Shown: in pieces, positions 1 to 64,000 of the stretch | Layout: each line of letters starts with the position of its first letter | Position numbering within the stretch: position 1 is the stretch's first letter | NCBI RefSeq assembly: GCF_004403305.1 | Contig: NZ_SOHE01000083.1 | Location: forward strand, 1 to 64,000 | Direction of reading: 5' to 3' | DNA length: 64,000 bases | Source: Cryobacterium frigoriphilum | GTDB lineage: Bacteria > Actinomycetota > Actinomycetes > Actinomycetales > Microbacteriaceae | The notes under the pieces: generated by a model | What the model was told of the DNA's origin: nothing | Database searches by the model: none | The model's input: the letters and a program-made list of their open reading frames with translations, nothing else | Position numbers and translations under genes: made by a program

Positions 1-2
1 CC

Positions 3-98
3 TGGGTCATCACCACCGCCCTCGTCGCCAAAAACTGCCTCGAAGACCCCGACGGCATCGGCTGCCACACCACAAACGACCCCACACCCCGCCAGTGA
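3..98 (+). CDS. C-terminal fragment of an unrecognised protein (cut by window edge)
   Basis: The first complete codon is at base 3 and the frame runs open to a TGA at 96-98, giving about 31 residues that end in DPTPRQ. Nearly every codon ends in G or C, as in the neighbouring genes, so this looks like real coding sequence rather than chance. Two cysteines are present. The rest of the gene lies outside the window, so no function can be named. It converges with era, leaving a gap of only 33 bp. Confidence 0.45.
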   Translation, partial: WVITTALVAKNCLEDPDGIGCHTTNDPTPRQ

Positions 99-131
99 GG
101 GGCGAGCAGGGCGGGGTGAGATCAGGCGGGA

Positions 132-1034
132 CTAGAAGCCGAGGCGGCCGAGCTGCTTCGGGTCGCGCTGCCATTCCTTGGCGACCTTGACCCGCAGCGA
201 CAGGAACACCCGCTTGCCGACGAGCGGTTCGATCTGCTTGCGGGCGCGCATGCCGACGTCTTTCAGCCGACTGCCCGACTTGCCGATGATGATGCCCTTC
301 TGGCTGTCACGTTCGACGAAGAGGTTGGCGTAGACCTCGACGAGTTCCTGATCGTCGCGCTCGATGATGTCGTCGATCGTGACGGCGATCGAGTGCGGCA
401 GCTCGTCGGTGACGCCCTCAAGGGCGGCTTCGCGGATGTACTCGGAGATGCGCGACTCGAGGGTCTCGTCGGTCACGGTGTCGGCCGGGTAGAGCGGCGC
501 GTTCGAGGTCGGCAGCAAGCGCAGCAGTTCGGTGCCGAGGGTGTCGAGCTGAATTCGGCTGGTCGCCGAAATCGGCACGATCGCCTCCCAGTCGCGCAGC
601 TGGGATACCGCGAGCAGCTGGTTGGCGACGTTGGTCTTCGAGGACGCATCAATCTTGGTGACGATCGCGACCTTCTTGGCCCGCGGAAAGGCATCCAGCT
701 GCTCGTTGATGAACTTGTCGCCCGGGCCGATGGGCTCGTTCGCGGGAATGCACAGGCCGATCACGTCGACCCCGGCGAGGGTGGCCGTGACGAGGCTGTT
801 CAGCCGTTCGCCGAGCAGGGTACGCGGCTTGTGGATGCCGGGGGTATCGACCAAGATCAGCTGGCCGTTCTTCTGGTGCACGATTCCGCGAATGGCCCGA
901 CGGGTGGTTTGCGGCTTCGAGGAGGTGATCGCAACCTTTTCCCCCACGAGCGCATTGGTCAGGGTGGACTTGCCCACGTTGGGGCGGCCCACGAACGACA
1001 CAAAGCCGGCTCGGTATTGGTCAGTTGCGTTCAT
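132..1034 (-). CDS. era: GTPase Era, 30S ribosome assembly
   Basis: A 300-residue Era. It binds the 3' end of 16S rRNA through its KH domain and checks late 30S assembly in a GTP-dependent way. The G domain shows GRPNVGKS at 16-23, the TT pair of G2 at 43-44, DTPG at 63-66 and TKID at 126-129. The KH loop GKSGSRLK lies near residue 250. The length matches the family. A longer frame reads upstream, but the ATG at 1034 is preferred because AAGGAG sits 9 bases before it. The start lies inside the end of the CorC-like gene (14-bp overlap), so translation is probably coupled. It is the last gene of the hrcA-era operon. Confidence 0.97.
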   Translation of the reverse strand: MNATDQYRAGFVSFVGRPNVGKSTLTNALVGEKVAITSSKPQTTRRAIRGIVHQKNGQLILVDTPGIHKPRTLLGERLNSLVTATLAGVDVIGLCIPANEPIGPGDKFINEQLDAFPRAKKVAIVTKIDASSKTNVANQLLAVSQLRDWEAIVPISATSRIQLDTLGTELLRLLPTSNAPLYPADTVTDETLESRISEYIREAALEGVTDELPHSIAVTIDDIIERDDQELVEVYANLFVERDSQKGIIIGKSGSRLKDVGMRARKQIEPLVGKRVFLSLRVKVAKEWQRDPKQLGRLGF

Positions 1035-2346
1035 CTGGTGTTGCTCCTTCATCATCCGACACTCCAAGGAATGCGGTCTGCGCATTGATCAGCGCGTCGT
1101 CTCGGTGCACCAGAACGGTGCTGATTCTCTTGCGGCGGCCCTCGGTGCGCTCAGCGATGAGGATCAGGCCGCTGGTCGCGGCCTCAGACCCGGCAACCGG
1201 AAGACGCCCGAGCACCTTGGCCAGCAGCCCGCCGACGGAGTCGACGTCGTCGTCATCGAGCTCCAGCTCGAAGAGCTCACCGAGCTCGTCGACCGGGAGT
1301 CGGGCACTGACCCGAAAGTGGCCATCGCCGAGGTCTTCGACCTCAACAGATTCGCGGTCGTACTCGTCGCTGATATCGCCGACGAGCTCCTCGATCAGGT
1401 CTTCGAGCGTCACGAGTCCGGCGATTCCGCCGTATTCGTCGACGACCATCGCGAGGTGATTGGACTCGAGCTGCATCTGCCGCAGGGTCTCGTCGGCCTT
1501 TTTCGACTCGGGCACAAAGACGGCGGGGCGGGCGAGCTCGGCCACGGTGAGGGTCTCGGCGTTCGCCGGCCGTTCGTAGATGAGGCGGGCAACATCGCGC
1601 AGGTAGAGGATGCCGGTGACGTCGTCTACCTCGTCGCCCTGCACCGGCACCCGGGAATACCCCTTGCTGAGGAAGAGTCCCATGGCCGCGCCGAGAAGGG
1701 CATCCGCTTCGATGGTCACCATGTCGGTGCGCGGAATCATGACCTCGCGCACAAAGGTCTGGTTGAACTCGAAGATCGAGTGGATGAGCTCGCGGTCGTC
1801 TTCTTCGATCACGTCGAGTTCGGTCGCCTCGTCGACCATGCTGAGAAGCTGATCTTCTGAGGTGAAGGTTGCCAGCCTGGTGCGGCCGGGAGTGACCCGG
1901 TTGCCGACGGCGACGAGGGCGTTGGCGACCGGGCCGAGCAGCACGCGCAGCACGTGCACGAGGAGCGCGTTGACCCGCAGCAGGTAGATCGGATGTGCCC
2001 GCCCGACGCTGCGTGGACTGGCGCCCACGAGCACGAAGGACACGGCCGTCATGATCAGGGCCGAGAGCAGCAGGGCGGCCCAGATCGCCTCGATGGTGGT
2101 CGCGAAGACCAGGGTCACGAGCACCGCCGCGGTGGTCTCGGCAACGATGCGCACAAAGTTGATCGCGTTGAGGTGCGCGCCGGTGTCGTCGGCGATGGCC
2201 TGCAGCGATCGTCGGGCTCGGGATTTCTCGGCGAGGTCGGCGATATCGGCGCGGGACTGCGCGGTGATCGCGGCGTCGACGGCGGCCATCAGCCCCGCGA
2301 ACCCCACCAACAGGATCGCGGCGGTGAGAAACCAGCCGACGATCAC
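1021..2346 (-). CDS. HlyC/CorC (CNNM) family membrane protein with CBS pair
   Basis: 441 residues. The N-terminal about 190 residues are hydrophobic and match a CNNM/DUF21 transmembrane domain. They are followed by a tandem CBS pair (about 200-325) and a C-terminal CorC_HlyC domain (about 340-425). Relatives are linked to magnesium or cobalt efflux and tolerance, and the exact substrate here is not known. The start is a GTG at 2346, with the ybeY stop 13 bp upstream. The position between ybeY and era is the usual actinobacterial and proteobacterial arrangement. Confidence 0.9.
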   Translation of the reverse strand: MIVGWFLTAAILLVGFAGLMAAVDAAITAQSRADIADLAEKSRARRSLQAIADDTGAHLNAINFVRIVAETTAAVLVTLVFATTIEAIWAALLLSALIMTAVSFVLVGASPRSVGRAHPIYLLRVNALLVHVLRVLLGPVANALVAVGNRVTPGRTRLATFTSEDQLLSMVDEATELDVIEEDDRELIHSIFEFNQTFVREVMIPRTDMVTIEADALLGAAMGLFLSKGYSRVPVQGDEVDDVTGILYLRDVARLIYERPANAETLTVAELARPAVFVPESKKADETLRQMQLESNHLAMVVDEYGGIAGLVTLEDLIEELVGDISDEYDRESVEVEDLGDGHFRVSARLPVDELGELFELELDDDDVDSVGGLLAKVLGRLPVAGSEAATSGLILIAERTEGRRKRISTVLVHRDDALINAQTAFLGVSDDEGATPDERN

Positions 2347-2359
2347 TTGTCTGCCGCGA

Positions 2360-2827
2360 TCATTTGTCTCGGCGTCGATCCTGCATGCTGAAGCCGATCA
2401 GGATGTCGCGCTGGATGCCGAACATTTCCTTTTCTTCGTCCGGTTCGGCGTGGTCGAAGCCGAGCAGGTGCAGGATGCCGTGGGTGGTCAGCAGCAGCAG
2501 CTCATCGAGCGTGCTGTGGCCGGCGGTCTCGGCCTGGCCCTGAGCGACCTGGGGGCACAGCACGATATCGCCCAGCAGCCCGGCTGGGGTCTCCTGGTCT
2601 TCGGTTCCGGGACGCAGCTCGTCCATCGGAAAGCTCAACACGTCGGTGGGGCCCGGCTCGTCCATCCACTGCACGTGCAGCTGTTCCATGGCGCCCTCGT
2701 CGACGAGAACGATGGCCAGTTCGGCGTCGGCGTGCACGTGCATGGTGTCGAGCGCGAAGGCAGCGAGGCGCTGGATGGCGGCTTCGTCGACCGGGATGGC
2801 CGACTCGTTGTTGATTTCGATGCTCAA
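2360..2827 (-). CDS. ybeY: Endoribonuclease YbeY (16S rRNA 3'-end maturation)
   Basis: 155 residues, the usual size. The zinc-binding signature H-x3-H-x5-H is intact as H116, H120 and H126 within [11 protein letters not shown]. YbeY is a single-strand RNase needed for 16S rRNA 3' processing and ribosome quality control. Its ATG overlaps the last bases of the PhoH-like gene (ATGA, 4 bp), so the two are translationally coupled. The ybeY-phoH pairing is conserved across bacteria. Confidence 0.96.
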
Positions 2828-3969
2828 CTGGAACTCCGTTTCGGAAGGCGAACGCGTGAACTCGGGGCGCGCTGGGCGGCCCGGTTGGCGAATTCTCGCG
2901 CCTCGAGCCCTTCCTGGTGCAGTGCCTGCTTCTTGGCGTCGTACTCGGTATAGGCGTCGACGATGCGGCCGACGAGGGAATGGCGAACGACGTCGTCGCT
3001 CGTGAGGTGGGAAAAGTGGATGTCGCCGACGGAGTCGAGCACACGGCCGACGAGTTTGAGACCGCTCGTGCCGACCGGCAGGTCGATCTGGGTGATGTCA
3101 CCCGTGACGACCATCTTGGAGCCGAAGCCGAGCCGGGTCAGAAACATCTTCATCTGCTCGGGCGTGGTGTTCTGGGCCTCATCAAGCACGACGAAAGACG
3201 AGTTCAGGGTGCGACCGCGCATGTATGCGAGCGGAGCGACCTCGATGGTTCCGGCGGCGAGCAGTTTGGGAAGCAGTTCCGGCTCGAGCATCTCGCCGAG
3301 AGCGTCATACAGCGGGCGCAGGTAGGGGTCGATCTTGTCCGTGAGACTGCCGGGCAGAAAGCCGAGCCGTTCGCCGGCCTCGACGGCCGGACGGGTCAGA
3401 ATGATGCGGTCGACCTCTTTGCTCTGCAGCGCGCGCACCGCCTTGGCCATGGCGATGTACGTCTTGCCGGTTCCGGCCGGGCCGATACCGAAGACGACCG
3501 TATTGGCATCGATGGCATCGGAATACTGCTTCTGCCCGAGGGTTTTCGGGCGGATGCTCTTGCCCCGGGTGGTCAGGATCGCCGGCCCCAGCAGGTCAGA
3601 CGGGCTCACCGAGCTGTCGGCGTGCAGCATGCGGGCGGAGGTCGTGATGACCTCCTCGTCGAGGGTGTGGCCCTCGCTCACGGTGTGCTGCAGCTCCTCG
3701 ATCAGGCGGTGTACGGCGTCGCGCTCGACGGTCTTGCCCGTGAGGGTGATCTCGTTGCCGCGCACGTGCACACTCACCGAGGGGTACTGTTTCTCGATCG
3801 TGCGCAGAAACCGGTCGGCCGGCCCGAGCAGGTTGACCATGGACCCGTCGATCAGAATGCGCAGCTGGTCGTCGGGCTGGGCGCGCTGCGTCGGGTCGGT
3901 CGGGTCGGGGCTGTTCAGGTCGGGGCTGTTCGAATCGGGGCTGTTCGTATCGGGGCTAGAGGGCGCCAA
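2824..3969 (-). CDS. PhoH-like ATPase
   Basis: 381 residues with Walker A GPAGTGKT at 163-170 and Walker B VLDEAQN at 261-267. A small RNA-binding-like region containing the VHVRGNE motif (about 67-73) precedes the ATPase core, as in other PhoH proteins next to ybeY. The likely role is RNA metabolism alongside YbeY, and the family's biochemistry is poorly settled. The listed start is a TTG at 3969. The first about 24 residues are a SPDxN repeat that the core does not need, so a shorter protein is possible. It overlaps the HIT gene by 14 bp. Confidence 0.92.
3905..3959. repeat. 15-bp tandem repeat coding the PhoH N-terminus
   Basis: Three 15-bp units (TCGGGGCTGTTC plus three variable bases) and a partial fourth. 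On the minus strand they encode S-P-D-x-N repeats at the extreme N-terminus of the PhoH-like protein. The period is a multiple of three, so copy-number changes keep the frame. Confidence 0.9.
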
Positions 3970-4333
3970 GCGAGTCCTCCCCGAGCGTGTCGCTCGCGGC
4001 CGACGATCCCATCACGTGGGCGTGCACGTGAAAGACGGTCTGGCCGGCGGCCTCACCGGTGTTGAACACGAGCCGGAACTGACCGCCGGTGCGTTCAGAC
4101 GCGATCTGCCGCGCCAGTTCGACGAGGTCGGCGAGCAGGGCGGGGTCGCCCGCGGCGAGTTCGACGACATTGCGGTACTGCGGGTCTTTCGTGGTGATCA
4201 CGACGTGCACGGGTGCCTTGGGTGCGATGTCTTCGAAGGCGATCAGCCGGTCGGTCTCGGCCACGATCGTGGCCGGGATCTGCCGGTCGATGATGCGGCT
4301 GAAGATGGACGGTTCGGCACCGGAAGAAGACAT
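3956..4333 (-). CDS. HIT family (histidine triad) nucleotide hydrolase
   Basis: 125 residues, a typical HINT/HIT size. The histidine triad HVHAHV is at 102-107 and the conserved FEDIAPKAPVH segment at 33-43. Such proteins hydrolyse nucleoside phosphoramidates or adenylyl-AMP-lysine adducts, but the physiological substrate cannot be read from sequence. It sits between rsmE (83 bp upstream) and the PhoH-like gene (overlapping), as in related actinobacteria. Confidence 0.94.
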   Translation of the reverse strand: MSSSGAEPSIFSRIIDRQIPATIVAETDRLIAFEDIAPKAPVHVVITTKDPQYRNVVELAAGDPALLADLVELARQIASERTGGQFRLVFNTGEAAGQTVFHVHAHVMGSSAASDTLGEDSLGAL

Positions 4334-4388
4334 ACCTCTATCTTAAGCGGCCGACACCGCATGCGGGGCCAGCGGCGCGGCCACAGCC

Positions 4389-4424
4389 CGCGCTGCCGCC
4401 CGCGCTACCACCCGCGCTACCACC
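4389..4424. repeat. 12-bp x 3 tandem duplication spanning the rsmE stop codon
   Basis: Three contiguous 12-mers: CGCGCTGCCGCC at 4389, then CGCGCTACCACC at 4401 and again at 4413. The rsmE stop codon (4417-4419) lies inside the gene-proximal copy, and the next copy repeats the same bases. The 83-bp gap to the HIT gene holds little else. Confidence 0.85.
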
Positions 4425-5226
4425 GGTGCAGCGCCGCGTTGAGCACCGCGAGGGCGGCCGGGCCGGCCGTCGAGGTGCGCAGCACGGTGTCGCCCAGGCG
4501 AACGGATGTCGCACCGGCGCCCTGCAGAACGCTGATCTCCGCCGGGGACAGGCCACCCTCGGGGCCGACGACGAGCACGATGTCACGCGCATCAGCGGCA
4601 TCAGCGGCATCAGCGGCATCAGCGGCATCAGCATCAGCGGCGGCGAAACGAACCGCCACCTCGGTCAGCCGCAGCGTCGCTGTCGGCTCGAGCAGCAGCA
4701 TCCGCGTCTCGCTCGCAAGTACGGCGAGCTGCTTCGTGCTGGACAGCTCGGCGACCGAGGGCAGCCACGCGCGAATCGACTGCTTGCTCGCCTCGCGCAC
4801 GATGCTGGTCCAGCGTTCGCGGCCCTTGGCGACCTTGGCGCCCTCCCAGCGGGAGACCGAACGCCCGGCGAGCCACGGCACGATGCCGTCAATGCCGAGC
4901 TCGGTAGCCGCCTGAACCGCCATCTCGTCGCGGTCGCCCTTGGCGAGGGCCTGCACGAGACGGATGCGCGGACTCGCCGCCGGGGTCACGGTCGCCGTCT
5001 CCACGCGCAGGGTCAACGACGCACCCCCCGGGGACTGGCCGCCCTGCGTGCTCTCGACGGTCCCGTTCAGTACCAGACCGGAACCGTTGCCGAGCAGCAG
5101 CGGCTCCCCCGGGTGCACCCGGCTGACCGTGACGGCGTGCCGGGCCTCAGGCCCGCCGAGCGTGACGAGCGCACCCGGCAGGCAGCCCTCGGGCGTGAGG
5201 TCGCCATCGAGATAGAAGTGAGCCAT
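4417..5226 (-). CDS. rsmE: 16S rRNA (uracil-1498-N3)-methyltransferase RsmE
   Basis: 269 residues. An N-terminal PUA-like part is followed by a SPOUT methyltransferase domain that forms a trefoil knot. The SAM-binding knot shows GPEGG at 221-225 and RLGDTVLRTSTAGPAAL at 243-259. It methylates U1498 in the decoding region of 16S rRNA using SAM. An Ala/Asp repeat (about 196-213), coded by a 9-bp tandem repeat, sits just before the knot strand and is not a family feature. The gene follows dnaJ by 14 bp, the standard dnaJ-rsmE pair. Confidence 0.95.
   Translation of the reverse strand: MAHFYLDGDLTPEGCLPGALVTLGGPEARHAVTVSRVHPGEPLLLGNGSGLVLNGTVESTQGGQSPGGASLTLRVETATVTPAASPRIRLVQALAKGDRDEMAVQAATELGIDGIVPWLAGRSVSRWEGAKVAKGRERWTSIVREASKQSIRAWLPSVAELSSTKQLAVLASETRMLLLEPTATLRLTEVAVRFAAADADAADAADAADAADARDIVLVVGPEGGLSPAEISVLQGAGATSVRLGDTVLRTSTAGPAALAVLNAALHRW
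4591..4641. repeat. 9-bp tandem repeat inside rsmE
   Basis: ATCAGCGGC occurs four times in a row from 4591 and ends with shortened copies. It encodes an A-D-A type repeat at about residues 196-213 of RsmE, just before the SAM-binding GPEGG strand. The 9-bp period preserves the frame, so this is a candidate length-variable site. Confidence 0.9.
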
Positions 5227-5240
5227 CTGGTCGCGAAACC

Positions 5241-6350
5241 CTAGCCGCGGAACCGGTCGCGGATCTTCGCAAACAGGCCCTGCTGAAACTGGCTGAGCGA
5301 CGGGGCCGGCGCCGCGTGGCGGGCGGCGAACTGTTCGATGAGGTCGCGTTCCTTGTGGTCGAGGCGGGTTGGGGTGAGCACCTGCACCCCCACGCGCAGG
5401 TCGCCGCGCCCGGCGCCGCGCAGACGCGTCACACCGCGCTCCTTGATCGTGAGCACCTCGGAGCTTTGCACTCCGGCCTTGATCTCGACCTCGATGTCGC
5501 CGTCGAGGGCGGCGACCGTGACGGTCGTTCCGAGAATGGCGGAGGTCATCGGCACCTCGAGGGTGCAGAGCAGATCGTCACCGTCGCGGCTGAAGACGTC
5601 GTGGTGGCGCACCTTCATCTCGAGGTACAGGTCACCGTTGGGTCCGCCGGCCGGGCCGACCTCACCGCTGCCGGGCATCTGCAGGCGCAGGCCGGTGTCG
5701 ACGCCGGCCGGAATGTCGACCGGCACGGTGCGGCGCGCGCGAACACGGCCCTGACCCTGGCAGGTCATGCAGGGCGTGGCGATGATGGTGCCGTAGCCGC
5801 GGCAGGAGCCGCAGGGGCTCGACGTCATGACGTTGCCGAGCAGCGAGCGCACCGCGCGCTGGATGCTGCCGGTGCCGTGGCAGATGTCACAGGTGATCGG
5901 CGAGGTGCCCGGACGGCAGCAGGTGCCGGAGCAGGTCTCACACATGATCGCGGTGTCGACCTCGAGATCGCGGTGGGTGCCGAAGATGATCTCGTCGAGG
6001 TCGAGTTCGACCCGAATCAGGGCGTCCTGGCCGCGTTCGCGGCGTGACCTGGGCCCACGGGTGCTGCCGCCGCCACCGCCGAAGAAGGTCTCGAAGATGT
6101 CGCCGAAGTTACCGAAGTTGCCGGCACCACCGCCGTCGAAGCCGGCCTGCGGGCCGAGGTCGTACTTCTGGCGCTGCTTGGCGTCACTCAGCACGTCGTA
6201 GGCGTGCGTGACGAGCTTGAATTTCTCCGAGGCATCCGCCCCGGGATTCACGTCGGGGTGCAGCTGACGTGCCAGGCGTCGATACGCCTTCTTGATCTCG
6301 TCGGTGGTGGCTTCCCGGCTCACGCCGAGGACTTCGTAATGGTCAGCCAA
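5241..6350 (-). CDS. dnaJ: Molecular chaperone DnaJ
   Basis: 369 residues. The J domain carries HPD at 31-33, followed by a Gly/Phe-rich linker (about 70-100), a zinc region with four cysteine motifs (about 137-201) and a C-terminal substrate-binding part. The first cysteine motif reads CETCSGTC, the variant seen in actinobacterial second DnaJ proteins paired with hrcA. It stimulates DnaK ATPase and delivers substrates. It is probably co-transcribed with hrcA (38 bp upstream) and so falls under CIRCE/HrcA heat-shock control. Confidence 0.96.
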   Translation of the reverse strand: MADHYEVLGVSREATTDEIKKAYRRLARQLHPDVNPGADASEKFKLVTHAYDVLSDAKQRQKYDLGPQAGFDGGGAGNFGNFGDIFETFFGGGGGSTRGPRSRRERGQDALIRVELDLDEIIFGTHRDLEVDTAIMCETCSGTCCRPGTSPITCDICHGTGSIQRAVRSLLGNVMTSSPCGSCRGYGTIIATPCMTCQGQGRVRARRTVPVDIPAGVDTGLRLQMPGSGEVGPAGGPNGDLYLEMKVRHHDVFSRDGDDLLCTLEVPMTSAILGTTVTVAALDGDIEVEIKAGVQSSEVLTIKERGVTRLRGAGRGDLRVGVQVLTPTRLDHKERDLIEQFAARHAAPAPSLSQFQQGLFAKIRDRFRG

Positions 6351-6388
6351 AAGTGGCTCTCCTTGGGTCGTTAATCAATTCTGCTTGG

Positions 6389-7462
6389 TCAGTTCTCGCC
6401 CAGTAGGCGGGACAGGTAGCGGGCCACGGCGCGAACCGCGGCCATGTTGTTGGAATAGTCCATGCGGGTGGGGCCAAGCACGCCGAGGCGGGCCAGGTTG
6501 CCGTGGGAGGTGTAGCCGCTGGAGAGAACGGATGTCTCGCCCAGCCCAAACGGGGCGTTCTCGCGCCCGATGCTCACCGACACACCGCGACCGCCCGAGA
6601 CACCCCGCTGGTCGGTGGCCATCTCGCCGAACAGGCGCAGCAGCACCACCTGCTCTTCGATGGCCTCGAGCACGGGGTAGACGCTGCCCTGAAAATCTTC
6701 CTCGGTGCGCACGAGGTTCGCGGCGCCCGCCATCACGAGCTTGTCCTGACGGTTGGCGCCCACCTGCTCGCCGAGGGTCGTGGTGATCAGGCCCACGGCA
6801 TCCGTCAGTTCGGGAGCACCAATCCATACGAGGGCGGCCAGCGCCAGGGCGGCTTCCTGCATGCTCAGGCCCACCGCGGTGGTATTGAATCGGGCGCGCA
6901 GCTCACCGAGCGTGACCTCGTCGATGCGGCCGGGAAGGTCGACCACACGCTGTTCGACGCCGCCCGAGTCGGTGATCAGCACCGAGAGGATGCGGGTCTG
7001 CACCGGACCCGTCATTTCGGTGCTGCCGTCGCTGGTGCCGAGGAGCACGAACTCGATGTGGCGCACCTTGGCCCGCGACAGGGACGGATACTGCACGAGA
7101 GCCACCTGATGGGTCAGCTGCGAGAGCAGGCGCACGCTGCGGGCGAGCACATCATCGAGGTCGCCCGAGTGACCGAGGAACGTTTCAATGGCCTGGCGCT
7201 GGGCCGGCGTGAGCGGGCGCAGGTCGGCGAGGTGGTCGACGAAGACGCGATAGCCCTTGTCGGTCGGAATGCGGCCCGACGACGTGTGGGGTGCCGCGAT
7301 CAGCTCTTCTTCTTCGAGCAGGGCCATGTCGTTACGGATGGTCGCCGCCGAGACCCCGAAGGCGTGGCGGTCAACGATGGACTTCGAACCGACGGGTTCA
7401 CGCGAGGCTACGTAGTCCTGCACGATGACGCGCAGAACGTCGAGTCCACGATCGGATACCAC
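6389..7462 (-). CDS. hrcA: Heat-inducible transcription repressor HrcA
   Basis: 357 residues. A winged-helix DNA-binding N-terminus (about 1-75, with SAATIRNDMALLEEEELI as recognition region) is followed by the GAF-like dimerisation part. HrcA binds CIRCE and represses chaperone genes when GroEL is free. The GTG start at 7462 is preceded by GAGGAGG about 8 bases upstream. A CIRCE element lies 52 bp upstream, which supports autoregulation of the hrcA-dnaJ operon. Confidence 0.96.
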   Translation of the reverse strand: MVSDRGLDVLRVIVQDYVASREPVGSKSIVDRHAFGVSAATIRNDMALLEEEELIAAPHTSSGRIPTDKGYRVFVDHLADLRPLTPAQRQAIETFLGHSGDLDDVLARSVRLLSQLTHQVALVQYPSLSRAKVRHIEFVLLGTSDGSTEMTGPVQTRILSVLITDSGGVEQRVVDLPGRIDEVTLGELRARFNTTAVGLSMQEAALALAALVWIGAPELTDAVGLITTTLGEQVGANRQDKLVMAGAANLVRTEEDFQGSVYPVLEAIEEQVVLLRLFGEMATDQRGVSGGRGVSVSIGRENAPFGLGETSVLSSGYTSHGNLARLGVLGPTRMDYSNNMAAVRAVARYLSRLLGEN

Positions 7463-7484
7463 GACAATCGCCTCCTCGGGCTCG

Positions 7485-7502
7485 GCTGCTGCTGCTGCTG
7501 CT
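7485..7502. repeat. (GCT)6 trinucleotide run in the hrcA leader
   Basis: Six perfect GCT units (AGC on the hrcA strand) lie between the CIRCE element and the hrcA ribosome-binding site. The run is in the untranslated leader, so length changes would alter leader length and not protein. Confidence 0.85.
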
Positions 7503-7513
7503 GCCTACGTTTA

Positions 7514-7540
7514 CTGGCACTCGCATTGAATGAGTGCCAA
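7514..7540 (-). promoter_or_regulatory. CIRCE operator (HrcA-binding inverted repeat)
   Basis: CTGGCACTC, a 9-base spacer, then GAGTGCCAA. The arms differ from a perfect inverted repeat at one base and fit the CIRCE consensus TTAGCACTC-N9-GAGTGCTAA. A candidate -10 element TATGAT for the hrcA promoter lies directly upstream on the minus strand (7540-7545), so bound HrcA would cover the transcription start. Confidence 0.93.
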
Positions 7541-7641
7541 TCATATCGCGGCCGGCTGGGTGCTACCCATTGCCCGCCGGCAAGACGGCGCGTAGCTTTA
7601 GCGGTGTAAGCGCTTGTCCACCATTCGTTGGAAGGACCCTG

Positions 7642-8079
7642 ATGAGCGATCCGAATGCTCAAACCCCGAACGACCCGAATCTGTCCGGTCGGCCGCCCCA
7701 GCCGCCGTATCAGTCGCAGTACCCAGCCACCCCCGCTGGGGCCGCAGCCGGGCTGACCCCGGCCAAAGACATCGAGTGGGGGTCTTACGCCCATCTCGGC
7801 GGCCTGCTCGGATTCGTGCCGGCCCTGATCATCTGGATTGTCTTCAAGGACCGCGGCCGGTTCACCGACGCCGAGGGCAAGGAAGCGCTGAACTTTCAGA
7901 TCACGGTTCTCATCGGCTACGTCGCCTCGACGGTGCTGACCGTCGTCACCTTCGGGCTGCTGAGCTGGCTGTTCACGGTCATCTGGATCGTCAGCGCGAT
8001 CTTTTCGATCATGGGATTTCTCGCCGCCAAGGAGGGACGCAACTATCGGTACCCGTTCGCGCTGCGCCTGATCAAGTAG
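7642..8079 (+). CDS. DUF4870 domain membrane protein (first of two)
   Basis: 145 residues from the ATG at 7642, which follows GGAAGGA. A longer in-frame reading from 7534 is unlikely because it would cover the hrcA promoter region. An N-terminal Pro/Gln-rich stretch (about 1-40) is followed by a DUF4870/Tic20-like region with hydrophobic segments near 48-67, 85-105 and 110-130. The motif EGKEALNFQ is typical. The function is unknown. A paralog follows 127 bp downstream. The stop codon lies in a 21-bp tandem duplication. Confidence 0.85.
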   Translation: MSDPNAQTPNDPNLSGRPPQPPYQSQYPATPAGAAAGLTPAKDIEWGSYAHLGGLLGFVPALIIWIVFKDRGRFTDAEGKEALNFQITVLIGYVASTVLTVVTFGLLSWLFTVIWIVSAIFSIMGFLAAKEGRNYRYPFALRLIK

Positions 8080-8100
8080 CCCCTGCGCTTGATCACGTAG
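8062..8100. repeat. 21-bp period duplication of a gene end including its stop codon
   Basis: The last 18 bp of the first DUF4870 gene (CTGCGCCTGATCAAGTAG) are repeated after a CCC spacer as CTGCGCTTGATCACGTAG. Sixteen of 18 positions are identical, and the second copy also ends in an in-frame TAG. Confidence 0.85.
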
Positions 8101-8206
8101 TCAGGCAGCACGGAGCCGCGACGCGACGGGGTGGCCGCACACACGCAACGGCTATTCTGGGGTCGCCTGCCAAACCCGTGGGTTCAACCTCAAGGAGAAG
8201 ACCCCC

Positions 8207-8617
8207 ATGTCTACGACACCCCCGCCGAACGGCCCCCCTACTCCGCCGATGCCCCCGCAGCCCCCGATGTACGGCGCGGCACCGGTCACCCCGATGAATC
8301 CGTCCGACGAGAAGATGTGGGCGACCCTCATTCACGTCGGCGGGGTTCTCGGCTATTTCCTGCCGTCCCTCATCGGATACATCATTTTGAAGGACCGCGG
8401 CCCCTTCATCCGATCCCACGCGATGACGGCGCTGAACTTTCAGCTCACCATCCTGATCGTGACCGTCGTCGGTCTCGCCCTGACCGCGATCTTCATCGGG
8501 TTCATCGTGCTGTTCGCGGCGTGGATACTCAATATCGTCTTCAGCATCATGGCCGCCCTGGCCGCCAACCGCGGCCAGTTCTACACGTACCCGCTCACCA
8601 TCAAGTTTCTGAGTTGA
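8207..8617 (+). CDS. DUF4870 domain membrane protein (second of two)
   Basis: 136 residues, starting at an ATG preceded by CAAGGAG. It has the same plan as its upstream neighbour: a Pro-rich N-terminus (about 1-30) and then a hydrophobic DUF4870 region with HAMTALNFQLTILIV in the position of EGKEALNFQITVLIG. The two genes are clearly paralogs from tandem duplication followed by divergence. The function is unknown. It converges with hemW, and its stop codon starts a 17-bp repeat array. Confidence 0.85.
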   Translation: MSTTPPPNGPPTPPMPPQPPMYGAAPVTPMNPSDEKMWATLIHVGGVLGYFLPSLIGYIILKDRGPFIRSHAMTALNFQLTILIVTVVGLALTAIFIGFIVLFAAWILNIVFSIMAALAANRGQFYTYPLTIKFLS

Positions 8618-8671
8618 TTCAGTTTCTGGGCTGATTCAGTTTCTGAGCCGACTAAGTTTCTGAGCTGAGCG
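8604..8671. repeat. 17-bp x 4 tandem array over the end of the second DUF4870 gene
   Basis: Four 17-bp units of the form AGTTTCTGRGYTGATTC begin at 8604, 8621, 8638 and 8655. The DUF4870 stop (8615-8617) is in the first unit, and later units repeat the same end. The array fills the 58-bp convergent gap to hemW. Confidence 0.88.
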
Positions 8672-8675
8672 TGAG

Positions 8676-9902
8676 CTAGTCCGGCAGGACGCGGCGCACG
8701 ACCGCGTCGGCGAGCAGCCGGCCACGCAGGGTCAGCTCGAGGTTGCCGCCGATGGCGGCGCGCGCGTTCACGAGCTCGTCGGCGATCAGGCCGGCGATCT
8801 CGTGGCGGCCGTGCGGGGTGAGCGACGCAATCGGTATTCCGGTGCGGATGCGGCTCAGCAGCAACACGCGCTCGACCTCCCGGGTCTCGGCGTCGAGCGT
8901 CTCGCGGCCGACGGCGGGCGAGTGCCCGGCGAGCACCCGTTCGGCGTAGGCCGCGGGGTGCTTGGCGTTCCACCAGCGCACGCCGCCGACGTGGCTGTGG
9001 GCGCCCGGGCCCACACCCCACCAGTCGTGACTGCGCCAGTAGGCGAGGTTGTGGCGGGACTCGTGGGAGACATCCGTCGCCCAGTTACTGACCTCGTACC
9101 AGTGGAAGCCGGCGGCGCCGAGCAGTTCGTCGGCGAGTTCGTAGAATTCGGCCTGGGTGTCGTCGTCGATCGCGGCGATGTCGCCGCGGCGAATCTGGCG
9201 GGCGAGCTTGGTGCCCTCCTCGACGATGAGCGAGTACGTGCTGATGTGGTCGGGGGCCTGGTTGATGGCGTACTCGAGGCTCGTGCGCCAATCGGCGACG
9301 GTCTCCCCCGGGGTGCCGTAGATGAGGTCGAGACTCACGTCGAGGCCGGCATCGCGGGCCCACTGCACCACCAGCGGCACCCGCTCGGGGTCGTGGGTGC
9401 GCTCGAGGGTCGCGAGCACGCGCGGCACCGCCGACTGCATGCCGAACGATACCCGGGTGAAGCCCGCGTCGGCGAGGCCCTGCAGATAGCCGGCGTCGAC
9501 GGAGTCGGGGTTGGCCTCGGTCGTGACCTCGGCGCCGGGCACGAAGCCCCACTGGTCGCGCACCGCGTGCAGCATGCGGGTGAGGTCGCCGACCGGCAGC
9601 AGGGTGGGGGTACCGCCGCCGAAGAACACGGTCGAGACCGGGCGGGCAGGCACGCCAGACTGGGCGAGCACGCGGCCGGCCGATTCGACCTCGAGCACGG
9701 CCTGGCTCGCGTAGTCGCTCTGCTTCACACCGCGCAGTTCGGTCGCCGTGTAGGTGTTGAAGTCGCAGTAGCCGCAGCGCACCCGGCAGAAGGGCACGTG
9801 CAGGTAGACGCTGAACTCGCGCTCGGTGGCGTCAACCGCGGCGGAGGCGGGCAGAAGCCCGTCGAGTGGGGCAGGGTCGCCGACGGGGTGTGGTCCGGCC
9901 AC
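8676..9902 (-). CDS. hemW: Radical SAM heme chaperone HemW
   Basis: 408 residues. The radical SAM cluster motif is C39-x3-C43-x2-C46 followed by D-F. The phenylalanine after the last Asp distinguishes HemW from true HemN oxygen-independent coproporphyrinogen oxidases, which have a fourth cysteine there. FFGGGTPTLL (about 93-102) is the SAM-binding glycine motif, and a HemN C-terminal domain follows. HemW is thought to bind and insert heme, so older coproporphyrinogen oxidase labels should be avoided. GTG start. DUF1990 lies 4 bp upstream. Confidence 0.92.
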   Translation of the reverse strand: MAGPHPVGDPAPLDGLLPASAAVDATEREFSVYLHVPFCRVRCGYCDFNTYTATELRGVKQSDYASQAVLEVESAGRVLAQSGVPARPVSTVFFGGGTPTLLPVGDLTRMLHAVRDQWGFVPGAEVTTEANPDSVDAGYLQGLADAGFTRVSFGMQSAVPRVLATLERTHDPERVPLVVQWARDAGLDVSLDLIYGTPGETVADWRTSLEYAINQAPDHISTYSLIVEEGTKLARQIRRGDIAAIDDDTQAEFYELADELLGAAGFHWYEVSNWATDVSHESRHNLAYWRSHDWWGVGPGAHSHVGGVRWWNAKHPAAYAERVLAGHSPAVGRETLDAETREVERVLLLSRIRTGIPIASLTPHGRHEIAGLIADELVNARAAIGGNLELTLRGRLLADAVVRRVLPD

Positions 9903-9906
9903 GGCT

Positions 9907-10554
9907 TTAGAGCGCCCCGACCGGGTGCAGGGCCTTGAGGTAACGCTGGGTGAAACGGTTCTGCTGCAGGCGCATGATCGGCCAGACCAGCCGGAACTTC
10001 CAGGTGCTCAGCCGTGAGAACGCACGGATGGTCAGCCAGACCGAGTCGTCGTCGCGCTTGTCGACGATGAAGGACTCCTCGCCGCTGGCCGGATGCCCCG
10101 CCATGGTGCCGTAGGCAAAGCCCACCCGGGTGGGTTCGGCGATCACATAGACGACCCGCACCGGAGCCGTGACGGTGAACGGCCGCACGTGAATGGTCAG
10201 CTCGGCGGTCATGCCGTTGACGATGTAGGGGGTGCCGTCGTCGGCGAAGGTGTCCTCGGCGACGGTCTTGATGGCATCCGTTTTCGGAGCCCCGTCGGCG
10301 CCGAACTCGACCCCGGTGTACTGCACGCCGGTTCCGGTTCCGAGGTCGGTCACGGTCATGCCGCTGCCCCGCTGCACGCCCCAGGTCATGAGTAACTTCG
10401 TGGCCGCGTGAAAGCGCTCGTCGCCGCTGCCGAGGCGCACCGCGACCTCGATCGGGCGGTAGCCCTTGGGCGGGTACGTCATCAGGTCGGGGGCGAGGGT
10501 GCCACCGATGGCGCCGTAGGTCACGGCCGATTCGGTGAAGGTGGAGCGGCGCAT
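9907..10554 (-). CDS. DUF1990 family protein
   Basis: 215 residues with the DUF1990/UPF0548 pattern: an early FTESAVTYGAIGG segment, PPKGYRPIEVAVRLGSGDERF near 28-48, and a C-terminal part ending in a basic MRLQQNRF segment. The family is common in actinobacteria and has no established function. It lies between lepA (4 bp upstream) and hemW (4 bp downstream), so the three are probably one transcript. Confidence 0.85.
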   Translation of the reverse strand: MRRSTFTESAVTYGAIGGTLAPDLMTYPPKGYRPIEVAVRLGSGDERFHAATKLLMTWGVQRGSGMTVTDLGTGTGVQYTGVEFGADGAPKTDAIKTVAEDTFADDGTPYIVNGMTAELTIHVRPFTVTAPVRVVYVIAEPTRVGFAYGTMAGHPASGEESFIVDKRDDDSVWLTIRAFSRLSTWKFRLVWPIMRLQQNRFTQRYLKALHPVGAL

Positions 10555-10558
10555 CCGT

Positions 10559-12412
10559 CTACTTCTTCTCTTTCTTAGGGGGTTCGTCGCCGGACAGCGC
10601 GGCGATGAAGGCTTCCTGGGGCACCTCGACGCGGCCGACCATTTTCATGCGCTTCTTGCCCTCTTTTTGCTTTTCGAGCAGTTTGCGCTTGCGGGAGATG
10701 TCGCCGCCGTAGCACTTGGCGAGCACATCTTTGCGAATCGCGCTGATCGATTCGCGGGCGATGATGCGGGCGCCGATCGCGGCCTGGATCGGCACGTCGA
10801 ACTGTTGGCGCGGGATGAGCTTGCGCAGGCGGCCGGTCATCAGCACGCCGTACTCGTAGGCCTTGTCGCGGTGCACGATCGCGCTGAACGCGTCGACCTG
10901 TTCGCCCTGCAGCAGAATGTCGACCTTCACGAGGTCGGCCTCGGCCGAGCCGGTCGGTTCATAGTCGAGCGATCCGTAGCCGGCGGTGCGGCTCTTGAGG
11001 TTGTCGAAGAAGTCGAACACGATCTCGCCGAGCGGCATCGTGTAGCGAATCTCGACACGGTCCTCACCGAGGTAGTCCATGCCCAGCAGGGTGCCGCGGC
11101 GGCTCTGGCAGAGCTCCATGATGACGCCGACATAGTCCTTGGGCGCGAGAATCGCGGCCTTCACGATCGGTTCGAGCACGGATGCGATCTTGCCGTTCGG
11201 AAACTCGCTCGGGTTGGTCACCGTGACGGTCTTCTTATCGTCGGTGGTGACCTCGTACGGCACGCTCGGCGCGGTCGTGATGAGGTCGATGCCAAATTCG
11301 CGGTCGATGCGCTCGGTGATGATCTCGAGGTGCAGCAGGCCGAGGAATCCGCAGCGGAACCCGAATCCGAGGGCGACGGATGTCTCCGGCTCGTACCCGA
11401 GGGAGGCATCCGACAGCTTGAGCTTGTCGAGTGCCTCGCGCAGGGCCGGATAGTCGCTGCCGTCGATCGGGTAAAGACCCGAGAACACCATCGGCTGGGG
11501 TTCCGTGTAGCCGGGGAGGGCATCCGTCGCCGGCCGCAGCGCCGTCGTGACGGTGTCGCCGACCTTGGACTGGCGCACGTCTTTCACGCCGGTGATCAGG
11601 TACCCGACCTCGCCGACGCCCAGACCCTTGCTGATGGTCGGCTCGGGCGAGATGACGCCGATCTCGAGGATCTCGTGCGTCGCACGCGTCGACATCATCT
11701 GGATCTTCTCGCGCGGATGCAGGTGGCCGTCGATCATGCGCACGTAGGTGACGACGCCGCGATAGCTGTCGTAGACGGAGTCGAAGATCATCGCGCGGGT
11801 GGGCGCGTTGGGGTCGCCGACCGGTGCCGGGATGCTGCGGGTGGCGAGGTCGAGCAGCTCGGCAACGCCGGCGCCCGTCTTGCCCGAGACCCGCAGCACG
11901 TCTTCGGGCTTACCGCCGATCAGGTCGGCGAGCTCCCGGGCATACTTGTCGGGCTCGGCGGCCGGCAGGTCGATCTTGTTGAGCACCGGGATGATGGTGA
12001 GGTCGTTGTCGAGCGCGAGGTACAGGTTGGCCAGCGTCTGTGCTTCGATCCCCTGGGCCGCGTCGACGAGCAGGATGGCGCCCTCGCAGGCGGCGAGGCT
12101 GCGGGAGACCTCGTAGGTAAAGTCCACGTGACCGGGGGTATCGATCATGTTGAGGGCGTAGGTGACCCCATCGAGTTCCCAGGGCATGCGCACGGCCTGG
12201 CTCTTGATCGTGATGCCGCGCTCACGCTCGATGTCCATGCGGTCGAGGTACTGGGCGCGCATGGCACGGTCGTCGACGACGCCGGTGATCTGCAGCATCC
12301 GATCGGCCAGGGTCGACTTACCGTGGTCAATGTGGGCAATGATGCAGAAGTTGCGGATGAACTCGGGGGCCGTGGAGGCCGGTTCAAGCGCCTTAAGGGC
12401 TCTGGGTGACAT
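10559..12412 (-). CDS. lepA: Elongation factor 4 (LepA), ribosome-associated GTPase
   Basis: 617 residues. The G1 motif AHIDHGKS is at 26-33, DTPGHVDF follows near 96-103 and NKIDLP near 150-155. EF-G-like domains and the LepA-specific C-terminal domain (about 500-610) rich in lysine end the protein. LepA acts on stalled ribosomes or during 30S biogenesis. It is the first gene of the lepA-DUF1990-hemW unit. The lepA-hemW association is widely conserved. The 111 bp upstream must hold the promoter, but no convincing -35/-10 was picked out. Confidence 0.97.
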
Positions 12413-12523
12413 AGTTCGTCTATTCTTCCATGCTTCGTGCGCGTTGGCCGTCGCCCGGGTGTTCGCCGCACGCCGCGGGTATCTCGCTCACGAGTGGGCG
12501 CAAACGGTGCCAGTGGCCGGAGT

Positions 12524-13753
12524 TCAGGCGCTGAGGCGGGTGGCTCGTTCCACGACCTGGCCGAAGCCGTCGGCACAGCGGTACACCTCGACGCCGTCGA
12601 TGAGCACGAGCTCGGCGCGGGAGGCGAGGTCGAGGGGATCGCCCGACCAGATCACGACGTCGGCGTCGAGGCCCACGGTGAGCGATCCGACCCGGGAGTC
12701 GAGCCCGAGAATGAGCGCCGGGTTGACCGTGAGGGCCTCGAGCGCGGTCTGCACCGGCAAGCCCTCCTTGACGGCAAAGGAGGCCTGATGCACGAGAAAG
12801 TTCACCGGAACTACAGGGTGGTCGGTCGTGATGGCGACGCGCACCCCGGCAGCGGCCAGCACGGCGAGGTTGCCGATGGCGCGATCGCGCAGTTCCACCT
12901 TGGTGCGCGCGGTGAGCATCGGTCCGAAGATGACCGGAATGTTCTTCTCGGCGAGCACGTCGGCGATCTTGTGCCCCTCGGTGCCGTGGTTGATCACGAG
13001 GCGGTAGCCGAATTCCTCGGCCAGGCGGATGGCGGTGACGATGTCGTCGTGGCGGTGTACGTGCTGGTCCCAGGCCAGTTCACCGGACAGTACCCGGCCG
13101 AGGGCTTCCTTGCCGAGGTCGCGGGTGAAGGGCTCCCCCTTCTCGGCAGCAGCATCGCGGGCCTGCACGTAGTTCTGCGCGTCAACGAAGGCCTGGCGGA
13201 TGATCAGGCTCACCCCGAGCCGCGTGCTCGGCGTCTGCTTCTTGTCGCCGTAGACCCGCTTCGGGTTTTCACCGAGGGCGCTCTTGATGCTCACCGAGTC
13301 GCTGATGACCTGCTCGTCGATGGTTCGGCCACCCCAACTCTTGATCGCGACCGACTGGCCGCCGATCGGGTTGCCGGAGCCCGGTTTGACGACGATCGTG
13401 GTGACACCGCCCGAGAGTGCGTCGCGGAAGCCCTCATCGTCGATGTTGACGGCGTCGATGGCGCGCACAGCGGCCATGTTCGGACCGGTCATTTCGTTGG
13501 TGTCGTCGCCGGCCCATCCGTTCGCCTCTTCATGGATTCCGACGTGCCCGTGGGACTCGATGAAGCCGGGAAGCACCCACTTGCCGGTCGCATCGATGAT
13601 CCGGGCGCCCGCCGGAACAGTCAGGTCGGCACCGATCGCGCTGATGCGACCATTCTCGATGAGCACCGTGCCGCTCTCGATGGTGTCGCCGAGAACGGGG
13701 ACGATGCGAGCGTTGACGATGGCGGTCAGAGTGGATGTCGGTGCACTAGTCAT
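12524..13753 (-). CDS. Amidohydrolase family protein (imidazolonepropionase-like)
   Basis: 409 residues with the metal-dependent hydrolase layout: a small beta-sandwich (about 1-65), then a TIM barrel beginning with the metal ligand pair in ESHGHVG (about 66-72). Further candidate ligands are in HVHRHDD, INHGTEGH and TTDHP. The substrate cannot be predicted. Relatives include imidazolonepropionases and peptidase-like amidohydrolases. It stands alone between lepA and a small unknown gene (29 bp away). Confidence 0.85.
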   Translation of the reverse strand: MTSAPTSTLTAIVNARIVPVLGDTIESGTVLIENGRISAIGADLTVPAGARIIDATGKWVLPGFIESHGHVGIHEEANGWAGDDTNEMTGPNMAAVRAIDAVNIDDEGFRDALSGGVTTIVVKPGSGNPIGGQSVAIKSWGGRTIDEQVISDSVSIKSALGENPKRVYGDKKQTPSTRLGVSLIIRQAFVDAQNYVQARDAAAEKGEPFTRDLGKEALGRVLSGELAWDQHVHRHDDIVTAIRLAEEFGYRLVINHGTEGHKIADVLAEKNIPVIFGPMLTARTKVELRDRAIGNLAVLAAAGVRVAITTDHPVVPVNFLVHQASFAVKEGLPVQTALEALTVNPALILGLDSRVGSLTVGLDADVVIWSGDPLDLASRAELVLIDGVEVYRCADGFGQVVERATRLSA

Positions 13754-13782
13754 GCTTCCACCCTAGGCACGCAAGCGCTGCC

Positions 13783-14148
13783 TTACTGGGGCGGGGCGTC
13801 GACGATTCCGATGAAGTGGGTGCCGACACCGTCGTATTCGGTGCGCCCCAGCCCGGCGAGGGCCTCGGGAAGCTCGTCGGCCCCGTGGTGCGAACAGCTG
13901 ACGTAGGTGAACTCCGGCCACCATTTCTTGGGCCGTGCCGCCTCGGTGTCGCCGCAGATTGAGCACTCGAGCTGAATCCAGACGGGCTTCTTGCCGGTGC
14001 GGTTCGCCCGCGACTGCAGCAGCCAGGCCGGCGGATCGCTCTCGAGCAACGCAAACTGTGCCTCGCCGAGGCGCGAGGGAATGCCGTGGCGCTTGGCCAT
14101 CTCGAGGGATATGTCCAGGCGCAGAGCGGCTTCGTGTCTCGTAATCAT
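13783..14148 (-). CDS. Conserved-looking small protein, function unknown
   Basis: 121 residues, not recognised. The N-terminus (MITRHEAALRLDISLEMAKRHGIPSRLGEAQF) resembles a short helix-turn-helix-like or recognition segment. A possible metal site is formed by CSICG (about 72-76) and CSHH (about 94-97). It has GC3-rich codons like its neighbours. It lies upstream of the amidohydrolase on the same strand and diverges from the DUF4097-like gene. A 10-bp direct repeat GTAGATCATC occurs twice in the shared intergenic region (14161-14191). Confidence 0.6.
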   Translation of the reverse strand: MITRHEAALRLDISLEMAKRHGIPSRLGEAQFALLESDPPAWLLQSRANRTGKKPVWIQLECSICGDTEAARPKKWWPEFTYVSCSHHGADELPEALAGLGRTEYDGVGTHFIGIVDAPPQ

Positions 14149-14273
14149 TTCACACCAAAGTAGATCATCAGAGATAAGGGTAGATCATCTCGGGCGAGGA
14201 TCGGCGCTGGCACTGGCCCGCGCCCACGTCGCCGGGGTACAGTATTTTCAGGCGGGGCGCCCGGAAAGCACTC

Positions 14274-14852
14274 ATGAACCAACCACGCTCTCGCGCCCAC
14301 AAGGCCATTCTGACCGTCACCCTGAGCATCCTGGTCCCGATCATCGTGGCCAGCATCGTCTTCGTCGCGGCATCGTTTCGCGGTGCCGCCGTCGACGCCT
14401 CGGAGCGGCTGCTGCCGGGAACGGGCGTCGTCGTCGACGCGCGCAATGTTGCCGTGACCCTCGGGCCGAGCAGTGACGGCCAGGTGCACGTCTCCGCGCA
14501 CGGCTCCTACTTTGGCCAGCGGCCCGTCGTGACCGCCCAGACCATCGCCGGCACCACGACCGTGGCCGTGACCAAGTGCGTGAACCAGTGGTTCAACCGC
14601 TGCGACCTGACCCTGACGGTCACTGTTCCGCAGGACATCACCCTGGCCGCCGCGACCCACAACGGCCCGATCCGCGCGAGCGGCCTGACCGGACGACTGA
14701 CGCTCACGACCACGAACGGAGCCATCGACGCCCGCGGTACCCACGGTCCGGTGGAGCTGCGCAGCATGAACGGCGAGGTGACCCTGCACGGCGACCGATC
14801 GAACGTGGCCGTCGCGTCGACCAGCGGCCGGCTGCTCGTCACGGGCGAGTGA
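14274..14852 (+). CDS. Membrane-anchored DUF4097-like beta-repeat protein
   Basis: 192 residues from the ATG at 14274, preceded by GGAAAG. A single N-terminal transmembrane helix (about 13-33) is followed by an extracytoplasmic region. The C-terminal half is a run of short beta strands (THNGPIRASGLTGRLTLTTTNG and repeats), typical of the DUF4097 putative adhesin fold. Two cysteines (CVNQWFNRC) could form a disulfide outside the cell. The function is unknown. It is followed by GC-rich tandem repeats. Confidence 0.7.
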   Translation: MNQPRSRAHKAILTVTLSILVPIIVASIVFVAASFRGAAVDASERLLPGTGVVVDARNVAVTLGPSSDGQVHVSAHGSYFGQRPVVTAQTIAGTTTVAVTKCVNQWFNRCDLTLTVTVPQDITLAAATHNGPIRASGLTGRLTLTTTNGAIDARGTHGPVELRSMNGEVTLHGDRSNVAVASTSGRLLVTGE

Positions 14853-14884
14853 CCCCGGCGGTCGATCCGCGCGCGCGCGCCGGG

Positions 14885-14923
14885 GGCGGTGCACGCCGGC
14901 GGTGCGTGCGGGCGGTGTGGGGG
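14885..14923. repeat. 13-bp x 3 GC-rich tandem repeat after the DUF4097-like gene
   Basis: Three 13-bp units of the form GGCGGTGCRYGCC begin at 14885, 14898 and 14911 (the third is diverged). They are preceded by a (CG)n run near 14868-14880. No coding function is seen in the 116-bp gap before the HAD gene. Confidence 0.75.
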
Positions 14924-14968
14924 CGTCGGGGCGACCTGCGCGCATCCGCTGTCATGGAACAATGAAGG

Positions 14969-15844
14969 ATGCCTGACACTCACTCCCCGCTGGGACTGCT
15001 CCTCGATGTGGACGGGCCCATCGCGAGCCCCGTCACCCGCACGATCGCCACACCGAGCATCATCACCGACCTGCTGCTGCTCGCGGCGGCCAACGTTCCG
15101 ATCGCGTTCATCACCGGTCGCAGCGCGTCGTTCATTCGCGAACAGGTCGTCGCGCCACTCGTTGCGGCCGGGCTGCCCGAGAAATTTCGCATCTACGGGG
15201 TGTGCGAGAAGGGTGCCGTCTGGTTTCCGATCACCGGCGCGGGCATGGGCGAGGTGGAGGTGGACGCATCCGTCGCCCTGCCGCCGGCCGTCGTCAACGC
15301 CGTGCGCCAACTCGTGGCCGATCGCTTCGCCGACACGATGTTCTTCGACGAGACCAAGCAGGCCATGATCTCGGTCGAGCAGCGCGTCGACGTCGACACC
15401 GCCACCTACCTGAACGCCCAGTCGTCATTCGACGAGAAGGCCTTCGAAATTCTCGCCGCCCACGGCGTGGGCGTGCGCCTGAAAGATCGCGAGCGACCGG
15501 ATGCCGCGGGGCTCGTTCCCTTTCGCATCGATCCGACGATCATCTCGACCGACATCGAGTCGGTCACCCTCGACAAGAACCACGCCGCCGAACGGGCGCT
15601 CGCGTTCTTCGCCGAAACCGGCCGGCTGCCCTCGCTGTGGCGTTCGATGGGTGACTCCCGCAGCGACTACCGCATGGCCGACCACCTGCACGAGGCCGGC
15701 TACGACGTGAGCCACGTCGATGTGCGCCCCGACGACGGCATTCTCGACAAGCCCTACCCGGTGATCGTCATGGGCGAACAGATTCACGACGAGGCCGGCG
15801 CGAGCTTTCTCGACTACTGGGTCGACCGGCTGAACCTGCGCTGA
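14969..15844 (+). CDS. HAD superfamily hydrolase
   Basis: 291 residues. Motif I is DVDG at 14-17 (nucleophile region), motif II is the Thr of FITGR near 47-51, and motif IV is GDSRSDYRMAD near 227-237. This matches the Cof/trehalose-phosphatase-like branch of HAD phosphatases. The substrate is unknown. GAAGG abuts the ATG, which leaves no normal spacing, so a leaderless start or a different ribosome contact is possible. It converges with the J-domain gene across a long inverted repeat. Confidence 0.82.
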   Translation: MPDTHSPLGLLLDVDGPIASPVTRTIATPSIITDLLLLAAANVPIAFITGRSASFIREQVVAPLVAAGLPEKFRIYGVCEKGAVWFPITGAGMGEVEVDASVALPPAVVNAVRQLVADRFADTMFFDETKQAMISVEQRVDVDTATYLNAQSSFDEKAFEILAAHGVGVRLKDRERPDAAGLVPFRIDPTIISTDIESVTLDKNHAAERALAFFAETGRLPSLWRSMGDSRSDYRMADHLHEAGYDVSHVDVRPDDGILDKPYPVIVMGEQIHDEAGASFLDYWVDRLNLR

Positions 15845-15864
15845 CGCTTGCGCCCGCGATTTTT

Positions 15865-15929
15865 CCCGCGAGAGCGGGTGAATCGTCGGTCTGGTGTCGT
15901 CAGAACGACGATTCACCCGCACTCGCGGG
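15865..15929. repeat. 24-bp inverted repeat in a convergent junction
   Basis: Arms at 15865-15888 and 15906-15929 pair at 23 of 24 positions with a 17-base loop (15889-15905). The arms carry CCCGCGAGAGCGGG at the outside and TGAATCGTCG inside. A T-run lies only on the left side (15860-15864), so it is not a classical terminator for the upstream gene. It could still block both converging transcripts. Confidence 0.88.
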
Positions 15930-15948
15930 AGGTGTGCCGGGGAAAGCG

Positions 15949-16902
15949 TCAGCCCTCGACGAACCGGATGCCCTCCTGCAGGCGACTGCGCAGATCGAAG
16001 ACCTTGTCGAAGCTGCCTCGATCCATGCCGGGCAAGCCGTTGCGCAGCAACCCGATCAGGCGAGATCGTGGCACCGCAAGGGTCGTGGGGCGGCGTCCGC
16101 GGGCGGGAACGACGAGCGGCTCCGCGAGTGCGTCGTCGGGCAGCACCACGATCAGTGCCGTGAATCGCACCTTGAGGGTGCGGGTCAGGGACTTTCCGCT
16201 GGCCTGCAGGTTGTCCATGGGGGTCGTCTCGCCGAGTGCCTCGCCGACGAGTTCACCGCGCCCCAGCTCGACGACTCCGCCCCAGTCCTCGGAGAGAATC
16301 CCGAACAGTCCGGCCGGGCCGAGCACCACGTGGTCGAGCTTGTCGCTGCCGCGCCCCGGATCCACGTCGTGCCAGGCGGTGAAACCGATGCCGAGACCGG
16401 AGACGAGCTGAGCCGTCGCCTCCTCGGCGAGGGCCTTCGCCAGGTAGTGGCGAATCTCGCGCGGCGCCCGGCGCACCAGATCGGGCGCATAGGGATCGTC
16501 GACGGTCGTGCCACGACCGGCCCATTCGCGCAGCAGCGACAGGTACCGCTGGCGGGCCTGGCCGCCCGGGTGACCGTGCATGCGGGCCTTCATGCTCGAG
16601 GCGTTGCTCGCACTGCTCGGGCTGCGGGAAGCGGATGACCCCGCCGACGCCGAGTAGGAGTGCCCGCTCGCGGGGGCCTCGGCCCCGTCGAAGCGGCCAC
16701 GATCATACGCCGCACGGCTCACGGGGTTACCGATGCGCTCCCAGGCGACCTGCACGGCATGAAACTGCGCGGCGCTGCCGCCCACGTCGGGGTGGGTCTG
16801 GCGCAGCATCTGACGGTACGCACGCCGCAATTCGTCCTCGCTGGCGGACGGGCTCACTCCGAGCACTTCGTAAGGGGTGGACGCGGCCGGACTCTCGTGC
16901 AT
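15949..16902 (-). CDS. J-domain protein with a NERD-like C-terminal region
   Basis: 317 residues from the ATG at 16902 (a GTG 30 bp upstream is possible). The J domain is at about 9-70 with HPD near 36-38 (RQTHPDVGG). A Ser/Ala-rich linker follows. The C-terminal part contains KLDHVVLGPAGLFGILSEDWGG, which resembles the core of nuclease-related NERD domains, where D-H-x-x-x-G-P-x-G is conserved. The usual catalytic lysine after that strand is not evident (SEDWGG), so nuclease activity is doubtful. It may be a DnaK co-chaperone with a binding module. Confidence 0.75.
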   Translation of the reverse strand: MHESPAASTPYEVLGVSPSASEDELRRAYRQMLRQTHPDVGGSAAQFHAVQVAWERIGNPVSRAAYDRGRFDGAEAPASGHSYSASAGSSASRSPSSASNASSMKARMHGHPGGQARQRYLSLLREWAGRGTTVDDPYAPDLVRRAPREIRHYLAKALAEEATAQLVSGLGIGFTAWHDVDPGRGSDKLDHVVLGPAGLFGILSEDWGGVVELGRGELVGEALGETTPMDNLQASGKSLTRTLKVRFTALIVVLPDDALAEPLVVPARGRRPTTLAVPRSRLIGLLRNGLPGMDRGSFDKVFDLRSRLQEGIRFVEG

Positions 16903-17070
16903 CCTCGGTGGAACCTTTCGGCAAACTGGCACTGACGGCTAGGTGATCATGCGGGCGCCGAGCGCCCTGAATGCCCTAACCTACCGTCACAGTCTGGAAT
17001 GACGCCGACCGTCGGCCGGGTGCGGGCTGTGCGGCGCCTCCGCGCTGGCAGTCGCCGGCGCAGCCGGTCA

Positions 17071-17139
17071 GCGCCGCCCGTCAGCGCCGCCCGTCAGCGC
17101 CGCCCGATAAGCGGTGCTATTTGCGGGTGCTATTTGCGC
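17071..17139. repeat. Two 13-bp tandem arrays, one spanning a stop codon
   Basis: GCGCCGCCCGTCA is repeated three times from 17071, and after four bases GTGCTATTTGCGG/C is repeated twice (17114-17126 and 17127-17139). The second array contains the stop codon of the 54-aa membrane protein gene (17130-17132) and duplicates its last codons. It fills most of the gap downstream of that gene. Confidence 0.88.
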
Positions 17140-17294
17140 AGGATGTGCACCGGAATCGCGAGGGCGAGACCGACGGCAATGATTCCCGCAAAGAAGATGG
17201 GCAGCTGCAGGGTCGTGACCTCAAAGGCCAGCCCGAAGAGCCACATGCCGAACACAAAGACAACCATGGCGAAGAAAAAGGCGACGACATGCAT
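17130..17294 (-). CDS. Small membrane protein, 54 aa
   Basis: An ATG at 17294 preceded by AAAGGA opens a 54-residue frame ending in TAG at 17130. The product is almost entirely hydrophobic with two likely membrane helices (about 3-24 and 31-49), a short polar turn (EVTTLQ) between them and a basic tail HILRK. Small two-helix proteins of this kind are common next to unrelated genes in actinobacteria and are often missed. It lies 56 bp downstream of the SRAP gene on the same strand. The function is unknown. Confidence 0.75.
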   Translation of the reverse strand: MHVVAFFFAMVVFVFGMWLFGLAFEVTTLQLPIFFAGIIAVGLALAIPVHILRK

Positions 17295-17350
17295 GGGAGG
17301 TCCTTTCGATGCTGTGCCGCGGCGATCCGCACAGCACTGCTTCGAGCGTA

Positions 17351-18088
17351 CTAGTTCTGGTAGTCCCCCGCGGCCTCGCCCGCAGGCCGCGCGGCCACAG
17401 GTTCGATGAGCTCCGGACCGTTGCCGATGACCGGGGCGACCTCGTAAAAGCGCAGTTCCTCGGCGACCTCGCGGCTCGACTCGACCGCGGCCGTGACGAG
17501 GTCGTGATCACCGACCGTGTGCGGGTCCAGCCATTGGTCCCACCACTCTTCGGACAGGGTGACCGGAATGCGTTCGTGGATCTGCTGCAGCGGGCCCTGC
17601 GCATCCGTCGTGAGAATCGTCGCCGACAGCAGCCAGCGGGCGGGATCATCCGCGGCCAGCGCCGGATTCTTCCACCAGGCGTAGAGGCCGGCGAAGGCGA
17701 GCGGCATGCCGTCGTCGGAGTGCACGAAATAGGGGGTCTTCACGGTGCCGACGGTGTGCCACTCGAAGTATCCGGTGGCGGGGATCAGCGCCCGGCGCGA
17801 GGCGACGGATGTCTTGAACGTCGGCTTCTCGGCGGCGGTCTCGGCGCGCGCATTGAAGGTGGGGTACGGCGACTTGATCTCGGTCGCAAAACCCGGCACG
17901 AGCGACCAGCGCGCCGATTCGAGGCGCCGCACCACCGTTCCGGTCTTGGCGGACTCGAGCACGATCGGGATCTGCTCGGTCGGCTTGATGTTGTACGACG
18001 GCTCGGGGAGGTTGTCCCCCTCGTGCTCGACGTCAAACATGGCCGCGAGGTCCGGCGACGTATCGGTAACGATATAACGACCACACAT
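17351..18088 (-). CDS. SOS response-associated peptidase (SRAP/YedK, HMCES-like)
   Basis: 245 residues when started at the ATG at 18088, which gives the required Met-Cys2 N-terminus (MCGRY). Cys2 is the residue that forms the thiazolidine crosslink to abasic sites in single-stranded DNA. Other family positions are present: YNIKPTEQIPIV (about 32-43), SLVPGFA, PATGYFEWH with the active Glu, and IHERIPV with the active His. It protects abasic DNA during replication. A longer upstream reading would bury Cys2 and is rejected. It diverges from DUF3097. Confidence 0.95.
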   Translation of the reverse strand: MCGRYIVTDTSPDLAAMFDVEHEGDNLPEPSYNIKPTEQIPIVLESAKTGTVVRRLESARWSLVPGFATEIKSPYPTFNARAETAAEKPTFKTSVASRRALIPATGYFEWHTVGTVKTPYFVHSDDGMPLAFAGLYAWWKNPALAADDPARWLLSATILTTDAQGPLQQIHERIPVTLSEEWWDQWLDPHTVGDHDLVTAAVESSREVAEELRFYEVAPVIGNGPELIEPVAARPAGEAAGDYQN

Positions 18089-18140
18089 GCCTCTAGGGTA
18101 CCCCGGACACTTTCGTGGGCGGTGAACTAACGTCGATTGC

Positions 18141-18998
18141 ATGACTGAAAAGCACGGACCCGACCGTTACAGCAACGACGTGCTGCAATCGGGGTGGCGC
18201 GACGTGGGACGCACGGTCATTCCAACGCGCGAGGCCGTGCGCGACCTCGTCGTAGAAGAGGCCGCCACCGGATTCTGCGGCGCGGTCATTCGCCTGGAAA
18301 AGAACATCGTGACCCTCGAAGACTTCCACGGCAAACTGCGGCTGTTTCCGCTGGGAAGCGGGTTTCTCATCGACGGCGACCCCGTCGTGCTCGTGCGGCC
18401 CACGGCTGCGCCGAAGACCCGGGCACGCACGGCCTCGGGTTCGATGGCGGTGACGGATGCCCCGGCCCGCGTCGCGCGGGCCAGCCGCATCTTCGTCGAG
18501 GGCCGCCACGACGCCGAACTCGTCGAAAAGGTGTGGGGCGCCGACCTGCGCATCGAGGGCGTCGTCGTCGAGTACATCGAGGGCGTCGACAACCTGGAGG
18601 AGCTGCTCGTGGAGTTCGCTCCGGGGCCGGGGCGCCGCGTGGGCGTGCTCGTCGACCACCTCGTGCGGGGGTCGAAGGAGAGTCGGATTGCGGATGCCGT
18701 GGCCCGCGGGCCGTACGGTGCGAGCGTGCTGGTGGTGGGGCATCCATTCGTCGATGTCTGGCAGTCGGTCAAGCCGGCCCGCATCGGCCTGCGGGAATGG
18801 CCGGAGATTGCGCGCAGCATCGAGTGGAAACACGGAATCTGTGACGCACTCGGTTGGCCGCACGAGGAACAGGCCGACATCGCACGTGCCTGGCAACGCA
18901 TTCTGGGTCAGGTGCGCAGTTACGCCGATCTGGAACCGGCGCTTCTGGGCCGGGTGGAGCAGCTGATTGATTTCGTCACGGTCGAATCGGCGCGGTGA
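18141..18998 (+). CDS. DUF3097 family protein
   Basis: 285 residues matching the actinobacterial DUF3097 family over its whole length. The C-terminal half has a TOPRIM-like look: [16 protein letters not shown] (about 113-128) with the Glu and [15 protein letters not shown] (about 165-179) with the DxD-like acid. A nucleic-acid-related role is therefore plausible but unproven. It starts 52 bp from the divergent SRAP gene. Its last bases form the first unit of an 11-bp tandem array. Confidence 0.88.
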
Positions 18999-19039
18999 AT
19001 CGACGGTCGACGCGGTATCGACGCGGTATCGACGCGGTG
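18987..19039. repeat. 11-bp tandem array continuing the end of the DUF3097 gene
   Basis: The gene ends TCGGCGCGGTGA, and TCGACGCGGTA then occurs at 19007 and 19018 and TCGACGCGGTG at 19029. The gene end is thus the diverged first unit of the array. Confidence 0.8.
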
Positions 19040-19308
19040 CGGACCCCGGGATTTGCCCTCACGACCCCCTTACGGAGCGCAAACACGCCGATGATGCACC
19101 GATTTGGCACAGAATCACGAAGATTCCAGTGTTGTGGGATAGGGTTAATCCAGAAGTTGTAGTGCTTGCACGTCTTAAACGCATTGAGTGTGGTTCCCAA
19201 AGAATCACGGTTGATGCGCCACATTCCTTTCGGAAGCGGACGACGAATACCGCGACGAACGGTCCCGACAGTCGGGGCCGGTCTAACACTCCTGGAGGAG
19301 TTTTACAA
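19040..19308 (+). other. Long non-coding leader region of the cold-shock gene
   Basis: About 270 bp without a credible gene and clearly less GC-rich than its surroundings. Long structured leaders are usual for cold-shock genes, and promoter plus 5' UTR probably lie here. No promoter hexamers could be assigned with confidence. A strong ribosome-binding site TGGAGGAG ends about 8 bases before the cspA ATG. Confidence 0.5.
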
Positions 19309-19512
19309 ATGGCAACAGGTACCGTGAAATGGTTCAACGCTGAAAAGGGCTTCGGCTTTATCGCACCCGACGACGGAAGCGCCGATGTTTTCGCGCACTA
19401 CTCCGCGATCGCGTCGAACGGCTACAAGTCGCTCGATGAGAACCAGAAGGTCGAGTTCGAGGTAACCCAGGGCCCCAAGGGTCCCCAGGCCGAGAACATC
19501 CGCGCCCTCTAA
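19309..19512 (+). CDS. cspA: Cold-shock protein, CspA family
   Basis: 67 residues, a single cold-shock domain. RNP1 is KGFGFI at 13-18 and RNP2 is VFAHY at 27-31. It is an RNA chaperone that binds single-stranded nucleic acid. The start is fixed by the strong GGAGGAG site and by the family N-terminus TGTVKWFN, and an upstream in-frame extension is ignored. It is monocistronic, with a perfect hairpin terminator 12 bp after the stop. Confidence 0.97.
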
Positions 19513-19524
19513 ATAAGAGCTGCA

Positions 19525-19554
19525 GTAACGCCCCCACTTCGGTGGGGGCGTTAC
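19525..19554 (+). terminator. Intrinsic terminator of cspA
   Basis: A 13-bp perfect stem (GTAACGCCCCCAC) with a TTCG tetraloop, followed by a short T-rich tail TTCGTT. Confidence 0.92.
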
Positions 19555-19683
19555 TTCGTTAAGCGTCATGAGCCGCTGACTGGCGAGCGCTTCTCGTGGA
19601 ACCGGCCCGGCGCACCTACCGCGCAACGGCGCAACTGCCGCGTACCGACGCTTCGCCGGAGGATTCCGGCCTCTGCGTCGGAG

Positions 19684-19770
19684 CTGCGCGGTACCTACGC
19701 CGCTGCGCGGTAGGCGCGCCTACCGCGTAGCGGCGTAGGTACCGCGCAGGTACCGCGCAGGTACCGCGCA
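19684..19770. repeat. 66-bp palindromic element centred on GGCGCGCC, with 11-bp tandem tail
   Basis: Bases 19684-19749 form an uninterrupted palindrome in which 32 of 33 pairs match, centred at 19716/19717 within GGCGCGCC. The arm contains CTACGCCGCTGCGCGGTA. From 19738 the unit GGTACCGCGCA is repeated three times. Related sequence fills most of 19600-19780, the convergent gap between cspA and the Lrp gene. No gene is seen there. Confidence 0.9.
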
Positions 19771-19802
19771 GCTAGAACAGGGCCGCCTCAGGCGAGAGGG
19801 AG

Positions 19803-20282
19803 CTACTTGACGAGGTCCTGCCAGCCGTCGCCGTCGACGTACTCGAAGATGAGGTTGGTCTCGGTGTGGGCGACGGCCGGGTGCTCAGCGAGGTGCTCGA
19901 GCACGAAGTCACGCAGGTGGGAGGCATCCGCTGCCGCCACGTGCAGCAGGTAGTCGTCGGCTCCGGCCGTGTGGAAGAGTCCGATGACGCCGGGCCAGTG
20001 CGGCGCGGCGTTGCGAAAGTCGTCGATCTGCACGCGGGCGTGCTTGGCCAGGCGCACCGAGATGAGCGCCTGAAGCGATGCGCCGAGGGCGGCGAGGTCG
20101 ATGTTGGCGCGATAGCCACGAATGTGGCCGGTCTGCTGCAGCCGACGCAGGCGCAGGGACACGGTTGATTCGGCAACCCCGATCTCGGAGGCCAGCGCGG
20201 CTCCCGAGGCGCGTGCGTTCACCGAGAGCGCGCGCAGCAGCGCCCGGTCGACCCGGTCTAGTTCTGGTTTCTTCGAATCCAT
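19803..20282 (-). CDS. Lrp/AsnC family transcriptional regulator
   Basis: 159 residues. A helix-turn-helix at about 8-60 (ALASEIGVAESTVSLRLRRLQQTGHI) is followed by the RAM/AsnC ligand-binding domain (about 70-150). Its start lies 106 bp from the start of a divergently transcribed PLP sulfur-amino-acid enzyme, the usual arrangement for an Lrp-type local regulator of amino-acid breakdown. The likely effector is an amino acid such as methionine or cysteine (inference). Confidence 0.93.
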   Translation of the reverse strand: MDSKKPELDRVDRALLRALSVNARASGAALASEIGVAESTVSLRLRRLQQTGHIRGYRANIDLAALGASLQALISVRLAKHARVQIDDFRNAAPHWPGVIGLFHTAGADDYLLHVAAADASHLRDFVLEHLAEHPAVAHTETNLIFEYVDGDGWQDLVK

Positions 20283-20388
20283 GAGTTCGCTCCCTCGTCT
20301 CTCAGTAGCTTATGCGACGCCCACGCTATTCACAGCAGAGTCTGCAGGGCCAGTTGTGTTTGCCCACAGAATCTGTTTTCCTAGCGGT

Positions 20389-21630
20389 ATGTTGCCACTG
20401 TCGTCACATCAGCCGTCTTCTTCACACCTTGAAACCCTTGCCGTACACGCGGGGATGGACGGGGTCGCCGCCTCGGGTTCGCACGTTCCCGTCATCGATC
20501 TCTCGAGCACGAATCCGTTACCGGGCGTGGAGTCTGGCGGCGACAGCTACGAGAATCTCGCGACCGGCGGCACCCTGGCGCCCGGAGACTCTGCCGTGTA
20601 TCAGCGACTCTGGCAGCCGGGCGTCGCCCGCTTCGAGACCGCTCTCTCGGCGCTCGAGGGCAGCGCCGGCACCGTCGCGTTCGCGACCGGCATGGCCGCC
20701 CTGACCGCCGTGCTGATCGCCACGGTCACCGCCGGCCGCCCACACATTGTCGCGCTGCGCCCGATCTACGGCGGCACCGACCACGTGCTCGCCACGGGAC
20801 TGCTGGGAACCACCGTCACCTGGACGGATGCCGCGGGAGTTGCCGCCGCGATCCAGCCCAACACCGGGCTCGTCATTCTCGAAACCCCGGCCAACCCGAC
20901 GCTCGAACTCACCGATATCGGCGCCGTCGTGGCCGCCGCCGGCCCGGTGCCGGTGCTCGTCGACAACACCTTCGCCACGCCGGTGCTGCAGCGTCCCCTC
21001 GAACTGGGCGCGACGCTCGTGCTGCACAGCGCCACCAAATACCTCGGCGGCCACGGCGACGCGATGGGCGGCACGGTATCCGGCTCAGACGAGTGGATGG
21101 TGCGGCTGCGGCAGGTGCGCGCCCTGACCGGTGGGCTGCTGCATCCGCTCAACGCCTACCTGCTGCACCGGGGGCTGCGCACCCTGCCGGTGCGGGTGCG
21201 GGCGCAGCAGGCATCCGCTGCCCAGATCGCCGAACGGCTCGTTGGCCACCCGGCTCTCGTGCGCGTGCTCTACCCCGGGCTGCCCGGCCAGGACCCGCAG
21301 GGGCTCATCGGCCGGCAGCTGGCGGGCGGCGGCGCACTTCTGGCGCTCGATGTGGTCGGCGGTTTCGCTGGCGCGGTGCGTTTCACCGAGGGCTGCCGAC
21401 TGATCGAGCACGCGGTGTCGCTCGGCGGCGTGGATTCCCTGGTGCAGCATCCGGCCTCGCTCACGCACCGACCGGTGCAGGCCGATAAGCGGCCCGGCGC
21501 GGGCATCGTGCGGTTGTCGATCGGGCTGGAACACGTCGATGACCTGATGACCGACATTCTGACGGCCCTCGATGGGGTGCTCGAGGCGCAACCGGCGCCG
21601 GCCGCGGAGTTCGCGACCGCGGGCTCCTAG
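20389..21630 (+). CDS. Cys/Met metabolism PLP-dependent enzyme (methionine gamma-lyase-like)
   Basis: 413 residues from the ATG at 20389. The PLP lysine is K217 in LHSATKYLGGHGD, D192 in VDNTFATP binds the pyridine nitrogen, and YQR (71-73) matches the phosphate-binding Y-x-R of the neighbouring subunit. This is the trans-sulfuration fold (cystathionine gamma-synthase/lyase or methionine gamma-lyase). The precise reaction is not fixed by these motifs. The ribosome-binding site is weak. Divergent Lrp control is likely. Its TAG is the first stop in a 16-bp repeat array shared with the convergent helicase. Confidence 0.88.
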   Translation: MLPLSSHQPSSSHLETLAVHAGMDGVAASGSHVPVIDLSSTNPLPGVESGGDSYENLATGGTLAPGDSAVYQRLWQPGVARFETALSALEGSAGTVAFATGMAALTAVLIATVTAGRPHIVALRPIYGGTDHVLATGLLGTTVTWTDAAGVAAAIQPNTGLVILETPANPTLELTDIGAVVAAAGPVPVLVDNTFATPVLQRPLELGATLVLHSATKYLGGHGDAMGGTVSGSDEWMVRLRQVRALTGGLLHPLNAYLLHRGLRTLPVRVRAQQASAAQIAERLVGHPALVRVLYPGLPGQDPQGLIGRQLAGGGALLALDVVGGFAGAVRFTEGCRLIEHAVSLGGVDSLVQHPASLTHRPVQADKRPGAGIVRLSIGLEHVDDLMTDILTALDGVLEAQPAPAAEFATAGS

Positions 21631-21705
21631 CTGTGGCCCAGACTAGCTAGGACTCAGACCAGCTGTGGCCCAGGCTAGCTGCGACCCAGACTAACTACGA
21701 CCCAG
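21626..21705. repeat. 16-bp x 5 tandem array containing the stop codons of two convergent genes
   Basis: Five contiguous 16-bp units of the form (A/C)CYAGCTRBGRCYCAG start at 21626, 21642, 21658, 21674 and 21690. The first contains the TAG of the PLP enzyme (21628-21630) and the last contains the stop of the helicase (21691-21693). The whole convergent gap is therefore made of this repeat. Confidence 0.92.
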
Positions 21706-23526
21706 CCGGCTGCGCAGCAGGTTGATGCGCATCTGCAGCTGGGTGACGCTCGCCTGCGCGACCGCCGGGCCGCCGCAGAGGCGCCTCAGCTCGGCATGAA
21801 TCATACCGTGTGGTTCGTTGGCGAGCTTCGACCACATGCCGACGAGGCTCGAGAGCAGCGTGCGCTGCTCTTTCAGCGTACGGTACAGCGGCGGCGGCTC
21901 AATCGGCGCAATCTCCCCACTGACCGGGTCTTTACGCTTGTCGGTCGAGCGTTTGGCCTGCCTGGACTGATGATGGCGCAGCAGTTCGGAGACCTGCTCG
22001 GGTTCGAGCAGGCCGGGGATCCCGATGAAGTCGAACTCCTCGTCGGTGCCGGGTTCGGCGAGTTCGCCAAACTCGTCGCCGTCGAACATGACCATGTCGA
22101 ACGTCGCCTGCGAGTCGAGGGCCTGCCAGGTGCTGTCGTCGAGTCCGAGCTCGTCGGACGCCTTCTCCTGCTTGTTCGCGGCAGCGACCATGGCGTCTTC
22201 GGGGTTATACATGCCATCGTCGCCGTCTTCACGGTTACTGCGATCGAGGGCATGGTCCCGCTCGAGTTCGAGCGCGTTGGCGAGGCTCAGCAGGCTCGGC
22301 ACGTTGGGCAGAAAGATCGACGCCGTTTCGCCGCGTCGACGAGCCCGCACGAAACGGCCGATCGCCTGAGCAAAATACAGCGGGGTCGCGGCGCTCGTTG
22401 CGTAGACGCCGACGGCGAGCCGCGGAACGTCGACGCCCTCAGACACCATGCGCACGGCGACCATCCAGCGCCTCGTGTTCTTCGAGAAGTCGTCGATGCG
22501 GTCGCTGGCCTCCTTCTCGTCGCTAAGCACCACGGTCACCGATTCACCGCAAATCTCTTCGAGGATGGCCGCGTAGGCGCGCGCGGTGGTCTGGTCGGTC
22601 GCAATGACGAGGCCGCCGGCATCCGGAATGCCCTGCCGCACCGCGGTCAGGCGCTGGTCGGCGGCGCGCAGCACCGAGGGGATCCACTGCCCGGTCGGCT
22701 CGAGTGCGGTGCGCCAGGCCTGGCTCGTGATGTCCTTGGTGTTGCCCTCGCCGAGCTTGGCTTCCATCTCATCGCCGGCCCGGGTGCGCCACTTCATGTG
22801 CCCGGCATAGACCATGAACATGACCGGCCGTACGACGCCGTCGGCGAGGGCACGGCCATAGCCGTAGGCGTAGTCGCTCTGCGACATGCGGATGCCCTGC
22901 TTGTCGGGCAGGTAGCTCACGAACGGAATCGGCGAGGTATCGGAACGAAACGGGGTGCCGGTGAGCGACAGGCGCCGGGTGGCCGGCCCGAAGGCCTCCC
23001 GAATGGCGTCGCCCCAGCTGAGCGCATCTCCCCCGTGGTGAATCTCGTCGAGAATGACCAGGGTGCGGCTCGACTCGGTGAGGTGCTTGTGCAGCGCGGC
23101 CCGCGCGGCGACCTGCGCGTAGGTCACCACGACGCCGTGATAATGGCTGCCGTAGCTGCGGTCGGCGTTCTTGAACATCGGATCGAGACGGATGCCCGCG
23201 CGCGCCGCCGCATCCGCCCACTGGTTCTTGAGGTGCTCGGTCGGGGCGACGACCGTGATGCGGTCGATCGTGCGGCGCGAGCGCAGCTCGGCGGCAAGCC
23301 GCAGCGCGAAGGTCGTCTTGCCGGCGCCGGGGGTGGCGGCGGCCAGAAAATCGCGGGGTTCGTGCACGAAATAGGCTTCGAGAGCCTCGGCCTGCCAGGC
23401 CCGGAGCTTGCTCGCGGTACCCCAGGCGGCACGTTCGGGAAACGACGGCGACAGGTGTTCGGCTGCACTCGTTCCCTGTGCAGGGCCGAAAACTGATGGA
23501 GTATTCACTTCCCCCAAATCTACCAA
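21691..23526 (-). CDS. DEAD/DEAH-box helicase (superfamily 2)
   Basis: About 611 residues. Walker A TPGAGKT is at 65-71, motif II DEIH at 160-163 and motif VI QAIGRFVRARRRGE near 403-416, with the two RecA-like lobes in order. It resembles single-polypeptide SF2 helicases related to type III restriction and RadD-like proteins. No restriction, methylase or other defence gene lies beside it, so a DNA-repair role is more likely. The start is uncertain: TTG at 23526 or GTG at 23508. It diverges from the SGNH gene. Confidence 0.88.
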   Translation of the reverse strand: MVDLGEVNTPSVFGPAQGTSAAEHLSPSFPERAAWGTASKLRAWQAEALEAYFVHEPRDFLAAATPGAGKTTFALRLAAELRSRRTIDRITVVAPTEHLKNQWADAAARAGIRLDPMFKNADRSYGSHYHGVVVTYAQVAARAALHKHLTESSRTLVILDEIHHGGDALSWGDAIREAFGPATRRLSLTGTPFRSDTSPIPFVSYLPDKQGIRMSQSDYAYGYGRALADGVVRPVMFMVYAGHMKWRTRAGDEMEAKLGEGNTKDITSQAWRTALEPTGQWIPSVLRAADQRLTAVRQGIPDAGGLVIATDQTTARAYAAILEEICGESVTVVLSDEKEASDRIDDFSKNTRRWMVAVRMVSEGVDVPRLAVGVYATSAATPLYFAQAIGRFVRARRRGETASIFLPNVPSLLSLANALELERDHALDRSNREDGDDGMYNPEDAMVAAANKQEKASDELGLDDSTWQALDSQATFDMVMFDGDEFGELAEPGTDEEFDFIGIPGLLEPEQVSELLRHHQSRQAKRSTDKRKDPVSGEIAPIEPPPLYRTLKEQRTLLSSLVGMWSKLANEPHGMIHAELRRLCGGPAVAQASVTQLQMRINLLRSRLGRS

Positions 23527-23588
23527 CTTGCGCCCGGGCCTGCACGCCCCCGGTCAGAGTCGGGTGGCCAACCGGACACAATGGAAGG

Positions 23589-24377
23589 ATGACAAAGCAG
23601 CTACACCCCTGGTCGCGCTATGTGGCTCTCGGCGATTCTTTCACCGAGGGAATCGGCGACCCCGAACCCACGAGCCCCGGCGGACACCGCGGCTGGGCCG
23701 ACCGTGTCGCCGAGGAACTCAGCCAGGGCACCGAGGACTTCGCCTACGCCAACCTCGCGGTGCGCGGCAAACTCATTCGCCAGATCAGCACCGAACAGAT
23801 CGGCCCGGCGCTCGCGCTGCACCCCGACCTGATCACCATTTCCGCCGGCGGCAACGACGTGATCCGCCCCGGCAGCGATCCGGATGCCATTGCGGTGCGC
23901 TGCGAAGACGTCGTGCGCCGGCTGAGCGCCGACGGCGCCACGATCGTGCTGTTCACCGGCGCCGACGTCGGGTTCTCCCCCGTGTTTCGCGGCATTCGCG
24001 GCAAGGTGGCGATTTACAACGAGCACCTGCGCGCGATCGCGACCCGGTACGACTGCATCGTGGCCGATCTGTGGTCTCTTGCGGAGATTCAGGATGCTCG
24101 TATGTGGGCTCCCGACCGGCTGCACCTCAACGCGCTCGGCCACCACACCGTTGCCCGCCTCGTGCTCGGTGCCCTCAACGTGCCCAATGCGCTCGAGCCG
24201 AGCGAACCCGAACCGATGCCGGGCACCACGTGGCGTCAGGCACGCACCGAGGACCTCGCCTGGGCGCGGGCCTACCTGGTGCCGTGGGTGCTGCGCCGGG
24301 TGCGGCACCAGTCTTCGGGCGACCACGTGCTGCCCAAGCGCCCGCTCGCGGGGCCGTTCCGGCAGCCCGAGGCCTGA
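23589..24377 (+). CDS. SGNH/GDSL hydrolase
   Basis: 262 residues from the ATG at 23589 (GGAAGG lies just upstream). Catalytic Ser17 is in GDSFTEG, block III N89 is in SAGGNDV, and the Asp/His pair D176 and H179 is in DRLHLNALGHH. No signal peptide is visible, so the enzyme is probably cytoplasmic. It is an esterase or lipase-like hydrolase of unknown substrate. The C-terminal 60 residues are Arg-rich. It converges with the siderophore operon across a palindromic element. Confidence 0.9.
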   Translation: MTKQLHPWSRYVALGDSFTEGIGDPEPTSPGGHRGWADRVAEELSQGTEDFAYANLAVRGKLIRQISTEQIGPALALHPDLITISAGGNDVIRPGSDPDAIAVRCEDVVRRLSADGATIVLFTGADVGFSPVFRGIRGKVAIYNEHLRAIATRYDCIVADLWSLAEIQDARMWAPDRLHLNALGHHTVARLVLGALNVPNALEPSEPEPMPGTTWRQARTEDLAWARAYLVPWVLRRVRHQSSGDHVLPKRPLAGPFRQPEA

Positions 24378-24399
24378 CCCCGCCGCCCTCGCTTGCCGC

Positions 24400-24570
24400 C
24401 CTGGCTGGGCGCAACTACCGCGCAGCGGCGCAACTACCGCGTGGCGTCACCGATTGGGGTCCGCAGACGGACTCGCGCCGGGCTACGCGGCAGTAACGCC
24501 GCTGCGCGGTGGGCGCGCCTGCGGCGCAGCGGCGTTACTACCGCGCACCGCCCCTACCGCGCACCGGCGA
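24400..24570. repeat. Second palindromic element (GGCGCGCC-centred) plus flanking repeats
   Basis: Arms at 24486-24507 and 24524-24545 pair at 21 of 22 positions around a 16-base centre that again contains GGCGCGCC (24512-24519). The arm carries AACGCCGCTGCGCGG, shared with the element at 19684. Upstream, GCGCAACTACCGCG is repeated with a 19-bp period (24409 and 24428). It lies in the convergent gap between the SGNH gene and the siderophore operon, and no gene is seen. Confidence 0.85.
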
Positions 24571-24609
24571 CGGATGCCGCGGCATCCACGGCACCCGTCA
24601 TGGCAGTCA

Positions 24610-27000
24610 TCACGTCACCGACGGGCGGCGGAACCGGGCGATCGGGTTCACGAGCGTGCCGGCGAGCTGCAGCGACGCCGAGGGATCGGCGAGGTCGAGC
24701 ATCTTGCGGTTGTTGCGCAGTTGCAGCCGGTTGAGGCACGACAGGGGAAACTCCGCCGCGAACAGGTCGTGCCGGGCGAAGACCGTCGCGAACTCGGGCG
24801 CTCCGGCCTGGTAGTCGCTGGTGGTCTCGGCGACGAGCCGCCAGAACTCCTGCTCGGGCAGCTGGCCCTCGTCGGCCAGGGTCGCGGCGAGAAACCGGAA
24901 GAAGCAATCGAAGACGTCGGTGAAGATCGTCAAGACCTGTTCCTCGGCGGGAACCGCGATGCGGATGCGGGCGGCGGCCGGAGGCAGCGGCATCCGCTGC
25001 CCCATGACCACGATTTCTTCTGCGATGTCCTTCATCAGGATGCGCACCGGAACGCCGTTCTCGAGCACCAGGATGACGTTTTCGCCGTGCGGCATGAACG
25101 CCAGCTCGTAAGCCGCGAGGCAGTGCACGAGGGGTACGAGATAGGCCCGCAGGTAGGCGGCGAGCCAGGCGGCCGGCGTCAGTCCCGACTGGGCGATGAG
25201 CGCCGACACGAAAGCGTCGCCGTTGTGGTCCAGGTGCAGCAGGGAGGCCATCGTCGCCGTGACCTGCCCGGCCTCGAGGTGGGGCAGCGGGCTTTCGCGC
25301 CACAGTGCCGAGAGCATCTGCCCGTAGGGCGAACCGACGGGTGTCGCGGCCTCGAAGGTCGCATTGTGGTATCCGATGGCGGCGACCTCGCGCAGAATGC
25401 CGAAGCCGACCCGTTGCAGCTGCGGGTCGCCGGCGACGAGGGTGCCGAGCCAGTCGTTGATCGCCGGGGTGTCACGCATGTACTGCGGCGACAGACCACG
25501 CATGAACCCCATGTTGAGCACCGACAGGGCGGTCTTCACGTAGCAGCGCTCGGGCCGGTCGAGGTTGAAGAAGGTGCGGATCGATTGCTGGGCCTGGTAG
25601 CGGTCGGTGCCCGACCCGAGGTAGACGATGTTCTGCCGGGCGACCTCGGCGGCGAAGGTGATCGCCAGTTTGTGCTGCCATTGCCACGGATGCACCGGCA
25701 TGAGCAGGTAATCGGTGACCGCAAGCCCGGCATCGGCCAGGATCGCCGCGAACCGGTGGCGGGTGTCGGCGTCGAGTTCGGCCTCGAGGTGGTGCTCGTA
25801 GCCGAGACCCGCGCTCGCGGTGAACACCGCGTGGCAACGGCGCACGGCGAGCCAGTCGAGGGTGACCGGGGCCCCCGTTTCGGGCGCGAACCGTCGATAG
25901 TCGGCCAGGCCCAGGCCGAGGCGTCCGTTGCAGGCGACAAAGCAGGGGTGCCCCTCGGTCATTGCACGCTCGATCCGCTGCCCGTAGTCGAGGGGGTGTT
26001 CGCCCGCTCGTGGCGCAGTCGCGAGCTGGGCCGCGCTGGTGCGCGAATTCTCGAGCTTGTAGCAGGCGCTCGCGAGGGTCGAGCTGAGCTCTTCGAGGTA
26101 GACGGGAAGCACCTCGTCAGAGATTCCGACCTGCTCGCGAAACTCGGTCACGAACGCGAGCAGGTCGAGCTCGGCGGGCTCGCCGTCGCGCCGGCGACGG
26201 ATGCTCTGCCCCGCGATGCTCCAGTGGTTCAGCGCCCGCCGGGTCGCGGTGAAGCAATACTCGCTGCGGCCATCGTCGCTGGTGATGCGATAGTCATCTG
26301 AGGCAGCGGTGCCGGTGTGCCCTGGGCCGACGTGTTCAGGGCCGACGTGTTCAGGGCCGACGCTGACAGGGCCGACGTGTTCAGGGGCGAGCAGGCGCTC
26401 GTGGCTGAACTCGGAGATCGTCTTGCGCAGCAGGTCCCGGGTCGCGGCGGCCCAGCGCTCGGGGCTGAGATGGCTGGGGGTCACGTCGCGCTCGCAGACG
26501 CTCAGCCACGCCAGTTTGTCGGGCAGCTGCACGATCGAGACCCGCTCGAATCCGCAGGCCGTGTTGAGCGCCAGGATCCGGCTGTTGCGCACGTCGGGTT
26601 CGACCACGAGACGCCGCACGGTCGGGTCGGCGAACAGGTGGGCCTGCACGGCCCGCATGATCTCGCGCGTGAAGCCGGGTATCGGAGCATCACCGGCAGC
26701 GATCGGGGCGACGAGCAGGTGCATGCCGACGTCACCGCGCCTGTGCGGGTAGAGCGCGCCGATCGGGTCGGCGGCAGGGTCGTAGCGTTCCATCAGAAAC
26801 AGGGGTACGCCGTGCCGGCAGCCGAGCAGCGCGTGATGCGTTGGGGAGGCGGCGATCTGCGCGTACATCGCGCCGACCTCGACCTCGGTCGCGCTGAGCA
26901 TGCCCCAGAACCGAGCGCGCTCCTCGGTCACCCAGCCGTGCAGCAGGCGGGCATCCTGCTCGGCATCGACCGGGCGGAAGGTGAAGGTCGGGGCGGTCAT
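24610..27000 (-). CDS. desD: Fused siderophore acyltransferase (DesC-type) and NIS synthetase (DesD-type)
   Basis: 796 residues with two activities normally on separate proteins. Residues about 1-185 are a GNAT domain of the hydroxylamine acyltransferase kind (CGFERVSIVQLP near the CoA end). After a linker with PEHVG repeats (about 208-230) comes an IucA/IucC NIS synthetase (about 240-640, with EGHPCFVACNGRLGLG, HPWQWQHKLAITFAAEVA and QQSIRTFF) and a FhuF-like C-terminus. It would acylate N-hydroxycadaverine and then condense and cyclise the units with ATP, as in desferrioxamine synthesis. It overlaps desB by 4 bp (ATGA). Confidence 0.88.
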   Translation of the reverse strand: MTAPTFTFRPVDAEQDARLLHGWVTEERARFWGMLSATEVEVGAMYAQIAASPTHHALLGCRHGVPLFLMERYDPAADPIGALYPHRRGDVGMHLLVAPIAAGDAPIPGFTREIMRAVQAHLFADPTVRRLVVEPDVRNSRILALNTACGFERVSIVQLPDKLAWLSVCERDVTPSHLSPERWAAATRDLLRKTISEFSHERLLAPEHVGPVSVGPEHVGPEHVGPGHTGTAASDDYRITSDDGRSEYCFTATRRALNHWSIAGQSIRRRRDGEPAELDLLAFVTEFREQVGISDEVLPVYLEELSSTLASACYKLENSRTSAAQLATAPRAGEHPLDYGQRIERAMTEGHPCFVACNGRLGLGLADYRRFAPETGAPVTLDWLAVRRCHAVFTASAGLGYEHHLEAELDADTRHRFAAILADAGLAVTDYLLMPVHPWQWQHKLAITFAAEVARQNIVYLGSGTDRYQAQQSIRTFFNLDRPERCYVKTALSVLNMGFMRGLSPQYMRDTPAINDWLGTLVAGDPQLQRVGFGILREVAAIGYHNATFEAATPVGSPYGQMLSALWRESPLPHLEAGQVTATMASLLHLDHNGDAFVSALIAQSGLTPAAWLAAYLRAYLVPLVHCLAAYELAFMPHGENVILVLENGVPVRILMKDIAEEIVVMGQRMPLPPAAARIRIAVPAEEQVLTIFTDVFDCFFRFLAATLADEGQLPEQEFWRLVAETTSDYQAGAPEFATVFARHDLFAAEFPLSCLNRLQLRNNRKMLDLADPSASLQLAGTLVNPIARFRRPSVT
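26324..26383. repeat. 15-bp x 4 tandem repeat in the linker of the fused siderophore protein
   Basis: GGGCCGACGTGTTCA occurs at 26324, 26339 and 26369, with a diverged copy at 26354. On the coding strand it gives the repeated peptide PEHVG/PVSVG between the acyltransferase and synthetase domains, so linker length may vary without loss of frame. Confidence 0.88.
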
Positions 27001-28328
27001 CGGCGCGCCTCCGTGGTCACGGGCGCGGGGGCACCAAACCGTTGAAAGCCGATGCGGGTTTCGACGGAATAATGTTCCCGGCCGAGAATGTCTCGGATGA
27101 TGCAGGAGTTGCGGAAGGCACCCATGCCGAGGTCGGGCGAGCCGAGGCCGTGGGTGTGCAGCTCGGCGTTCTGCACGTAGAGGGCACCGGATTCGCTGTC
27201 ATTGCTGCCCGCATCGATTCGATACCGGGCGTCGACGTCGAAGCGGCCACGGTCGTCGCGCCGGATCTGGGCTCCGAGTCCCGTGAGAAACTCCGGCTCG
27301 GCGGCGGCGTAGCCGGTGGCGAGCACGAGGCCCTCGCTTGCCAGGGAGAAGTCGCGGCCCTGCTCCTGCTGCCGAAATCCGAGCCGGTACTCGGTGCCGC
27401 TCCACTCGGCGCTCTGCAGGGCGGAGTTGGTCAGCAGCACGGTCGGCACCCGGCCCGTCAGGCTGCGAGTGTATAAGAGGTCGTAAATATCGTTGATCAG
27501 GTCTTCGTTGATGCCCTTGTACAGGCTTTTCTGGCTGTCGATGAGTTCGTCCCTGCGGTTCGCCGGCAGCTCATGAAAGTATGCGGTGTACTCGGGCGAG
27601 GTCATCTCGAGGGTCAGTTTGGCGTACTCGAGGGGAAAGAACCGGGCCGAGCGCGTGACCCAGTTGAGCGTATAATCGTGGTCGAGTTGCTCCTGCAGCA
27701 GGTCGTAGTAGATCTCGGCGGCGCTCTGGCCGCCGCCGACGATCGTGATCGAGCGCATCCGCTGCAACTCGGCCTTACGGCTGAGATAGTGCGCGCTGTG
27801 CAGCGCGGGGTCGGGCAGGTCTGCGCAGGCGGCGGGCACGACGGGGGCCGTGCCCGTGCCGAGCACGAGACGTGCCGCGGTGAGAGTCTCTCCCTCGCTG
27901 AGGTGCACGCGGTAGGTGCGGCTCACGGCGTCGAAGTCGACCGACTCGACGTCGAAGCCGAAACGCAGATTGTCGAGCCTGCCGGCGACCCATTGGCAGT
28001 ACTGGTTGTATTCGACCCGCATCGGGTTGAAGTTCTCACGAATGTAGAACGGATAGATGCGGCCGACGTGCTTGAGGTAGTTGAGAAACGAAAATTCCGA
28101 GGTCGGGTCGGCGAGGGTCACGAGGTCGGCGAGGAACGGCACCTGCAGGGTGCTGCTCTCGAGCATCATGCCGGGATGCCAGTCGAAGCGGGGCGCCCGC
28201 TCGAGAAACAGCGCGTCGAGCTGCGTGATCGGGGCGGTCAGGGCGGCCAGACCCAGGTTGAACGGTCCCAGACCGATGCCGATGACGTCATAGACACGCT
28301 GCGGGTCGGCCCGAACGGATTCAGACAT
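26997..28328 (-). CDS. desB: Lysine/cadaverine N-monooxygenase (siderophore hydroxylase)
   Basis: 443 residues. The FAD-binding GIGLGPFNLGLAAL is near 17-30 and the NADPH-binding motif in IVGGGQSAAEIYYDLL near 196-211, with the C-terminal ATGYAAAEP motif of the family. This is a flavin N-monooxygenase of the IucD/DesB/SidA group. Beside a DesA-like decarboxylase it should hydroxylate cadaverine, although lysine or another diamine cannot be excluded. It overlaps desA by 8 bp and the fused gene by 4 bp. Confidence 0.92.
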   Translation of the reverse strand: MSESVRADPQRVYDVIGIGLGPFNLGLAALTAPITQLDALFLERAPRFDWHPGMMLESSTLQVPFLADLVTLADPTSEFSFLNYLKHVGRIYPFYIRENFNPMRVEYNQYCQWVAGRLDNLRFGFDVESVDFDAVSRTYRVHLSEGETLTAARLVLGTGTAPVVPAACADLPDPALHSAHYLSRKAELQRMRSITIVGGGQSAAEIYYDLLQEQLDHDYTLNWVTRSARFFPLEYAKLTLEMTSPEYTAYFHELPANRRDELIDSQKSLYKGINEDLINDIYDLLYTRSLTGRVPTVLLTNSALQSAEWSGTEYRLGFRQQEQGRDFSLASEGLVLATGYAAAEPEFLTGLGAQIRRDDRGRFDVDARYRIDAGSNDSESGALYVQNAELHTHGLGSPDLGMGAFRNSCIIRDILGREHYSVETRIGFQRFGAPAPVTTEARR

Positions 28329-29850
28329 GCGCCACCGCCCGTGTCGGGGCGAGCAGCCGGCCGCCGTGAAGGCGGATGAGGGCGAGAATGTGCTCGAGGT
28401 CGGCGAGCGTCGTGTGCGGGTTCAGCAGCGTGAACTTCAGATAGTGGCGGCCGGCGACCGTCGTACCCGCGATGACGGCCTCCCCCGAGGCAAAGATGTC
28501 CCGGCGGATGCCGACGTTGAGGTCGTCGAGTTGGCTCTGGCTGAGATCGTCGCCGGACGGCGGCCAATATCGAAAGACCAGGGTGCTGAGCACCGGTTCG
28601 ACGACGACCTCGAAGTCGGGGGCGGCCCGCAGCACGGCGTACACGCGCCCGGCCAGGTCGATGACCTCGTCGAGCATCTCCCCGATCGCGTCGGCGCCCA
28701 TGGTGCGCAGCGTGAACCACAGCTTCAGGGCATCGAAGCGGCGGGTGGTCTGGATCGACTTGTCAACCTGGTTGGGCACCAGCAGCGAGGCGCTGCGGGG
28801 GTTGAGGTAGTCGGCGTGGTGCGTCACGTGGCCGAGCATGGCGCCGTCACGCACGATCACGGCGCTCGAGCTGACCGGCTGAAAGAAAGTTTTGTGGTAG
28901 TCGAGGGTGACCGAATCGGCCCGTTCGATGCCCTCGAGCAGGCCCGCATGCCGCCGGGAGGTGATGAGGCCACCACCGTAGGCCGCGTCGACGTGCAGCC
29001 AGACGTCGTGCAGCGCGCAGATGCCGGCGATCTGCGACAGCGGGTCGATGCTGCCGAAGTCGGTCGTTCCGGCGGTTGCGACGACCGCCATGGGCACGAG
29101 CCCGGCGGCGAGGCAGTCGGCGATGGCGGCCGCCAGCGCCGCGGGGTCGAGGCGCTGGGCGTCGTCGGTGGCGATCGCGACGACGGCGTCGAAACCGAGG
29201 CCCAGGGTCGACGCGGAGGTGCGAATGCTGAAGTGGCTCGCTGCTGAGGTGAAGATGCGCAGTCGGGACAGAACCTCGGGGAGGCGGATCGGGGCATCCG
29301 TCGCCGGCGTCTGGTGGGCCTGCGCCCGTGCGAAGGCCCGGTTGCGGGCGATCAGCAGGGCCTGCAGGTTGGACTGGCTGCCGCCGCTCGTGAAGACGCC
29401 GTCGGCGGCGGGGCCGAGGCCGAGCCGGCCGGCGGTCCACTCGATGAGGTGACGCTCCATGAGCGTCGCGCCGGCACTCTGGTCCCAGGTGTCCATAGAC
29501 GAGTTGACGGCGCTGAGCACGGCCTCCCCGACCAGCGCGGGAATCACGACCGGGCAATTGAGGTGTGCGGCGTATTTCACGTCGTGAAAGTAGACGGCGT
29601 GGCGCAGGTAGAGCCGCTCGACCTCGGCGAGGGCCGCCTCACCGTCGCCGAGTGGGCTGTCGAGGTCGACCACCTCAACCTCGAGGCCCAGCTCGGCCGG
29701 GGTGATGCCGGTGAAGGGCTGCCGGGTGGTCGCGAGTTGCTCACCGACGGCCGCGACGCCGCGGGTCACGGCGTGCACGTAGTGATCGCGGTTGTCTTCG
29801 TTGAAGAGGTGGCTGCGCGCGGGCGCGCCGAATACTGGTGGATGGGTCAC
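28321..29850 (-). CDS. desA: PLP-dependent decarboxylase (lysine decarboxylase, DesA type)
   Basis: 509 residues of the group II decarboxylase fold. PLP is held by K320 in TLDYHKTFFQP, with HVDAAYGG at 286-293 supplying the Asp that contacts the cofactor. Within a siderophore operon the expected reaction is lysine to cadaverine. Diaminobutyrate decarboxylase is the main alternative. It is the first gene of the operon, and an iron box lies 50 bp upstream of its start. Confidence 0.9.
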   Translation of the reverse strand: MTHPPVFGAPARSHLFNEDNRDHYVHAVTRGVAAVGEQLATTRQPFTGITPAELGLEVEVVDLDSPLGDGEAALAEVERLYLRHAVYFHDVKYAAHLNCPVVIPALVGEAVLSAVNSSMDTWDQSAGATLMERHLIEWTAGRLGLGPAADGVFTSGGSQSNLQALLIARNRAFARAQAHQTPATDAPIRLPEVLSRLRIFTSAASHFSIRTSASTLGLGFDAVVAIATDDAQRLDPAALAAAIADCLAAGLVPMAVVATAGTTDFGSIDPLSQIAGICALHDVWLHVDAAYGGGLITSRRHAGLLEGIERADSVTLDYHKTFFQPVSSSAVIVRDGAMLGHVTHHADYLNPRSASLLVPNQVDKSIQTTRRFDALKLWFTLRTMGADAIGEMLDEVIDLAGRVYAVLRAAPDFEVVVEPVLSTLVFRYWPPSGDDLSQSQLDDLNVGIRRDIFASGEAVIAGTTVAGRHYLKFTLLNPHTTLADLEHILALIRLHGGRLLAPTRAVAHV

Positions 29851-29899
29851 GGATGCTCCTCTATCGGGCGTCCGCAGACGGGAACGCCAGCACGAATAG

Positions 29900-29918
29900 T
29901 TAGGTAAGGCTTACCTTA
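29900..29918 (-). promoter_or_regulatory. Iron box (DtxR/IdeR/DmdR operator) of the siderophore operon
   Basis: TTAGGTAAGGCTTACCTTA is a 19-bp inverted repeat that fits the actinobacterial iron-box consensus TTAGGTTAGSCTAACCTAA with few changes. Its place directly upstream of desA indicates repression under iron sufficiency. Confidence 0.92.
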
Positions 29919-29975
29919 TGTACTCGTGGGGAGTTGGTCAAACCGGGCACCCGACGCGGTGCCGCTCGCGGCCGG

Positions 29976-31211
29976 CTAGCCGTCGATCAGCTCGCCGGGG
30001 TGCCCGAGCCGCCAGCCGAGGCCGGGGTCGGTGAGGTCCGCGTCGAGTTCGAGCGGAACGGTGATGGTGTCGTCGCCGACGAGAAAGTCAACGCTGCCCA
30101 CGTCGTCGCCGTCGATCCCGAGCTGTACCGACTCGGCCTCGGCCGTGCCGGTGATCGGAGTGTCCGACCAGACCAGAGCGGATGCCGCCTCCGCGGCCAC
30201 CGCCTGCACGTTCTGGCCCCACAGGGTCGTGTACTGGCCGAACGGCTCCCCCGCTTCGGTCAGCGTGACCTGCTGGAAGCCCGGGATGACGCTCTCGATC
30301 AGGTCACGCACGGCGTCGTTGACCTCGGAGCGCGACGTACCGCCCAGCACCACGCCCACCACGGTCACGGTTTCGGAGCCGACGGTGATGTCGGCGGAGA
30401 ACAGCAGGCAGGAACCGGCGACATCCGTCGTACCCGTCTTGATGCCGCTGACGCCGAGGGTGCCGAGCAGGGTGTTCGTGTTCTCGACCGTGCCGATCAC
30501 CGGGAGGCTGATGGTCTGCGTCGCCACGATCGACGCGAGGGCCGCGTTGTCGGTGACGAGCTTGGCGAGTTCGATCAGGTCGGCCGTGGTGCTGACGCTG
30601 TCCGAGGAGATGCCGCTCGCGTCGGCGACGACGGTTCCGGTGAGCCCCTGCGCGGCCAGCCAGTCGGCAGCGGCGGCGAGGTAGGCCTGTTCGGAGCCGT
30701 AGGCCCAGACCACGAGGGACTCCGCATAGTTATTGCCGGAGGCCAGGAGCATGGCGAGCATCGCCTCACGCTGGCTCAGCTCCATGCCGCCGACGACGGG
30801 AGCGACAGAGCCGCCCTCGGCAAGGGCCTCGTAGTAGAACGCGACGTCGGCATCCGTGAAGGTGATCTCGGGGCCGGGTTCGTCGCCGCTGAGCGGCTTG
30901 GCGTCGAGCACGACGAGCGACGTGACCATCTTCGTGATGCTGGCGATCGGCACGGTCGTCGTGGAGCCGCTCGCCGCGAGCACGCCCTCAAACCCGACGG
31001 CACCGACGGCGGCCGAGCCGAAGTCCGGCAGGTCCGGCTGCGCGGCCGGCTGGGTGGCCGCGGCCGGCTGGGTGAGTTCGGCGGCGGCGGTGGGCACCGC
31101 GGCGAGGCCGGTGGCGGCCACATAGGTGATGCCGACGAGGGCGACGGTCAGCAGGCTGAACACCAGGATTCTGCGGCGACGGTAGGTTTCGCGACGCGTG
31201 TAGTAGGGCAT
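29976..31211 (-). CDS. D-alanyl-D-alanine carboxypeptidase (PBP5/6-like)
   Basis: 411 residues. A basic N-terminus and one membrane helix (about 15-38) precede an Ala/Pro/Gln linker and the penicillin-binding domain: S91-x-x-K94 (SITK), SGN at 158-160 and KTGTT near 262. It trims the terminal D-Ala from peptidoglycan pentapeptides outside the cell. Its ATG overlaps the TGA of the upstream rRNA/tRNA methyltransferase by one base. Confidence 0.93.
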   Translation of the reverse strand: MPYYTRRETYRRRRILVFSLLTVALVGITYVAATGLAAVPTAAAELTQPAAATQPAAQPDLPDFGSAAVGAVGFEGVLAASGSTTTVPIASITKMVTSLVVLDAKPLSGDEPGPEITFTDADVAFYYEALAEGGSVAPVVGGMELSQREAMLAMLLASGNNYAESLVVWAYGSEQAYLAAAADWLAAQGLTGTVVADASGISSDSVSTTADLIELAKLVTDNAALASIVATQTISLPVIGTVENTNTLLGTLGVSGIKTGTTDVAGSCLLFSADITVGSETVTVVGVVLGGTSRSEVNDAVRDLIESVIPGFQQVTLTEAGEPFGQYTTLWGQNVQAVAAEAASALVWSDTPITGTAEAESVQLGIDGDDVGSVDFLVGDDTITVPLELDADLTDPGLGWRLGHPGELIDG

Positions 31212-32044
31212 CAGTCGATCTTACGGACACTGGGTGAATTGCGGATGCGCAGGGCATACAGGGCGACGGCGCTCGCCGCGGCGACGTTGAGGGAGTCGAC
31301 GCCGTGCAGCATGGGGATCGTGACGACCGTGTCGGCGTCGGCCAGGGCACGGTGACTGAGGCCGTCGCCCTCGGTGCCGAGCACGATCGCGAGGCGTTCG
31401 GGGGCATCCGTGGCGAAGTCTTCGAGCGACACCGCGTCGTCGGCCAGAGCGAGGGCGGCGAGGTGAAATCCGGCCGCGTGCAGCAGCGGCGTTGCCACGT
31501 TCCATTCGGGCAGCCGGGTCCACGGCACCTGCAGCACGGTTCCCATACTGACGCGCACGCTGCGGCGGTAGAGCGGGTCGGCGCAGCGCGGGGTGATGAG
31601 CACGGCGTCGGCGCCGAGGCCGGCGACGGCGCGAAAGATCGCCCCGACGTTGGTGTGATCGACGATGTCCTCGAGAATCACGATGCGACGGGCGTCCCGG
31701 ATCACGTCTTCGACCGGGGCCAGGGCCGGCCGGTGCATGGCGGCAAGGGCGCCGCGGTGCAGGTTGTAGCCGGTGAGCTTCTCGAGCACCTTCGGCTCCC
31801 CCACGTAGACCGGCACATCGGGCCACTCGGCCAGCAGCGGCTCCACGTCGGGCAGCCACTGCTCCTGCAGCAGCACCGAACGCGGCCGGTGGCCGGCGCG
31901 CAGGGCGCGGGTGATGACCTTGGTGGACTCGGCGATGTACAGGCCGCCCTCCGGTTCGGAGACGCGGCGCAGCACGACATCCGTCAGCCGGGAGTAGTCG
32001 GCCAGGCCCGGCAGGGAGAGATCATCGATGGGAATTATCTGCAC
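31211..32044 (-). CDS. TrmH/SpoU family RNA 2'-O-methyltransferase
   Basis: 277 residues. The C-terminal SPOUT domain carries all three SpoU motifs: EDIVDHTNVGAIFR (about 126-139), LGTEGDGLS (about 213-221) and IPMLHGVDSLNVAAASAVALY (about 233-253). An N-terminal substrate-binding region (about 1-105) precedes it. It uses SAM to methylate a ribose in rRNA or tRNA, and the exact site is unknown. It is the first gene of a two-gene unit with the carboxypeptidase. Confidence 0.92.
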   Translation of the reverse strand: MQIIPIDDLSLPGLADYSRLTDVVLRRVSEPEGGLYIAESTKVITRALRAGHRPRSVLLQEQWLPDVEPLLAEWPDVPVYVGEPKVLEKLTGYNLHRGALAAMHRPALAPVEDVIRDARRIVILEDIVDHTNVGAIFRAVAGLGADAVLITPRCADPLYRRSVRVSMGTVLQVPWTRLPEWNVATPLLHAAGFHLAALALADDAVSLEDFATDAPERLAIVLGTEGDGLSHRALADADTVVTIPMLHGVDSLNVAAASAVALYALRIRNSPSVRKID

Positions 32045-32175
32045 GGCGGGTGCCTTTCGTCAAGAGAACTCCTGCCAGCCTGACAGGTGAGTAAACAAAG
32101 TGGAAAACCGACGAGTTTAGACTCGGGGTGCACCCTTCTTGTGGTGCACGCACTCGTGAACGGATGGAGCACCAC

Positions 32176-33102
32176 GTGGCTGAAGTTGTGTCGAGTCCCG
32201 CATTGCTCGCCGCCCCTGCCCCGGGCGACGCCCGCAGCGCCCCGGACGCGCGCACAGAGCACGACCTCGACCGAATCGCCGACCTCCTGCGCGGCAGGCC
32301 GGCGGCGGTGCTGACGGGCGCCGGGCTCAGCACGGATTCCGGCATTCCGGATTATCGCGGCGAGGGCGCTCCGAAACGCTCCCCGATGACCTTTCAGACC
32401 TTCGTCGCCGACGAACGCGCCCGCAAACGGTACTGGGCGGGCAGCCACCTCGGCTGGCGCCAGTTTCGTGCGGCCGGCCCGAACCTCGGCCATCTCTCAC
32501 TCGTGCGGCTCGAAGAAATCGCCGCGATCACCGGTGTGATCACCCAGAACGTCGATGGCCTGCACACCCGCGCCGGGTCGCGGCACGTCGTCGAGCTACA
32601 TGGTTCGATGGATCGCGTCATCTGCCTCGACTGCGGCCAGGCCTTCGGCCGCGACAGCATCGCCGCGCGCCTCGAAGCCGCGAACCCGATCCTGACCGCC
32701 GGCGAAGGGTCCGATGGGGCAGCGGATGCCGTGCGCATCGCCCCCGACGGAGACGCCGACGTCGACGACATCGACTCCTTCACCGTTCCCGAGTGCTCGG
32801 TGTGCGGTGGAATGCTCAAGCCCAACGTGGTCTTCTTCGGCGAGCTCGTTCCCACCGGCCGGTTTCTCGAGGCCACCGCGCTCGTCACCGCTGCGCAGGC
32901 CCTCGTGGTGGCGGGATCGTCGCTCGCGGTGAATTCGGGCATCCGTCTGGTGGAACTGGCCCGGCGCCGCAAACTGCCGATCATCGTCATCAACCGCGGC
33001 GTGACCAAGGGTGACGGCCGCGCGGTCATCAAGCTCGAGGCCGGAACGTCGGAAACCCTGGCCGGCCTCGCCGAGCGGCTCGCGCCCGGGCAGCACCGCT
33101 GA
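32176..33102 (+). CDS. Sir2-family NAD-dependent protein deacylase
   Basis: 308 residues from the GTG at 32176, chosen because GGAG lies about 6 bases upstream. An ATG at 32164 would add four residues. The NAD motif GAGLSTDSGIPDYRG is at 48-62. QNVDGLHTRAG and the catalytic His of ELHGS follow, with a zinc ribbon of two cysteine pairs (CLDCG and CSVCG). It removes acyl groups from lysines. No STAND, TIR or effector gene adjoins it, so this is a housekeeping sirtuin and not a defence protein. Confidence 0.93.
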   Translation: MAEVVSSPALLAAPAPGDARSAPDARTEHDLDRIADLLRGRPAAVLTGAGLSTDSGIPDYRGEGAPKRSPMTFQTFVADERARKRYWAGSHLGWRQFRAAGPNLGHLSLVRLEEIAAITGVITQNVDGLHTRAGSRHVVELHGSMDRVICLDCGQAFGRDSIAARLEAANPILTAGEGSDGAADAVRIAPDGDADVDDIDSFTVPECSVCGGMLKPNVVFFGELVPTGRFLEATALVTAAQALVVAGSSLAVNSGIRLVELARRRKLPIIVINRGVTKGDGRAVIKLEAGTSETLAGLAERLAPGQHR

Positions 33103-33740
33103 TGGGCGCTACTCCCCCGACCGGAGTGCCGACCGGAGTGCCGACCCGCCTGTCGATCGTGCGCCACGGTCAGACCGACTGGAACCTGCACAAGCGCATT
33201 CAGGGCAGCACGGACATTCCGCTCAACGCCACCGGGCGCGCCGAGGCCGCCACGACGGGCCTCGGGCTGCTCGACCGCTCGTGGGACGGGATCTGGGCAA
33301 GCCCCCTGTCGCGCGCGGCCGAAACGGCCCGCATCATCGCCGGCCAGCTGGGCATGAGCCGGCCCGAACTGCTGCCGGCCGTCACCGAACGTCACCACGG
33401 CGAGATCGAGGGCCTGTCTTTCACCGAGCGCCAGCAGAAGTTTCCCAACGGTGTGCTCGTTCCGGGGCTCGAATCGCGGCAGGCGGTGCTCGACCGGGTG
33501 CTGCCGGCCTTCGGGGTGTTGGCCGCCGCGCATCCCGGGCAGAGCCTGCTGGTGGTCAGTCACGGCGGCGTCATCGGCACCCTGCTGCGCTTCGCCACCG
33601 AGGGCGAACGGCCCCGCCAGGACGAGCTCATCGCCAACGGTTCGGTGCACGACTTCGAGTGGCGAAACGGCGAGCTGGTGCTGCTGCACTTTGCCGCGAC
33701 CGTGCGCACACCGCAGGACGCCGAGCACACGCGGGGGTAG
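33102..33740 (+). CDS. Histidine phosphatase family protein
   Basis: 212 residues. The phosphohistidine motif R21-H22-G23 is in VRHGQTDWN, with the second active-site His in VVSHGGVIGTLLR (about 151-163). It is a phosphoglycerate-mutase-like phosphatase of unknown substrate. The N-terminus holds a small duplicated PTGVPTGVPT segment. Its ATG overlaps the sirtuin stop (TGATG), so the two are translationally coupled. Confidence 0.92.
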   Translation: MGATPPTGVPTGVPTRLSIVRHGQTDWNLHKRIQGSTDIPLNATGRAEAATTGLGLLDRSWDGIWASPLSRAAETARIIAGQLGMSRPELLPAVTERHHGEIEGLSFTERQQKFPNGVLVPGLESRQAVLDRVLPAFGVLAAAHPGQSLLVVSHGGVIGTLLRFATEGERPRQDELIANGSVHDFEWRNGELVLLHFAATVRTPQDAEHTRG

Positions 33741-33775
33741 CATCCGTCACCCCGGCCCTCACCTTAGGAGCAGAC

Positions 33776-34624
33776 ATGTCAGCCGAAGCACCCCCGACCG
33801 GTCCGGCCCGAACCTACCCGGCCGGCGTCACCTGCTGGATCGACACCGAACAGCCCGACCCGGCGGCCGCGAGCCGGTTCTACGGTGAGTTGTTCGGCTG
33901 GACCTTCACGAACGCGATGCCCCCGCAGGCCGAGTCCGTCTACCTCATCGCACAACTCGACGGCAACGACGTGGGCGCGATCGGCCCAGCCCCGGCGGGC
34001 ACGCCGGTCGCCTGGAACACCTATATCGCGGTCGCCGAGGCGGATGGCGCCGCCCTCGCGGTCGCGACGGCCGGCGGTACCGTGGTCTCCGGCCCGAACG
34101 ACGCCGGACCGGGCGGCCGAACCGCCACCTGCGCCGACCCGCAGGGCGCCGAATTTCGGCTCTGGCAGCCGTACCGCCGGCTCGGCGCGCAGACCGTGAA
34201 CCTGCCAGGGTCCTGGAACTTCAGCGACCTGCGCACGGCTGACATCGCTGCCGCCCGCACCTTCTACAGCGAAATCTTCGGCTGGGAGTACCTGAACCTC
34301 GGCGACAGCGTCGAAACGATGGTCAGCGTGCCCGGCTACGGCGACCACCTCGCCGCGACGGTCGACCCCGACATCTACCGGCGCCAGGCCGGCGCCCCGG
34401 CCGGGTTTGCCGATGTGATCGGCGCCATCGAGGATGTGGGAGCAGCCGCGGCCGGCTGGCACGTGAAATTCAGCGTGGCCGACCGTGACGCCAGCGCCGC
34501 CCTCGCCGTGAGGCTCGGGGCGACCGTGCTCGAGACCGCGGAGTCGCCGTGGGCCGCGCTCGCACGCATCCGCGACCCGCAGGGTGCCGAATTCACGCTG
34601 AGCGAGTTTCGCCCGCCGGCCTGA
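33776..34624 (+). CDS. VOC (glyoxalase/dioxygenase-fold) protein with two domains
   Basis: 282 residues from the ATG at 33776, preceded by TTAGGAG. Two tandem VOC modules are visible. Each starts with a D-x-x-AAxxFYxELFGW-type signature (AAASRFYGELFGWTF near 21-35 and AAARTFYSEIFGWEY near 156-170) and ends with DPQGAEF. Such two-module proteins are common in actinobacteria with unknown substrates. Some are wrongly called hydrolases. It follows the phosphatase by 35 bp. Confidence 0.88.
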   Translation: MSAEAPPTGPARTYPAGVTCWIDTEQPDPAAASRFYGELFGWTFTNAMPPQAESVYLIAQLDGNDVGAIGPAPAGTPVAWNTYIAVAEADGAALAVATAGGTVVSGPNDAGPGGRTATCADPQGAEFRLWQPYRRLGAQTVNLPGSWNFSDLRTADIAAARTFYSEIFGWEYLNLGDSVETMVSVPGYGDHLAATVDPDIYRRQAGAPAGFADVIGAIEDVGAAAAGWHVKFSVADRDASAALAVRLGATVLETAESPWAALARIRDPQGAEFTLSEFRPPA

Positions 34625-34667
34625 GCGGGCCTTTCTCGACAGAGTGAGTGACACCGTGTTTTCTGGC

Positions 34668-34686
34668 CAGATTGTTGAACAATCTG
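34668..34686 (+). promoter_or_regulatory. Palindromic operator upstream of pxpA (GntR/FCD-type)
   Basis: CAGATTGTTGAACAATCTG is a perfect 19-bp palindrome apart from its central base and contains TTGT-nnn-ACAA, the form bound by many FadR/FCD-type GntR regulators. It lies 53 bp before the pxpA start. The same 15-bp core occurs once more, upstream of the NRAMP gene (43938-43952). Confidence 0.75.
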
Positions 34687-34738
34687 CGAAAATGGGGCAG
34701 GCTGGGCAGAACACGTGAGCATGAACCAAGGGAGACCC

Positions 34739-35494
34739 GTGCGAATCGACCTGAACAGTGACGTCGGCGAGTCCTTCGGCATGTACACCCTCGGCGATGA
34801 CGCCGCCATCATCGCCTCGGTCTCGAGCGTCAACGTGGCCGGCGGCTTTCACGCCGGTGACCCGAGCACCATCCGTGCTACCTGCGCCGCAGCCGCGGCC
34901 GCCGGGGTGACCGTCGGCGCGCATCCCGGCTACCGTGACCTGGCCGGTTTCGGCCGCCGCTTCATCGACATGGAACCGGCCGAACTCAGCAACGACGTGA
35001 TCTACCAGATCGGTGCCGTGCAGGCCCTTGCCCGTGCCGCGGGCACCAGCGTGCGCTACGTGAAGCCGCACGGCGCGCTCTACAACACCATCGCCCACCA
35101 CCCCGTGCAGGCTCAGGCTGTGCTCGACGCGATCCTCGCCGTCGACCCCACCCTGCCGCTCATGACACTGCCGAACTCGGAGGTCGGCCGGCTCGCCCGT
35201 GCTTCGGGTCTCCGCACGGTCAGTGAAGCTTTCGCTGACCGGGCCTACAACGTCGACGGTTCGCTGGTCAGCCGCACGAAGCCCGGCGCCGTGCTGCACT
35301 CGGTCACGGCGGTCACCGACCAGGTGCTGCGCCTCGTGCTCGAGGGCCAGGTCGTCGCGATCGACGGCACCGTCATCGACGTGCCCGTCGAGAGCATCTG
35401 CCTGCACGGCGACACCCCCGACGCGGTCAACCTCGCCGCGGCCATTCGGGCGGCGCTCGAAGGTGCAGGCGTCACCATCGCGAGCTTCGTGTAG
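34739..35494 (+). CDS. pxpA: 5-oxoprolinase subunit A (LamB/YcsF family)
   Basis: 251 residues from the GTG at 34739, which has AAGGGAG five bases upstream and gives the family start ([13 protein letters not shown]). Conserved features include [26 protein letters not shown] and the [10 protein letters not shown] strand. With PxpB and PxpC it cleaves 5-oxoproline to glutamate using ATP. The gap to the fused pxpB-pxpC gene is 3 bp. The GntR-type palindrome lies just upstream. Confidence 0.94.
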
Positions 35495-35497
35495 CCC

Positions 35498-37162
35498 GTG
35501 TCGCACCCCACCCCGCACTCGGCGCCCCCCTTAGTGCTGCGCCCGGTCGGCGACCGCGGCGTTCTGGTGCAGCTCGGCAGCCTCGAACAGGTGCTGAGCC
35601 TGCACGACTGGTTGCAGCGGCATCCGCTGCCCGGCCAGGTCGATGCCGTTGCCGCCGCCGAGACCGTGCTGATCACCGCCGACTCCGCCGCCGCGGCCCG
35701 CGGCTTCGCGGCCGCCCTGCGCGCCGCGGATCTGACCCCGGTCACGGCGACGGATGACGCCCTCGTCACCATCGACACCGTCTATGACGGCGAAGACCTC
35801 GACGCGGTGGCCCGCCTGACCGGCCTCAGTCGCGACGCGGTGATCACCGCCCACAGCGACCAGATCTGGACCGCGGCCTTCGGCGGTTTCGCCCCCGGCT
35901 TCGCGTACCTCGTCGGCGACGGCAGGCTCGCGGTGCCGCGGCGGGAGACTCCACGGCCCGCCGTTCCGGCCGGATCCGTCGCTCTCGCCGACCGCTACTC
36001 GGCCGTCTATCCGCGGGTCAGCCCCGGCGGCTGGCAGCTCATCGGGCGCACCACGGCTACGCTCTGGGATCTTCAGCGCGCCGCACCCGCGCTCATTCGA
36101 CCGGGCAACCGCGTGCAGTTTCGCGCCGTGCGCGAGCTCGTGCTGGCCGGGCCCGGCCCCCGGCCTGCGGGTCAGGCCGCCGACCCGGCCGCCGACCCGG
36201 CCGCTGAGGCGGAGGCATCCGCCTTCATCGTGCGGCAACCCGGCGCCCAGACGACCGTGCAAGACCTCGGCCGCCCGGGCTTCGCCGACCTCGGCGTGAC
36301 GCGCTCCGGGGCGCTCGACCGGGGCGCGCTGCGGCGCGCGAACCGGCTCGCCGGCAACCCGGCAACCGCCGCCGTGCTCGAAAACGCTCTCGGCGGCCTC
36401 GTGCTCGAAGCCCGATACGACCAGGTGCTCGCGGTGTCCGGCGCCGCAGTGCCGATCGACGTGACGAGCGGCGCCGGCACGTTGCGCACCGTGCCGGTCG
36501 ACGCACCGTTCGTGGTGCACGCCGGTGACCGCGTGGCCCTCGGCACGCCGAGTTCGGGCATGCGCTGCTACGTCGCCGTGCGCGGTGGTTTCGACGTGCC
36601 CGCCGTGCTCGGCAGCCGCTCGACCGACACGCTGTCGGGCCTGGGCCCGGCACCGCTCTCGGTCGGAACCGAACTGCGCGTGCTGGTCGCCGCAGCGTCG
36701 AGCGTCGTGGGTGACGCCGAACCGTCGCCGGCCGCGCCGCCGGCGGTGACCGAGCTGCGTTTCGTGCCCGGCCCGCGCGCGGACTGGATCGCCGCCGACT
36801 CACTCGCCGAATTCTCGCGCACCGTGTACACCGTCAGCGCGCGGTCCAACCGCATCGGTCTGCGCCTCGACGGGGCCGCGCTCGTGCGATCCGCCGCCGC
36901 GACGGCTGCCTCTGGGCCGGCGGCGGCCGAGCTGCCGAGCGAGGGAACGGTGAACGGAGCCATCCAGATTCCGGCCTCGGGCTTGCCCGTGCTGTTTCTC
37001 GCCGATCACCCGGTTACCGGCGGCTATCCGGTGCTCGGCGTTGTGCTGCACGCCGACCTCGACCGGGCCGCGCAGCTGCCGGCCGGTTCCCGGTTACGTT
37101 TTGTTCCGGCAGCGGATGCCGCGAACCCCCTCACTTCCCCGCCCTCGACAACCAAAGGCTGA
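35498..37162 (+). CDS. pxpB/pxpC: Fused 5-oxoprolinase subunits B and C (KipI-KipA type)
   Basis: 554 residues, GTG start. Residues about 10-215 are PxpB/KipI (AHS1; FGGFAPGFAYLVG and PRVSPGGWQLIGRT). An Ala/Asp/Pro linker with a small repeat (about 222-240) leads to PxpC/KipA (AHS2; about 243-540; TTVQDLGRPGFADLGVTRSG, PVTGGYPVLG). These two folds also make up the carboxyltransferase part of urea carboxylase. A natural fusion is known in some bacteria, while Bacillus and E. coli encode them separately. It is 3 bp from the biotin carboxylase gene. Confidence 0.92.
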   Translation: MSHPTPHSAPPLVLRPVGDRGVLVQLGSLEQVLSLHDWLQRHPLPGQVDAVAAAETVLITADSAAAARGFAAALRAADLTPVTATDDALVTIDTVYDGEDLDAVARLTGLSRDAVITAHSDQIWTAAFGGFAPGFAYLVGDGRLAVPRRETPRPAVPAGSVALADRYSAVYPRVSPGGWQLIGRTTATLWDLQRAAPALIRPGNRVQFRAVRELVLAGPGPRPAGQAADPAADPAAEAEASAFIVRQPGAQTTVQDLGRPGFADLGVTRSGALDRGALRRANRLAGNPATAAVLENALGGLVLEARYDQVLAVSGAAVPIDVTSGAGTLRTVPVDAPFVVHAGDRVALGTPSSGMRCYVAVRGGFDVPAVLGSRSTDTLSGLGPAPLSVGTELRVLVAAASSVVGDAEPSPAAPPAVTELRFVPGPRADWIAADSLAEFSRTVYTVSARSNRIGLRLDGAALVRSAAATAASGPAAAELPSEGTVNGAIQIPASGLPVLFLADHPVTGGYPVLGVVLHADLDRAAQLPAGSRLRFVPAADAANPLTSPPSTTKG

Positions 37163-37165
37163 CCC

Positions 37166-38896
37166 GTGCACAAGATTCTCATTGCCAACCGAGGCGAAAT
37201 CGCCGTGCGGATTCTGCGAGCCTGCGACGATGCCGGCTTCGAGTCCGTCGCCGTCTACGCCGACTCGGACGCCGACGCCCTGCACGTGCAGCTCGCCTCC
37301 GAGGCCTACGCGCTCGACGGCACGAGTCCCGCCGACAGCTACCTCAACGTCGACAAGCTCCTGCAGATCGCCGCGCGGGCGGGGGCCGACGCCGTGCATC
37401 CCGGCTACGGGTTCCTGTCCGAGAACGCCGACTTCGCCCAGGCGGTGATCGACGCCGGACTGGTGTGGATCGGGCCGTCGCCCGAGAGCATCCGTCTGCT
37501 CGGAAACAAGATCTCGGCCCGCGAGATCGCGATTCGGGTCGGCGCGCCGCTCGTTCCCGGCACGGACAGCACGGTCGAGTCCGCCGCCGAGGTGCGCGCC
37601 TTCGCCGAGGAGTTCGGCCTGCCGATCGCCATCAAGGCGGCGTTCGGCGGCGGCGGCCGCGGCCTCAAGGTGGTCTGGGAACTCGACTCGATCGAGGAGT
37701 CCTTCGACTCCGCTGTGCGCGAGTCGCAGGCGGCGTTCGGCCGCGGCGAGTGCTTCGTGGAGCGATTTCTGGTGCGGCCCCGCCACGTGGAGGCCCAGGT
37801 TCTCGCCGACGGCCGCGGCACCGTCATCGTCGTCGGCACCCGCGACTGTTCCCTGCAGCGCCGCAACCAGAAGCTCGTCGAAGAGGCGCCCGCACCATTC
37901 CTCACCGCCGCCCAGAGCGAGCAGATCTACACCTCGGCGAAGGCGATCTGCCTCGAGGCCGGATATTCCGGCGCCGGCACCGTGGAGTACCTCGTCGCCG
38001 ACGACGGCAGCGTCTCGTTCCTCGAGGTCAACACGCGGCTGCAGGTCGAACATCCGGTCACCGAGGAGACTTCGGGCATCGACCTCGTGCTCGCGCAGTT
38101 CGTGATTGCCGCCGGCGGTCCGCTGCCGATGCAGGTCGACCCGGAGCCGCGCGGGCACTCCTTCGAGTTTCGTATCAACGCGGAAGATCCCGGCCGCGGC
38201 TTTCTGCCCTCCCCCGGAACCGTGACGCTCTTCGCGCCGCCGACCGGGCCCGGCGTGCGCGTCGACACCGGCGTGCAGAGCGGCGACACCATTCCAGGCC
38301 AGTTCGACTCCCTGCTCGCCAAGCTCATCGTCACCGGTGCCGACCGCCCGCAGGCCCTGCGCCGCGCCCGCCGCGCCCTGGCCGAATTCACCGTCGAGGG
38401 TGTTGCGACCGTGCTGCCCTTCCACCGCGCCGTGGTCGCCTCCCCCGATTTCACCGCCCCCGACCGGCTCGGCGTGCACACCGGCTGGATCGAGACCGAC
38501 TTCGGCGACCGGCTCGCGCACGATCCCGAATTCAGCCATGGCGCGGCATCCGCTGCCCGGCGCACGATCACCATCGAGCTCGACGGCAAGCGGATGTCGC
38601 TGGGCCTGCCGGCAGATCTGCTCGCCGGCCTTGCTGGTGGGGTCGGGGCGGCGCCCGCCGTCACCGCTGAGGTGGCCGACCCCGCGGAACTGCGCTCCAC
38701 GATGGGTGGAACCGTCGTCAAGTGGCTGGTCGAAACCGGCGCGACGGTCGCCACCGGCGACCCGGTGCTCGTGCTCGAAGCGATGAAGATGGAGTCGACC
38801 GTAGTGGCACACCGCGCGGGCGTGCTCGGCGAGCTTCTGGTCGAGCCCGGCGACGCCGTCGCGGTGGCGCAGCCACTCACCGCCATCACCGCCTGA
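37166..38896 (+). CDS. Biotin carboxylase with C-terminal biotin-carrier domain
   Basis: 576 residues, GTG start. A biotin carboxylase (about 1-445) has the family N-terminus [18 protein letters not shown], the ATP-grasp loop [29 protein letters not shown] and [14 protein letters not shown]. The C-terminal biotinyl domain (about 500-576) carries the biotinylated lysine K541 in EAMKMES. No carboxyltransferase gene of the acyl-CoA type is nearby. The immediate partner is the PxpB-PxpC fusion, whose folds match the urea carboxylase CT domain. An amide or lactam substrate is therefore more likely than acyl-CoA (inference). Confidence 0.9.
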
Positions 38897-38950
38897 CGGG
38901 CTCGCTGGCCGAATTTCGCTCGCCTGGCAGCGCACGCGGGCTGAACTCGG

Positions 38951-39017
38951 CTGGCACGACTCGCTGGCATGACTCGCTGGCACGACTCGCTGAGCACCGC
39001 CCGCTGAGCACCGCCCG
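38951..39017. repeat. 13/14-bp tandem array downstream of the biotin carboxylase gene
   Basis: CTGGCACGACTCG occurs at 38951 and 38977 with a near copy at 38964. CTGAGCACCGCCCG then follows twice with a 14-bp period (38990 and 39004). It begins about 55 bp after the stop codon. No gene is present. Confidence 0.82.
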
Positions 39018-39056
39018 CTGGCAGCGGATGCCGCACCCGGCATCCGCTTGGTGGGC

Positions 39057-39508
39057 GCTGCGCCGCTGCGCGGGTGTTGTGAGGGGTCTTGCTTCGCGGG
39101 TGACTCGTCAGGCTCGACAACCGGCGCCACTGCGCGGTACCTGCGGCGCTGCGCGGTACCGGCGCCGCAACGCGGTACCTGCGGCGCTGCGCGGTACCTG
39201 CGCCGGTGCGCGGTACCTGCGCCACCCCGACCGGAGCCCGGACCCGAGCTGCGCGGGTACTGCGCCGCTACGCGGGTGGCACGCCTACCGCGCAGCGGCG
39301 CACTACCCGCGCAGCTCCCGCAGGAGCGGGTGACGGGTCTCGTTGCGCGGGTGCTGCGCCCCTGCGCGGTACGTACGCCGCTACGCGGGTGCTGCGCAGG
39401 GTCGTGCTACGCGGTAGCTGCGCCGCTGCGCGGGTGCTGCGCCGCTGCGCGGGTAGTTGCGAGAGGTCTCCCCGCGCGGGTGACTCGACGGGCTCGACAA
39501 CCGGCGCC
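39057..39508. repeat. 450-bp repeat locus: 72-bp direct repeats around a palindromic element
   Basis: Copies at 39057-39128 and 39436-39508 form a direct repeat ending in CTCGACAACCGGCGCC. Between them lie many units of CGCCGCTGCGCGGGT and GCGCGGTACCTGCG. A 72-bp imperfect palindrome (39246-39317) has the architecture of those at 19684 and 24486 but a decayed centre, GGCACGCC. It lies in the convergent gap between the biotin carboxylase and lipoprotein genes. An open frame crosses it but is low-complexity and not a gene. Confidence 0.85.
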
Positions 39509-39548
39509 GCACCACAACTCACGGCGTTCACTTGAACCACCTGACCAC

Positions 39549-39938
39549 CTAGTAATCCGACGGAGCCTCGGTGCTGAGAACAGTGAAGCTGCCGTTGTCG
39601 GCGCGCTGCACGCTCAGCACGACGCCTTCCTTCCAGGTAATCCCCTGATCGGTCGTGGTGCCGGTGATCGTGTCGATGTCCAGCCCGACCAGTTCGGCCC
39701 AGGGCTTGCCGCACTGCACCGGGAAGCTCTCCATCACGGCCCCGCAGAGTCGCGTTCCCGTGGAGTCCTGATACAGCAGGCCCGCCACTGAAACCGGGGT
39801 GTCGGCGGTTCGGGCGACCAGCTGATCGACCGAGATCGGGGCATCCGTTGCTGAACCCGAAGAGCAGGCCGTCAGCGAGCCCAGGCTGGCCAGAACCAAC
39901 ACCAACGCGAACGTGGTGCGAGGCGAGAATGCCGGCAT
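39549..39938 (-). CDS. Putative lipoprotein, function unknown
   Basis: 129 residues if read from the second of two adjacent ATGs (39938), which leaves four bases after AAGGAGG. The first ATG at 39941 would leave only one. The N-terminus is a lipoprotein signal with a lipobox LTAC (cysteine about residue 25) followed by SSGS. The mature part has two cysteines (LCGAVMESFPVQC) likely joined outside the cell. It has no recognised domain. It converges with the biotin carboxylase operon and diverges from a GNAT gene. Confidence 0.75.
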   Translation of the reverse strand: MPAFSPRTTFALVLVLASLGSLTACSSGSATDAPISVDQLVARTADTPVSVAGLLYQDSTGTRLCGAVMESFPVQCGKPWAELVGLDIDTITGTTTDQGITWKEGVVLSVQRADNGSFTVLSTEAPSDY

Positions 39939-39993
39939 CATGCCTCCTTCGGCGTGAGAAACGTCAGGCCAGTCTGATCCCTAAGCTTAGAAG

Positions 39994-40506
39994 ATGACAC
40001 CCGACGACACCGAGCGCCTGCACTTTCGACAGATGACCATCGACGACCTCGACGATCTGGCCGAGCTGCTCGGAGATCCCGCACTCATGACCTTCTACCC
40101 GGCTCCGAAAACGCGGGATCAGGCCCGGGCCTGGATCGAGTGGAATCAGCGCAACTATGCCGAACACGGCTACGGCCTCTGGATCATCGAGACCCTCACG
40201 GGTGAGTTTGTGGGCGACTGCGGCCTCACCTGGCAGCAGGTCAACGGCCGCCTCGAACTCGAGGTCGGCTATCACGTGCGCGCCACCCACCAGGGTCGCG
40301 GCTTGGCCACCGAGGCCGCCCTGGCTTGCCGCGACTTCGCCCGCGACACCCTGCAGGTGCCGCAGCTCGTGGCAATCCTGCACCCAGACAACGAGGCGTC
40401 CCGCCGGGTCGCGCAGAAGATCGGTATGCGCTTTCTCGAAAACGACCTGGGCGGAACGATCCCGGTGCGATCCGTGCTCGGCATGCACTTTCCGGTGTCG
40501 CTGTGA
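39994..40506 (+). CDS. GNAT family N-acetyltransferase
   Basis: 170 residues of the RimJ/RimL-like branch: an N-terminal ERLHFRQMTIDDLDDLAELL segment, the acetyl-CoA loop in HQGRGLATEAALACRDFA (about 94-111) and a C-terminal NEASRRVAQKIGMRF strand (about 131-145). The substrate may be a protein N-terminus or a small amine and cannot be inferred. It stands alone, 63 bp before the GntR gene on the same strand. Confidence 0.9.
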   Translation: MTPDDTERLHFRQMTIDDLDDLAELLGDPALMTFYPAPKTRDQARAWIEWNQRNYAEHGYGLWIIETLTGEFVGDCGLTWQQVNGRLELEVGYHVRATHQGRGLATEAALACRDFARDTLQVPQLVAILHPDNEASRRVAQKIGMRFLENDLGGTIPVRSVLGMHFPVSL

Positions 40507-40569
40507 CCCGCGCCGCCGGAGCACAGCGCTCCTGCCTCACCGAGTCTCTCGGGCCGATACTGTGAGGTC

Positions 40570-41292
40570 ATGACCCTCGACGAGATCCTCAGCGACCTGC
40601 GCCGACAGACGGCGGTGGTGCGCCACGCGGACACCGGCAGCTGGGTCGCATCCGTCTTGCGCGAACGCATCGGCGCCGGCCAGCTCGCGCCCGGCGCAAA
40701 ACTCTCTGAGGAGGCCCTCTGCGACGTGCTCGGCGTCTCCCGCAACACCCTGCGTGAGGCGTTCTCGACGCTGGCGGCCGAGCACATCCTCACCCGCATC
40801 CCCAATCGCGGAGTCTTCGTCGCCCGCCCCACGGTCGAGGATATTCGGGAGATCTACCGCGTGCGGCGCTTTCTCGAACCCTCTGCCCTGCTCTGGACCC
40901 CGCAGACGGATGCCCCACTGCTGCACGCGGCCGTCGCCCGTGCCCGCGCGGCGCGTGACGCGAACTCTGTTGACGGCATGGCCATGGCCAACCAGGACTT
41001 TCACGCCGGAGTCGTCGCCCTGACCGGCAGCGAGAGGCTCAGCCTGCAGATGGCCCAGGTGCTCGCCGAGATGCGCCTCGTCTTTCACTCAATGGCGGCC
41101 GACCCCGCATTTCATGAGCCCTACATCGAGCGCAACGCCGAGATCCTGAGGCTGTTTGAGGCCGGCGACCGCGCGGGAGCGGTCGCGGCCCTCGCCGACT
41201 ACCTTGATCGTGCCGAGGCACGATTGCTCGTCGCCCACGCGGCCGCGCATGCCGCCGCCAGCGCCGCTGGCACTACCAGCACCCCGCGCTGA
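40570..41292 (+). CDS. GntR family regulator with FCD domain
   Basis: 240 residues. A winged helix (about 17-80; LSEEALCDVLGVSRNTLREAFSTL) is followed by an all-helical FCD domain (about 88-225). The FCD domain keeps D and H in NQDFHAGV, but the usual later metal histidines appear replaced (ERNAEIL and ADYLDRAE), so metal binding may be lost. It lies between the pxp operon and the NRAMP/DUF1445 operon and is the obvious candidate to bind the matching palindromes before both. No such site is seen before its own gene. Confidence 0.9.
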   Translation: MTLDEILSDLRRQTAVVRHADTGSWVASVLRERIGAGQLAPGAKLSEEALCDVLGVSRNTLREAFSTLAAEHILTRIPNRGVFVARPTVEDIREIYRVRRFLEPSALLWTPQTDAPLLHAAVARARAARDANSVDGMAMANQDFHAGVVALTGSERLSLQMAQVLAEMRLVFHSMAADPAFHEPYIERNAEILRLFEAGDRAGAVAALADYLDRAEARLLVAHAAAHAAASAAGTTSTPR

Positions 41293-41766
41293 GGTCGTTC
41301 TCTGGCACGGCCCCAACCCAGTGTCTGCAATAGTCGTGCCGCGCACCGAGCTGTGGATTTCACCGCCGCCCTGGCATCCGCCAGGCGTGCCGTGGCTATG
41401 GGGCGTTCAGCAGCTGCTCGTGCGCCGGAAACGTACAGCGCGTCATGCGCCTGAAAACTGCTCGTGAGCCGGAAACTTGCACTCTCTCGTGGTCATGCGC
41501 CCGAAAACTGCTCATGCGCCTGGTCTGCCGGGCGCGCGAGCAGCTTTAGGGCGCATGAAGAGTAGTTGGCCGGTGAGGCCTACCCGCGAGCGACTCGCGG
41601 CCGGTGTCTCACGGTGCGAAGCGGCACTGCGGCCTGTCACGACGCGAGCGAATAGTCGGGCGGGCCGAATTCGGCGACGGATGCTGCGCCATCCGTCACC
41701 GACGCAGACCTGCGGGCAGGCCCGCACGGGTCGATGCCCCATCTTGCCCGGTCCCGGTCGTGGGTG
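41293..41766. other. 474-bp convergent gap with degenerate repeats, no gene
   Basis: No credible coding sequence was found. A 31-bp motif of the form GTCATGCGCCYGAAAACTGC is present at 41442-41472 and 41492-41522 (27 of 31 identical). A partial copy lies at 41411-41433 and an inverted copy at about 41537-41559. A short hairpin (GACGGATG/CATCCGTC) lies at about 41675-41699. The region separates the GntR gene from DUF1445. Confidence 0.7.
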
Positions 41767-42612
41767 TCAGGGCACGTAGTAGTCGGCGTCGCGGGCATCC
41801 GTGATGAGCATGTGGCCCGGAGCGTGCCCGAACGCGAGCGGCGGCCGCGACTCCATCACGGCCGCCTGCGGGGTCACCCCGCACGCCCAGAACACGGGAA
41901 CGTCTCCCGGCGCGAGTTCCACGGCGTCGCCGAAGTCCGGCCGGGACAGGTCGCCAATGCCGAGTTCGGCCGGGTCCCCGAAATGCACGGGCGCTCCGTG
42001 CACCGCCGGATAGTGCGACGTGATGTTCACCGCATCGAGCACCTGCGCCGCGGGAATCGGCCGCATCGAGACGACGAGCGGCCCGGCGAGGGATCCTGCC
42101 GGCGTGCAGCGCCGATTGGTGCGATACATGGGCACGTTGACGCCCTGGTCGATGTGGCGCACCGGCACCCCGCCGGCCTGCAGTGCCGACTCGAAGGTAA
42201 AGCTGCAGCCCACGATGAAGGTCACGAGGTCGTCCTGCCAGCGCGCGAGCAGATCCGTCGGCGACTCGACGAGAACACCGTGCTCGTACACGGTGTAGCG
42301 GCCCACATCGGTACGGATGTCTCCCCCGGCCAGCAGCGCGCCGCTCGTCTGCCCGGCCTCCAGCACGCCCAGGATCGGACAGGCCTGCGGGTTGCTCTCG
42401 GCGAACAGTCGCACGTCGGCGGCCGACTCCCGGGGCACGATGATGAGGTTCGCCTGGGTGAAGCCGCGCGACCAGCCAGCGGTGGGGGTGCTGAGCCCGG
42501 CCCGAAACAGGGCACGGGCCGCGGCGGGACTGATCGCACCGGGGTCAGCGGCAGCAGCGGGCGGGGCATCCGCTGCAGCGGCAGTCGCGGAATCGTCTGC
42601 GTGGCGGCCCAT
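41767..42612 (-). CDS. Putative hydro-lyase/D-glutamate cyclase (DUF1445, YcsI family)
   Basis: 281 residues. After an Ala-rich, low-complexity N-terminus (about 7-30), the family core follows: [53 protein letters not shown] and the C-terminal [32 protein letters not shown]. Related proteins (DUF1445/UPF0317) convert D-glutamate to 5-oxo-D-proline, which fits the nearby 5-oxoprolinase genes. Its ATG follows the NRAMP stop with no spacing. Confidence 0.92.
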
Positions 42613-43866
42613 CTAGACCCACAGCTGGCTGAGGCCGCCGAGCGACTGGTAGCCGAGGAACAGCGTCAGCAGCCACGCTGCAACACCGATTCCGAGCAAC
42701 CACTTCGGGTAGACATAGCCGCCGAGCAGGTCGCGGCGACGCCAGGCCACCCAGAGGATGACGGCAAAACCAACGGGCAGGATGAGCCCGTTCACGGCGC
42801 CGGCCATGATGAGCAGCGTCGCGGGGGCCTGGCCGATGAAGGTGAAGACGACCGTGGAGACGGCGATGAAGACGACCGTCGCGATGCTGCGCATGCGCGG
42901 CGACGTCTTCGCGGTGGTGACGAATGAGATCGAGGTGTACGCGGCGCCGATCACGGAGGTGATCGAGGCGGCCCAGAGGATGATGCCGAACAGCTTGAGA
43001 CCGATGGTTCCGGCCGCAGACTGGAAGGCCTCGGCGGCGAGGTTGTCGCTCGTGAGGGCGACTCCGCCCGCCACGACGCCCAGAATGGCCAGGAACAACA
43101 GCACCCGAATGACACCGGTGACGATGATGCCGAGGACCGAGCTCTGGGTGATCTCACGCACGTTCTCGGGTCCGGAGACGCCCGCGTCGATCATGCGGTG
43201 GGCGCCGGCGTAGGTGATGTACCCGCCGATGGTGCCGCCGATCAGGGTTGTGATGATGAGAAAGTCGATGTTGTCGGGGATGACCGCGTTGCGCAGGGCG
43301 TCGCCGAGCGGCGGCCGAGAGACGATCGCGACGTAACCGATGAGCACGATCATCACGGCGCCGAGCACGACGACGATCTTGTCGAGGGCGAGGCCGGCCC
43401 GTTTGCTGAGGAAGATCGCGATGGCGATCACGGCCGAGAGGATGCCGCCCAGTCGGGCGTCGATGCCAAAGAGCACATTGAGGCCGAGTCCGGTGCCGGC
43501 GATGTTGCCCACATTGAACACCAGGCCGCCGAGGCAGATCAACGCCGCGAGAAACCAGCCGGCGCCGGGCAGGATCGTGTTGGCCAATTCCTGGGCGCGT
43601 TTGCCGCTGACGCCGATCACGCGCCAGACGTTGAGCTGCACCGCGATGTCGACGAGAATCGAGACCAGAATGGCGAAGGCGAAGGCGGCCCCCAGCTGCA
43701 CGGTGAAGTTCGTGGTCTGAACGATGAAGCCGGGGCCGACCGCGCTCGTGGCCATGAGGAACATGGCTCCGAGCAGGGCACTGCGGTGCTTGTTTTTCGT
43801 GCGCCGGGGCTTCGTGCCCTTGAACTTCGCACCCTTCGGCGTCGTGCCGGGAACCGTCGTTGCCAT
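42613..43866 (-). CDS. NRAMP family divalent-metal transporter (YcsG-like)
   Basis: 417 residues from the ATG at 43866. A basic N-terminus (PKGAKFKGTKPRRTKNKHR) is followed by about eleven hydrophobic segments. The first segment reads SAVGPGFIVQTT where manganese/iron NRAMPs have D-P-G-N, so the metal-binding helix is non-canonical, as in the YcsG branch that accompanies pxp genes. The substrate may be an organic acid or an unusual metal ion (inference). First gene of the NRAMP-DUF1445 unit, with the palindromic operator 72 bp upstream. Confidence 0.88.
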   Translation of the reverse strand: MATTVPGTTPKGAKFKGTKPRRTKNKHRSALLGAMFLMATSAVGPGFIVQTTNFTVQLGAAFAFAILVSILVDIAVQLNVWRVIGVSGKRAQELANTILPGAGWFLAALICLGGLVFNVGNIAGTGLGLNVLFGIDARLGGILSAVIAIAIFLSKRAGLALDKIVVVLGAVMIVLIGYVAIVSRPPLGDALRNAVIPDNIDFLIITTLIGGTIGGYITYAGAHRMIDAGVSGPENVREITQSSVLGIIVTGVIRVLLFLAILGVVAGGVALTSDNLAAEAFQSAAGTIGLKLFGIILWAASITSVIGAAYTSISFVTTAKTSPRMRSIATVVFIAVSTVVFTFIGQAPATLLIMAGAVNGLILPVGFAVILWVAWRRRDLLGGYVYPKWLLGIGVAAWLLTLFLGYQSLGGLSQLWV

Positions 43867-43937
43867 GGTGCGCTCACTTCTCTGGGACTGAGCACCCGAC
43901 CGCCGTGGCGGCGGGCACTGATTGTCGAGAAGCCTAC

Positions 43938-43952
43938 GATTGTTCAACAATC
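43938..43952 (-). promoter_or_regulatory. Palindromic operator upstream of the NRAMP gene (GntR/FCD-type)
   Basis: GATTGTTCAACAATC is a perfect 15-bp palindrome apart from its central base and has the TTGT-nnn-ACAA form. It matches the core of the site at 34668-34686 except at the central base. It sits 72 bp before the NRAMP ATG. Confidence 0.75.
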
Positions 43953-44017
43953 CATGCAAGTAAATCGGCCCGATCAGCCCGCAATTTTACACGCTCGAAA
44001 TCTGTGCACCGAGCTGA

Positions 44018-45106
44018 TCAGGGTTTTGACCGCAACGCCGTTTCTTGCACAACGCGCAGCAGACGTTCGGCGGAGGCCTCCCAGGTGAAGCGTTCCGCTT
44101 CGCCCAGCGACCGTTCAGCGACCCGAGCCCACTCCCCCGGTTGCCCCAGACGCCGCACGCAGGCGGCAAAATCCGTCGCACGGTCCGGCCGCGCGTAGAG
44201 CGCCGCGGCCCCGCCAATCTCGCGAAAGATCGGGATGTCACTCACGATGACGGGAATCCCGAGGCTCATTGCTTCGACGAGCGGAATTCCGAACCCTTCA
44301 TCGCGGCTCGCCGTCACGAGCGCCGTCGCCGAGGCGAGCACCTCGAGGTACTCGTCGTCGGTCACCCCATCATGAAAGACGAGGCGACCGGCCGGCGCGA
44401 TGGCCTCGAGGCGTGCCCGCTCGGCCGGAGCAATGCGACTCATGAGGTGCAGCTCGTGTTCCGGCAGCTGCGCCACGGCACGAACGAGCGTGTCGACGTT
44501 CTTGTACGGCATGAAGGATCCCATGTACACGAGCCGGCCGGTCTCGGGGGCGCGACGGCCCAGCGCGGCGGCGGCCGCGGCATCCGTCACCGCGTTCGCC
44601 GCGTTGGACACGACCGTCACCGGCCGGTCGGTCAGGCGGTGCTGCCCGATCAGGGCACGGGTCGTTTCAGAGACCGTCACGATGCCGTCGGCCCGGTTCA
44701 GCAGCAGCCGCTGCGGCCACCAGCTGAGGTGATAGAGGCGCCACAGCAACCGAATCGCAGCCGGCAGGTTACGCGGCGGCGTGCGGTTGCGGTAGTAGAT
44801 CAGGTCGTGCACGGTCAGCAGCAGCCGATACCGGCGACCCCACGATCCCATGGTCTGCATCGGGCTGAACACCACGTCGGGGTGCAGCCGGTTGACCTGC
44901 CACGCCACGAACGGTTCACGGATGCTGGTGGGCGCGCTCACCCGCTGCCACGGCAGCGCGGGCAGCAGGGCCAACTGCCGCGGGTCGCTGATCAGCATCG
45001 TCACCGGGTGCAGGCGGGCCAGCGCGGTCACGAGTCCCGCGGTGTAGCGGCTGATGCCGTCGTGCTGGTCGAACCGGGTGTATCGACAGTCGATGACGAT
45101 CTTCAT
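44018..45106 (-). CDS. Glycosyltransferase family 4
   Basis: 362 residues of the GT-B fold. The C-terminal nucleotide-sugar half carries VYMGSFMPYKNVDTLVRAV (about 182-200) and the E-x7-E-type motif in ASRDEGFGIPLVEAMSLGIPVIVSD (about 264-288). The N-terminal GISRYTAGL is typical of mannosyltransferase-like enzymes that use GDP- or UDP-sugars at the inner membrane face. The acceptor is unknown. Its start overlaps the upstream hydrolase gene by 4 bp. Confidence 0.9.
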   Translation of the reverse strand: MKIVIDCRYTRFDQHDGISRYTAGLVTALARLHPVTMLISDPRQLALLPALPWQRVSAPTSIREPFVAWQVNRLHPDVVFSPMQTMGSWGRRYRLLLTVHDLIYYRNRTPPRNLPAAIRLLWRLYHLSWWPQRLLLNRADGIVTVSETTRALIGQHRLTDRPVTVVSNAANAVTDAAAAAALGRRAPETGRLVYMGSFMPYKNVDTLVRAVAQLPEHELHLMSRIAPAERARLEAIAPAGRLVFHDGVTDDEYLEVLASATALVTASRDEGFGIPLVEAMSLGIPVIVSDIPIFREIGGAAALYARPDRATDFAACVRRLGQPGEWARVAERSLGEAERFTWEASAERLLRVVQETALRSKP

Positions 45107-46005
45107 GCCGAGCTCCTCGTGCCCAGGAAGGCGGTGATCGCGGCGGCGGCTTCGGCGGGCTTTTCGTAGTGGATGAGGTGGCCGACACCCTCGATCACGG
45201 TCAGCGACGCCTGTGGGAACAGGCCGAGCAGGCGGTGCTGCGCGGCAATCGGAGTGATGTCGTCGCGGTCCGCGGCCACGAGCAGCGTGGGAACCGTGAT
45301 CTGCCGCGCGTACTCGCTCACGTCGTGGCCGACCGAGGCGCTGAAGGCCTCAAGCACGACCTCGCGGTTCGCGAAGGCCGAGAAGTACCGGTCGTGTTCG
45401 GCGTGGATCCAGCGCCGGAGGATTCGCTCGCGGGTCTTGGCCATGGACACGCTCATCACCCGCACGATCGCGCGGTTACGCAGCAGTGCGTAGCCCAGGG
45501 GCTCGGGCAGTCGTGCCCCGGCCCAGTAATAGAACACGGCCAGTCGGGTCAGCACGCCGCGCGGCCCCGCGAGTGCCGGCGCGGCGATCGGATTCACGAG
45601 CACCGCGGCATCCGCCGTCAGGCCGCGGGCGAGCGCCGCCGACACGATGATCGAGCCGAAGGAATGGCCGAGCATGACGAGCCGCCCGGTCGGCGCGAGC
45701 TGCACGACGAAGTCCGCGAGCCAGTTCGCATAACCGTCGATGTCGTGCACGTGATCCGGGAATGGCGTCGACTCGCCGAAGCCGGGCAGGTCGGGCGACA
45801 CGATCCGCACGCCCGCAAGGCTCTGCGCCACGACGGGTTCGAGTCCGTGGTGGTCACCGCGGAAGCCGTGCACCATCACGATCGTGGTCGCGGCGGCCGC
45901 ATCGCCATACTCCCAGTAGCGGGTCGTGGAGCCGAGCACGGACAGGCTTCGGCGGGTCACGGCAATCTTCTTCAGCAACGGGTCGAATGGCGAGGAGGCG
46001 ATCAT
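45103..46005 (-). CDS. Alpha/beta-fold hydrolase
   Basis: 300 residues. The oxyanion strand is VMVHGFRGDHHG (about 43-54), the nucleophile Ser is in GHSFGS (about 113-118), an acid is in ADRDDITP and the catalytic His is in GVGHLIHYEKP (about 275-285). Esterase or lipase-like, substrate unknown. It forms a two-gene unit with the glycosyltransferase and diverges from treS. Confidence 0.9.
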   Translation of the reverse strand: MIASSPFDPLLKKIAVTRRSLSVLGSTTRYWEYGDAAAATTIVMVHGFRGDHHGLEPVVAQSLAGVRIVSPDLPGFGESTPFPDHVHDIDGYANWLADFVVQLAPTGRLVMLGHSFGSIIVSAALARGLTADAAVLVNPIAAPALAGPRGVLTRLAVFYYWAGARLPEPLGYALLRNRAIVRVMSVSMAKTRERILRRWIHAEHDRYFSAFANREVVLEAFSASVGHDVSEYARQITVPTLLVAADRDDITPIAAQHRLLGLFPQASLTVIEGVGHLIHYEKPAEAAAAITAFLGTRSSA

Positions 46006-46136
46006 CAGGTCAAGTTTATGGTGCCATCACGCAGAGAAGTCGACCGCAGCCGGGCGGGTGAACTTAGACTCGTGCTAGACACCCGAGCTAACCACCCGTG
46101 CTGACAGTGCCTCCCCGTGGGGCCGAGAGGACAACC

Positions 46137-47834
<1,698 letters not shown>

Positions 47835-47845
47835 TCCATCAGAAC

Positions 47846-47884
47846 ACAGAGAAGGCGACCCGCTGAGCGGGTCGCCTTCTCTGT
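47846..47884. terminator. Bidirectional terminator between treS and rpmE
   Basis: A perfect 18-bp stem (ACAGAGAAGGCGACCCGC) with a TGA triloop. It lies between two convergent genes and can serve both. Confidence 0.92.
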
Positions 47885-47912
47885 CGTGCGCTTCGTGCTG
47901 AAGGGGTGTGGC

Positions 47913-48164
47913 TTATTTGCCGAAGCCCTTGTAACGCGAGTTGAACTTCTCCACGCGTCCGGCGGAGTCCATGATGCGCTGCTTGCCCGTGTAGAACGGG
48001 TGCGACTCGGAGGAGATTTCCACGTCGATGACCGGGTACGTGGTGCCGTCTTCCCACTCGATGGTCTTCTTGCTGGAGACCGTGGAGCGGGTCAGGAACG
48101 TCGCGCCGGAGGCGAGGTCGCGAAAGACCACGAAGTTGTAATCGGGGTGAATGTCAGTCTTCAT
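47913..48164 (-). CDS. rpmE: 50S ribosomal protein L31 type B
   Basis: 83 residues from the ATG at 48164, preceded by GAGGAAA. It has the type B insert ([17 protein letters not shown]) and no zinc-ribbon cysteines, so it is the zinc-independent C-minus paralog. Such paralogs are often Zur-controlled, but no convincing Zur box was seen in the upstream 85 bp. Confidence 0.95.
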
Positions 48165-48277
48165 GAAAATTTCCTCTACGCACTTCAGGTGGACAGACTT
48201 GTAACTGGCCACAGTGCTGTTCGATGTTCGGGGAGGCCAAACGGCCAACTACTTACGATAGCAGGCGCAACCGGGCG

Positions 48278-48299
48278 TTGCTACACGGTTGCTACACGG
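48278..48299. repeat. 11-bp x 2 duplication spanning the stop codon of the ABC ATPase gene
   Basis: TTGCTACACGG occurs twice in a row (48278 and 48289). The second copy holds the gene's stop codon (48292-48294), so the gene end is exactly duplicated beyond the stop. Confidence 0.85.
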
Positions 48300-49074
48300 C
48301 GCGGGCCGCGAACCGGCCGTCGGTTTCGGTCAGTTCGATCGACAAGCCGAAGGCCTCGCTCAGGTTGGCCGCGGTCAGCGCCTCGGTGAGCGGTCCGGCG
48401 GCGACGACGTTGCCCTGGGAGAGCAGCAACGCGTGAGTGAAGCCGCGCGGGATCTCTTCGACGTGGTGGGTGACCATGATGATGGCCGGCGAGTTCGCTT
48501 CGCTCGCGTATCCGCTGAGCAGCTGCAGCAGGCTTTCGCGGGCACCGAGGTCCAGGCTCGCTGCGGGCTCGTCGAGCAGCAGCATTTCGGGGTCGGTCAT
48601 CACGGCACGGGCAATCTGCACGCGCTTCTGTTCGCCATCGCTGAGAGTGCCGAACTTGCGGGCGGCGAGGTGGTCAAGCTTCCACTCGGAGAGCACCCGC
48701 TGGGCGCGGCGTTCATCGATGTCCTCGTACTCTTCGTTCCAGCGGCCGGTAACCGAGTACGCCGCCGTCATGACGACGTCGAGCACCTTCTCGTCGGCGG
48801 GTACTCGACGAGCCATGGCCGTCGAGGCGAACCCGATGCGCGGGCGCAGTTCGAAGAGGTCGGTGCCGCCGAGCGGCTCGGCAAGGATTTCGGCGGTGCC
48901 ACTGGTCGGGTGAATGAGCGCGGCGGCGATTTGCAGCAGTGTGGTCTTGCCCGCACCGTTGGGGCCGAGAATCACCCAGCGTTGATCGTCGTCAACGCTC
49001 CAGTCCACTGAGTCGAGGATGGCGGTGCCACCCCGGACGACGGAAACCCCGGAAAAGTGAAGAACGTTGACCAT
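48292..49074 (-). CDS. ABC transporter ATP-binding protein
   Basis: 260 residues. Walker A is GPNGAGKT at 37-44, the signature is LSDGEQKR (about 145-152, with Asp in place of the second Gly/Ser) and Walker B is MLLLDEPAASLD (about 165-176), with the H-loop His in VTHHVEE. It resembles the ModF/YbbA-type lone ATPases. No membrane partner gene lies nearby, so the transport role is open. It sits downstream of glgA on the same strand (77 bp). Confidence 0.88.
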   Translation of the reverse strand: MVNVLHFSGVSVVRGGTAILDSVDWSVDDDQRWVILGPNGAGKTTLLQIAAALIHPTSGTAEILAEPLGGTDLFELRPRIGFASTAMARRVPADEKVLDVVMTAAYSVTGRWNEEYEDIDERRAQRVLSEWKLDHLAARKFGTLSDGEQKRVQIARAVMTDPEMLLLDEPAASLDLGARESLLQLLSGYASEANSPAIIMVTHHVEEIPRGFTHALLLSQGNVVAAGPLTEALTAANLSEAFGLSIELTETDGRFAARAV

Positions 49075-49124
49075 ACAGCCATGCTATCTGGCCACCCGCA
49101 ACGTGAATCACGCCGCGGGCGGCC

Positions 49125-49160
49125 GAGCGACAGCAGGAGCTGCAACAGGAGCTACAGCAG
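49125..49160. repeat. 12-bp x 3 tandem duplication spanning the glgA stop codon
   Basis: GAGCGACAGCAG, GAGCTGCAACAG and GAGCTACAGCAG are contiguous from 49125. The glgA stop (49152-49154) is in the gene-proximal unit. The outer copies have lost the stop (CAG and TCG on the coding strand). Confidence 0.87.
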
Positions 49161-50333
49161 CGAGGCGTAGATCTCGCGGGTACGGGTCGCAATCTGGCTC
49201 CAGCCGAACTCCCGTTCGGCACGGATGCGGCCGGCCCGGCCCATTTCGGCGGCCCGTGCCGGGTCGCTGACGACCTCGGTGAGGGTGCGCGCGAGGTCAG
49301 CGACGAAACGGTCGGGGTCGAGGGGGGTTCCGGTACCGTCGGTCATCTGGTCGATCGGCACGAGTCGGCCGGTCTCACCATCGGCGACGACCTCGGGGAT
49401 GCCGCCGGTCGCGGTGCCGACGACGGCCAGCCCGCAGGCCATGGCCTCGAGGTTGACGATGCCGAGCGGCTCGTAGATCGACGGGCAAACGAACGCGGTG
49501 CCGTTGGTGAGCACGGCGGCGAGCTCAGGCTGGGACAGCAGACGGTTGATCCAGACGACGCCCGTACGGGTCTGCTGCAGGGCTTCGACGCCCGCGGTGA
49601 CCTCGGCGAGGATACCGGGGGTGTCGGGGGCTCCGGCGCACAGCACGAGCTGCACCTCGGGCGGCAGCGCCGCCGCGGCGCGCAGCAGGTACGGCAGCCC
49701 CTTCTGGCGGGTGATGCGTCCGACGAACACGACGGATGGCCGGTCGGGGTCGATGCCGAGAGCTCGCACGACGTCGAGGTCGACGAGGGGTTTCCACTGC
49801 TCGAGGTCGATGCCGTTGTAGACGACCTGAACCTTGGCTTCGTCGAGCGAGGGGTAGCTGCGCAGAATGTCGCGACGCATGCCGTCGCTCACGGCGATGA
49901 CGGCATCCGCTGCCTCGAAGGCGGTCTTCTCGATCCAGCTCGACACGCGGTAGCCGCCGCCGAGCTGTTCGGCCTTCCACGGGCGCAGCGGCTCGAGGCT
50001 GTGCGCGGTGACGACGTGAGGGATGCCGTGGAGCAGCTTGGCGAAGTGCCCGGCGCCGTTGGCATACCAGGTGTGCGAGTGCACCACATCCGCTCCGGCG
50101 ACGTCTTGTGCCATCTGCAGGTCGACCCCGAGAGTCGCGAGGGTCGGGTTCGCCCCGGCGAGTTCCACCGGAACCGGGTAGGCAAAGGTATCGGCGTCGG
50201 ATCGCGGCGCGCCGAAGCAGCGCACGACGACGTCGAGGTCGGTTCGCAGGGCCCGAACGAGCTCGGTGACGTGCACCCCGGCACCCCCGTAGATCTCCGG
50301 CGGATATTCCTTTGTCAACAAATCGATGCGCAT
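49152..50333 (-). CDS. glgA: Glycogen synthase / maltose-1-phosphate synthase (GT4, actinobacterial GlgA/GlgM)
   Basis: 393 residues. The N-terminus [22 protein letters not shown] is that of the actinobacterial GlgA/GlgM group and not the GT5 enterobacterial GlgA. The donor-binding half has [18 protein letters not shown] (about 197-214) and [25 protein letters not shown] (about 288-312). It transfers glucose from ADP-glucose, in mycobacteria mainly to glucose-1-phosphate. It diverges from glgC, which makes ADP-glucose. Confidence 0.93.
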
Positions 50334-50437
50334 GCGCTAAAGCTAGCGCGGCCGGGCGACGGATACATCCCCACGCGAGCGCGGCACATCCCCCGATGGG
50401 TGGCCGGGGACCCCCGGATGCCTCTACTGTAAGGAAC

Positions 50438-51682
50438 ATGAAGGCCAAGAAGATTTTCGGAATCGTTCTCGCTGGTGGTGAGGGAAAACGGCTGATGCCG
50501 TTGACCGAGGACCGTGCCAAGCCGGCCGTCCCGTTCGGCGGGCATTATCGCCTCGTCGACTTTGCACTCTCCAACCTCATCAACTCGGGTGTCACCAAGG
50601 TCGTGGTGCTCACCCAATACAAGTCACACAGCCTCGACCGTCACGTCTCGCAGACCTGGCACGTCACCGGGGGGCTCTTTAACTCCTACATCGCTTCCGT
50701 ACCCGCACAGCAGCGGCTCGGCAAGCGCTGGTTCAGCGGCTCGGCCGACGCGATTCTGCAGAGCCTGAACCTGATCCACGATGAAAAGCCCGACATCGTC
50801 GTCGTGGTCGGTGCCGACCACGTCTACCGCATGGACTTCAGCCAGATGATCGACGCCCACATCGCGTCCGGCGCCAGCGCCACCGTCGCCGCCATTCGGC
50901 AGCCCATCGGCCTCGCCGATCAGTTCGGTGTCATCGAGGTCGACCCGACCCACCCCGATCGCATTTCCGAGTTCCTCGAGAAACCGAAGAACGCGACCGG
51001 CCTGGCCGACAACCCCGACGAGATTTTCGCCTCGATGGGCAACTACGTCTTCAACACCGATGCGCTCATTGAGGCCGTGCTGCGCGACGGGGAACGCACC
51101 GACTCGAGTCACGACATGGGCGGGGACATCATTCCCGACTTCGTGGCCCGCGGTGAAGCCGGCGTCTACGACCTGCAGCGCAACGAGCTGCCTGGCTCGA
51201 CCGACCGCGACCGCTACTACTGGCGCGACGTGGGAACGATCGACTCGTTCTTCGAAGCCCACCAGGACCTGATCTCGGCGCTGCCGGTCTTCAACCTGTA
51301 CAACCAGGAATGGCCGATCTTCAGCATGCAGCTGAACTCGCCCCCGGCGAAGTTCGTGCGCGACGGTCGCGGAGCGCTCGGCACGATGATCGACTCGATC
51401 GTGTCGCTCGGCTGCGTCATCTCCGGCGGCCACATCGAGCGCAGCGTGCTCGGCCCGTGGACCACGATCAGCTCCGGGGCCCAGGTCGTCGACTCGATCG
51501 TCTTCGATCGGGTCAAGATCGAAGCGGGTGCGATTGTGCGCCGGGCAGTGCTCGACAAGGAGGTCGTCGTCGAGGCCGGCGCTCAGATCGGGGTGGACCG
51601 CAGCCGTGACCTGGCCCGTGGTTTCAGCGTCACCGAGTCGGGCATCACCGTGGTCGGCAAGGGCGTTCGCGTTCAGCCGTGA
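50438..51682 (+). CDS. glgC: Glucose-1-phosphate adenylyltransferase
   Basis: 414 residues from the ATG at 50438, which follows TAAGGAA. The nucleotidyl motif [23 protein letters not shown] starts near residue 13. [12 protein letters not shown] and the C-terminal left-handed beta-helix ([27 protein letters not shown]) are typical. It makes ADP-glucose from glucose-1-phosphate and ATP, the committed step of glycogen synthesis. It overlaps serB by 4 bp. Confidence 0.96.
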
Positions 51683-52398
51683 TCCCGTCGCTCCTCGCCC
51701 CCGCCCCCGCCCCCGTGCCCGACCTGCTGTCCCGCTCACTGAGTCCCTACCCGCAGGGGCCCGGCGCGTTTCTGGTCGTGCTCGACGCTGACTCGACCCT
51801 GATCCGCGATGAGGTCATTGAGCTTCTGGCGGATGCCGCGGGATCACGCACACACGTCGCCGCGATCACCGAGGCGGCCATGCGCGGCGAACTCGACTTC
51901 GCCGAAAGCCTGCGGGAGCGCGTCGCAACCCTCGCCGGGCTTCCGGTGAGCGTCTTCGCCGACGTGGGACGCATCATCCGCAAGACACCCGGTGTGCACG
52001 AGCTGATTGACGGCCTGCACGCGAGCGGCAGCCGGGTCGGAGTGGTGTCGGGCGGCTTTCACGAGCTGCTCGACCCGCTCGCCGCCGAGCTCGGTCTGGA
52101 TCACTGGCGGGCCAACCGCCTCGAGGTGCGCGACGGCCACCTGACCGGCGGACTGATCGGCCCGATCATCGACGCCGCCGCCAAGGCGCAGGCCCTCACG
52201 GAGTGGGCTCACGCCGAGGCGATCCCGCTGCCCCGCACCGTGGCGGTCGGCGACGGCGCCAACGACCTCGACATGATGAAGGTGGCCGGCCTCGCCGTGG
52301 CCTTCAACGCGAAACCGCGGGTTAAACGGCAGGCGGATGTCGTGATCGACGCCCTCGACCTGAGCCAGATTCTGCCGCTCCTCGGTCTGCGCTCCTAG
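51679..52398 (+). CDS. serB: Phosphoserine phosphatase SerB
   Basis: 239 residues, GTG start overlapping the glgC stop (GTGA). HAD motif I is DADST (about 37-41), motif II is the Ser of [11 protein letters not shown], motif III is the Lys near AAAKAQAL, and motif IV is [11 protein letters not shown]. It hydrolyses phosphoserine in serine synthesis. No ACT domain is present, unlike mycobacterial SerB2. The N-terminus has a short PAPAP repeat coded by a 6-bp run. Confidence 0.93.
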
Positions 52399-52483
52399 CC
52401 CCGCGCATCCGCTTCTGCGGTCCCGGCCCGCGCTCGGAGAAGGACACCTGCCGGCCATCAGGACAAGTCTGCTGTGTGGCCGC

Positions 52484-52580
52484 GTGGCCAATTCAGGAGA
52501 TCCGCTCGGTGAAAGCGCGGCCGCGGTACTGGTCCGGCGTTCCTGACGCTACCCACCGGAGAATCTCCTGAATTCGCCAC
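52484..52580. repeat. 97-bp segment bounded by 18-bp inverted repeats
   Basis: GTGGCCAATTCAGGAGAT at 52484-52501 pairs with 52563-52580 at 17 of 18 positions. The ends read GTGGCSAATTCAGG, and 61 bp lie between the arms. There is no coding content. The spacing is too long for a simple terminator, and the form is that of a small non-coding element. Confidence 0.8.
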
Positions 52581-52600
52581 CGGGCGGAGGTCACCCCGGC

Positions 52601-52645
52601 ACCGGCAGTACGAGAACCGACAGTACGAGAACCGACAGTACGAGA
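52601..52645. repeat. 15-bp x 3 tandem array next to the fabG stop
   Basis: ACCGACAGTACGAGA occurs at 52616 and 52631, with ACCGGCAGTACGAGA at 52601. The array ends six bases from the fabG stop codon (52652-52654). Confidence 0.9.
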
Positions 52646-52651
52646 AGTGTC

Positions 52652-53359
52652 CTAGTGGCCCATGCCGAGACCACCGTCGACGGGGATGACCGCGCCGGAG
52701 ATGTAGGCGGCGTCGTCGCCGGCGAGCCAGGTGACGACCCGGGCGACCTCGGTCGGGGTCGCGAAGCGGTTCGCCGGGATATTGCGCTTGTATTCGGCCT
52801 GCTGGGCCTCGGGCAGGGCGGCCGTCATGTCCGTCTCGATGAAGCCGGGTGCGACGACGTTCGCCGTGATGCCGCGTGAGCCGAGCTCCCGGGTGACCGA
52901 TCGCGCGAGGCCGACGAGGCCGCTCTTGGAGGCGGCGTAGTTGACCTGTCCGGCCGAGCCGTAGAGGCCGACGACGCTCGAGATGAGTACGATACGCCCG
53001 AATCGGGCCTTGAGCATGCCCTTGGACGCCCGCTTCACGACACGGAAGGCGCCGCTCAGGTTCGTGTCGATGACCGAGGTGAAGTCCTCGTCGGACATGC
53101 GCATGAGCAGCGTGTCCTTGGTGATGCCGGCGTTGGCCACGACAACCTCGACCGGGCCGAGGGCCGCTTCGATCTGCGTGAAGGCCGCGTCGATCGACGC
53201 CGCATCGGTGACGTCGGCGCGCACGGTGAGGCTTCCCGCGGGCCCCTCGCCGGAGCGGGACGTGACGGCGACGCGGTGGCCCTGGGCGACAAACTCTGCG
53301 GCGATGGCGAAACCGATGCCACGGTTGCCTCCGGTGACGAGAACGGTGCGAGCGGACAA
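52652..53359 (-). CDS. fabG: 3-oxoacyl-ACP reductase FabG (short-chain dehydrogenase)
   Basis: 235 residues from a TTG at 53359, with GGGAAG six bases upstream. The frame is open further but would overlap the divergent DUF3099 gene and adds nothing of family character. The Rossmann motif TGGNRGIG is at 9-16, NAG at 76-78 and the catalytic Ser128, Tyr141 and Lys145 follow. It reduces beta-ketoacyl-ACP in fatty-acid elongation. The product is close in size to mycobacterial FabG1. Confidence 0.92.
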   Translation of the reverse strand: MSARTVLVTGGNRGIGFAIAAEFVAQGHRVAVTSRSGEGPAGSLTVRADVTDAASIDAAFTQIEAALGPVEVVVANAGITKDTLLMRMSDEDFTSVIDTNLSGAFRVVKRASKGMLKARFGRIVLISSVVGLYGSAGQVNYAASKSGLVGLARSVTRELGSRGITANVVAPGFIETDMTAALPEAQQAEYKRNIPANRFATPTEVARVVTWLAGDDAAYISGAVIPVDGGLGMGH

Positions 53360-53492
53360 ATTGAGCTTCCCATCAGGTGAGTCGGGCCCGGGACCCGGCT
53401 GGGAATTGCGTCCGGAGGTGCCCGCGGATGCCCAACGAGACGTATTCTTGTAAGTGGTGCAGTTGCACCACAACCCCCTAACGATAGCCGAC

Positions 53493-53843
53493 ATGAAACA
53501 GCAGTCGATAACTTCCCTCCCGCTCTCCCCCGAGGAGGAACGACGCCGTCGCATGATCAAGTATTCGCTCGCTATGGGCGTGCGCGTGGTCTGTATTCTG
53601 TTGATGCTCGTCGCCCAGGGCTGGTGGCTGCTGCTCTGTGCCCTGGGCGCCATTGTGCTTCCGTATGTGGCCGTGGTCATCGCCAACGTGCAGGTCAGCC
53701 CGCCGCAGGCTCCGGTGCTGCGGCCCGGCGGCGTGGAAATCTACCGCGGCGACGACACCGGCGGTTCCGCGGGTTCGGCCCGCGGCGGCTACGACGCCGG
53801 CAGCGACACCGGCGACATCTACAAGCCCGAGGGCGGCAAGTGA
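53493..53843 (+). CDS. DUF3099 domain membrane protein
   Basis: 116 residues from the ATG at 53493. A charged N-terminus (SPEEERRRRMIKYSLAMGVR) leads into two close membrane helices (about 28-65), and a Gly/Asp-rich tail follows (GGYDAGSDTGDIYKPEGGK). DUF3099 is a small actinobacterial family of unknown function. It overlaps the next gene by 4 bp and diverges from fabG. Confidence 0.87.
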   Translation: MKQQSITSLPLSPEEERRRRMIKYSLAMGVRVVCILLMLVAQGWWLLLCALGAIVLPYVAVVIANVQVSPPQAPVLRPGGVEIYRGDDTGGSAGSARGGYDAGSDTGDIYKPEGGK

Positions 53844-54070
53844 TCGGTCTGGGTTCGCCCGCGACGGACACCTGTTCCCGCGCCGGCTGCCGCGATGCGG
53901 CCACCTGGCGACTCGACTGGCGCAACCCCCGCATTCACGCCGAAGACCGGGTGAAGACCTGGGTCGCCTGCCCCGCGCACGTCGACTACCTGCGCGAGTT
54001 CCTCGCCGCCCGTGACTTTCCCCTCACCGTACGTCTTCTCGAAACAACGGATACGGAGGCCACCCCATGA
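53840..54070 (+). CDS. Small cysteine-containing protein, function unknown
   Basis: 76 residues, GTG start inside the DUF3099 stop (GTGA), ending in an ATGA overlap with the SURF1 gene. Overlaps on both sides argue that it is real. Cysteines in TCSRAGC (about 11-17) and CPAH (about 46-49) could make a small zinc site. Similar short genes occur between DUF3099 and SURF1 in related actinobacteria. No function is known. Confidence 0.75.
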   Translation: MIGLGSPATDTCSRAGCRDAATWRLDWRNPRIHAEDRVKTWVACPAHVDYLREFLAARDFPLTVRLLETTDTEATP

Positions 54071-54909
54071 AGGAATGGAAGTTCGCCTTCACCCGCCGCT
54101 GGGCCGGGTACCTCGCCCTCGTGATCGTCTTCGCGGCGGTGTGCTCGGGCCTCGGGGTCTGGCAGCTCGCCCGCCGGGACGAAGCCCTCGTCGAACTGTC
54201 GAAGATCGACGCCAACTTCGACTCGGCTCCGGTGCCCCTCGATGCCGCCCTCAGCACGCTGACCTCGTTCTCGGAGTCCCAGAAGTGGCTGCCGGTCGAG
54301 ATGACGGGCACCTACCTCGTCGCAGACGAGTTGCTCGTGCGCAATCGGCCCCTGAACATCAACCCCGGCTTCGAGGTACTGACCCCGCTTCGCCTCGCCG
54401 ACGGCACGGTCTTCATCGTCAACCGCGGCTGGCTGCCGACCGGGCAGGAGCAGGACGCCCCCGACGTCGTGCCGGCACCCCCGACGGGAACGGTGACCGT
54501 CACGGCCCGGCTCAAGGCCGGCGAACCGACACTCAACAACCGCACCGCCAGCGGCAACCAGATCGCCACCATCAACCTGGAAGATGTCGCCGAGCGCCTC
54601 GACCAGCCCACCTATACCGGCGCCTACGGCCTGATGGACACCGAGACGCCCTCGGTCGCCGAGCGCCCCACCGCCGTGGTCAAGCCCGTACGCGACGAGG
54701 GACCACACCTGTCGTACGCGTTCCAGTGGTTCGTGTTCGGCCTGCTCGCCTTCATCGGGCTCGGCTGGGGCCTGCGGGAGGAATACCGGGTCGTGAACGC
54801 GGCCGACCCTGAGGAACGTGAGCGCGCCGATGAGCGGGCCCGAAAGCAGGCCGCCAAGCCCAAGAGCGACGCCGACATCGAAGACGCCCTGCTCGACCGC
54901 CAGCTCTAA
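54067..54909 (+). CDS. SURF1 family cytochrome oxidase assembly protein
   Basis: 280 residues. Two membrane helices lie near the ends (about 12-32 and 218-238) with a periplasmic domain between, as in all SURF1 proteins. Family motifs are LGVWQLARRDEAL, VLTPLRLADGTVFIVNRGWLP and HLSYAFQWFVFG. It aids heme delivery to, or assembly of, aa3-type cytochrome oxidase, which fits ctaA 7 kb away. It is the last gene of a three-gene unit of overlapping frames. Confidence 0.93.
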   Translation: MKEWKFAFTRRWAGYLALVIVFAAVCSGLGVWQLARRDEALVELSKIDANFDSAPVPLDAALSTLTSFSESQKWLPVEMTGTYLVADELLVRNRPLNINPGFEVLTPLRLADGTVFIVNRGWLPTGQEQDAPDVVPAPPTGTVTVTARLKAGEPTLNNRTASGNQIATINLEDVAERLDQPTYTGAYGLMDTETPSVAERPTAVVKPVRDEGPHLSYAFQWFVFGLLAFIGLGWGLREEYRVVNAADPEERERADERARKQAAKPKSDADIEDALLDRQL

Positions 54910-54917
54910 CGTCGGCA

Positions 54918-54980
54918 GCACACGGCACACGGCACACAGCACCCAGAACCCAGAACCCAGCACCCAGCACCCAGCACCCA
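54918..54980. repeat. 7-bp x 9 tandem array after the SURF1 gene
   Basis: Nine contiguous 7-mers, GCACACG changing gradually to GCACACA, GAACCCA and GCACCCA, begin eight bases after the SURF1 stop. The stepwise drift between units suggests repeated slippage. Confidence 0.9.
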
Positions 54981-54988
54981 GGCGCAGA

Positions 54989-55022
54989 AAAGCCCGGTCA
55001 GGACGAATCCTGACCGGGCTTT
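54989..55022. terminator. Bidirectional terminator between SURF1 and ABC-F genes
   Basis: A perfect 15-bp stem (AAAGCCCGGTCAGGA) with a CGAA loop, between convergent genes. Confidence 0.92.
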
Positions 55023-55038
55023 CTGCTTCCGGGTGCGG

Positions 55039-56637
<1,599 letters not shown>

Positions 56638-56707
56638 AGCAATTGTCCGTTCAGAAGGGGGGTTGTGAGGGGAAAAAAGAGCGGGCCGACTGGTCCAACT
56701 CTCTATT

Positions 56708-57316
56708 CTACAGGAGGGCGCCGCGCAGGGTTTTTTCGAGCCAGTCCCGGTAGGTGTCGGGCGACCAGCCCACGTCGCGCACGAGGGTGCGATAGCACTG
56801 CGGATGCGCGAGGGCCCAGATCGCGGCGGCGGCCTCGTGATCGCTCAGACCGACCCGCAGGGAGCGCCTCGAGCGCAGCGCCGCGGCGTCCTCTCCGAAA
56901 TCGTGCAGCCGTGCCGTGTCGCGGCGCCGTTCGAAGGCGGCAACGTCGGGGTCGACCGCGGCCGCCTCGCTCACAATCTGCTGGATGCCGGCGGTACGTT
57001 CGTTGACGAGGGCGCAGCCATCCGCCAGCGCCCGAATGATGTCGCTCGCCGAGTGCGCGTCATCGATGCGCTGTCGCATGGCAGCGGCCACTGCATCGGG
57101 TGAGCCGCTCGCGGCGGCCGCCCGCTCGAGCAGTGCCGCCAGAAGTTCAGCCTTGGAACCGACCGAGTTGTAGATGGTCTGCACGGCCACGCCGGCCTCG
57201 GTCGCGATCGCGCCAATCGAGGTCTTCACGTAACCGTGCTGCAGCATGAGTCGACCGGCCGCCCGAACGATATCCTGCCGGGTGCCGGCGGCCTGGGCTT
57301 CACGTCGCGCGTTCAT
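56708..57316 (-). CDS. TetR family transcriptional regulator
   Basis: 202 residues. The N-terminal helix-turn-helix (about 8-55) reads IVRAAGRLMLQHGYVKTSIGAIATEAGVAVQTIYNSVGSK, the standard TetR pattern. The C-terminal ligand part is unlike well-known members. No adjacent transporter or enzyme gene shares its promoter, so the target is not evident. It lies 70 bp upstream of the ABC-F gene on the same strand. Confidence 0.92.
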   Translation of the reverse strand: MNARREAQAAGTRQDIVRAAGRLMLQHGYVKTSIGAIATEAGVAVQTIYNSVGSKAELLAALLERAAAASGSPDAVAAAMRQRIDDAHSASDIIRALADGCALVNERTAGIQQIVSEAAAVDPDVAAFERRRDTARLHDFGEDAAALRSRRSLRVGLSDHEAAAAIWALAHPQCYRTLVRDVGWSPDTYRDWLEKTLRGALL

Positions 57317-57391
57317 GATGTCACTCTCATGGTATTAGCATATCAGTTCTACTGAGTGGATCGGCACTCTACCCAGCGCTTCGGACAGCAG

Positions 57392-57432
57392 AACGCCCCG
57401 GGGCCTGCCTGAGGCAGAATTCCCGGGGCGTT
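57392..57432 (-). terminator. Hairpin terminator downstream of the suf operon
   Basis: An 11-bp perfect stem AACGCCCCGGG (57392-57402 with 57422-57432) encloses a smaller CTGCC/GGCAG hairpin. It is placed after sufT and its repeat array. Confidence 0.75.
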
Positions 57433-57450
57433 GCAGTATTACTGGTTACC

Positions 57451-57525
57451 GGTTATGCCAGAACCGGTTATGCCAGAACCGGTTATGCCAGAACCGGTTA
57501 TGCCAGAACCGGTTATGCCAGAACT
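57451..57525. repeat. 15-bp x 5 tandem array abutting the sufT stop codon
   Basis: GGTTATGCCAGAACC is repeated at 57451, 57466, 57481 and 57496, with a last copy at 57511 whose end runs into the sufT stop (57524-57526). The first four copies are identical, which implies recent expansion. Confidence 0.93.
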
Positions 57526-57853
57526 ACATGGCGAAGCCGAGGGCCCGCATCATGTCGCGGCCGTCGTCGGTGATCTTTTCGGGACCCCACGGCGGCATCC
57601 AGACCCAGTTGATGCGGAACTGTTCGACGACACCGTCCAGGGCCTCGGCGGTCTGTTCCTCGAGCACATCGGTCAGCGGGCAGCCGGCCGAGGTGAGCGT
57701 CATGTGAATGACGAGCGCGTTGTTCTCGTCGTCCCAGCCGAGGTCGTAGATGAGCCCGAGATCGACGACATTGATGCCGAGTTCCGGGTCCATGACGTCT
57801 TTCAGCGCCTCTTCGATCTCGTCGTAGCGCGTCGGAGTGAGGGAGGAGACCAT
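57524..57853 (-). CDS. sufT: DUF59/MIP18 family Fe-S assembly factor (SufT)
   Basis: 109 residues of the MIP18/DUF59 family: ALKDVMDPELGINVVDLGLIYD (about 15-36) and the single conserved cysteine in TSAGCPLTD (about 55-63). It assists maturation of Fe-S proteins. It is the last gene of the suf operon, 4 bp after sufC. Confidence 0.92.
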   Translation of the reverse strand: MVSSLTPTRYDEIEEALKDVMDPELGINVVDLGLIYDLGWDDENNALVIHMTLTSAGCPLTDVLEEQTAEALDGVVEQFRINWVWMPPWGPEKITDDGRDMMRALGFAM

Positions 57854-57857
57854 GCGA

Positions 57858-58622
57858 CTAGTTTACGATCTCGGGAACGAGAAAGCGATCGTAGCCCTCG
57901 TCTTCGAGGCGGTCGGCGAGCTCGGGTCCGCCCTGTTCGGCGATGCGGCCGTTCACGAAGACGTGCACGAAGTCGGGGTGGATGTAGCGCAGAATGCGCG
58001 TGTAGTGCGTGATGAGCAGCAGGCCGAGGCCGGTGTTCTCCTTGGCACGATTGACGCCCTCCGAGACGATCTTGAGCGCGTCAACGTCGAGGCCGGAGTC
58101 GGTCTCGTCGAGGATGGCGAACTTCGGCTTGAGAAGTTCGAGCTGCAGGATCTCGTTGCGCTTCTTCTCTCCGCCGGAGAAGCCCTCGTTCACGTTGCGC
58201 TCGGCGAAGGACTTGTCCATGCGCAGGTTGGTCATCGCACCGCGCACGTCCTTGATCCAGGTGCGGATGGCGGGGGCTTCGCCGTCGATGGCCGTCTTGG
58301 CCGTGCGCAGAAAGTTCGTCACCGTGACCCCGGGAATCTCGACCGGGTACTGCATGGCCAAAAACAGGCCGGCGCGAGCACGCTGGTCGACCGTCATGGT
58401 GAGGACTTCGGCGCCGTCGAGCAGAATGGAGCCGCTCTCGACGTGGTACTTGGGGTGACCGGCGATCGTGTACGCAAGGGTCGACTTGCCGGAGCCGTTC
58501 GGGCCCATGATGGCGTGGATTTCACCCTCGTTGATGGTGAGGTTCACGCCACGCAGGATCTGCTTCACGCCCTGGTCGGTCTGAACGCTGACGTGCAGGT
58601 CCTTGATTTCAAGAACTGACAT
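57858..58622 (-). CDS. sufC: Fe-S cluster assembly ATPase SufC
   Basis: 254 residues from the ATG at 58622. An upstream in-frame ATG would add ten residues of no family character. Walker A is GPNGSGKS near 38-45, the SufC signature is FSGGEKKRNEILQL and Walker B is FAILDETDSGLD. It drives the SufBCD scaffold by ATP hydrolysis. A 60-bp gap separates it from the Rieske gene. Confidence 0.96.
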   Translation of the reverse strand: MSVLEIKDLHVSVQTDQGVKQILRGVNLTINEGEIHAIMGPNGSGKSTLAYTIAGHPKYHVESGSILLDGAEVLTMTVDQRARAGLFLAMQYPVEIPGVTVTNFLRTAKTAIDGEAPAIRTWIKDVRGAMTNLRMDKSFAERNVNEGFSGGEKKRNEILQLELLKPKFAILDETDSGLDVDALKIVSEGVNRAKENTGLGLLLITHYTRILRYIHPDFVHVFVNGRIAEQGGPELADRLEDEGYDRFLVPEIVN

Positions 58623-58682
58623 GGATGATATTTCGCTTTCTATACGTGACACCAGCGCGTGGCGCGGTGTCGACCCGCGGGA

Positions 58683-59009
58683 TTAAACCGCGAGGATGAC
58701 TGAGGGGTCGATGTAGACGTCGCCGTCGACCAGGGAAACCTGGTAGACGGGCACCGGATCGTAGGCGGGAAGCGTGATCGGCTTGCCCGTCTTCAGGGAG
58801 AACATGGAACCGTGCGCCCAGCATTCGAGCGTGTCGCCCTCGACGAAACCCTCGGACAGCGAGATGTCGCCGTGCGTGCAGGTGTCACCGATGGCGAACA
58901 CATCGCCGTTCATGTCGCGAACGACGGCGATCGGAATGCCGTCAATCTCGACCTTGATGGCCTGATTGGGTTCGAGCTCGTCGAAACCGCAGATCTTCGT
59001 GGCGGCCAT
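58683..59009 (-). CDS. Rieske 2Fe-2S ferredoxin of the suf operon
   Basis: 108 residues. The Rieske ligands are C44-x-H46 and C63-x2-H66 (GDTCTHGDI and ECWAHGS). It is a soluble NirD/ferredoxin-type protein and not an oxygenase subunit, since no oxygenase gene is near. Its placement between sufD and sufC is standard in actinobacteria, and it may feed electrons to cluster assembly (inference). Confidence 0.93.
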   Translation of the reverse strand: MAATKICGFDELEPNQAIKVEIDGIPIAVVRDMNGDVFAIGDTCTHGDISLSEGFVEGDTLECWAHGSMFSLKTGKPITLPAYDPVPVYQVSLVDGDVYIDPSVILAV

Positions 59010-59011
59010 GG

Positions 59012-60268
59012 TTATCGGGCCTCGACGGCGGGCGTCACGGCGGCGGGCAGCGAGTCCGAGCTGAGCAGCTCGGCCTCGATCGCGTCCTGCAGGCGGGTTT
59101 CCAGTGCCGGCGAACCGATCTGCTGGATGACCTCGGTGAGGAATCCGCGCACCACGAGGCGGCGCGCTTCTTCTTCGGTGATGCCGCGGGACTGCAGGTA
59201 GAAGAGCTGCTCGTCGTCGAAACGTCCGGTGGCACTCGCGTGGCCGGCTCCGACGATGTCGCCGGTTTCGATTTCGAGGTTCGGGATCGAGTCGGCCCTG
59301 GTGCCCTCGGACAGCACCAGGTTGCGGTTCTGCTCGTAGCTGTCGGTGCCGGCGGCCTTGTTGCCGATCAGCACGTCGCCGATCCAGACCGTGCGGGCAT
59401 CCTGTCCCTGCAGCGCACCCTTGTAGGTGACGCGGCTGCGGCTGTGCGGGGCGTCGTGGAAGACGTAGACCTGCTGCTCGAGATGCTGGCCGGCGTCGGC
59501 GAAGTACAGGCCGAGCAGCAGCGTGTCCGAGCCCGATCCGGCGAGGCGCACCGAGGGGTTGACGCGCACGATGCTGCCGCCGAGCGAGACGACGACGTGC
59601 TTCAGGCGCGCGTCTTTACCGACGGATGCGAAGTGGTTCGTGAGGTGCACCGCGCCGGAGTTCCATTCCTGAACGCTGACGACGGTGAGGTTGCTCGATT
59701 CACCGAGGATGATCTCGACGTTCTCGCTCAACCGGGCGTCGCCGTTGTTCTGCAGAATGACCGTGGCCTGGCTGAACGGCTTGGCCTCGATGATGACGTG
59801 GGCCGCGCGGGCGCCGGTTCCGAGTTCGGCACGGGTGACCGTGATCTCCTTGGCCTCTTCACCGCTCACCGTGATGGCGAGGGCCTTCTCGAAGGTGCTC
59901 CAGGCGTTGGCCGCGGCGCGTTCTTCGGGAGTGCCGGCCGTGCCGATGCGGGCATCGGTGCGGTCAACCCAGTCGACGGTCACGCCATCGACGGGTTCTG
60001 AGCTGATCGGGTAGACAGCGCCGTCGAGTTCGCCGGCCGTGAGGTCGGTGAACTTGGCGACGGGGGAAAGTTTCCAGACGGCTTCACGACCGGTGACAGC
60101 GTCGAAATCGGCGACGTTGACGCTCTTGAACCGGTCGGAACGAGTCTGTACCGGCACGTAGCCGAACCGTCCGTCGGTGTGCGCCTTGTTGCCGTGCTGG
60201 GTTGTGGATTCCGGGAGTGTGGAGCCGCCGGGAGTGGGGGTGGTTTTGAGTGCGGGGGCGACGGACAT
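59012..60268 (-). CDS. sufD: Fe-S cluster assembly protein SufD
   Basis: 418 residues of the SufBD beta-helix family, with ADSIPNLEIETGDIVGAGHASATGRFDDEQLFYLQSRG near the C-terminus including the conserved His of GHAS. It forms the SufBC2D scaffold. Its ATG follows the sufB TAA with no gap. Confidence 0.95.
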   Translation of the reverse strand: MSVAPALKTTPTPGGSTLPESTTQHGNKAHTDGRFGYVPVQTRSDRFKSVNVADFDAVTGREAVWKLSPVAKFTDLTAGELDGAVYPISSEPVDGVTVDWVDRTDARIGTAGTPEERAAANAWSTFEKALAITVSGEEAKEITVTRAELGTGARAAHVIIEAKPFSQATVILQNNGDARLSENVEIILGESSNLTVVSVQEWNSGAVHLTNHFASVGKDARLKHVVVSLGGSIVRVNPSVRLAGSGSDTLLLGLYFADAGQHLEQQVYVFHDAPHSRSRVTYKGALQGQDARTVWIGDVLIGNKAAGTDSYEQNRNLVLSEGTRADSIPNLEIETGDIVGAGHASATGRFDDEQLFYLQSRGITEEEARRLVVRGFLTEVIQQIGSPALETRLQDAIEAELLSSDSLPAAVTPAVEAR

Positions 60269-61687
60269 TTAGCCGACGGATCCTTCCATGCCCATTTCAA
60301 TGAGCTTGTTGAGTTCAAGGGCGTACTCCATCGGGAGCTCCCGGGCGATGGGCTCGATGAACCCGCGCACGATCATGGCCATGGCCTCGTCTTCGGGCAT
60401 GCCACGGCTCATCAGGTAGAAGAGCTGCTCTTCGCTGACGCGCGAGACGGTCGCCTCGTGGCCGAGCTGCACGTCGTCGACACGGATGTCGATCGACGGG
60501 TAGGTGTCAGACCGGGACTGCGTGTCGACCAGCAGCGCGTCGCACCGCACGGTGTTCGCGGAGTGGTGAGCGGATGCATCCACTCGCACCTCACCGCGAT
60601 AGCCGCTTCGTCCGCCACCGCGAGCGATGGACTTGGAGACGATCGACGACTGGGTGTACGGGGCCATGTGGATCATCTTGGCGCCGGCGTCCTGGTGCTG
60701 GCCGGGGCCGGCGAAGGCCACGGAGAGCGTCTCACCCTTGGCGTGCTCGCCCATCAGGTAGATGGACGGGTACTTCATGGTGACCTTGGAGCCGATGTTG
60801 CCGTCGATCCATTCCATGGTCGCGCCTTCGCCCGCCGTGGCGCGCTTGGTGACCAGGTTGTAGACGTTGTTCGACCAGTTCTGGATGGTCGTGTAGCGAA
60901 CGCGGGCGTTCTTCTTCACGACGATCTCGACGACCGCGGAGTGCAGCGAGTCGGACTTGTAGATCGGGGCGGTGCAGCCCTCGATGTAGTGCACGTAGCT
61001 GCCCTCGTCGGCAATGATCAGCGTGCGCTCGAACTGGCCCATGTTCTCGGTGTTGATGCGGAAGTAGGCCTGGAGGGGAATCTCGACGTGCACGCCGGGG
61101 GGCACGTAGACGAAGGAGCCACCGGACCAGACGGCCGTGTTGAGCGCGGCGAACTTGTTGTCGCCGGAGGGGATGATGGTGCCGAAGTACTCCTCGAAGA
61201 ACTCCGGGTGCTCCTTGAGCGCCGTGTCGGTGTCCATGAAGATGACGCCCTGAGCTTCGAGCTCTTCGTTGATCTGGTGGTAGACGACTTCGGACTCATA
61301 CTGGGCCGCGACACCGGAAACGAGGCGCTGGCGCTCCGCTTCGGGGATGCCGAGCTTCTCGTAGGTGTTCTTGATGTCGTCGGGCAGGTCTTCCCAGGTC
61401 TGGGCCTGCTTCTCCGTGGAGCGCACGAAGTACTTGATGTTGTCGAAGTCGATCTCGCTGAGGTCGGCGCCCCAGGTCGGCATGGGCTTGCGCTCGAACA
61501 GCGCCAGCGCCTTCAAACGGCGCTGCAGCATCCAGTCCGGTTCGTTCTTCAGGTTGGAAATGTCGGTGACGACCTCCGGAGAAATGCCCCGGCGCGCTGA
61601 GGCGCCGGCCTTGTCCGAGTCGGCCCATCCGAATTCATATGTACCCAGGCCCTCAAGATCGGGGCGGTCAAGCAGAACATCCGACAT
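60269..61687 (-). CDS. sufB: Fe-S cluster assembly protein SufB
   Basis: 472 residues from the ATG at 61687, preceded by GAGGTAAGT. The frame is open further upstream, but the family start is MSDVLLDRP. Typical segments are [34 protein letters not shown] with the scaffold cysteine, and [20 protein letters not shown]. SufB is the site of cluster assembly. It leads the operon and diverges from ctaA. The usual upstream SufR regulator is absent from the window. Confidence 0.96.
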
Positions 61688-61953
61688 ACTTACCTCTTCT
61701 CCTATCCGAAACAACCCGGATATCAGTCCGGTCATTCCCTGGGGCTGTCCCTTGACGGGAAACACCATGGAATGGATTGTGTGGACGGCTACAGTGCGTA
61801 TCTAGCTACGCGGCGTACCTAGACTATTCATGGGCTCGTGCAACTGCGACGCAGTCTCAGCTCCGCGAATCCACCAGCGTGATTTCCGCTGAACGGCTCA
61901 ATTCTACAGGTTGATGCCTGAGGCTGGTGTTCTTACCGGGGTATTAACATGCG
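61688..61953. other. sufB-ctaA divergent intergenic region, no gene seen
   Basis: About 270 bp with no credible frame. It must hold the promoters of both operons. It is somewhat less GC-rich than the genes. No recognised operator was found. Confidence 0.5.
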
Positions 61954-61989
61954 CAGTGCCTAAAACAGTGCCTTACACAGTGCCTTACA
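61954..61989. repeat. 12-bp x 3 tandem repeat in the ctaA leader
   Basis: CAGTGCCTAAAA, CAGTGCCTTACA and CAGTGCCTTACA are contiguous, ending 12 bp before the ctaA GTG start. They could be a regulator-binding array or a slippage product. Confidence 0.8.
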
Positions 61990-62001
61990 CACAGAGCAGA
62001 A

Positions 62002-62952
62002 GTGGTGAACCGGATGTCCCGATGGATTCCAACCCGAATCGACGGCAAGATACGCTCCTTCGCGTGGCTCTCGCTGATCAGTGAGATCACGATCATCGGC
62101 ACCGGCGGCGCCGTACGCCTGACCGGCTCGGGGCTCGGCTGCTCCACCTGGCCGGCCTGCGTGCCCGGTTCGCTGACACCGACCGCGGAGATGGGCATCC
62201 ACGGGGTGATCGAATTCGCCAACCGCCTGATGACCGGGGTCATCGGCATCATCGCCATCATCATGCTGCTGCTGCTCTGGAACCTGCGCCGTCAGCGCCG
62301 CGACCTCTTCGTGCTGGCCCTGGTTCTGGTCGGCGGGATTCTCGCCCAGGCGGTCGTCGGCGGAATCACCGTGTGGACCGGGCTGAACCCCTTCATTGTC
62401 GGGTTCCACTACGTCGCCTCGCTCCTGATGGTCTGCGTCGCCGCGGTGCTCGTCTACCGCGTCTACTCCCCTGTCGGTACCCGCACTCGCATCGTGCCCG
62501 CCGCCTTCGCCGGCCTGACCCACGCCACGAGCTTCTTCGTGGCGGTCACGATCGCCTTCGGCGTGCTCACCACGGCATCCGGTCCGCACTCCGGTGACCT
62601 CGACGCCGCCCGCAGCGGCTTCAACGTCGAGCTGCTCGAACACCTGCACGCCTGGCCCGCCTACGTCATGCTGGCGCTCACGATCGTGCTGCTCGCGGCA
62701 TCCGTCGCCCGCCGGCTGCCCATCGCGTCATGGTTCGCCGCGCTGCTGTTGGTCGAGGGCATCCAGATCTTCGTGGGCCTGGTCCAGGCGAACTTCGGCC
62801 TGCCGCCGCTGCTGGTGGGCATCCACATGGTGCTCGCGAGCATCCTGGCGGCGGTCATGACCGTGGTTATTCTCAGTCTCAAAAAGGTGACGGATGCCCC
62901 GGCGACCGCACCAGAGGCATCCGCCGCCGAACCGGCCCTCAGCAACCGCTAG
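62002..62952 (+). CDS. ctaA: Heme A synthase CtaA (COX15 family)
   Basis: 316 residues with about eight hydrophobic segments in two four-helix halves. The extracytoplasmic CSTWPAC (about 47-53) is the conserved cysteine pair loop, and heme-ligand histidines appear in IHGVIEFANR, GFHYVASL, EHLHAWPAY and GIHMVLAS. It oxidises heme O to heme A for aa3 oxidase. The start is GTG at 62002, with an ATG at 62014 as alternative. A terminator follows. Confidence 0.94.
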   Translation: MVNRMSRWIPTRIDGKIRSFAWLSLISEITIIGTGGAVRLTGSGLGCSTWPACVPGSLTPTAEMGIHGVIEFANRLMTGVIGIIAIIMLLLLWNLRRQRRDLFVLALVLVGGILAQAVVGGITVWTGLNPFIVGFHYVASLLMVCVAAVLVYRVYSPVGTRTRIVPAAFAGLTHATSFFVAVTIAFGVLTTASGPHSGDLDAARSGFNVELLEHLHAWPAYVMLALTIVLLAASVARRLPIASWFAALLLVEGIQIFVGLVQANFGLPPLLVGIHMVLASILAAVMTVVILSLKKVTDAPATAPEASAAEPALSNR

Positions 62953-62969
62953 CGCGTTCCGCACAGAGG

Positions 62970-63003
62970 AAAACCCCCGCGTCAGAGGACGCGGGGGTTT
63001 TTT
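62970..63003 (+). terminator. Intrinsic terminator of ctaA
   Basis: A 14-bp stem AAAACCCCCGCGTC with an AGAG loop and a run of six T (62998-63003). The convergent gene may use it as well. Confidence 0.94.
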
Positions 63004-63018
63004 ATGCTTGACCGGCGG

Positions 63019-64000
63019 CTATTCCGCCGGGTCGGTGATGAAACCCTCGTCGACCATCCAGGCGTAGGCCACATCGGCGGGTTCTTCGCCGTCGACGTCG
63101 ACCTCGCGGTTCATGCCGCGCAGCACCTCGTCGGTGAGTTTGGGTGAGATCTGGGCGAAGATCTCTTCGAGGCCCGGGTAAGCGTCGATCGTCTCGGTGA
63201 AGAAGACCGGGGCCACGTTGTAGGCCGGGAAGAACGACAGGTCGTCGGTCAGTACCGTGAGGTCGAGGGCGTCGATGCGACCGTCGGTCGTGAAGACCTC
63301 GCCGAAGTTGCAGGCTCCGTCGTCGGTCGCGCTGTAGATGGCGCCGGTGTCGTAGATGCCCACGTTGCCGTCCGGCACACTGTCGGCGGCGCCGCGTTCC
63401 ATGCCGTAGTGGGCGAGCATCGGGTTCAGGCCGTCGGGGCGCGAGTTGAACTCGGACTCCACGCAGAAGGTGCGGGCCTCGACCGGCAGCGCGGCGAGTT
63501 CGGACATGGTCGAAATGCCGCCGAGTTCGGCGACGGCCTCGGTGCGTACGGCCATGGCGTAGGTGTTGTTCATGGGAGCCGGCTCGCCCCAGGTGACGCC
63601 GTTCTCGATGTCGACGTCGTAGACGGCCTGCCACATCTCGTTCTGGTCGGTGATCGCCTCGGCCTGCCCGAGGTAGGTCAGCCAGGCGGTGCCGGTGTAT
63701 TCCCAGAGCACGTCGGCCTGGCCCGAGAGCAGCAGTTCGCGGGCCGGCTGGCTGCCGGGCACGTTGCTGAGGTCGGTCACGTCGAAGCCGGCGGCGGTTC
63801 CGGCGATGACCGCGATCTTGCCGAGCAGCAGCTGTTCGGTGAAGTTCTTCGAGGTGATCGTCAGGTCGACGCCCTCGGCGCCGTCGAGCGGGGTGATCGA
63901 GCCGGGGCCCACCGGGGGAACGTACGACGTGACGGGCTGCAGCCCGCAGCCGGTCAGGGCAACCGCCGAGAGCGCGAGCGCACCGGCGATCAGGCCGCGG
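63019..64000 (-). CDS. Osmoprotectant/glycine betaine ABC transporter substrate-binding lipoprotein (start beyond window)
   Basis: The frame is open to the right edge. The visible part begins inside a signal peptide with a lipobox LTGC, so only a few N-terminal residues are missing. The mature protein matches the OpuAC/ProX periplasmic family: LTITSKNFTEQLLLGKIAV at the start, QADVLWEYTGTAWLTYLG and a DLTVLTDDLSFFPAYN strand. It would capture a betaine- or choline-like osmolyte for an OpuC-type transporter whose other genes lie outside the window. Confidence 0.9.
   Translation of the reverse strand, partial: RGLIAGALALSAVALTGCGLQPVTSYVPPVGPGSITPLDGAEGVDLTITSKNFTEQLLLGKIAVIAGTAAGFDVTDLSNVPGSQPARELLLSGQADVLWEYTGTAWLTYLGQAEAITDQNEMWQAVYDVDIENGVTWGEPAPMNNTYAMAVRTEAVAELGGISTMSELAALPVEARTFCVESEFNSRPDGLNPMLAHYGMERGAADSVPDGNVGIYDTGAIYSATDDGACNFGEVFTTDGRIDALDLTVLTDDLSFFPAYNVAPVFFTETIDAYPGLEEIFAQISPKLTDEVLRGMNREVDVDGEEPADVAYAWMVDEGFITDPAE

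What the first reader, a model, noticed from the sequence alone, without database searches (positions are those of the whole stretch)
4389..57525. Gene ends with tandem duplications that include the stop codon
At least eight unrelated genes have their last bases, stop codon included, within a short tandem array that continues into the non-coding DNA: rsmE (12 bp x 3), DUF4870-1 (21 bp x 2), DUF4870-2 (17 bp x 4), the 54-aa membrane gene (13 bp x 2), DUF3097 (11 bp, gene end plus 3), PLP enzyme and helicase (16 bp x 5, shared), the ABC ATPase (11 bp x 2) and glgA (12 bp x 3). The dnaJ end has a weaker 14-bp pair (5227-5254, 11 of 14). Other arrays start within a few dozen bases of a stop (sufT, fabG, SURF1, DUF4097-like, biotin carboxylase). 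Periods outside genes are free of the three-base rule, while the arrays inside genes have periods of 9 or 15 bp. Slippage that repeatedly takes in the stop codon, retained because extra copies are harmless or supply spare stops, would explain it. Most actinobacteria lack MutS/MutL, which could make such events frequent.
Basis: partly seen in the sequence, partly recalled or inferred. Interest (0 to 1): 0.85.

Follow-up and report, generated by a model that had tools for sequence, protein, structure and literature searches.

The report
Short tandem repeats after gene ends
Several genes in this bacterium end inside short repeated DNA, but the repeats pile up in the loosely constrained DNA just after genes and take in the stop signal in passing, so the pattern is real and striking yet mostly ordinary.

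Summary
In the window (Cryobacterium, close to C. melibiosiphilum) 9 of 64 stop codons lie in a tandem alignment scoring at least 12; 0 of 1884 shuffles do. In 733 kb of this genome: 37 of 629 stops, 14 of 626 starts, 8 of 1663 internal positions.

The stop codon is not the target. Array coverage steps up at the stop and continues for about 120 nt into the 3' spacer. Units placed at random in the same spacers would include about as many stops: 22.0 to 27.0 (±3.1) expected, 26 seen. The stop sits in the first copy in 48 of 53 cases, so proteins are untouched; only 15 of 53 periods are divisible by three, against spare stops.

Arrays turn over between sister species. MutS is missing from 30 of 30 relatives and 79 of 80 family members, array-poor ones included, so it does not explain the four-fold excess of arrays over other Microbacteriaceae. 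That excess remains open.

The parts
2335..2369 (-). 17-bp x2 duplication holding the ybeY stop in one copy and the called start of the next gene in the other
   Evidence: TRF; spanning score 10; gene ends of congeners; Pfam YbeY
3900..3958 (-). 15-bp x4 array over the HIT-gene stop, also inside the start region of the overlapping next gene
   Evidence: TRF; spanning score 26; Pfam HIT
4386..4424 (-). 12-bp x3 array including the rsmE stop
   Evidence: TRF; score 21
8062..8100 (+). 21-bp imperfect pair including the stop of the first DUF4870 gene
   Evidence: 16 of 18 positions, score 12; Pfam
8604..8668 (+). 17-bp x4 array including the stop of the second DUF4870 gene; a 2-copy 17-bp array is present in C. 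melibiosiphilum
   Evidence: TRF; Pfam
17113..17138 (-). 13-bp x2 including the stop of the 54-aa gene; another 13-bp array lies at 17058-17106
   Evidence: TRF
19007..19038 (+). 11-bp x3 array starting 8 nt after the DUF3097 stop
   Evidence: TRF; inclusion of the stop not supported, score 8; Pfam
21627..21705 (.). 16-bp x5 array between convergent PLP-enzyme and helicase genes, with the helicase stop (clear) and the PLP stop (diverged copy); 2 copies in C. melibiosiphilum
   Evidence: TRF; Pfam
48277..48299 (-). 11-bp x2 including the ABC ATPase stop; no array at this gene in C. melibiosiphilum
   Evidence: TRF; Pfam
   Evidence: score 9, 13 of 15 positions
52601..52654 (-). 15-bp x3 array reaching the stop of a short-chain dehydrogenase (fabG-like) gene
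   Evidence: TRF (52601-52646); spanning score 18; Pfam
54916..54981 (+). 7-bp x9 array starting 6 nt after the SURF1 stop
   Evidence: TRF; Pfam
57448..57526 (-). 15-bp x5 perfect array from the stop of the sufT-like gene towards a hairpin-like sequence; no array at this gene in C. melibiosiphilum
   Evidence: TRF (57448-57524); spanning score 42; Pfam FeS_assembly_P

Best explanation
These are young intergenic minisatellites (87 of 116 non-coding arrays have units of 11-19 bp), each made by local tandem duplication of whatever sequence was there, most likely by slippage or template switching. They survive where nothing is broken, chiefly the first ~120 nt after a gene. A duplication whose unit contains the stop leaves the protein unchanged because translation ends in the first copy, so stops are included about as often as chance placement in the 3' spacer predicts. 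Duplications inside genes survive mostly if divisible by three, and those over starts are mostly removed. Shown: positions, periods, first-copy rule, lack of unit similarity, turnover between sister species. Inferred: the molecular step (slippage), and that selection rather than mutation rate shapes the map.
For: Array coverage in own 0-2% inside genes beside long spacers (1-3% in the wider convergent set), 6-9% at the stop, 5-17% over the next ~120 nt, then near 0 in codirectional spacers; 0-2% in own divergent spacers. Within-spacer test: own 26 of 98 seen, 22.0, 24.2 or 27.0 (sd 3.1) expected with 0, 10 or 20 nt kept free before starts; congeners 25 of 69, 22.9-26.5; other actinobacteria 14 of 45, 14.1-16.3. 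Stop in first copy 48 of 53, 18.4 expected; periods mod three 15/19/19. Wholly coding arrays divisible by three: 148 of 161 in own, 131 of 143 in congeners. 91 of 102 non-coding arrays (period >=10) have no similar sequence elsewhere in the 733-kb sample. 11 of 15 array-bearing orthologous spacers have an array in one sister species only. No repeated stop-codon preference, no link to hairpins.
Against: In reconstructed spacers of 100 bp or more, own has more stop inclusion than uniform placement predicts (11 of 58 seen, 4.5 expected, sd 2.0); congeners do not clearly repeat it (5 of 30, 3.8 expected, sd 1.8). Whole-sample placement gives an excess under two of three rules (24 against 14.2, sd 3.5; 23 against 10.7, sd 3.1; but 24 against 20.0, sd 4.0, under the loosest). 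In own long codirectional spacers coverage is a little higher at 10-20 nt (12-14%) than at 40-60 nt (5-7%), on 43 edges. In congeners the step at the stop is faint in long spacers (2%). These can come from promoters in the far half of codirectional spacers, but a mild preference near stops is not excluded. Variation within a species was not testable.
Confidence: 0.8

Rival explanations
1. Mutational hotspot at gene ends: transcription termination, ribosome release or converging transcription raises the rate of tandem duplication just after stops, so the map reflects mutation rather than selection.
For: In congeners convergent spacers under 200 bp hold 2.16-4.97 arrays per kb, codirectional ones 0.34-1.43 (score >=45); excess of stop inclusion in long own spacers (11 against 4.5, sd 2.0).
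Against: In own, convergent and codirectional spacers under 200 bp are alike (1.64-4.39 against 1.65-3.24 per kb); within own convergent spacers coverage does not peak at the stop and stop inclusion there is 7 against 6.9; no association with hairpins.
Confidence: 0.13
2. Functional 3'-UTR elements: the copies supply back-up stop codons or binding sites and are kept by selection.
For: Arrays sit next to genes and some repeat a stop codon, in frame at rsmE.
Against: Only 15 of 53 stop edges have a period that would repeat the stop in frame; units are mostly unrelated; of 11 compared spacers with an array in own, 7 have none in the sister species; order relative to hairpins varies, 4 before and 4 after in own, 2 and 3 in congeners.
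Confidence: 0.04
3. Loss of MutS/MutL mismatch repair lets slippage run.
For: MutS_V and MutL_C are absent from 30 of 30 genomes.
Against: Array-poor congeners lack them too (G002 and G010), and MutS_V is absent from 79 of 80 Microbacteriaceae genomes although array density in a 25-locus sample of the family is about a quarter of this genome's. NucS is present in 30 of 30. MutS repairs loops of only a few bases, not 11-19 (recalled).
Confidence: 0.03
4. Assembly artefact of short reads.
For: The genome is a 93-contig draft.
Against: Similar density in genomes of one or two contigs (G007 1.30, G017 1.35, G005 1.41 per kb non-coding; but G016, two contigs, 0.52; contigs, densities).
Confidence: 0.02

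Closest known systems
Bacterial minisatellites / VNTR loci
   Same: Head-to-tail units, many between genes, presence or copy number differing between near relatives
   Different: Polymorphism within a species not tested here; dense compared with sampled Microbacteriaceae
Tandem repeats of archaeal Borg elements (PMC9879509; passages read)
   Same: Recently formed, nearly all units unique; divisible by three inside genes, 14-38% so between genes; [quoted passage not shown]
   Different: Borg repeats are perfect, A-enriched and on extrachromosomal elements; here many copies are imperfect, arrays are richer in G+C than their spacers (0.677 against 0.626) and lie on a bacterial genome
TAACTGA repeats of Beggiatoaceae (PMC4679880; start of abstract and passages read)
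   Different: One shared 7-bp unit, mostly pointing at starts; here units are mostly unrelated
MIRU-VNTR of Mycobacterium tuberculosis (PMC2734929; passages read)
   Same: Tandem units between genes in an actinobacterium, differing between related species
   Different: MIRUs are 40-100 bp repetitive sequences found at 41 places; here units are short and mostly locus-specific

Membership tests
Minisatellite / VNTR | Head-to-tail tandem units of about 7-60 bp | tested here: met
   TRF
Minisatellite / VNTR | Presence or copy number differs between close relatives | tested here: met
   Own against C. melibiosiphilum: 11 of 15 array-bearing spacers differ in presence; PLP/helicase spacer about 5 copies against 2
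Minisatellite / VNTR | Copy number varies between strains of one species | not testable with these tools
   The genome search holds one genome per species
MIRU | One dispersed family of related units | tested here: not met
   One group of 12 related arrays among 102; the other 90 are unlinked
Back-up (tandem) stop codons | Extra stops in frame | tested here: not met
   15 of 53 periods divisible by three
REP elements with RAYT (for the dispersed 19-bp family only) | Y1_Tnp (RAYT) transposase in the genome | tested here: not met
   PF01797 in 0 of 30 genomes; control genomes positive in 5 of 14

The most novel reading that the evidence does not exclude
Some Cryobacterium lineages carry an active process, explained neither by missing MutS/MutL nor by Ku, that keeps making 11-19 bp tandem duplications, visible mainly in 3' untranslated DNA, with a mild real preference for sequences around stop codons.
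Probability: 0.15. Interest if true: 0.55.

Novelty: new member of a known kind. Interest (0 to 1): 0.3.

Why it matters
It is a clean case of how selection filters tandem duplications: free after genes, mostly divisible by three inside them, rare at starts. The arrays could serve as strain markers for Cryobacterium. The four-fold excess over sampled relatives, and the strong differences among Cryobacterium species, make the cause of short tandem duplication in a MutS-less, NucS-bearing lineage testable. No paper on such arrays in Cryobacterium or Microbacteriaceae turned up in the two searches made for it (one paper listed in each, neither about such arrays by its title and abstract start), in an open-access library only.

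Tried and rejected
Whole-sample placement null: kept only as a crude test, because it ignores that promoters keep arrays out of part of each spacer. The near-edge profile seemed to show a 2.5-4 fold peak at stops; it mixes short and long spacers and was replaced by stratified and within-spacer tests. TAG enrichment at array-bearing stops, suggested by the window, is not there: 6 of 31 in own against 129 of 343 genes with 3' spacers of 40 bp or more (Fisher p=0.03, the opposite direction), 16 of 34 against 221 of 528 in congeners (p=0.59). Hairpin-primed slippage: spacers with arrays have a hairpin in 11 of 41 cases in own (others 42 of 142) and 11 of 30 in congeners (others 97 of 283), no difference. 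Ku end joining as cause: mixed. Ku-less G017 is array-rich (1.35 per kb) but Ku-less G015 and G016 are poor (0.36, 0.52), while Ku-bearing G002 and G010 have none in 60 kb each. Paper searches; passages read in four papers, of which PMC12817950 was not used.
Full report
What was checked. Its best named relative by RsmE is Cryobacterium melibiosiphilum Hh39 (85% identity); G003 is taken to be that genome because contig length and position agree. G003 is syntenic over the window except about 24.4-30 kb. Genes were called with a hexamer gene finder of my own, trained on this genome and used for all samples; stops are mechanical, starts less sure. Arrays come from TRF and from an ungapped tandem score that must span a given codon. 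Comparison groups: 18 congeners, 34-100 kb each; 25 loci of other Microbacteriaceae and 47 of other actinobacteria (numbers of loci), grouped by hand from record titles, so that at least one Microbacterium locus (L055) stayed in the second group. The eight named Cryobacterium loci were used only (13 arrays in 164 kb, 1.04 per kb non-coding) and for reading gene ends.

In the window 9 of 64 stops have a spanning score of at least 12; 0 of 1884 dinucleotide shuffles of gene ends from the whole sample do. In 733 kb of this genome 37 of 629 stops, 14 of 626 starts and 8 of 1663 internal positions reach it; in congeners 31 of 1067, 2 of 1072 and 12 of 2885; in other Microbacteriaceae 4 of 456, 2 of 463 and 5 of 1247. 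In Cryobacterium, then, gene ends stand well above starts and coding interior. This is not general: in the other actinobacteria stops (9 of 713) lie below coding interior (38 of 1975).

The stop codon is a passenger. Beside long spacers of this genome, array coverage is 0-2% inside genes, 8-9% at the stop and 5-17% over the next 120 nt; in codirectional spacers it then falls to 0-2%, and in divergent spacers it is 0-2%. In congeners the profile is lower and less clear: 2% at the stop in long spacers, 5% in convergent spacers of 40 bp or more, 0-4% in divergent ones. If each array's unit is placed at random in its own reconstructed spacer, reaching at most one unit into the gene, 22.0, 24.2 or 27.0 (each ±3.1) of 98 arrays would include a stop, for 0, 10 or 20 nt kept free before starts; 26 do. 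In congeners 25 of 69 do, against 22.9, 24.7 or 26.5 (±3.1); in the other two groups together 14 of 45, against 14.1 to 16.3 (±2.6-2.7) (the 20-nt case also). Results that point the other way: spacers of at least 100 bp in own give 11 of 58 against 4.5±2.0 (congeners 5 of 30 against 3.8±1.8), and placement over the whole sample gives 24 against 20.0±4.0, 24 against 14.2±3.5 or 23 against 10.7±3.1, by rule. Stratification shows that the first comes mainly from codirectional spacers (8 seen, 2.5-2.8 expected), less from convergent ones (3 seen, 1.7 expected) (score >=45); the former should carry the next gene's promoter in their far half (inference). In the same placement test starts are depleted: 3 alone against 15.1 expected under the middle rule.

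Why stops are tolerated. Of 53 stop edges in arrays assigned to a spacer (own and congeners), 48 have the stop in the first copy, where 18.4 are expected if it lay anywhere along the array. The protein is then unchanged. Periods leave remainders 0, 1, 2 in 15, 19 and 19 cases, so the copies were not kept as in-frame spare stops. Wholly coding arrays are divisible by three in 148 of 161 cases in own and 131 of 143 in congeners. At ybeY most congeners shown have the stop and what looks like the next start overlapping (ATGA); here a 17-bp duplication leaves the stop in one copy and the next gene's called start in the other (reading of the starts is mine).

Origin and age. 91 of 102 non-coding arrays of period 10 or more have no similar sequence elsewhere in the sample; the exception is one dispersed 19-bp family, which links 12 arrays. 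Between own and C. melibiosiphilum 41 orthologous spacers were compared: 7 have an array only in own, 4 only in the relative, 4 in both. Some window arrays, among them those of ybeY and the 54-aa gene, do not appear in this comparison (spacer too short or neighbours not matched one to one). Of the four shared, two keep the period (17 bp after the second DUF4870 gene; 16 bp in the PLP/helicase spacer, about 5 copies against 2), one holds the dispersed family, one has unrelated units.

Density and cause. Arrays per kb of non-coding DNA (score >=45): own 1.35, G003 2.08, other Microbacteriaceae 0.36, other actinobacteria 0.46; the 18 congeners together 0.75 (82 in 108.6 kb), unevenly (0 to 2.08, p=6e-5). 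Own exceeds other Microbacteriaceae 4.1-fold (p=2e-8), congeners exceed them 2.3-fold (p=0.003). The relatives' samples come mainly from the rsmE region, so this compares samples, not whole genomes. MutS_V is missing from 30 of 30 relatives and 79 of 80 Microbacteriaceae genomes, MutL_C from 30 of 30; NucS_C is present in 30 of 30. Ku does not follow density. The cause of the excess is open.

Known precedent. [quoted passage not shown] TAACTGA repeats of Beggiatoaceae overlap upstream stop codons in 13 sets (PMC4679880, passages). A MIRU-VNTR region lies between rnc and fpg1 in the M. tuberculosis complex, where other mycobacteria have a short spacer (PMC2734929, passages). The present arrays are a bacterial case of the same kind of thing.

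The odds of the hotspot rival went from 0.15 to 0.13; the rest is unchanged.

Noticed in passing
window 19690-19775, 24400-24560, 39040-39520; genome-wide: A dispersed G+C-rich palindromic repeat (core GCGCCGCTGCGCGG, one mismatch allowed) occurs 182 times in this genome against 34 for the reversed control and 137 against 39 in G003, fewer in the other congeners (20 to 92). In the 733-kb sample 44 of 45 copies are non-coding, with preferred spacings of 19 bp (direct, 12 pairs) and 26 bp (inverted, 6 pairs). No Y1_Tnp (RAYT) gene was found in 30 genomes, so it resembles REP elements without their usual transposase.
   Followed up: partly
window 3900-3958: A 15-bp array lies where the HIT gene ends and the next gene begins; if the called start is right, it is a protein repeat for one gene and ends the other.
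   Followed up: no
G002, G010, G011 against G003, G008, G005: Array density differs strongly among Cryobacterium species (0 to 2.08 per kb non-coding, heterogeneity p=6e-5) with no known cause.
   Followed up: partly
G037:C1:251858-253788: One of 80 Microbacteriaceae genomes has two MutS_V matches about 1 kb apart, a rare exception to the absence of MutS-like proteins in this family.
   Followed up: no
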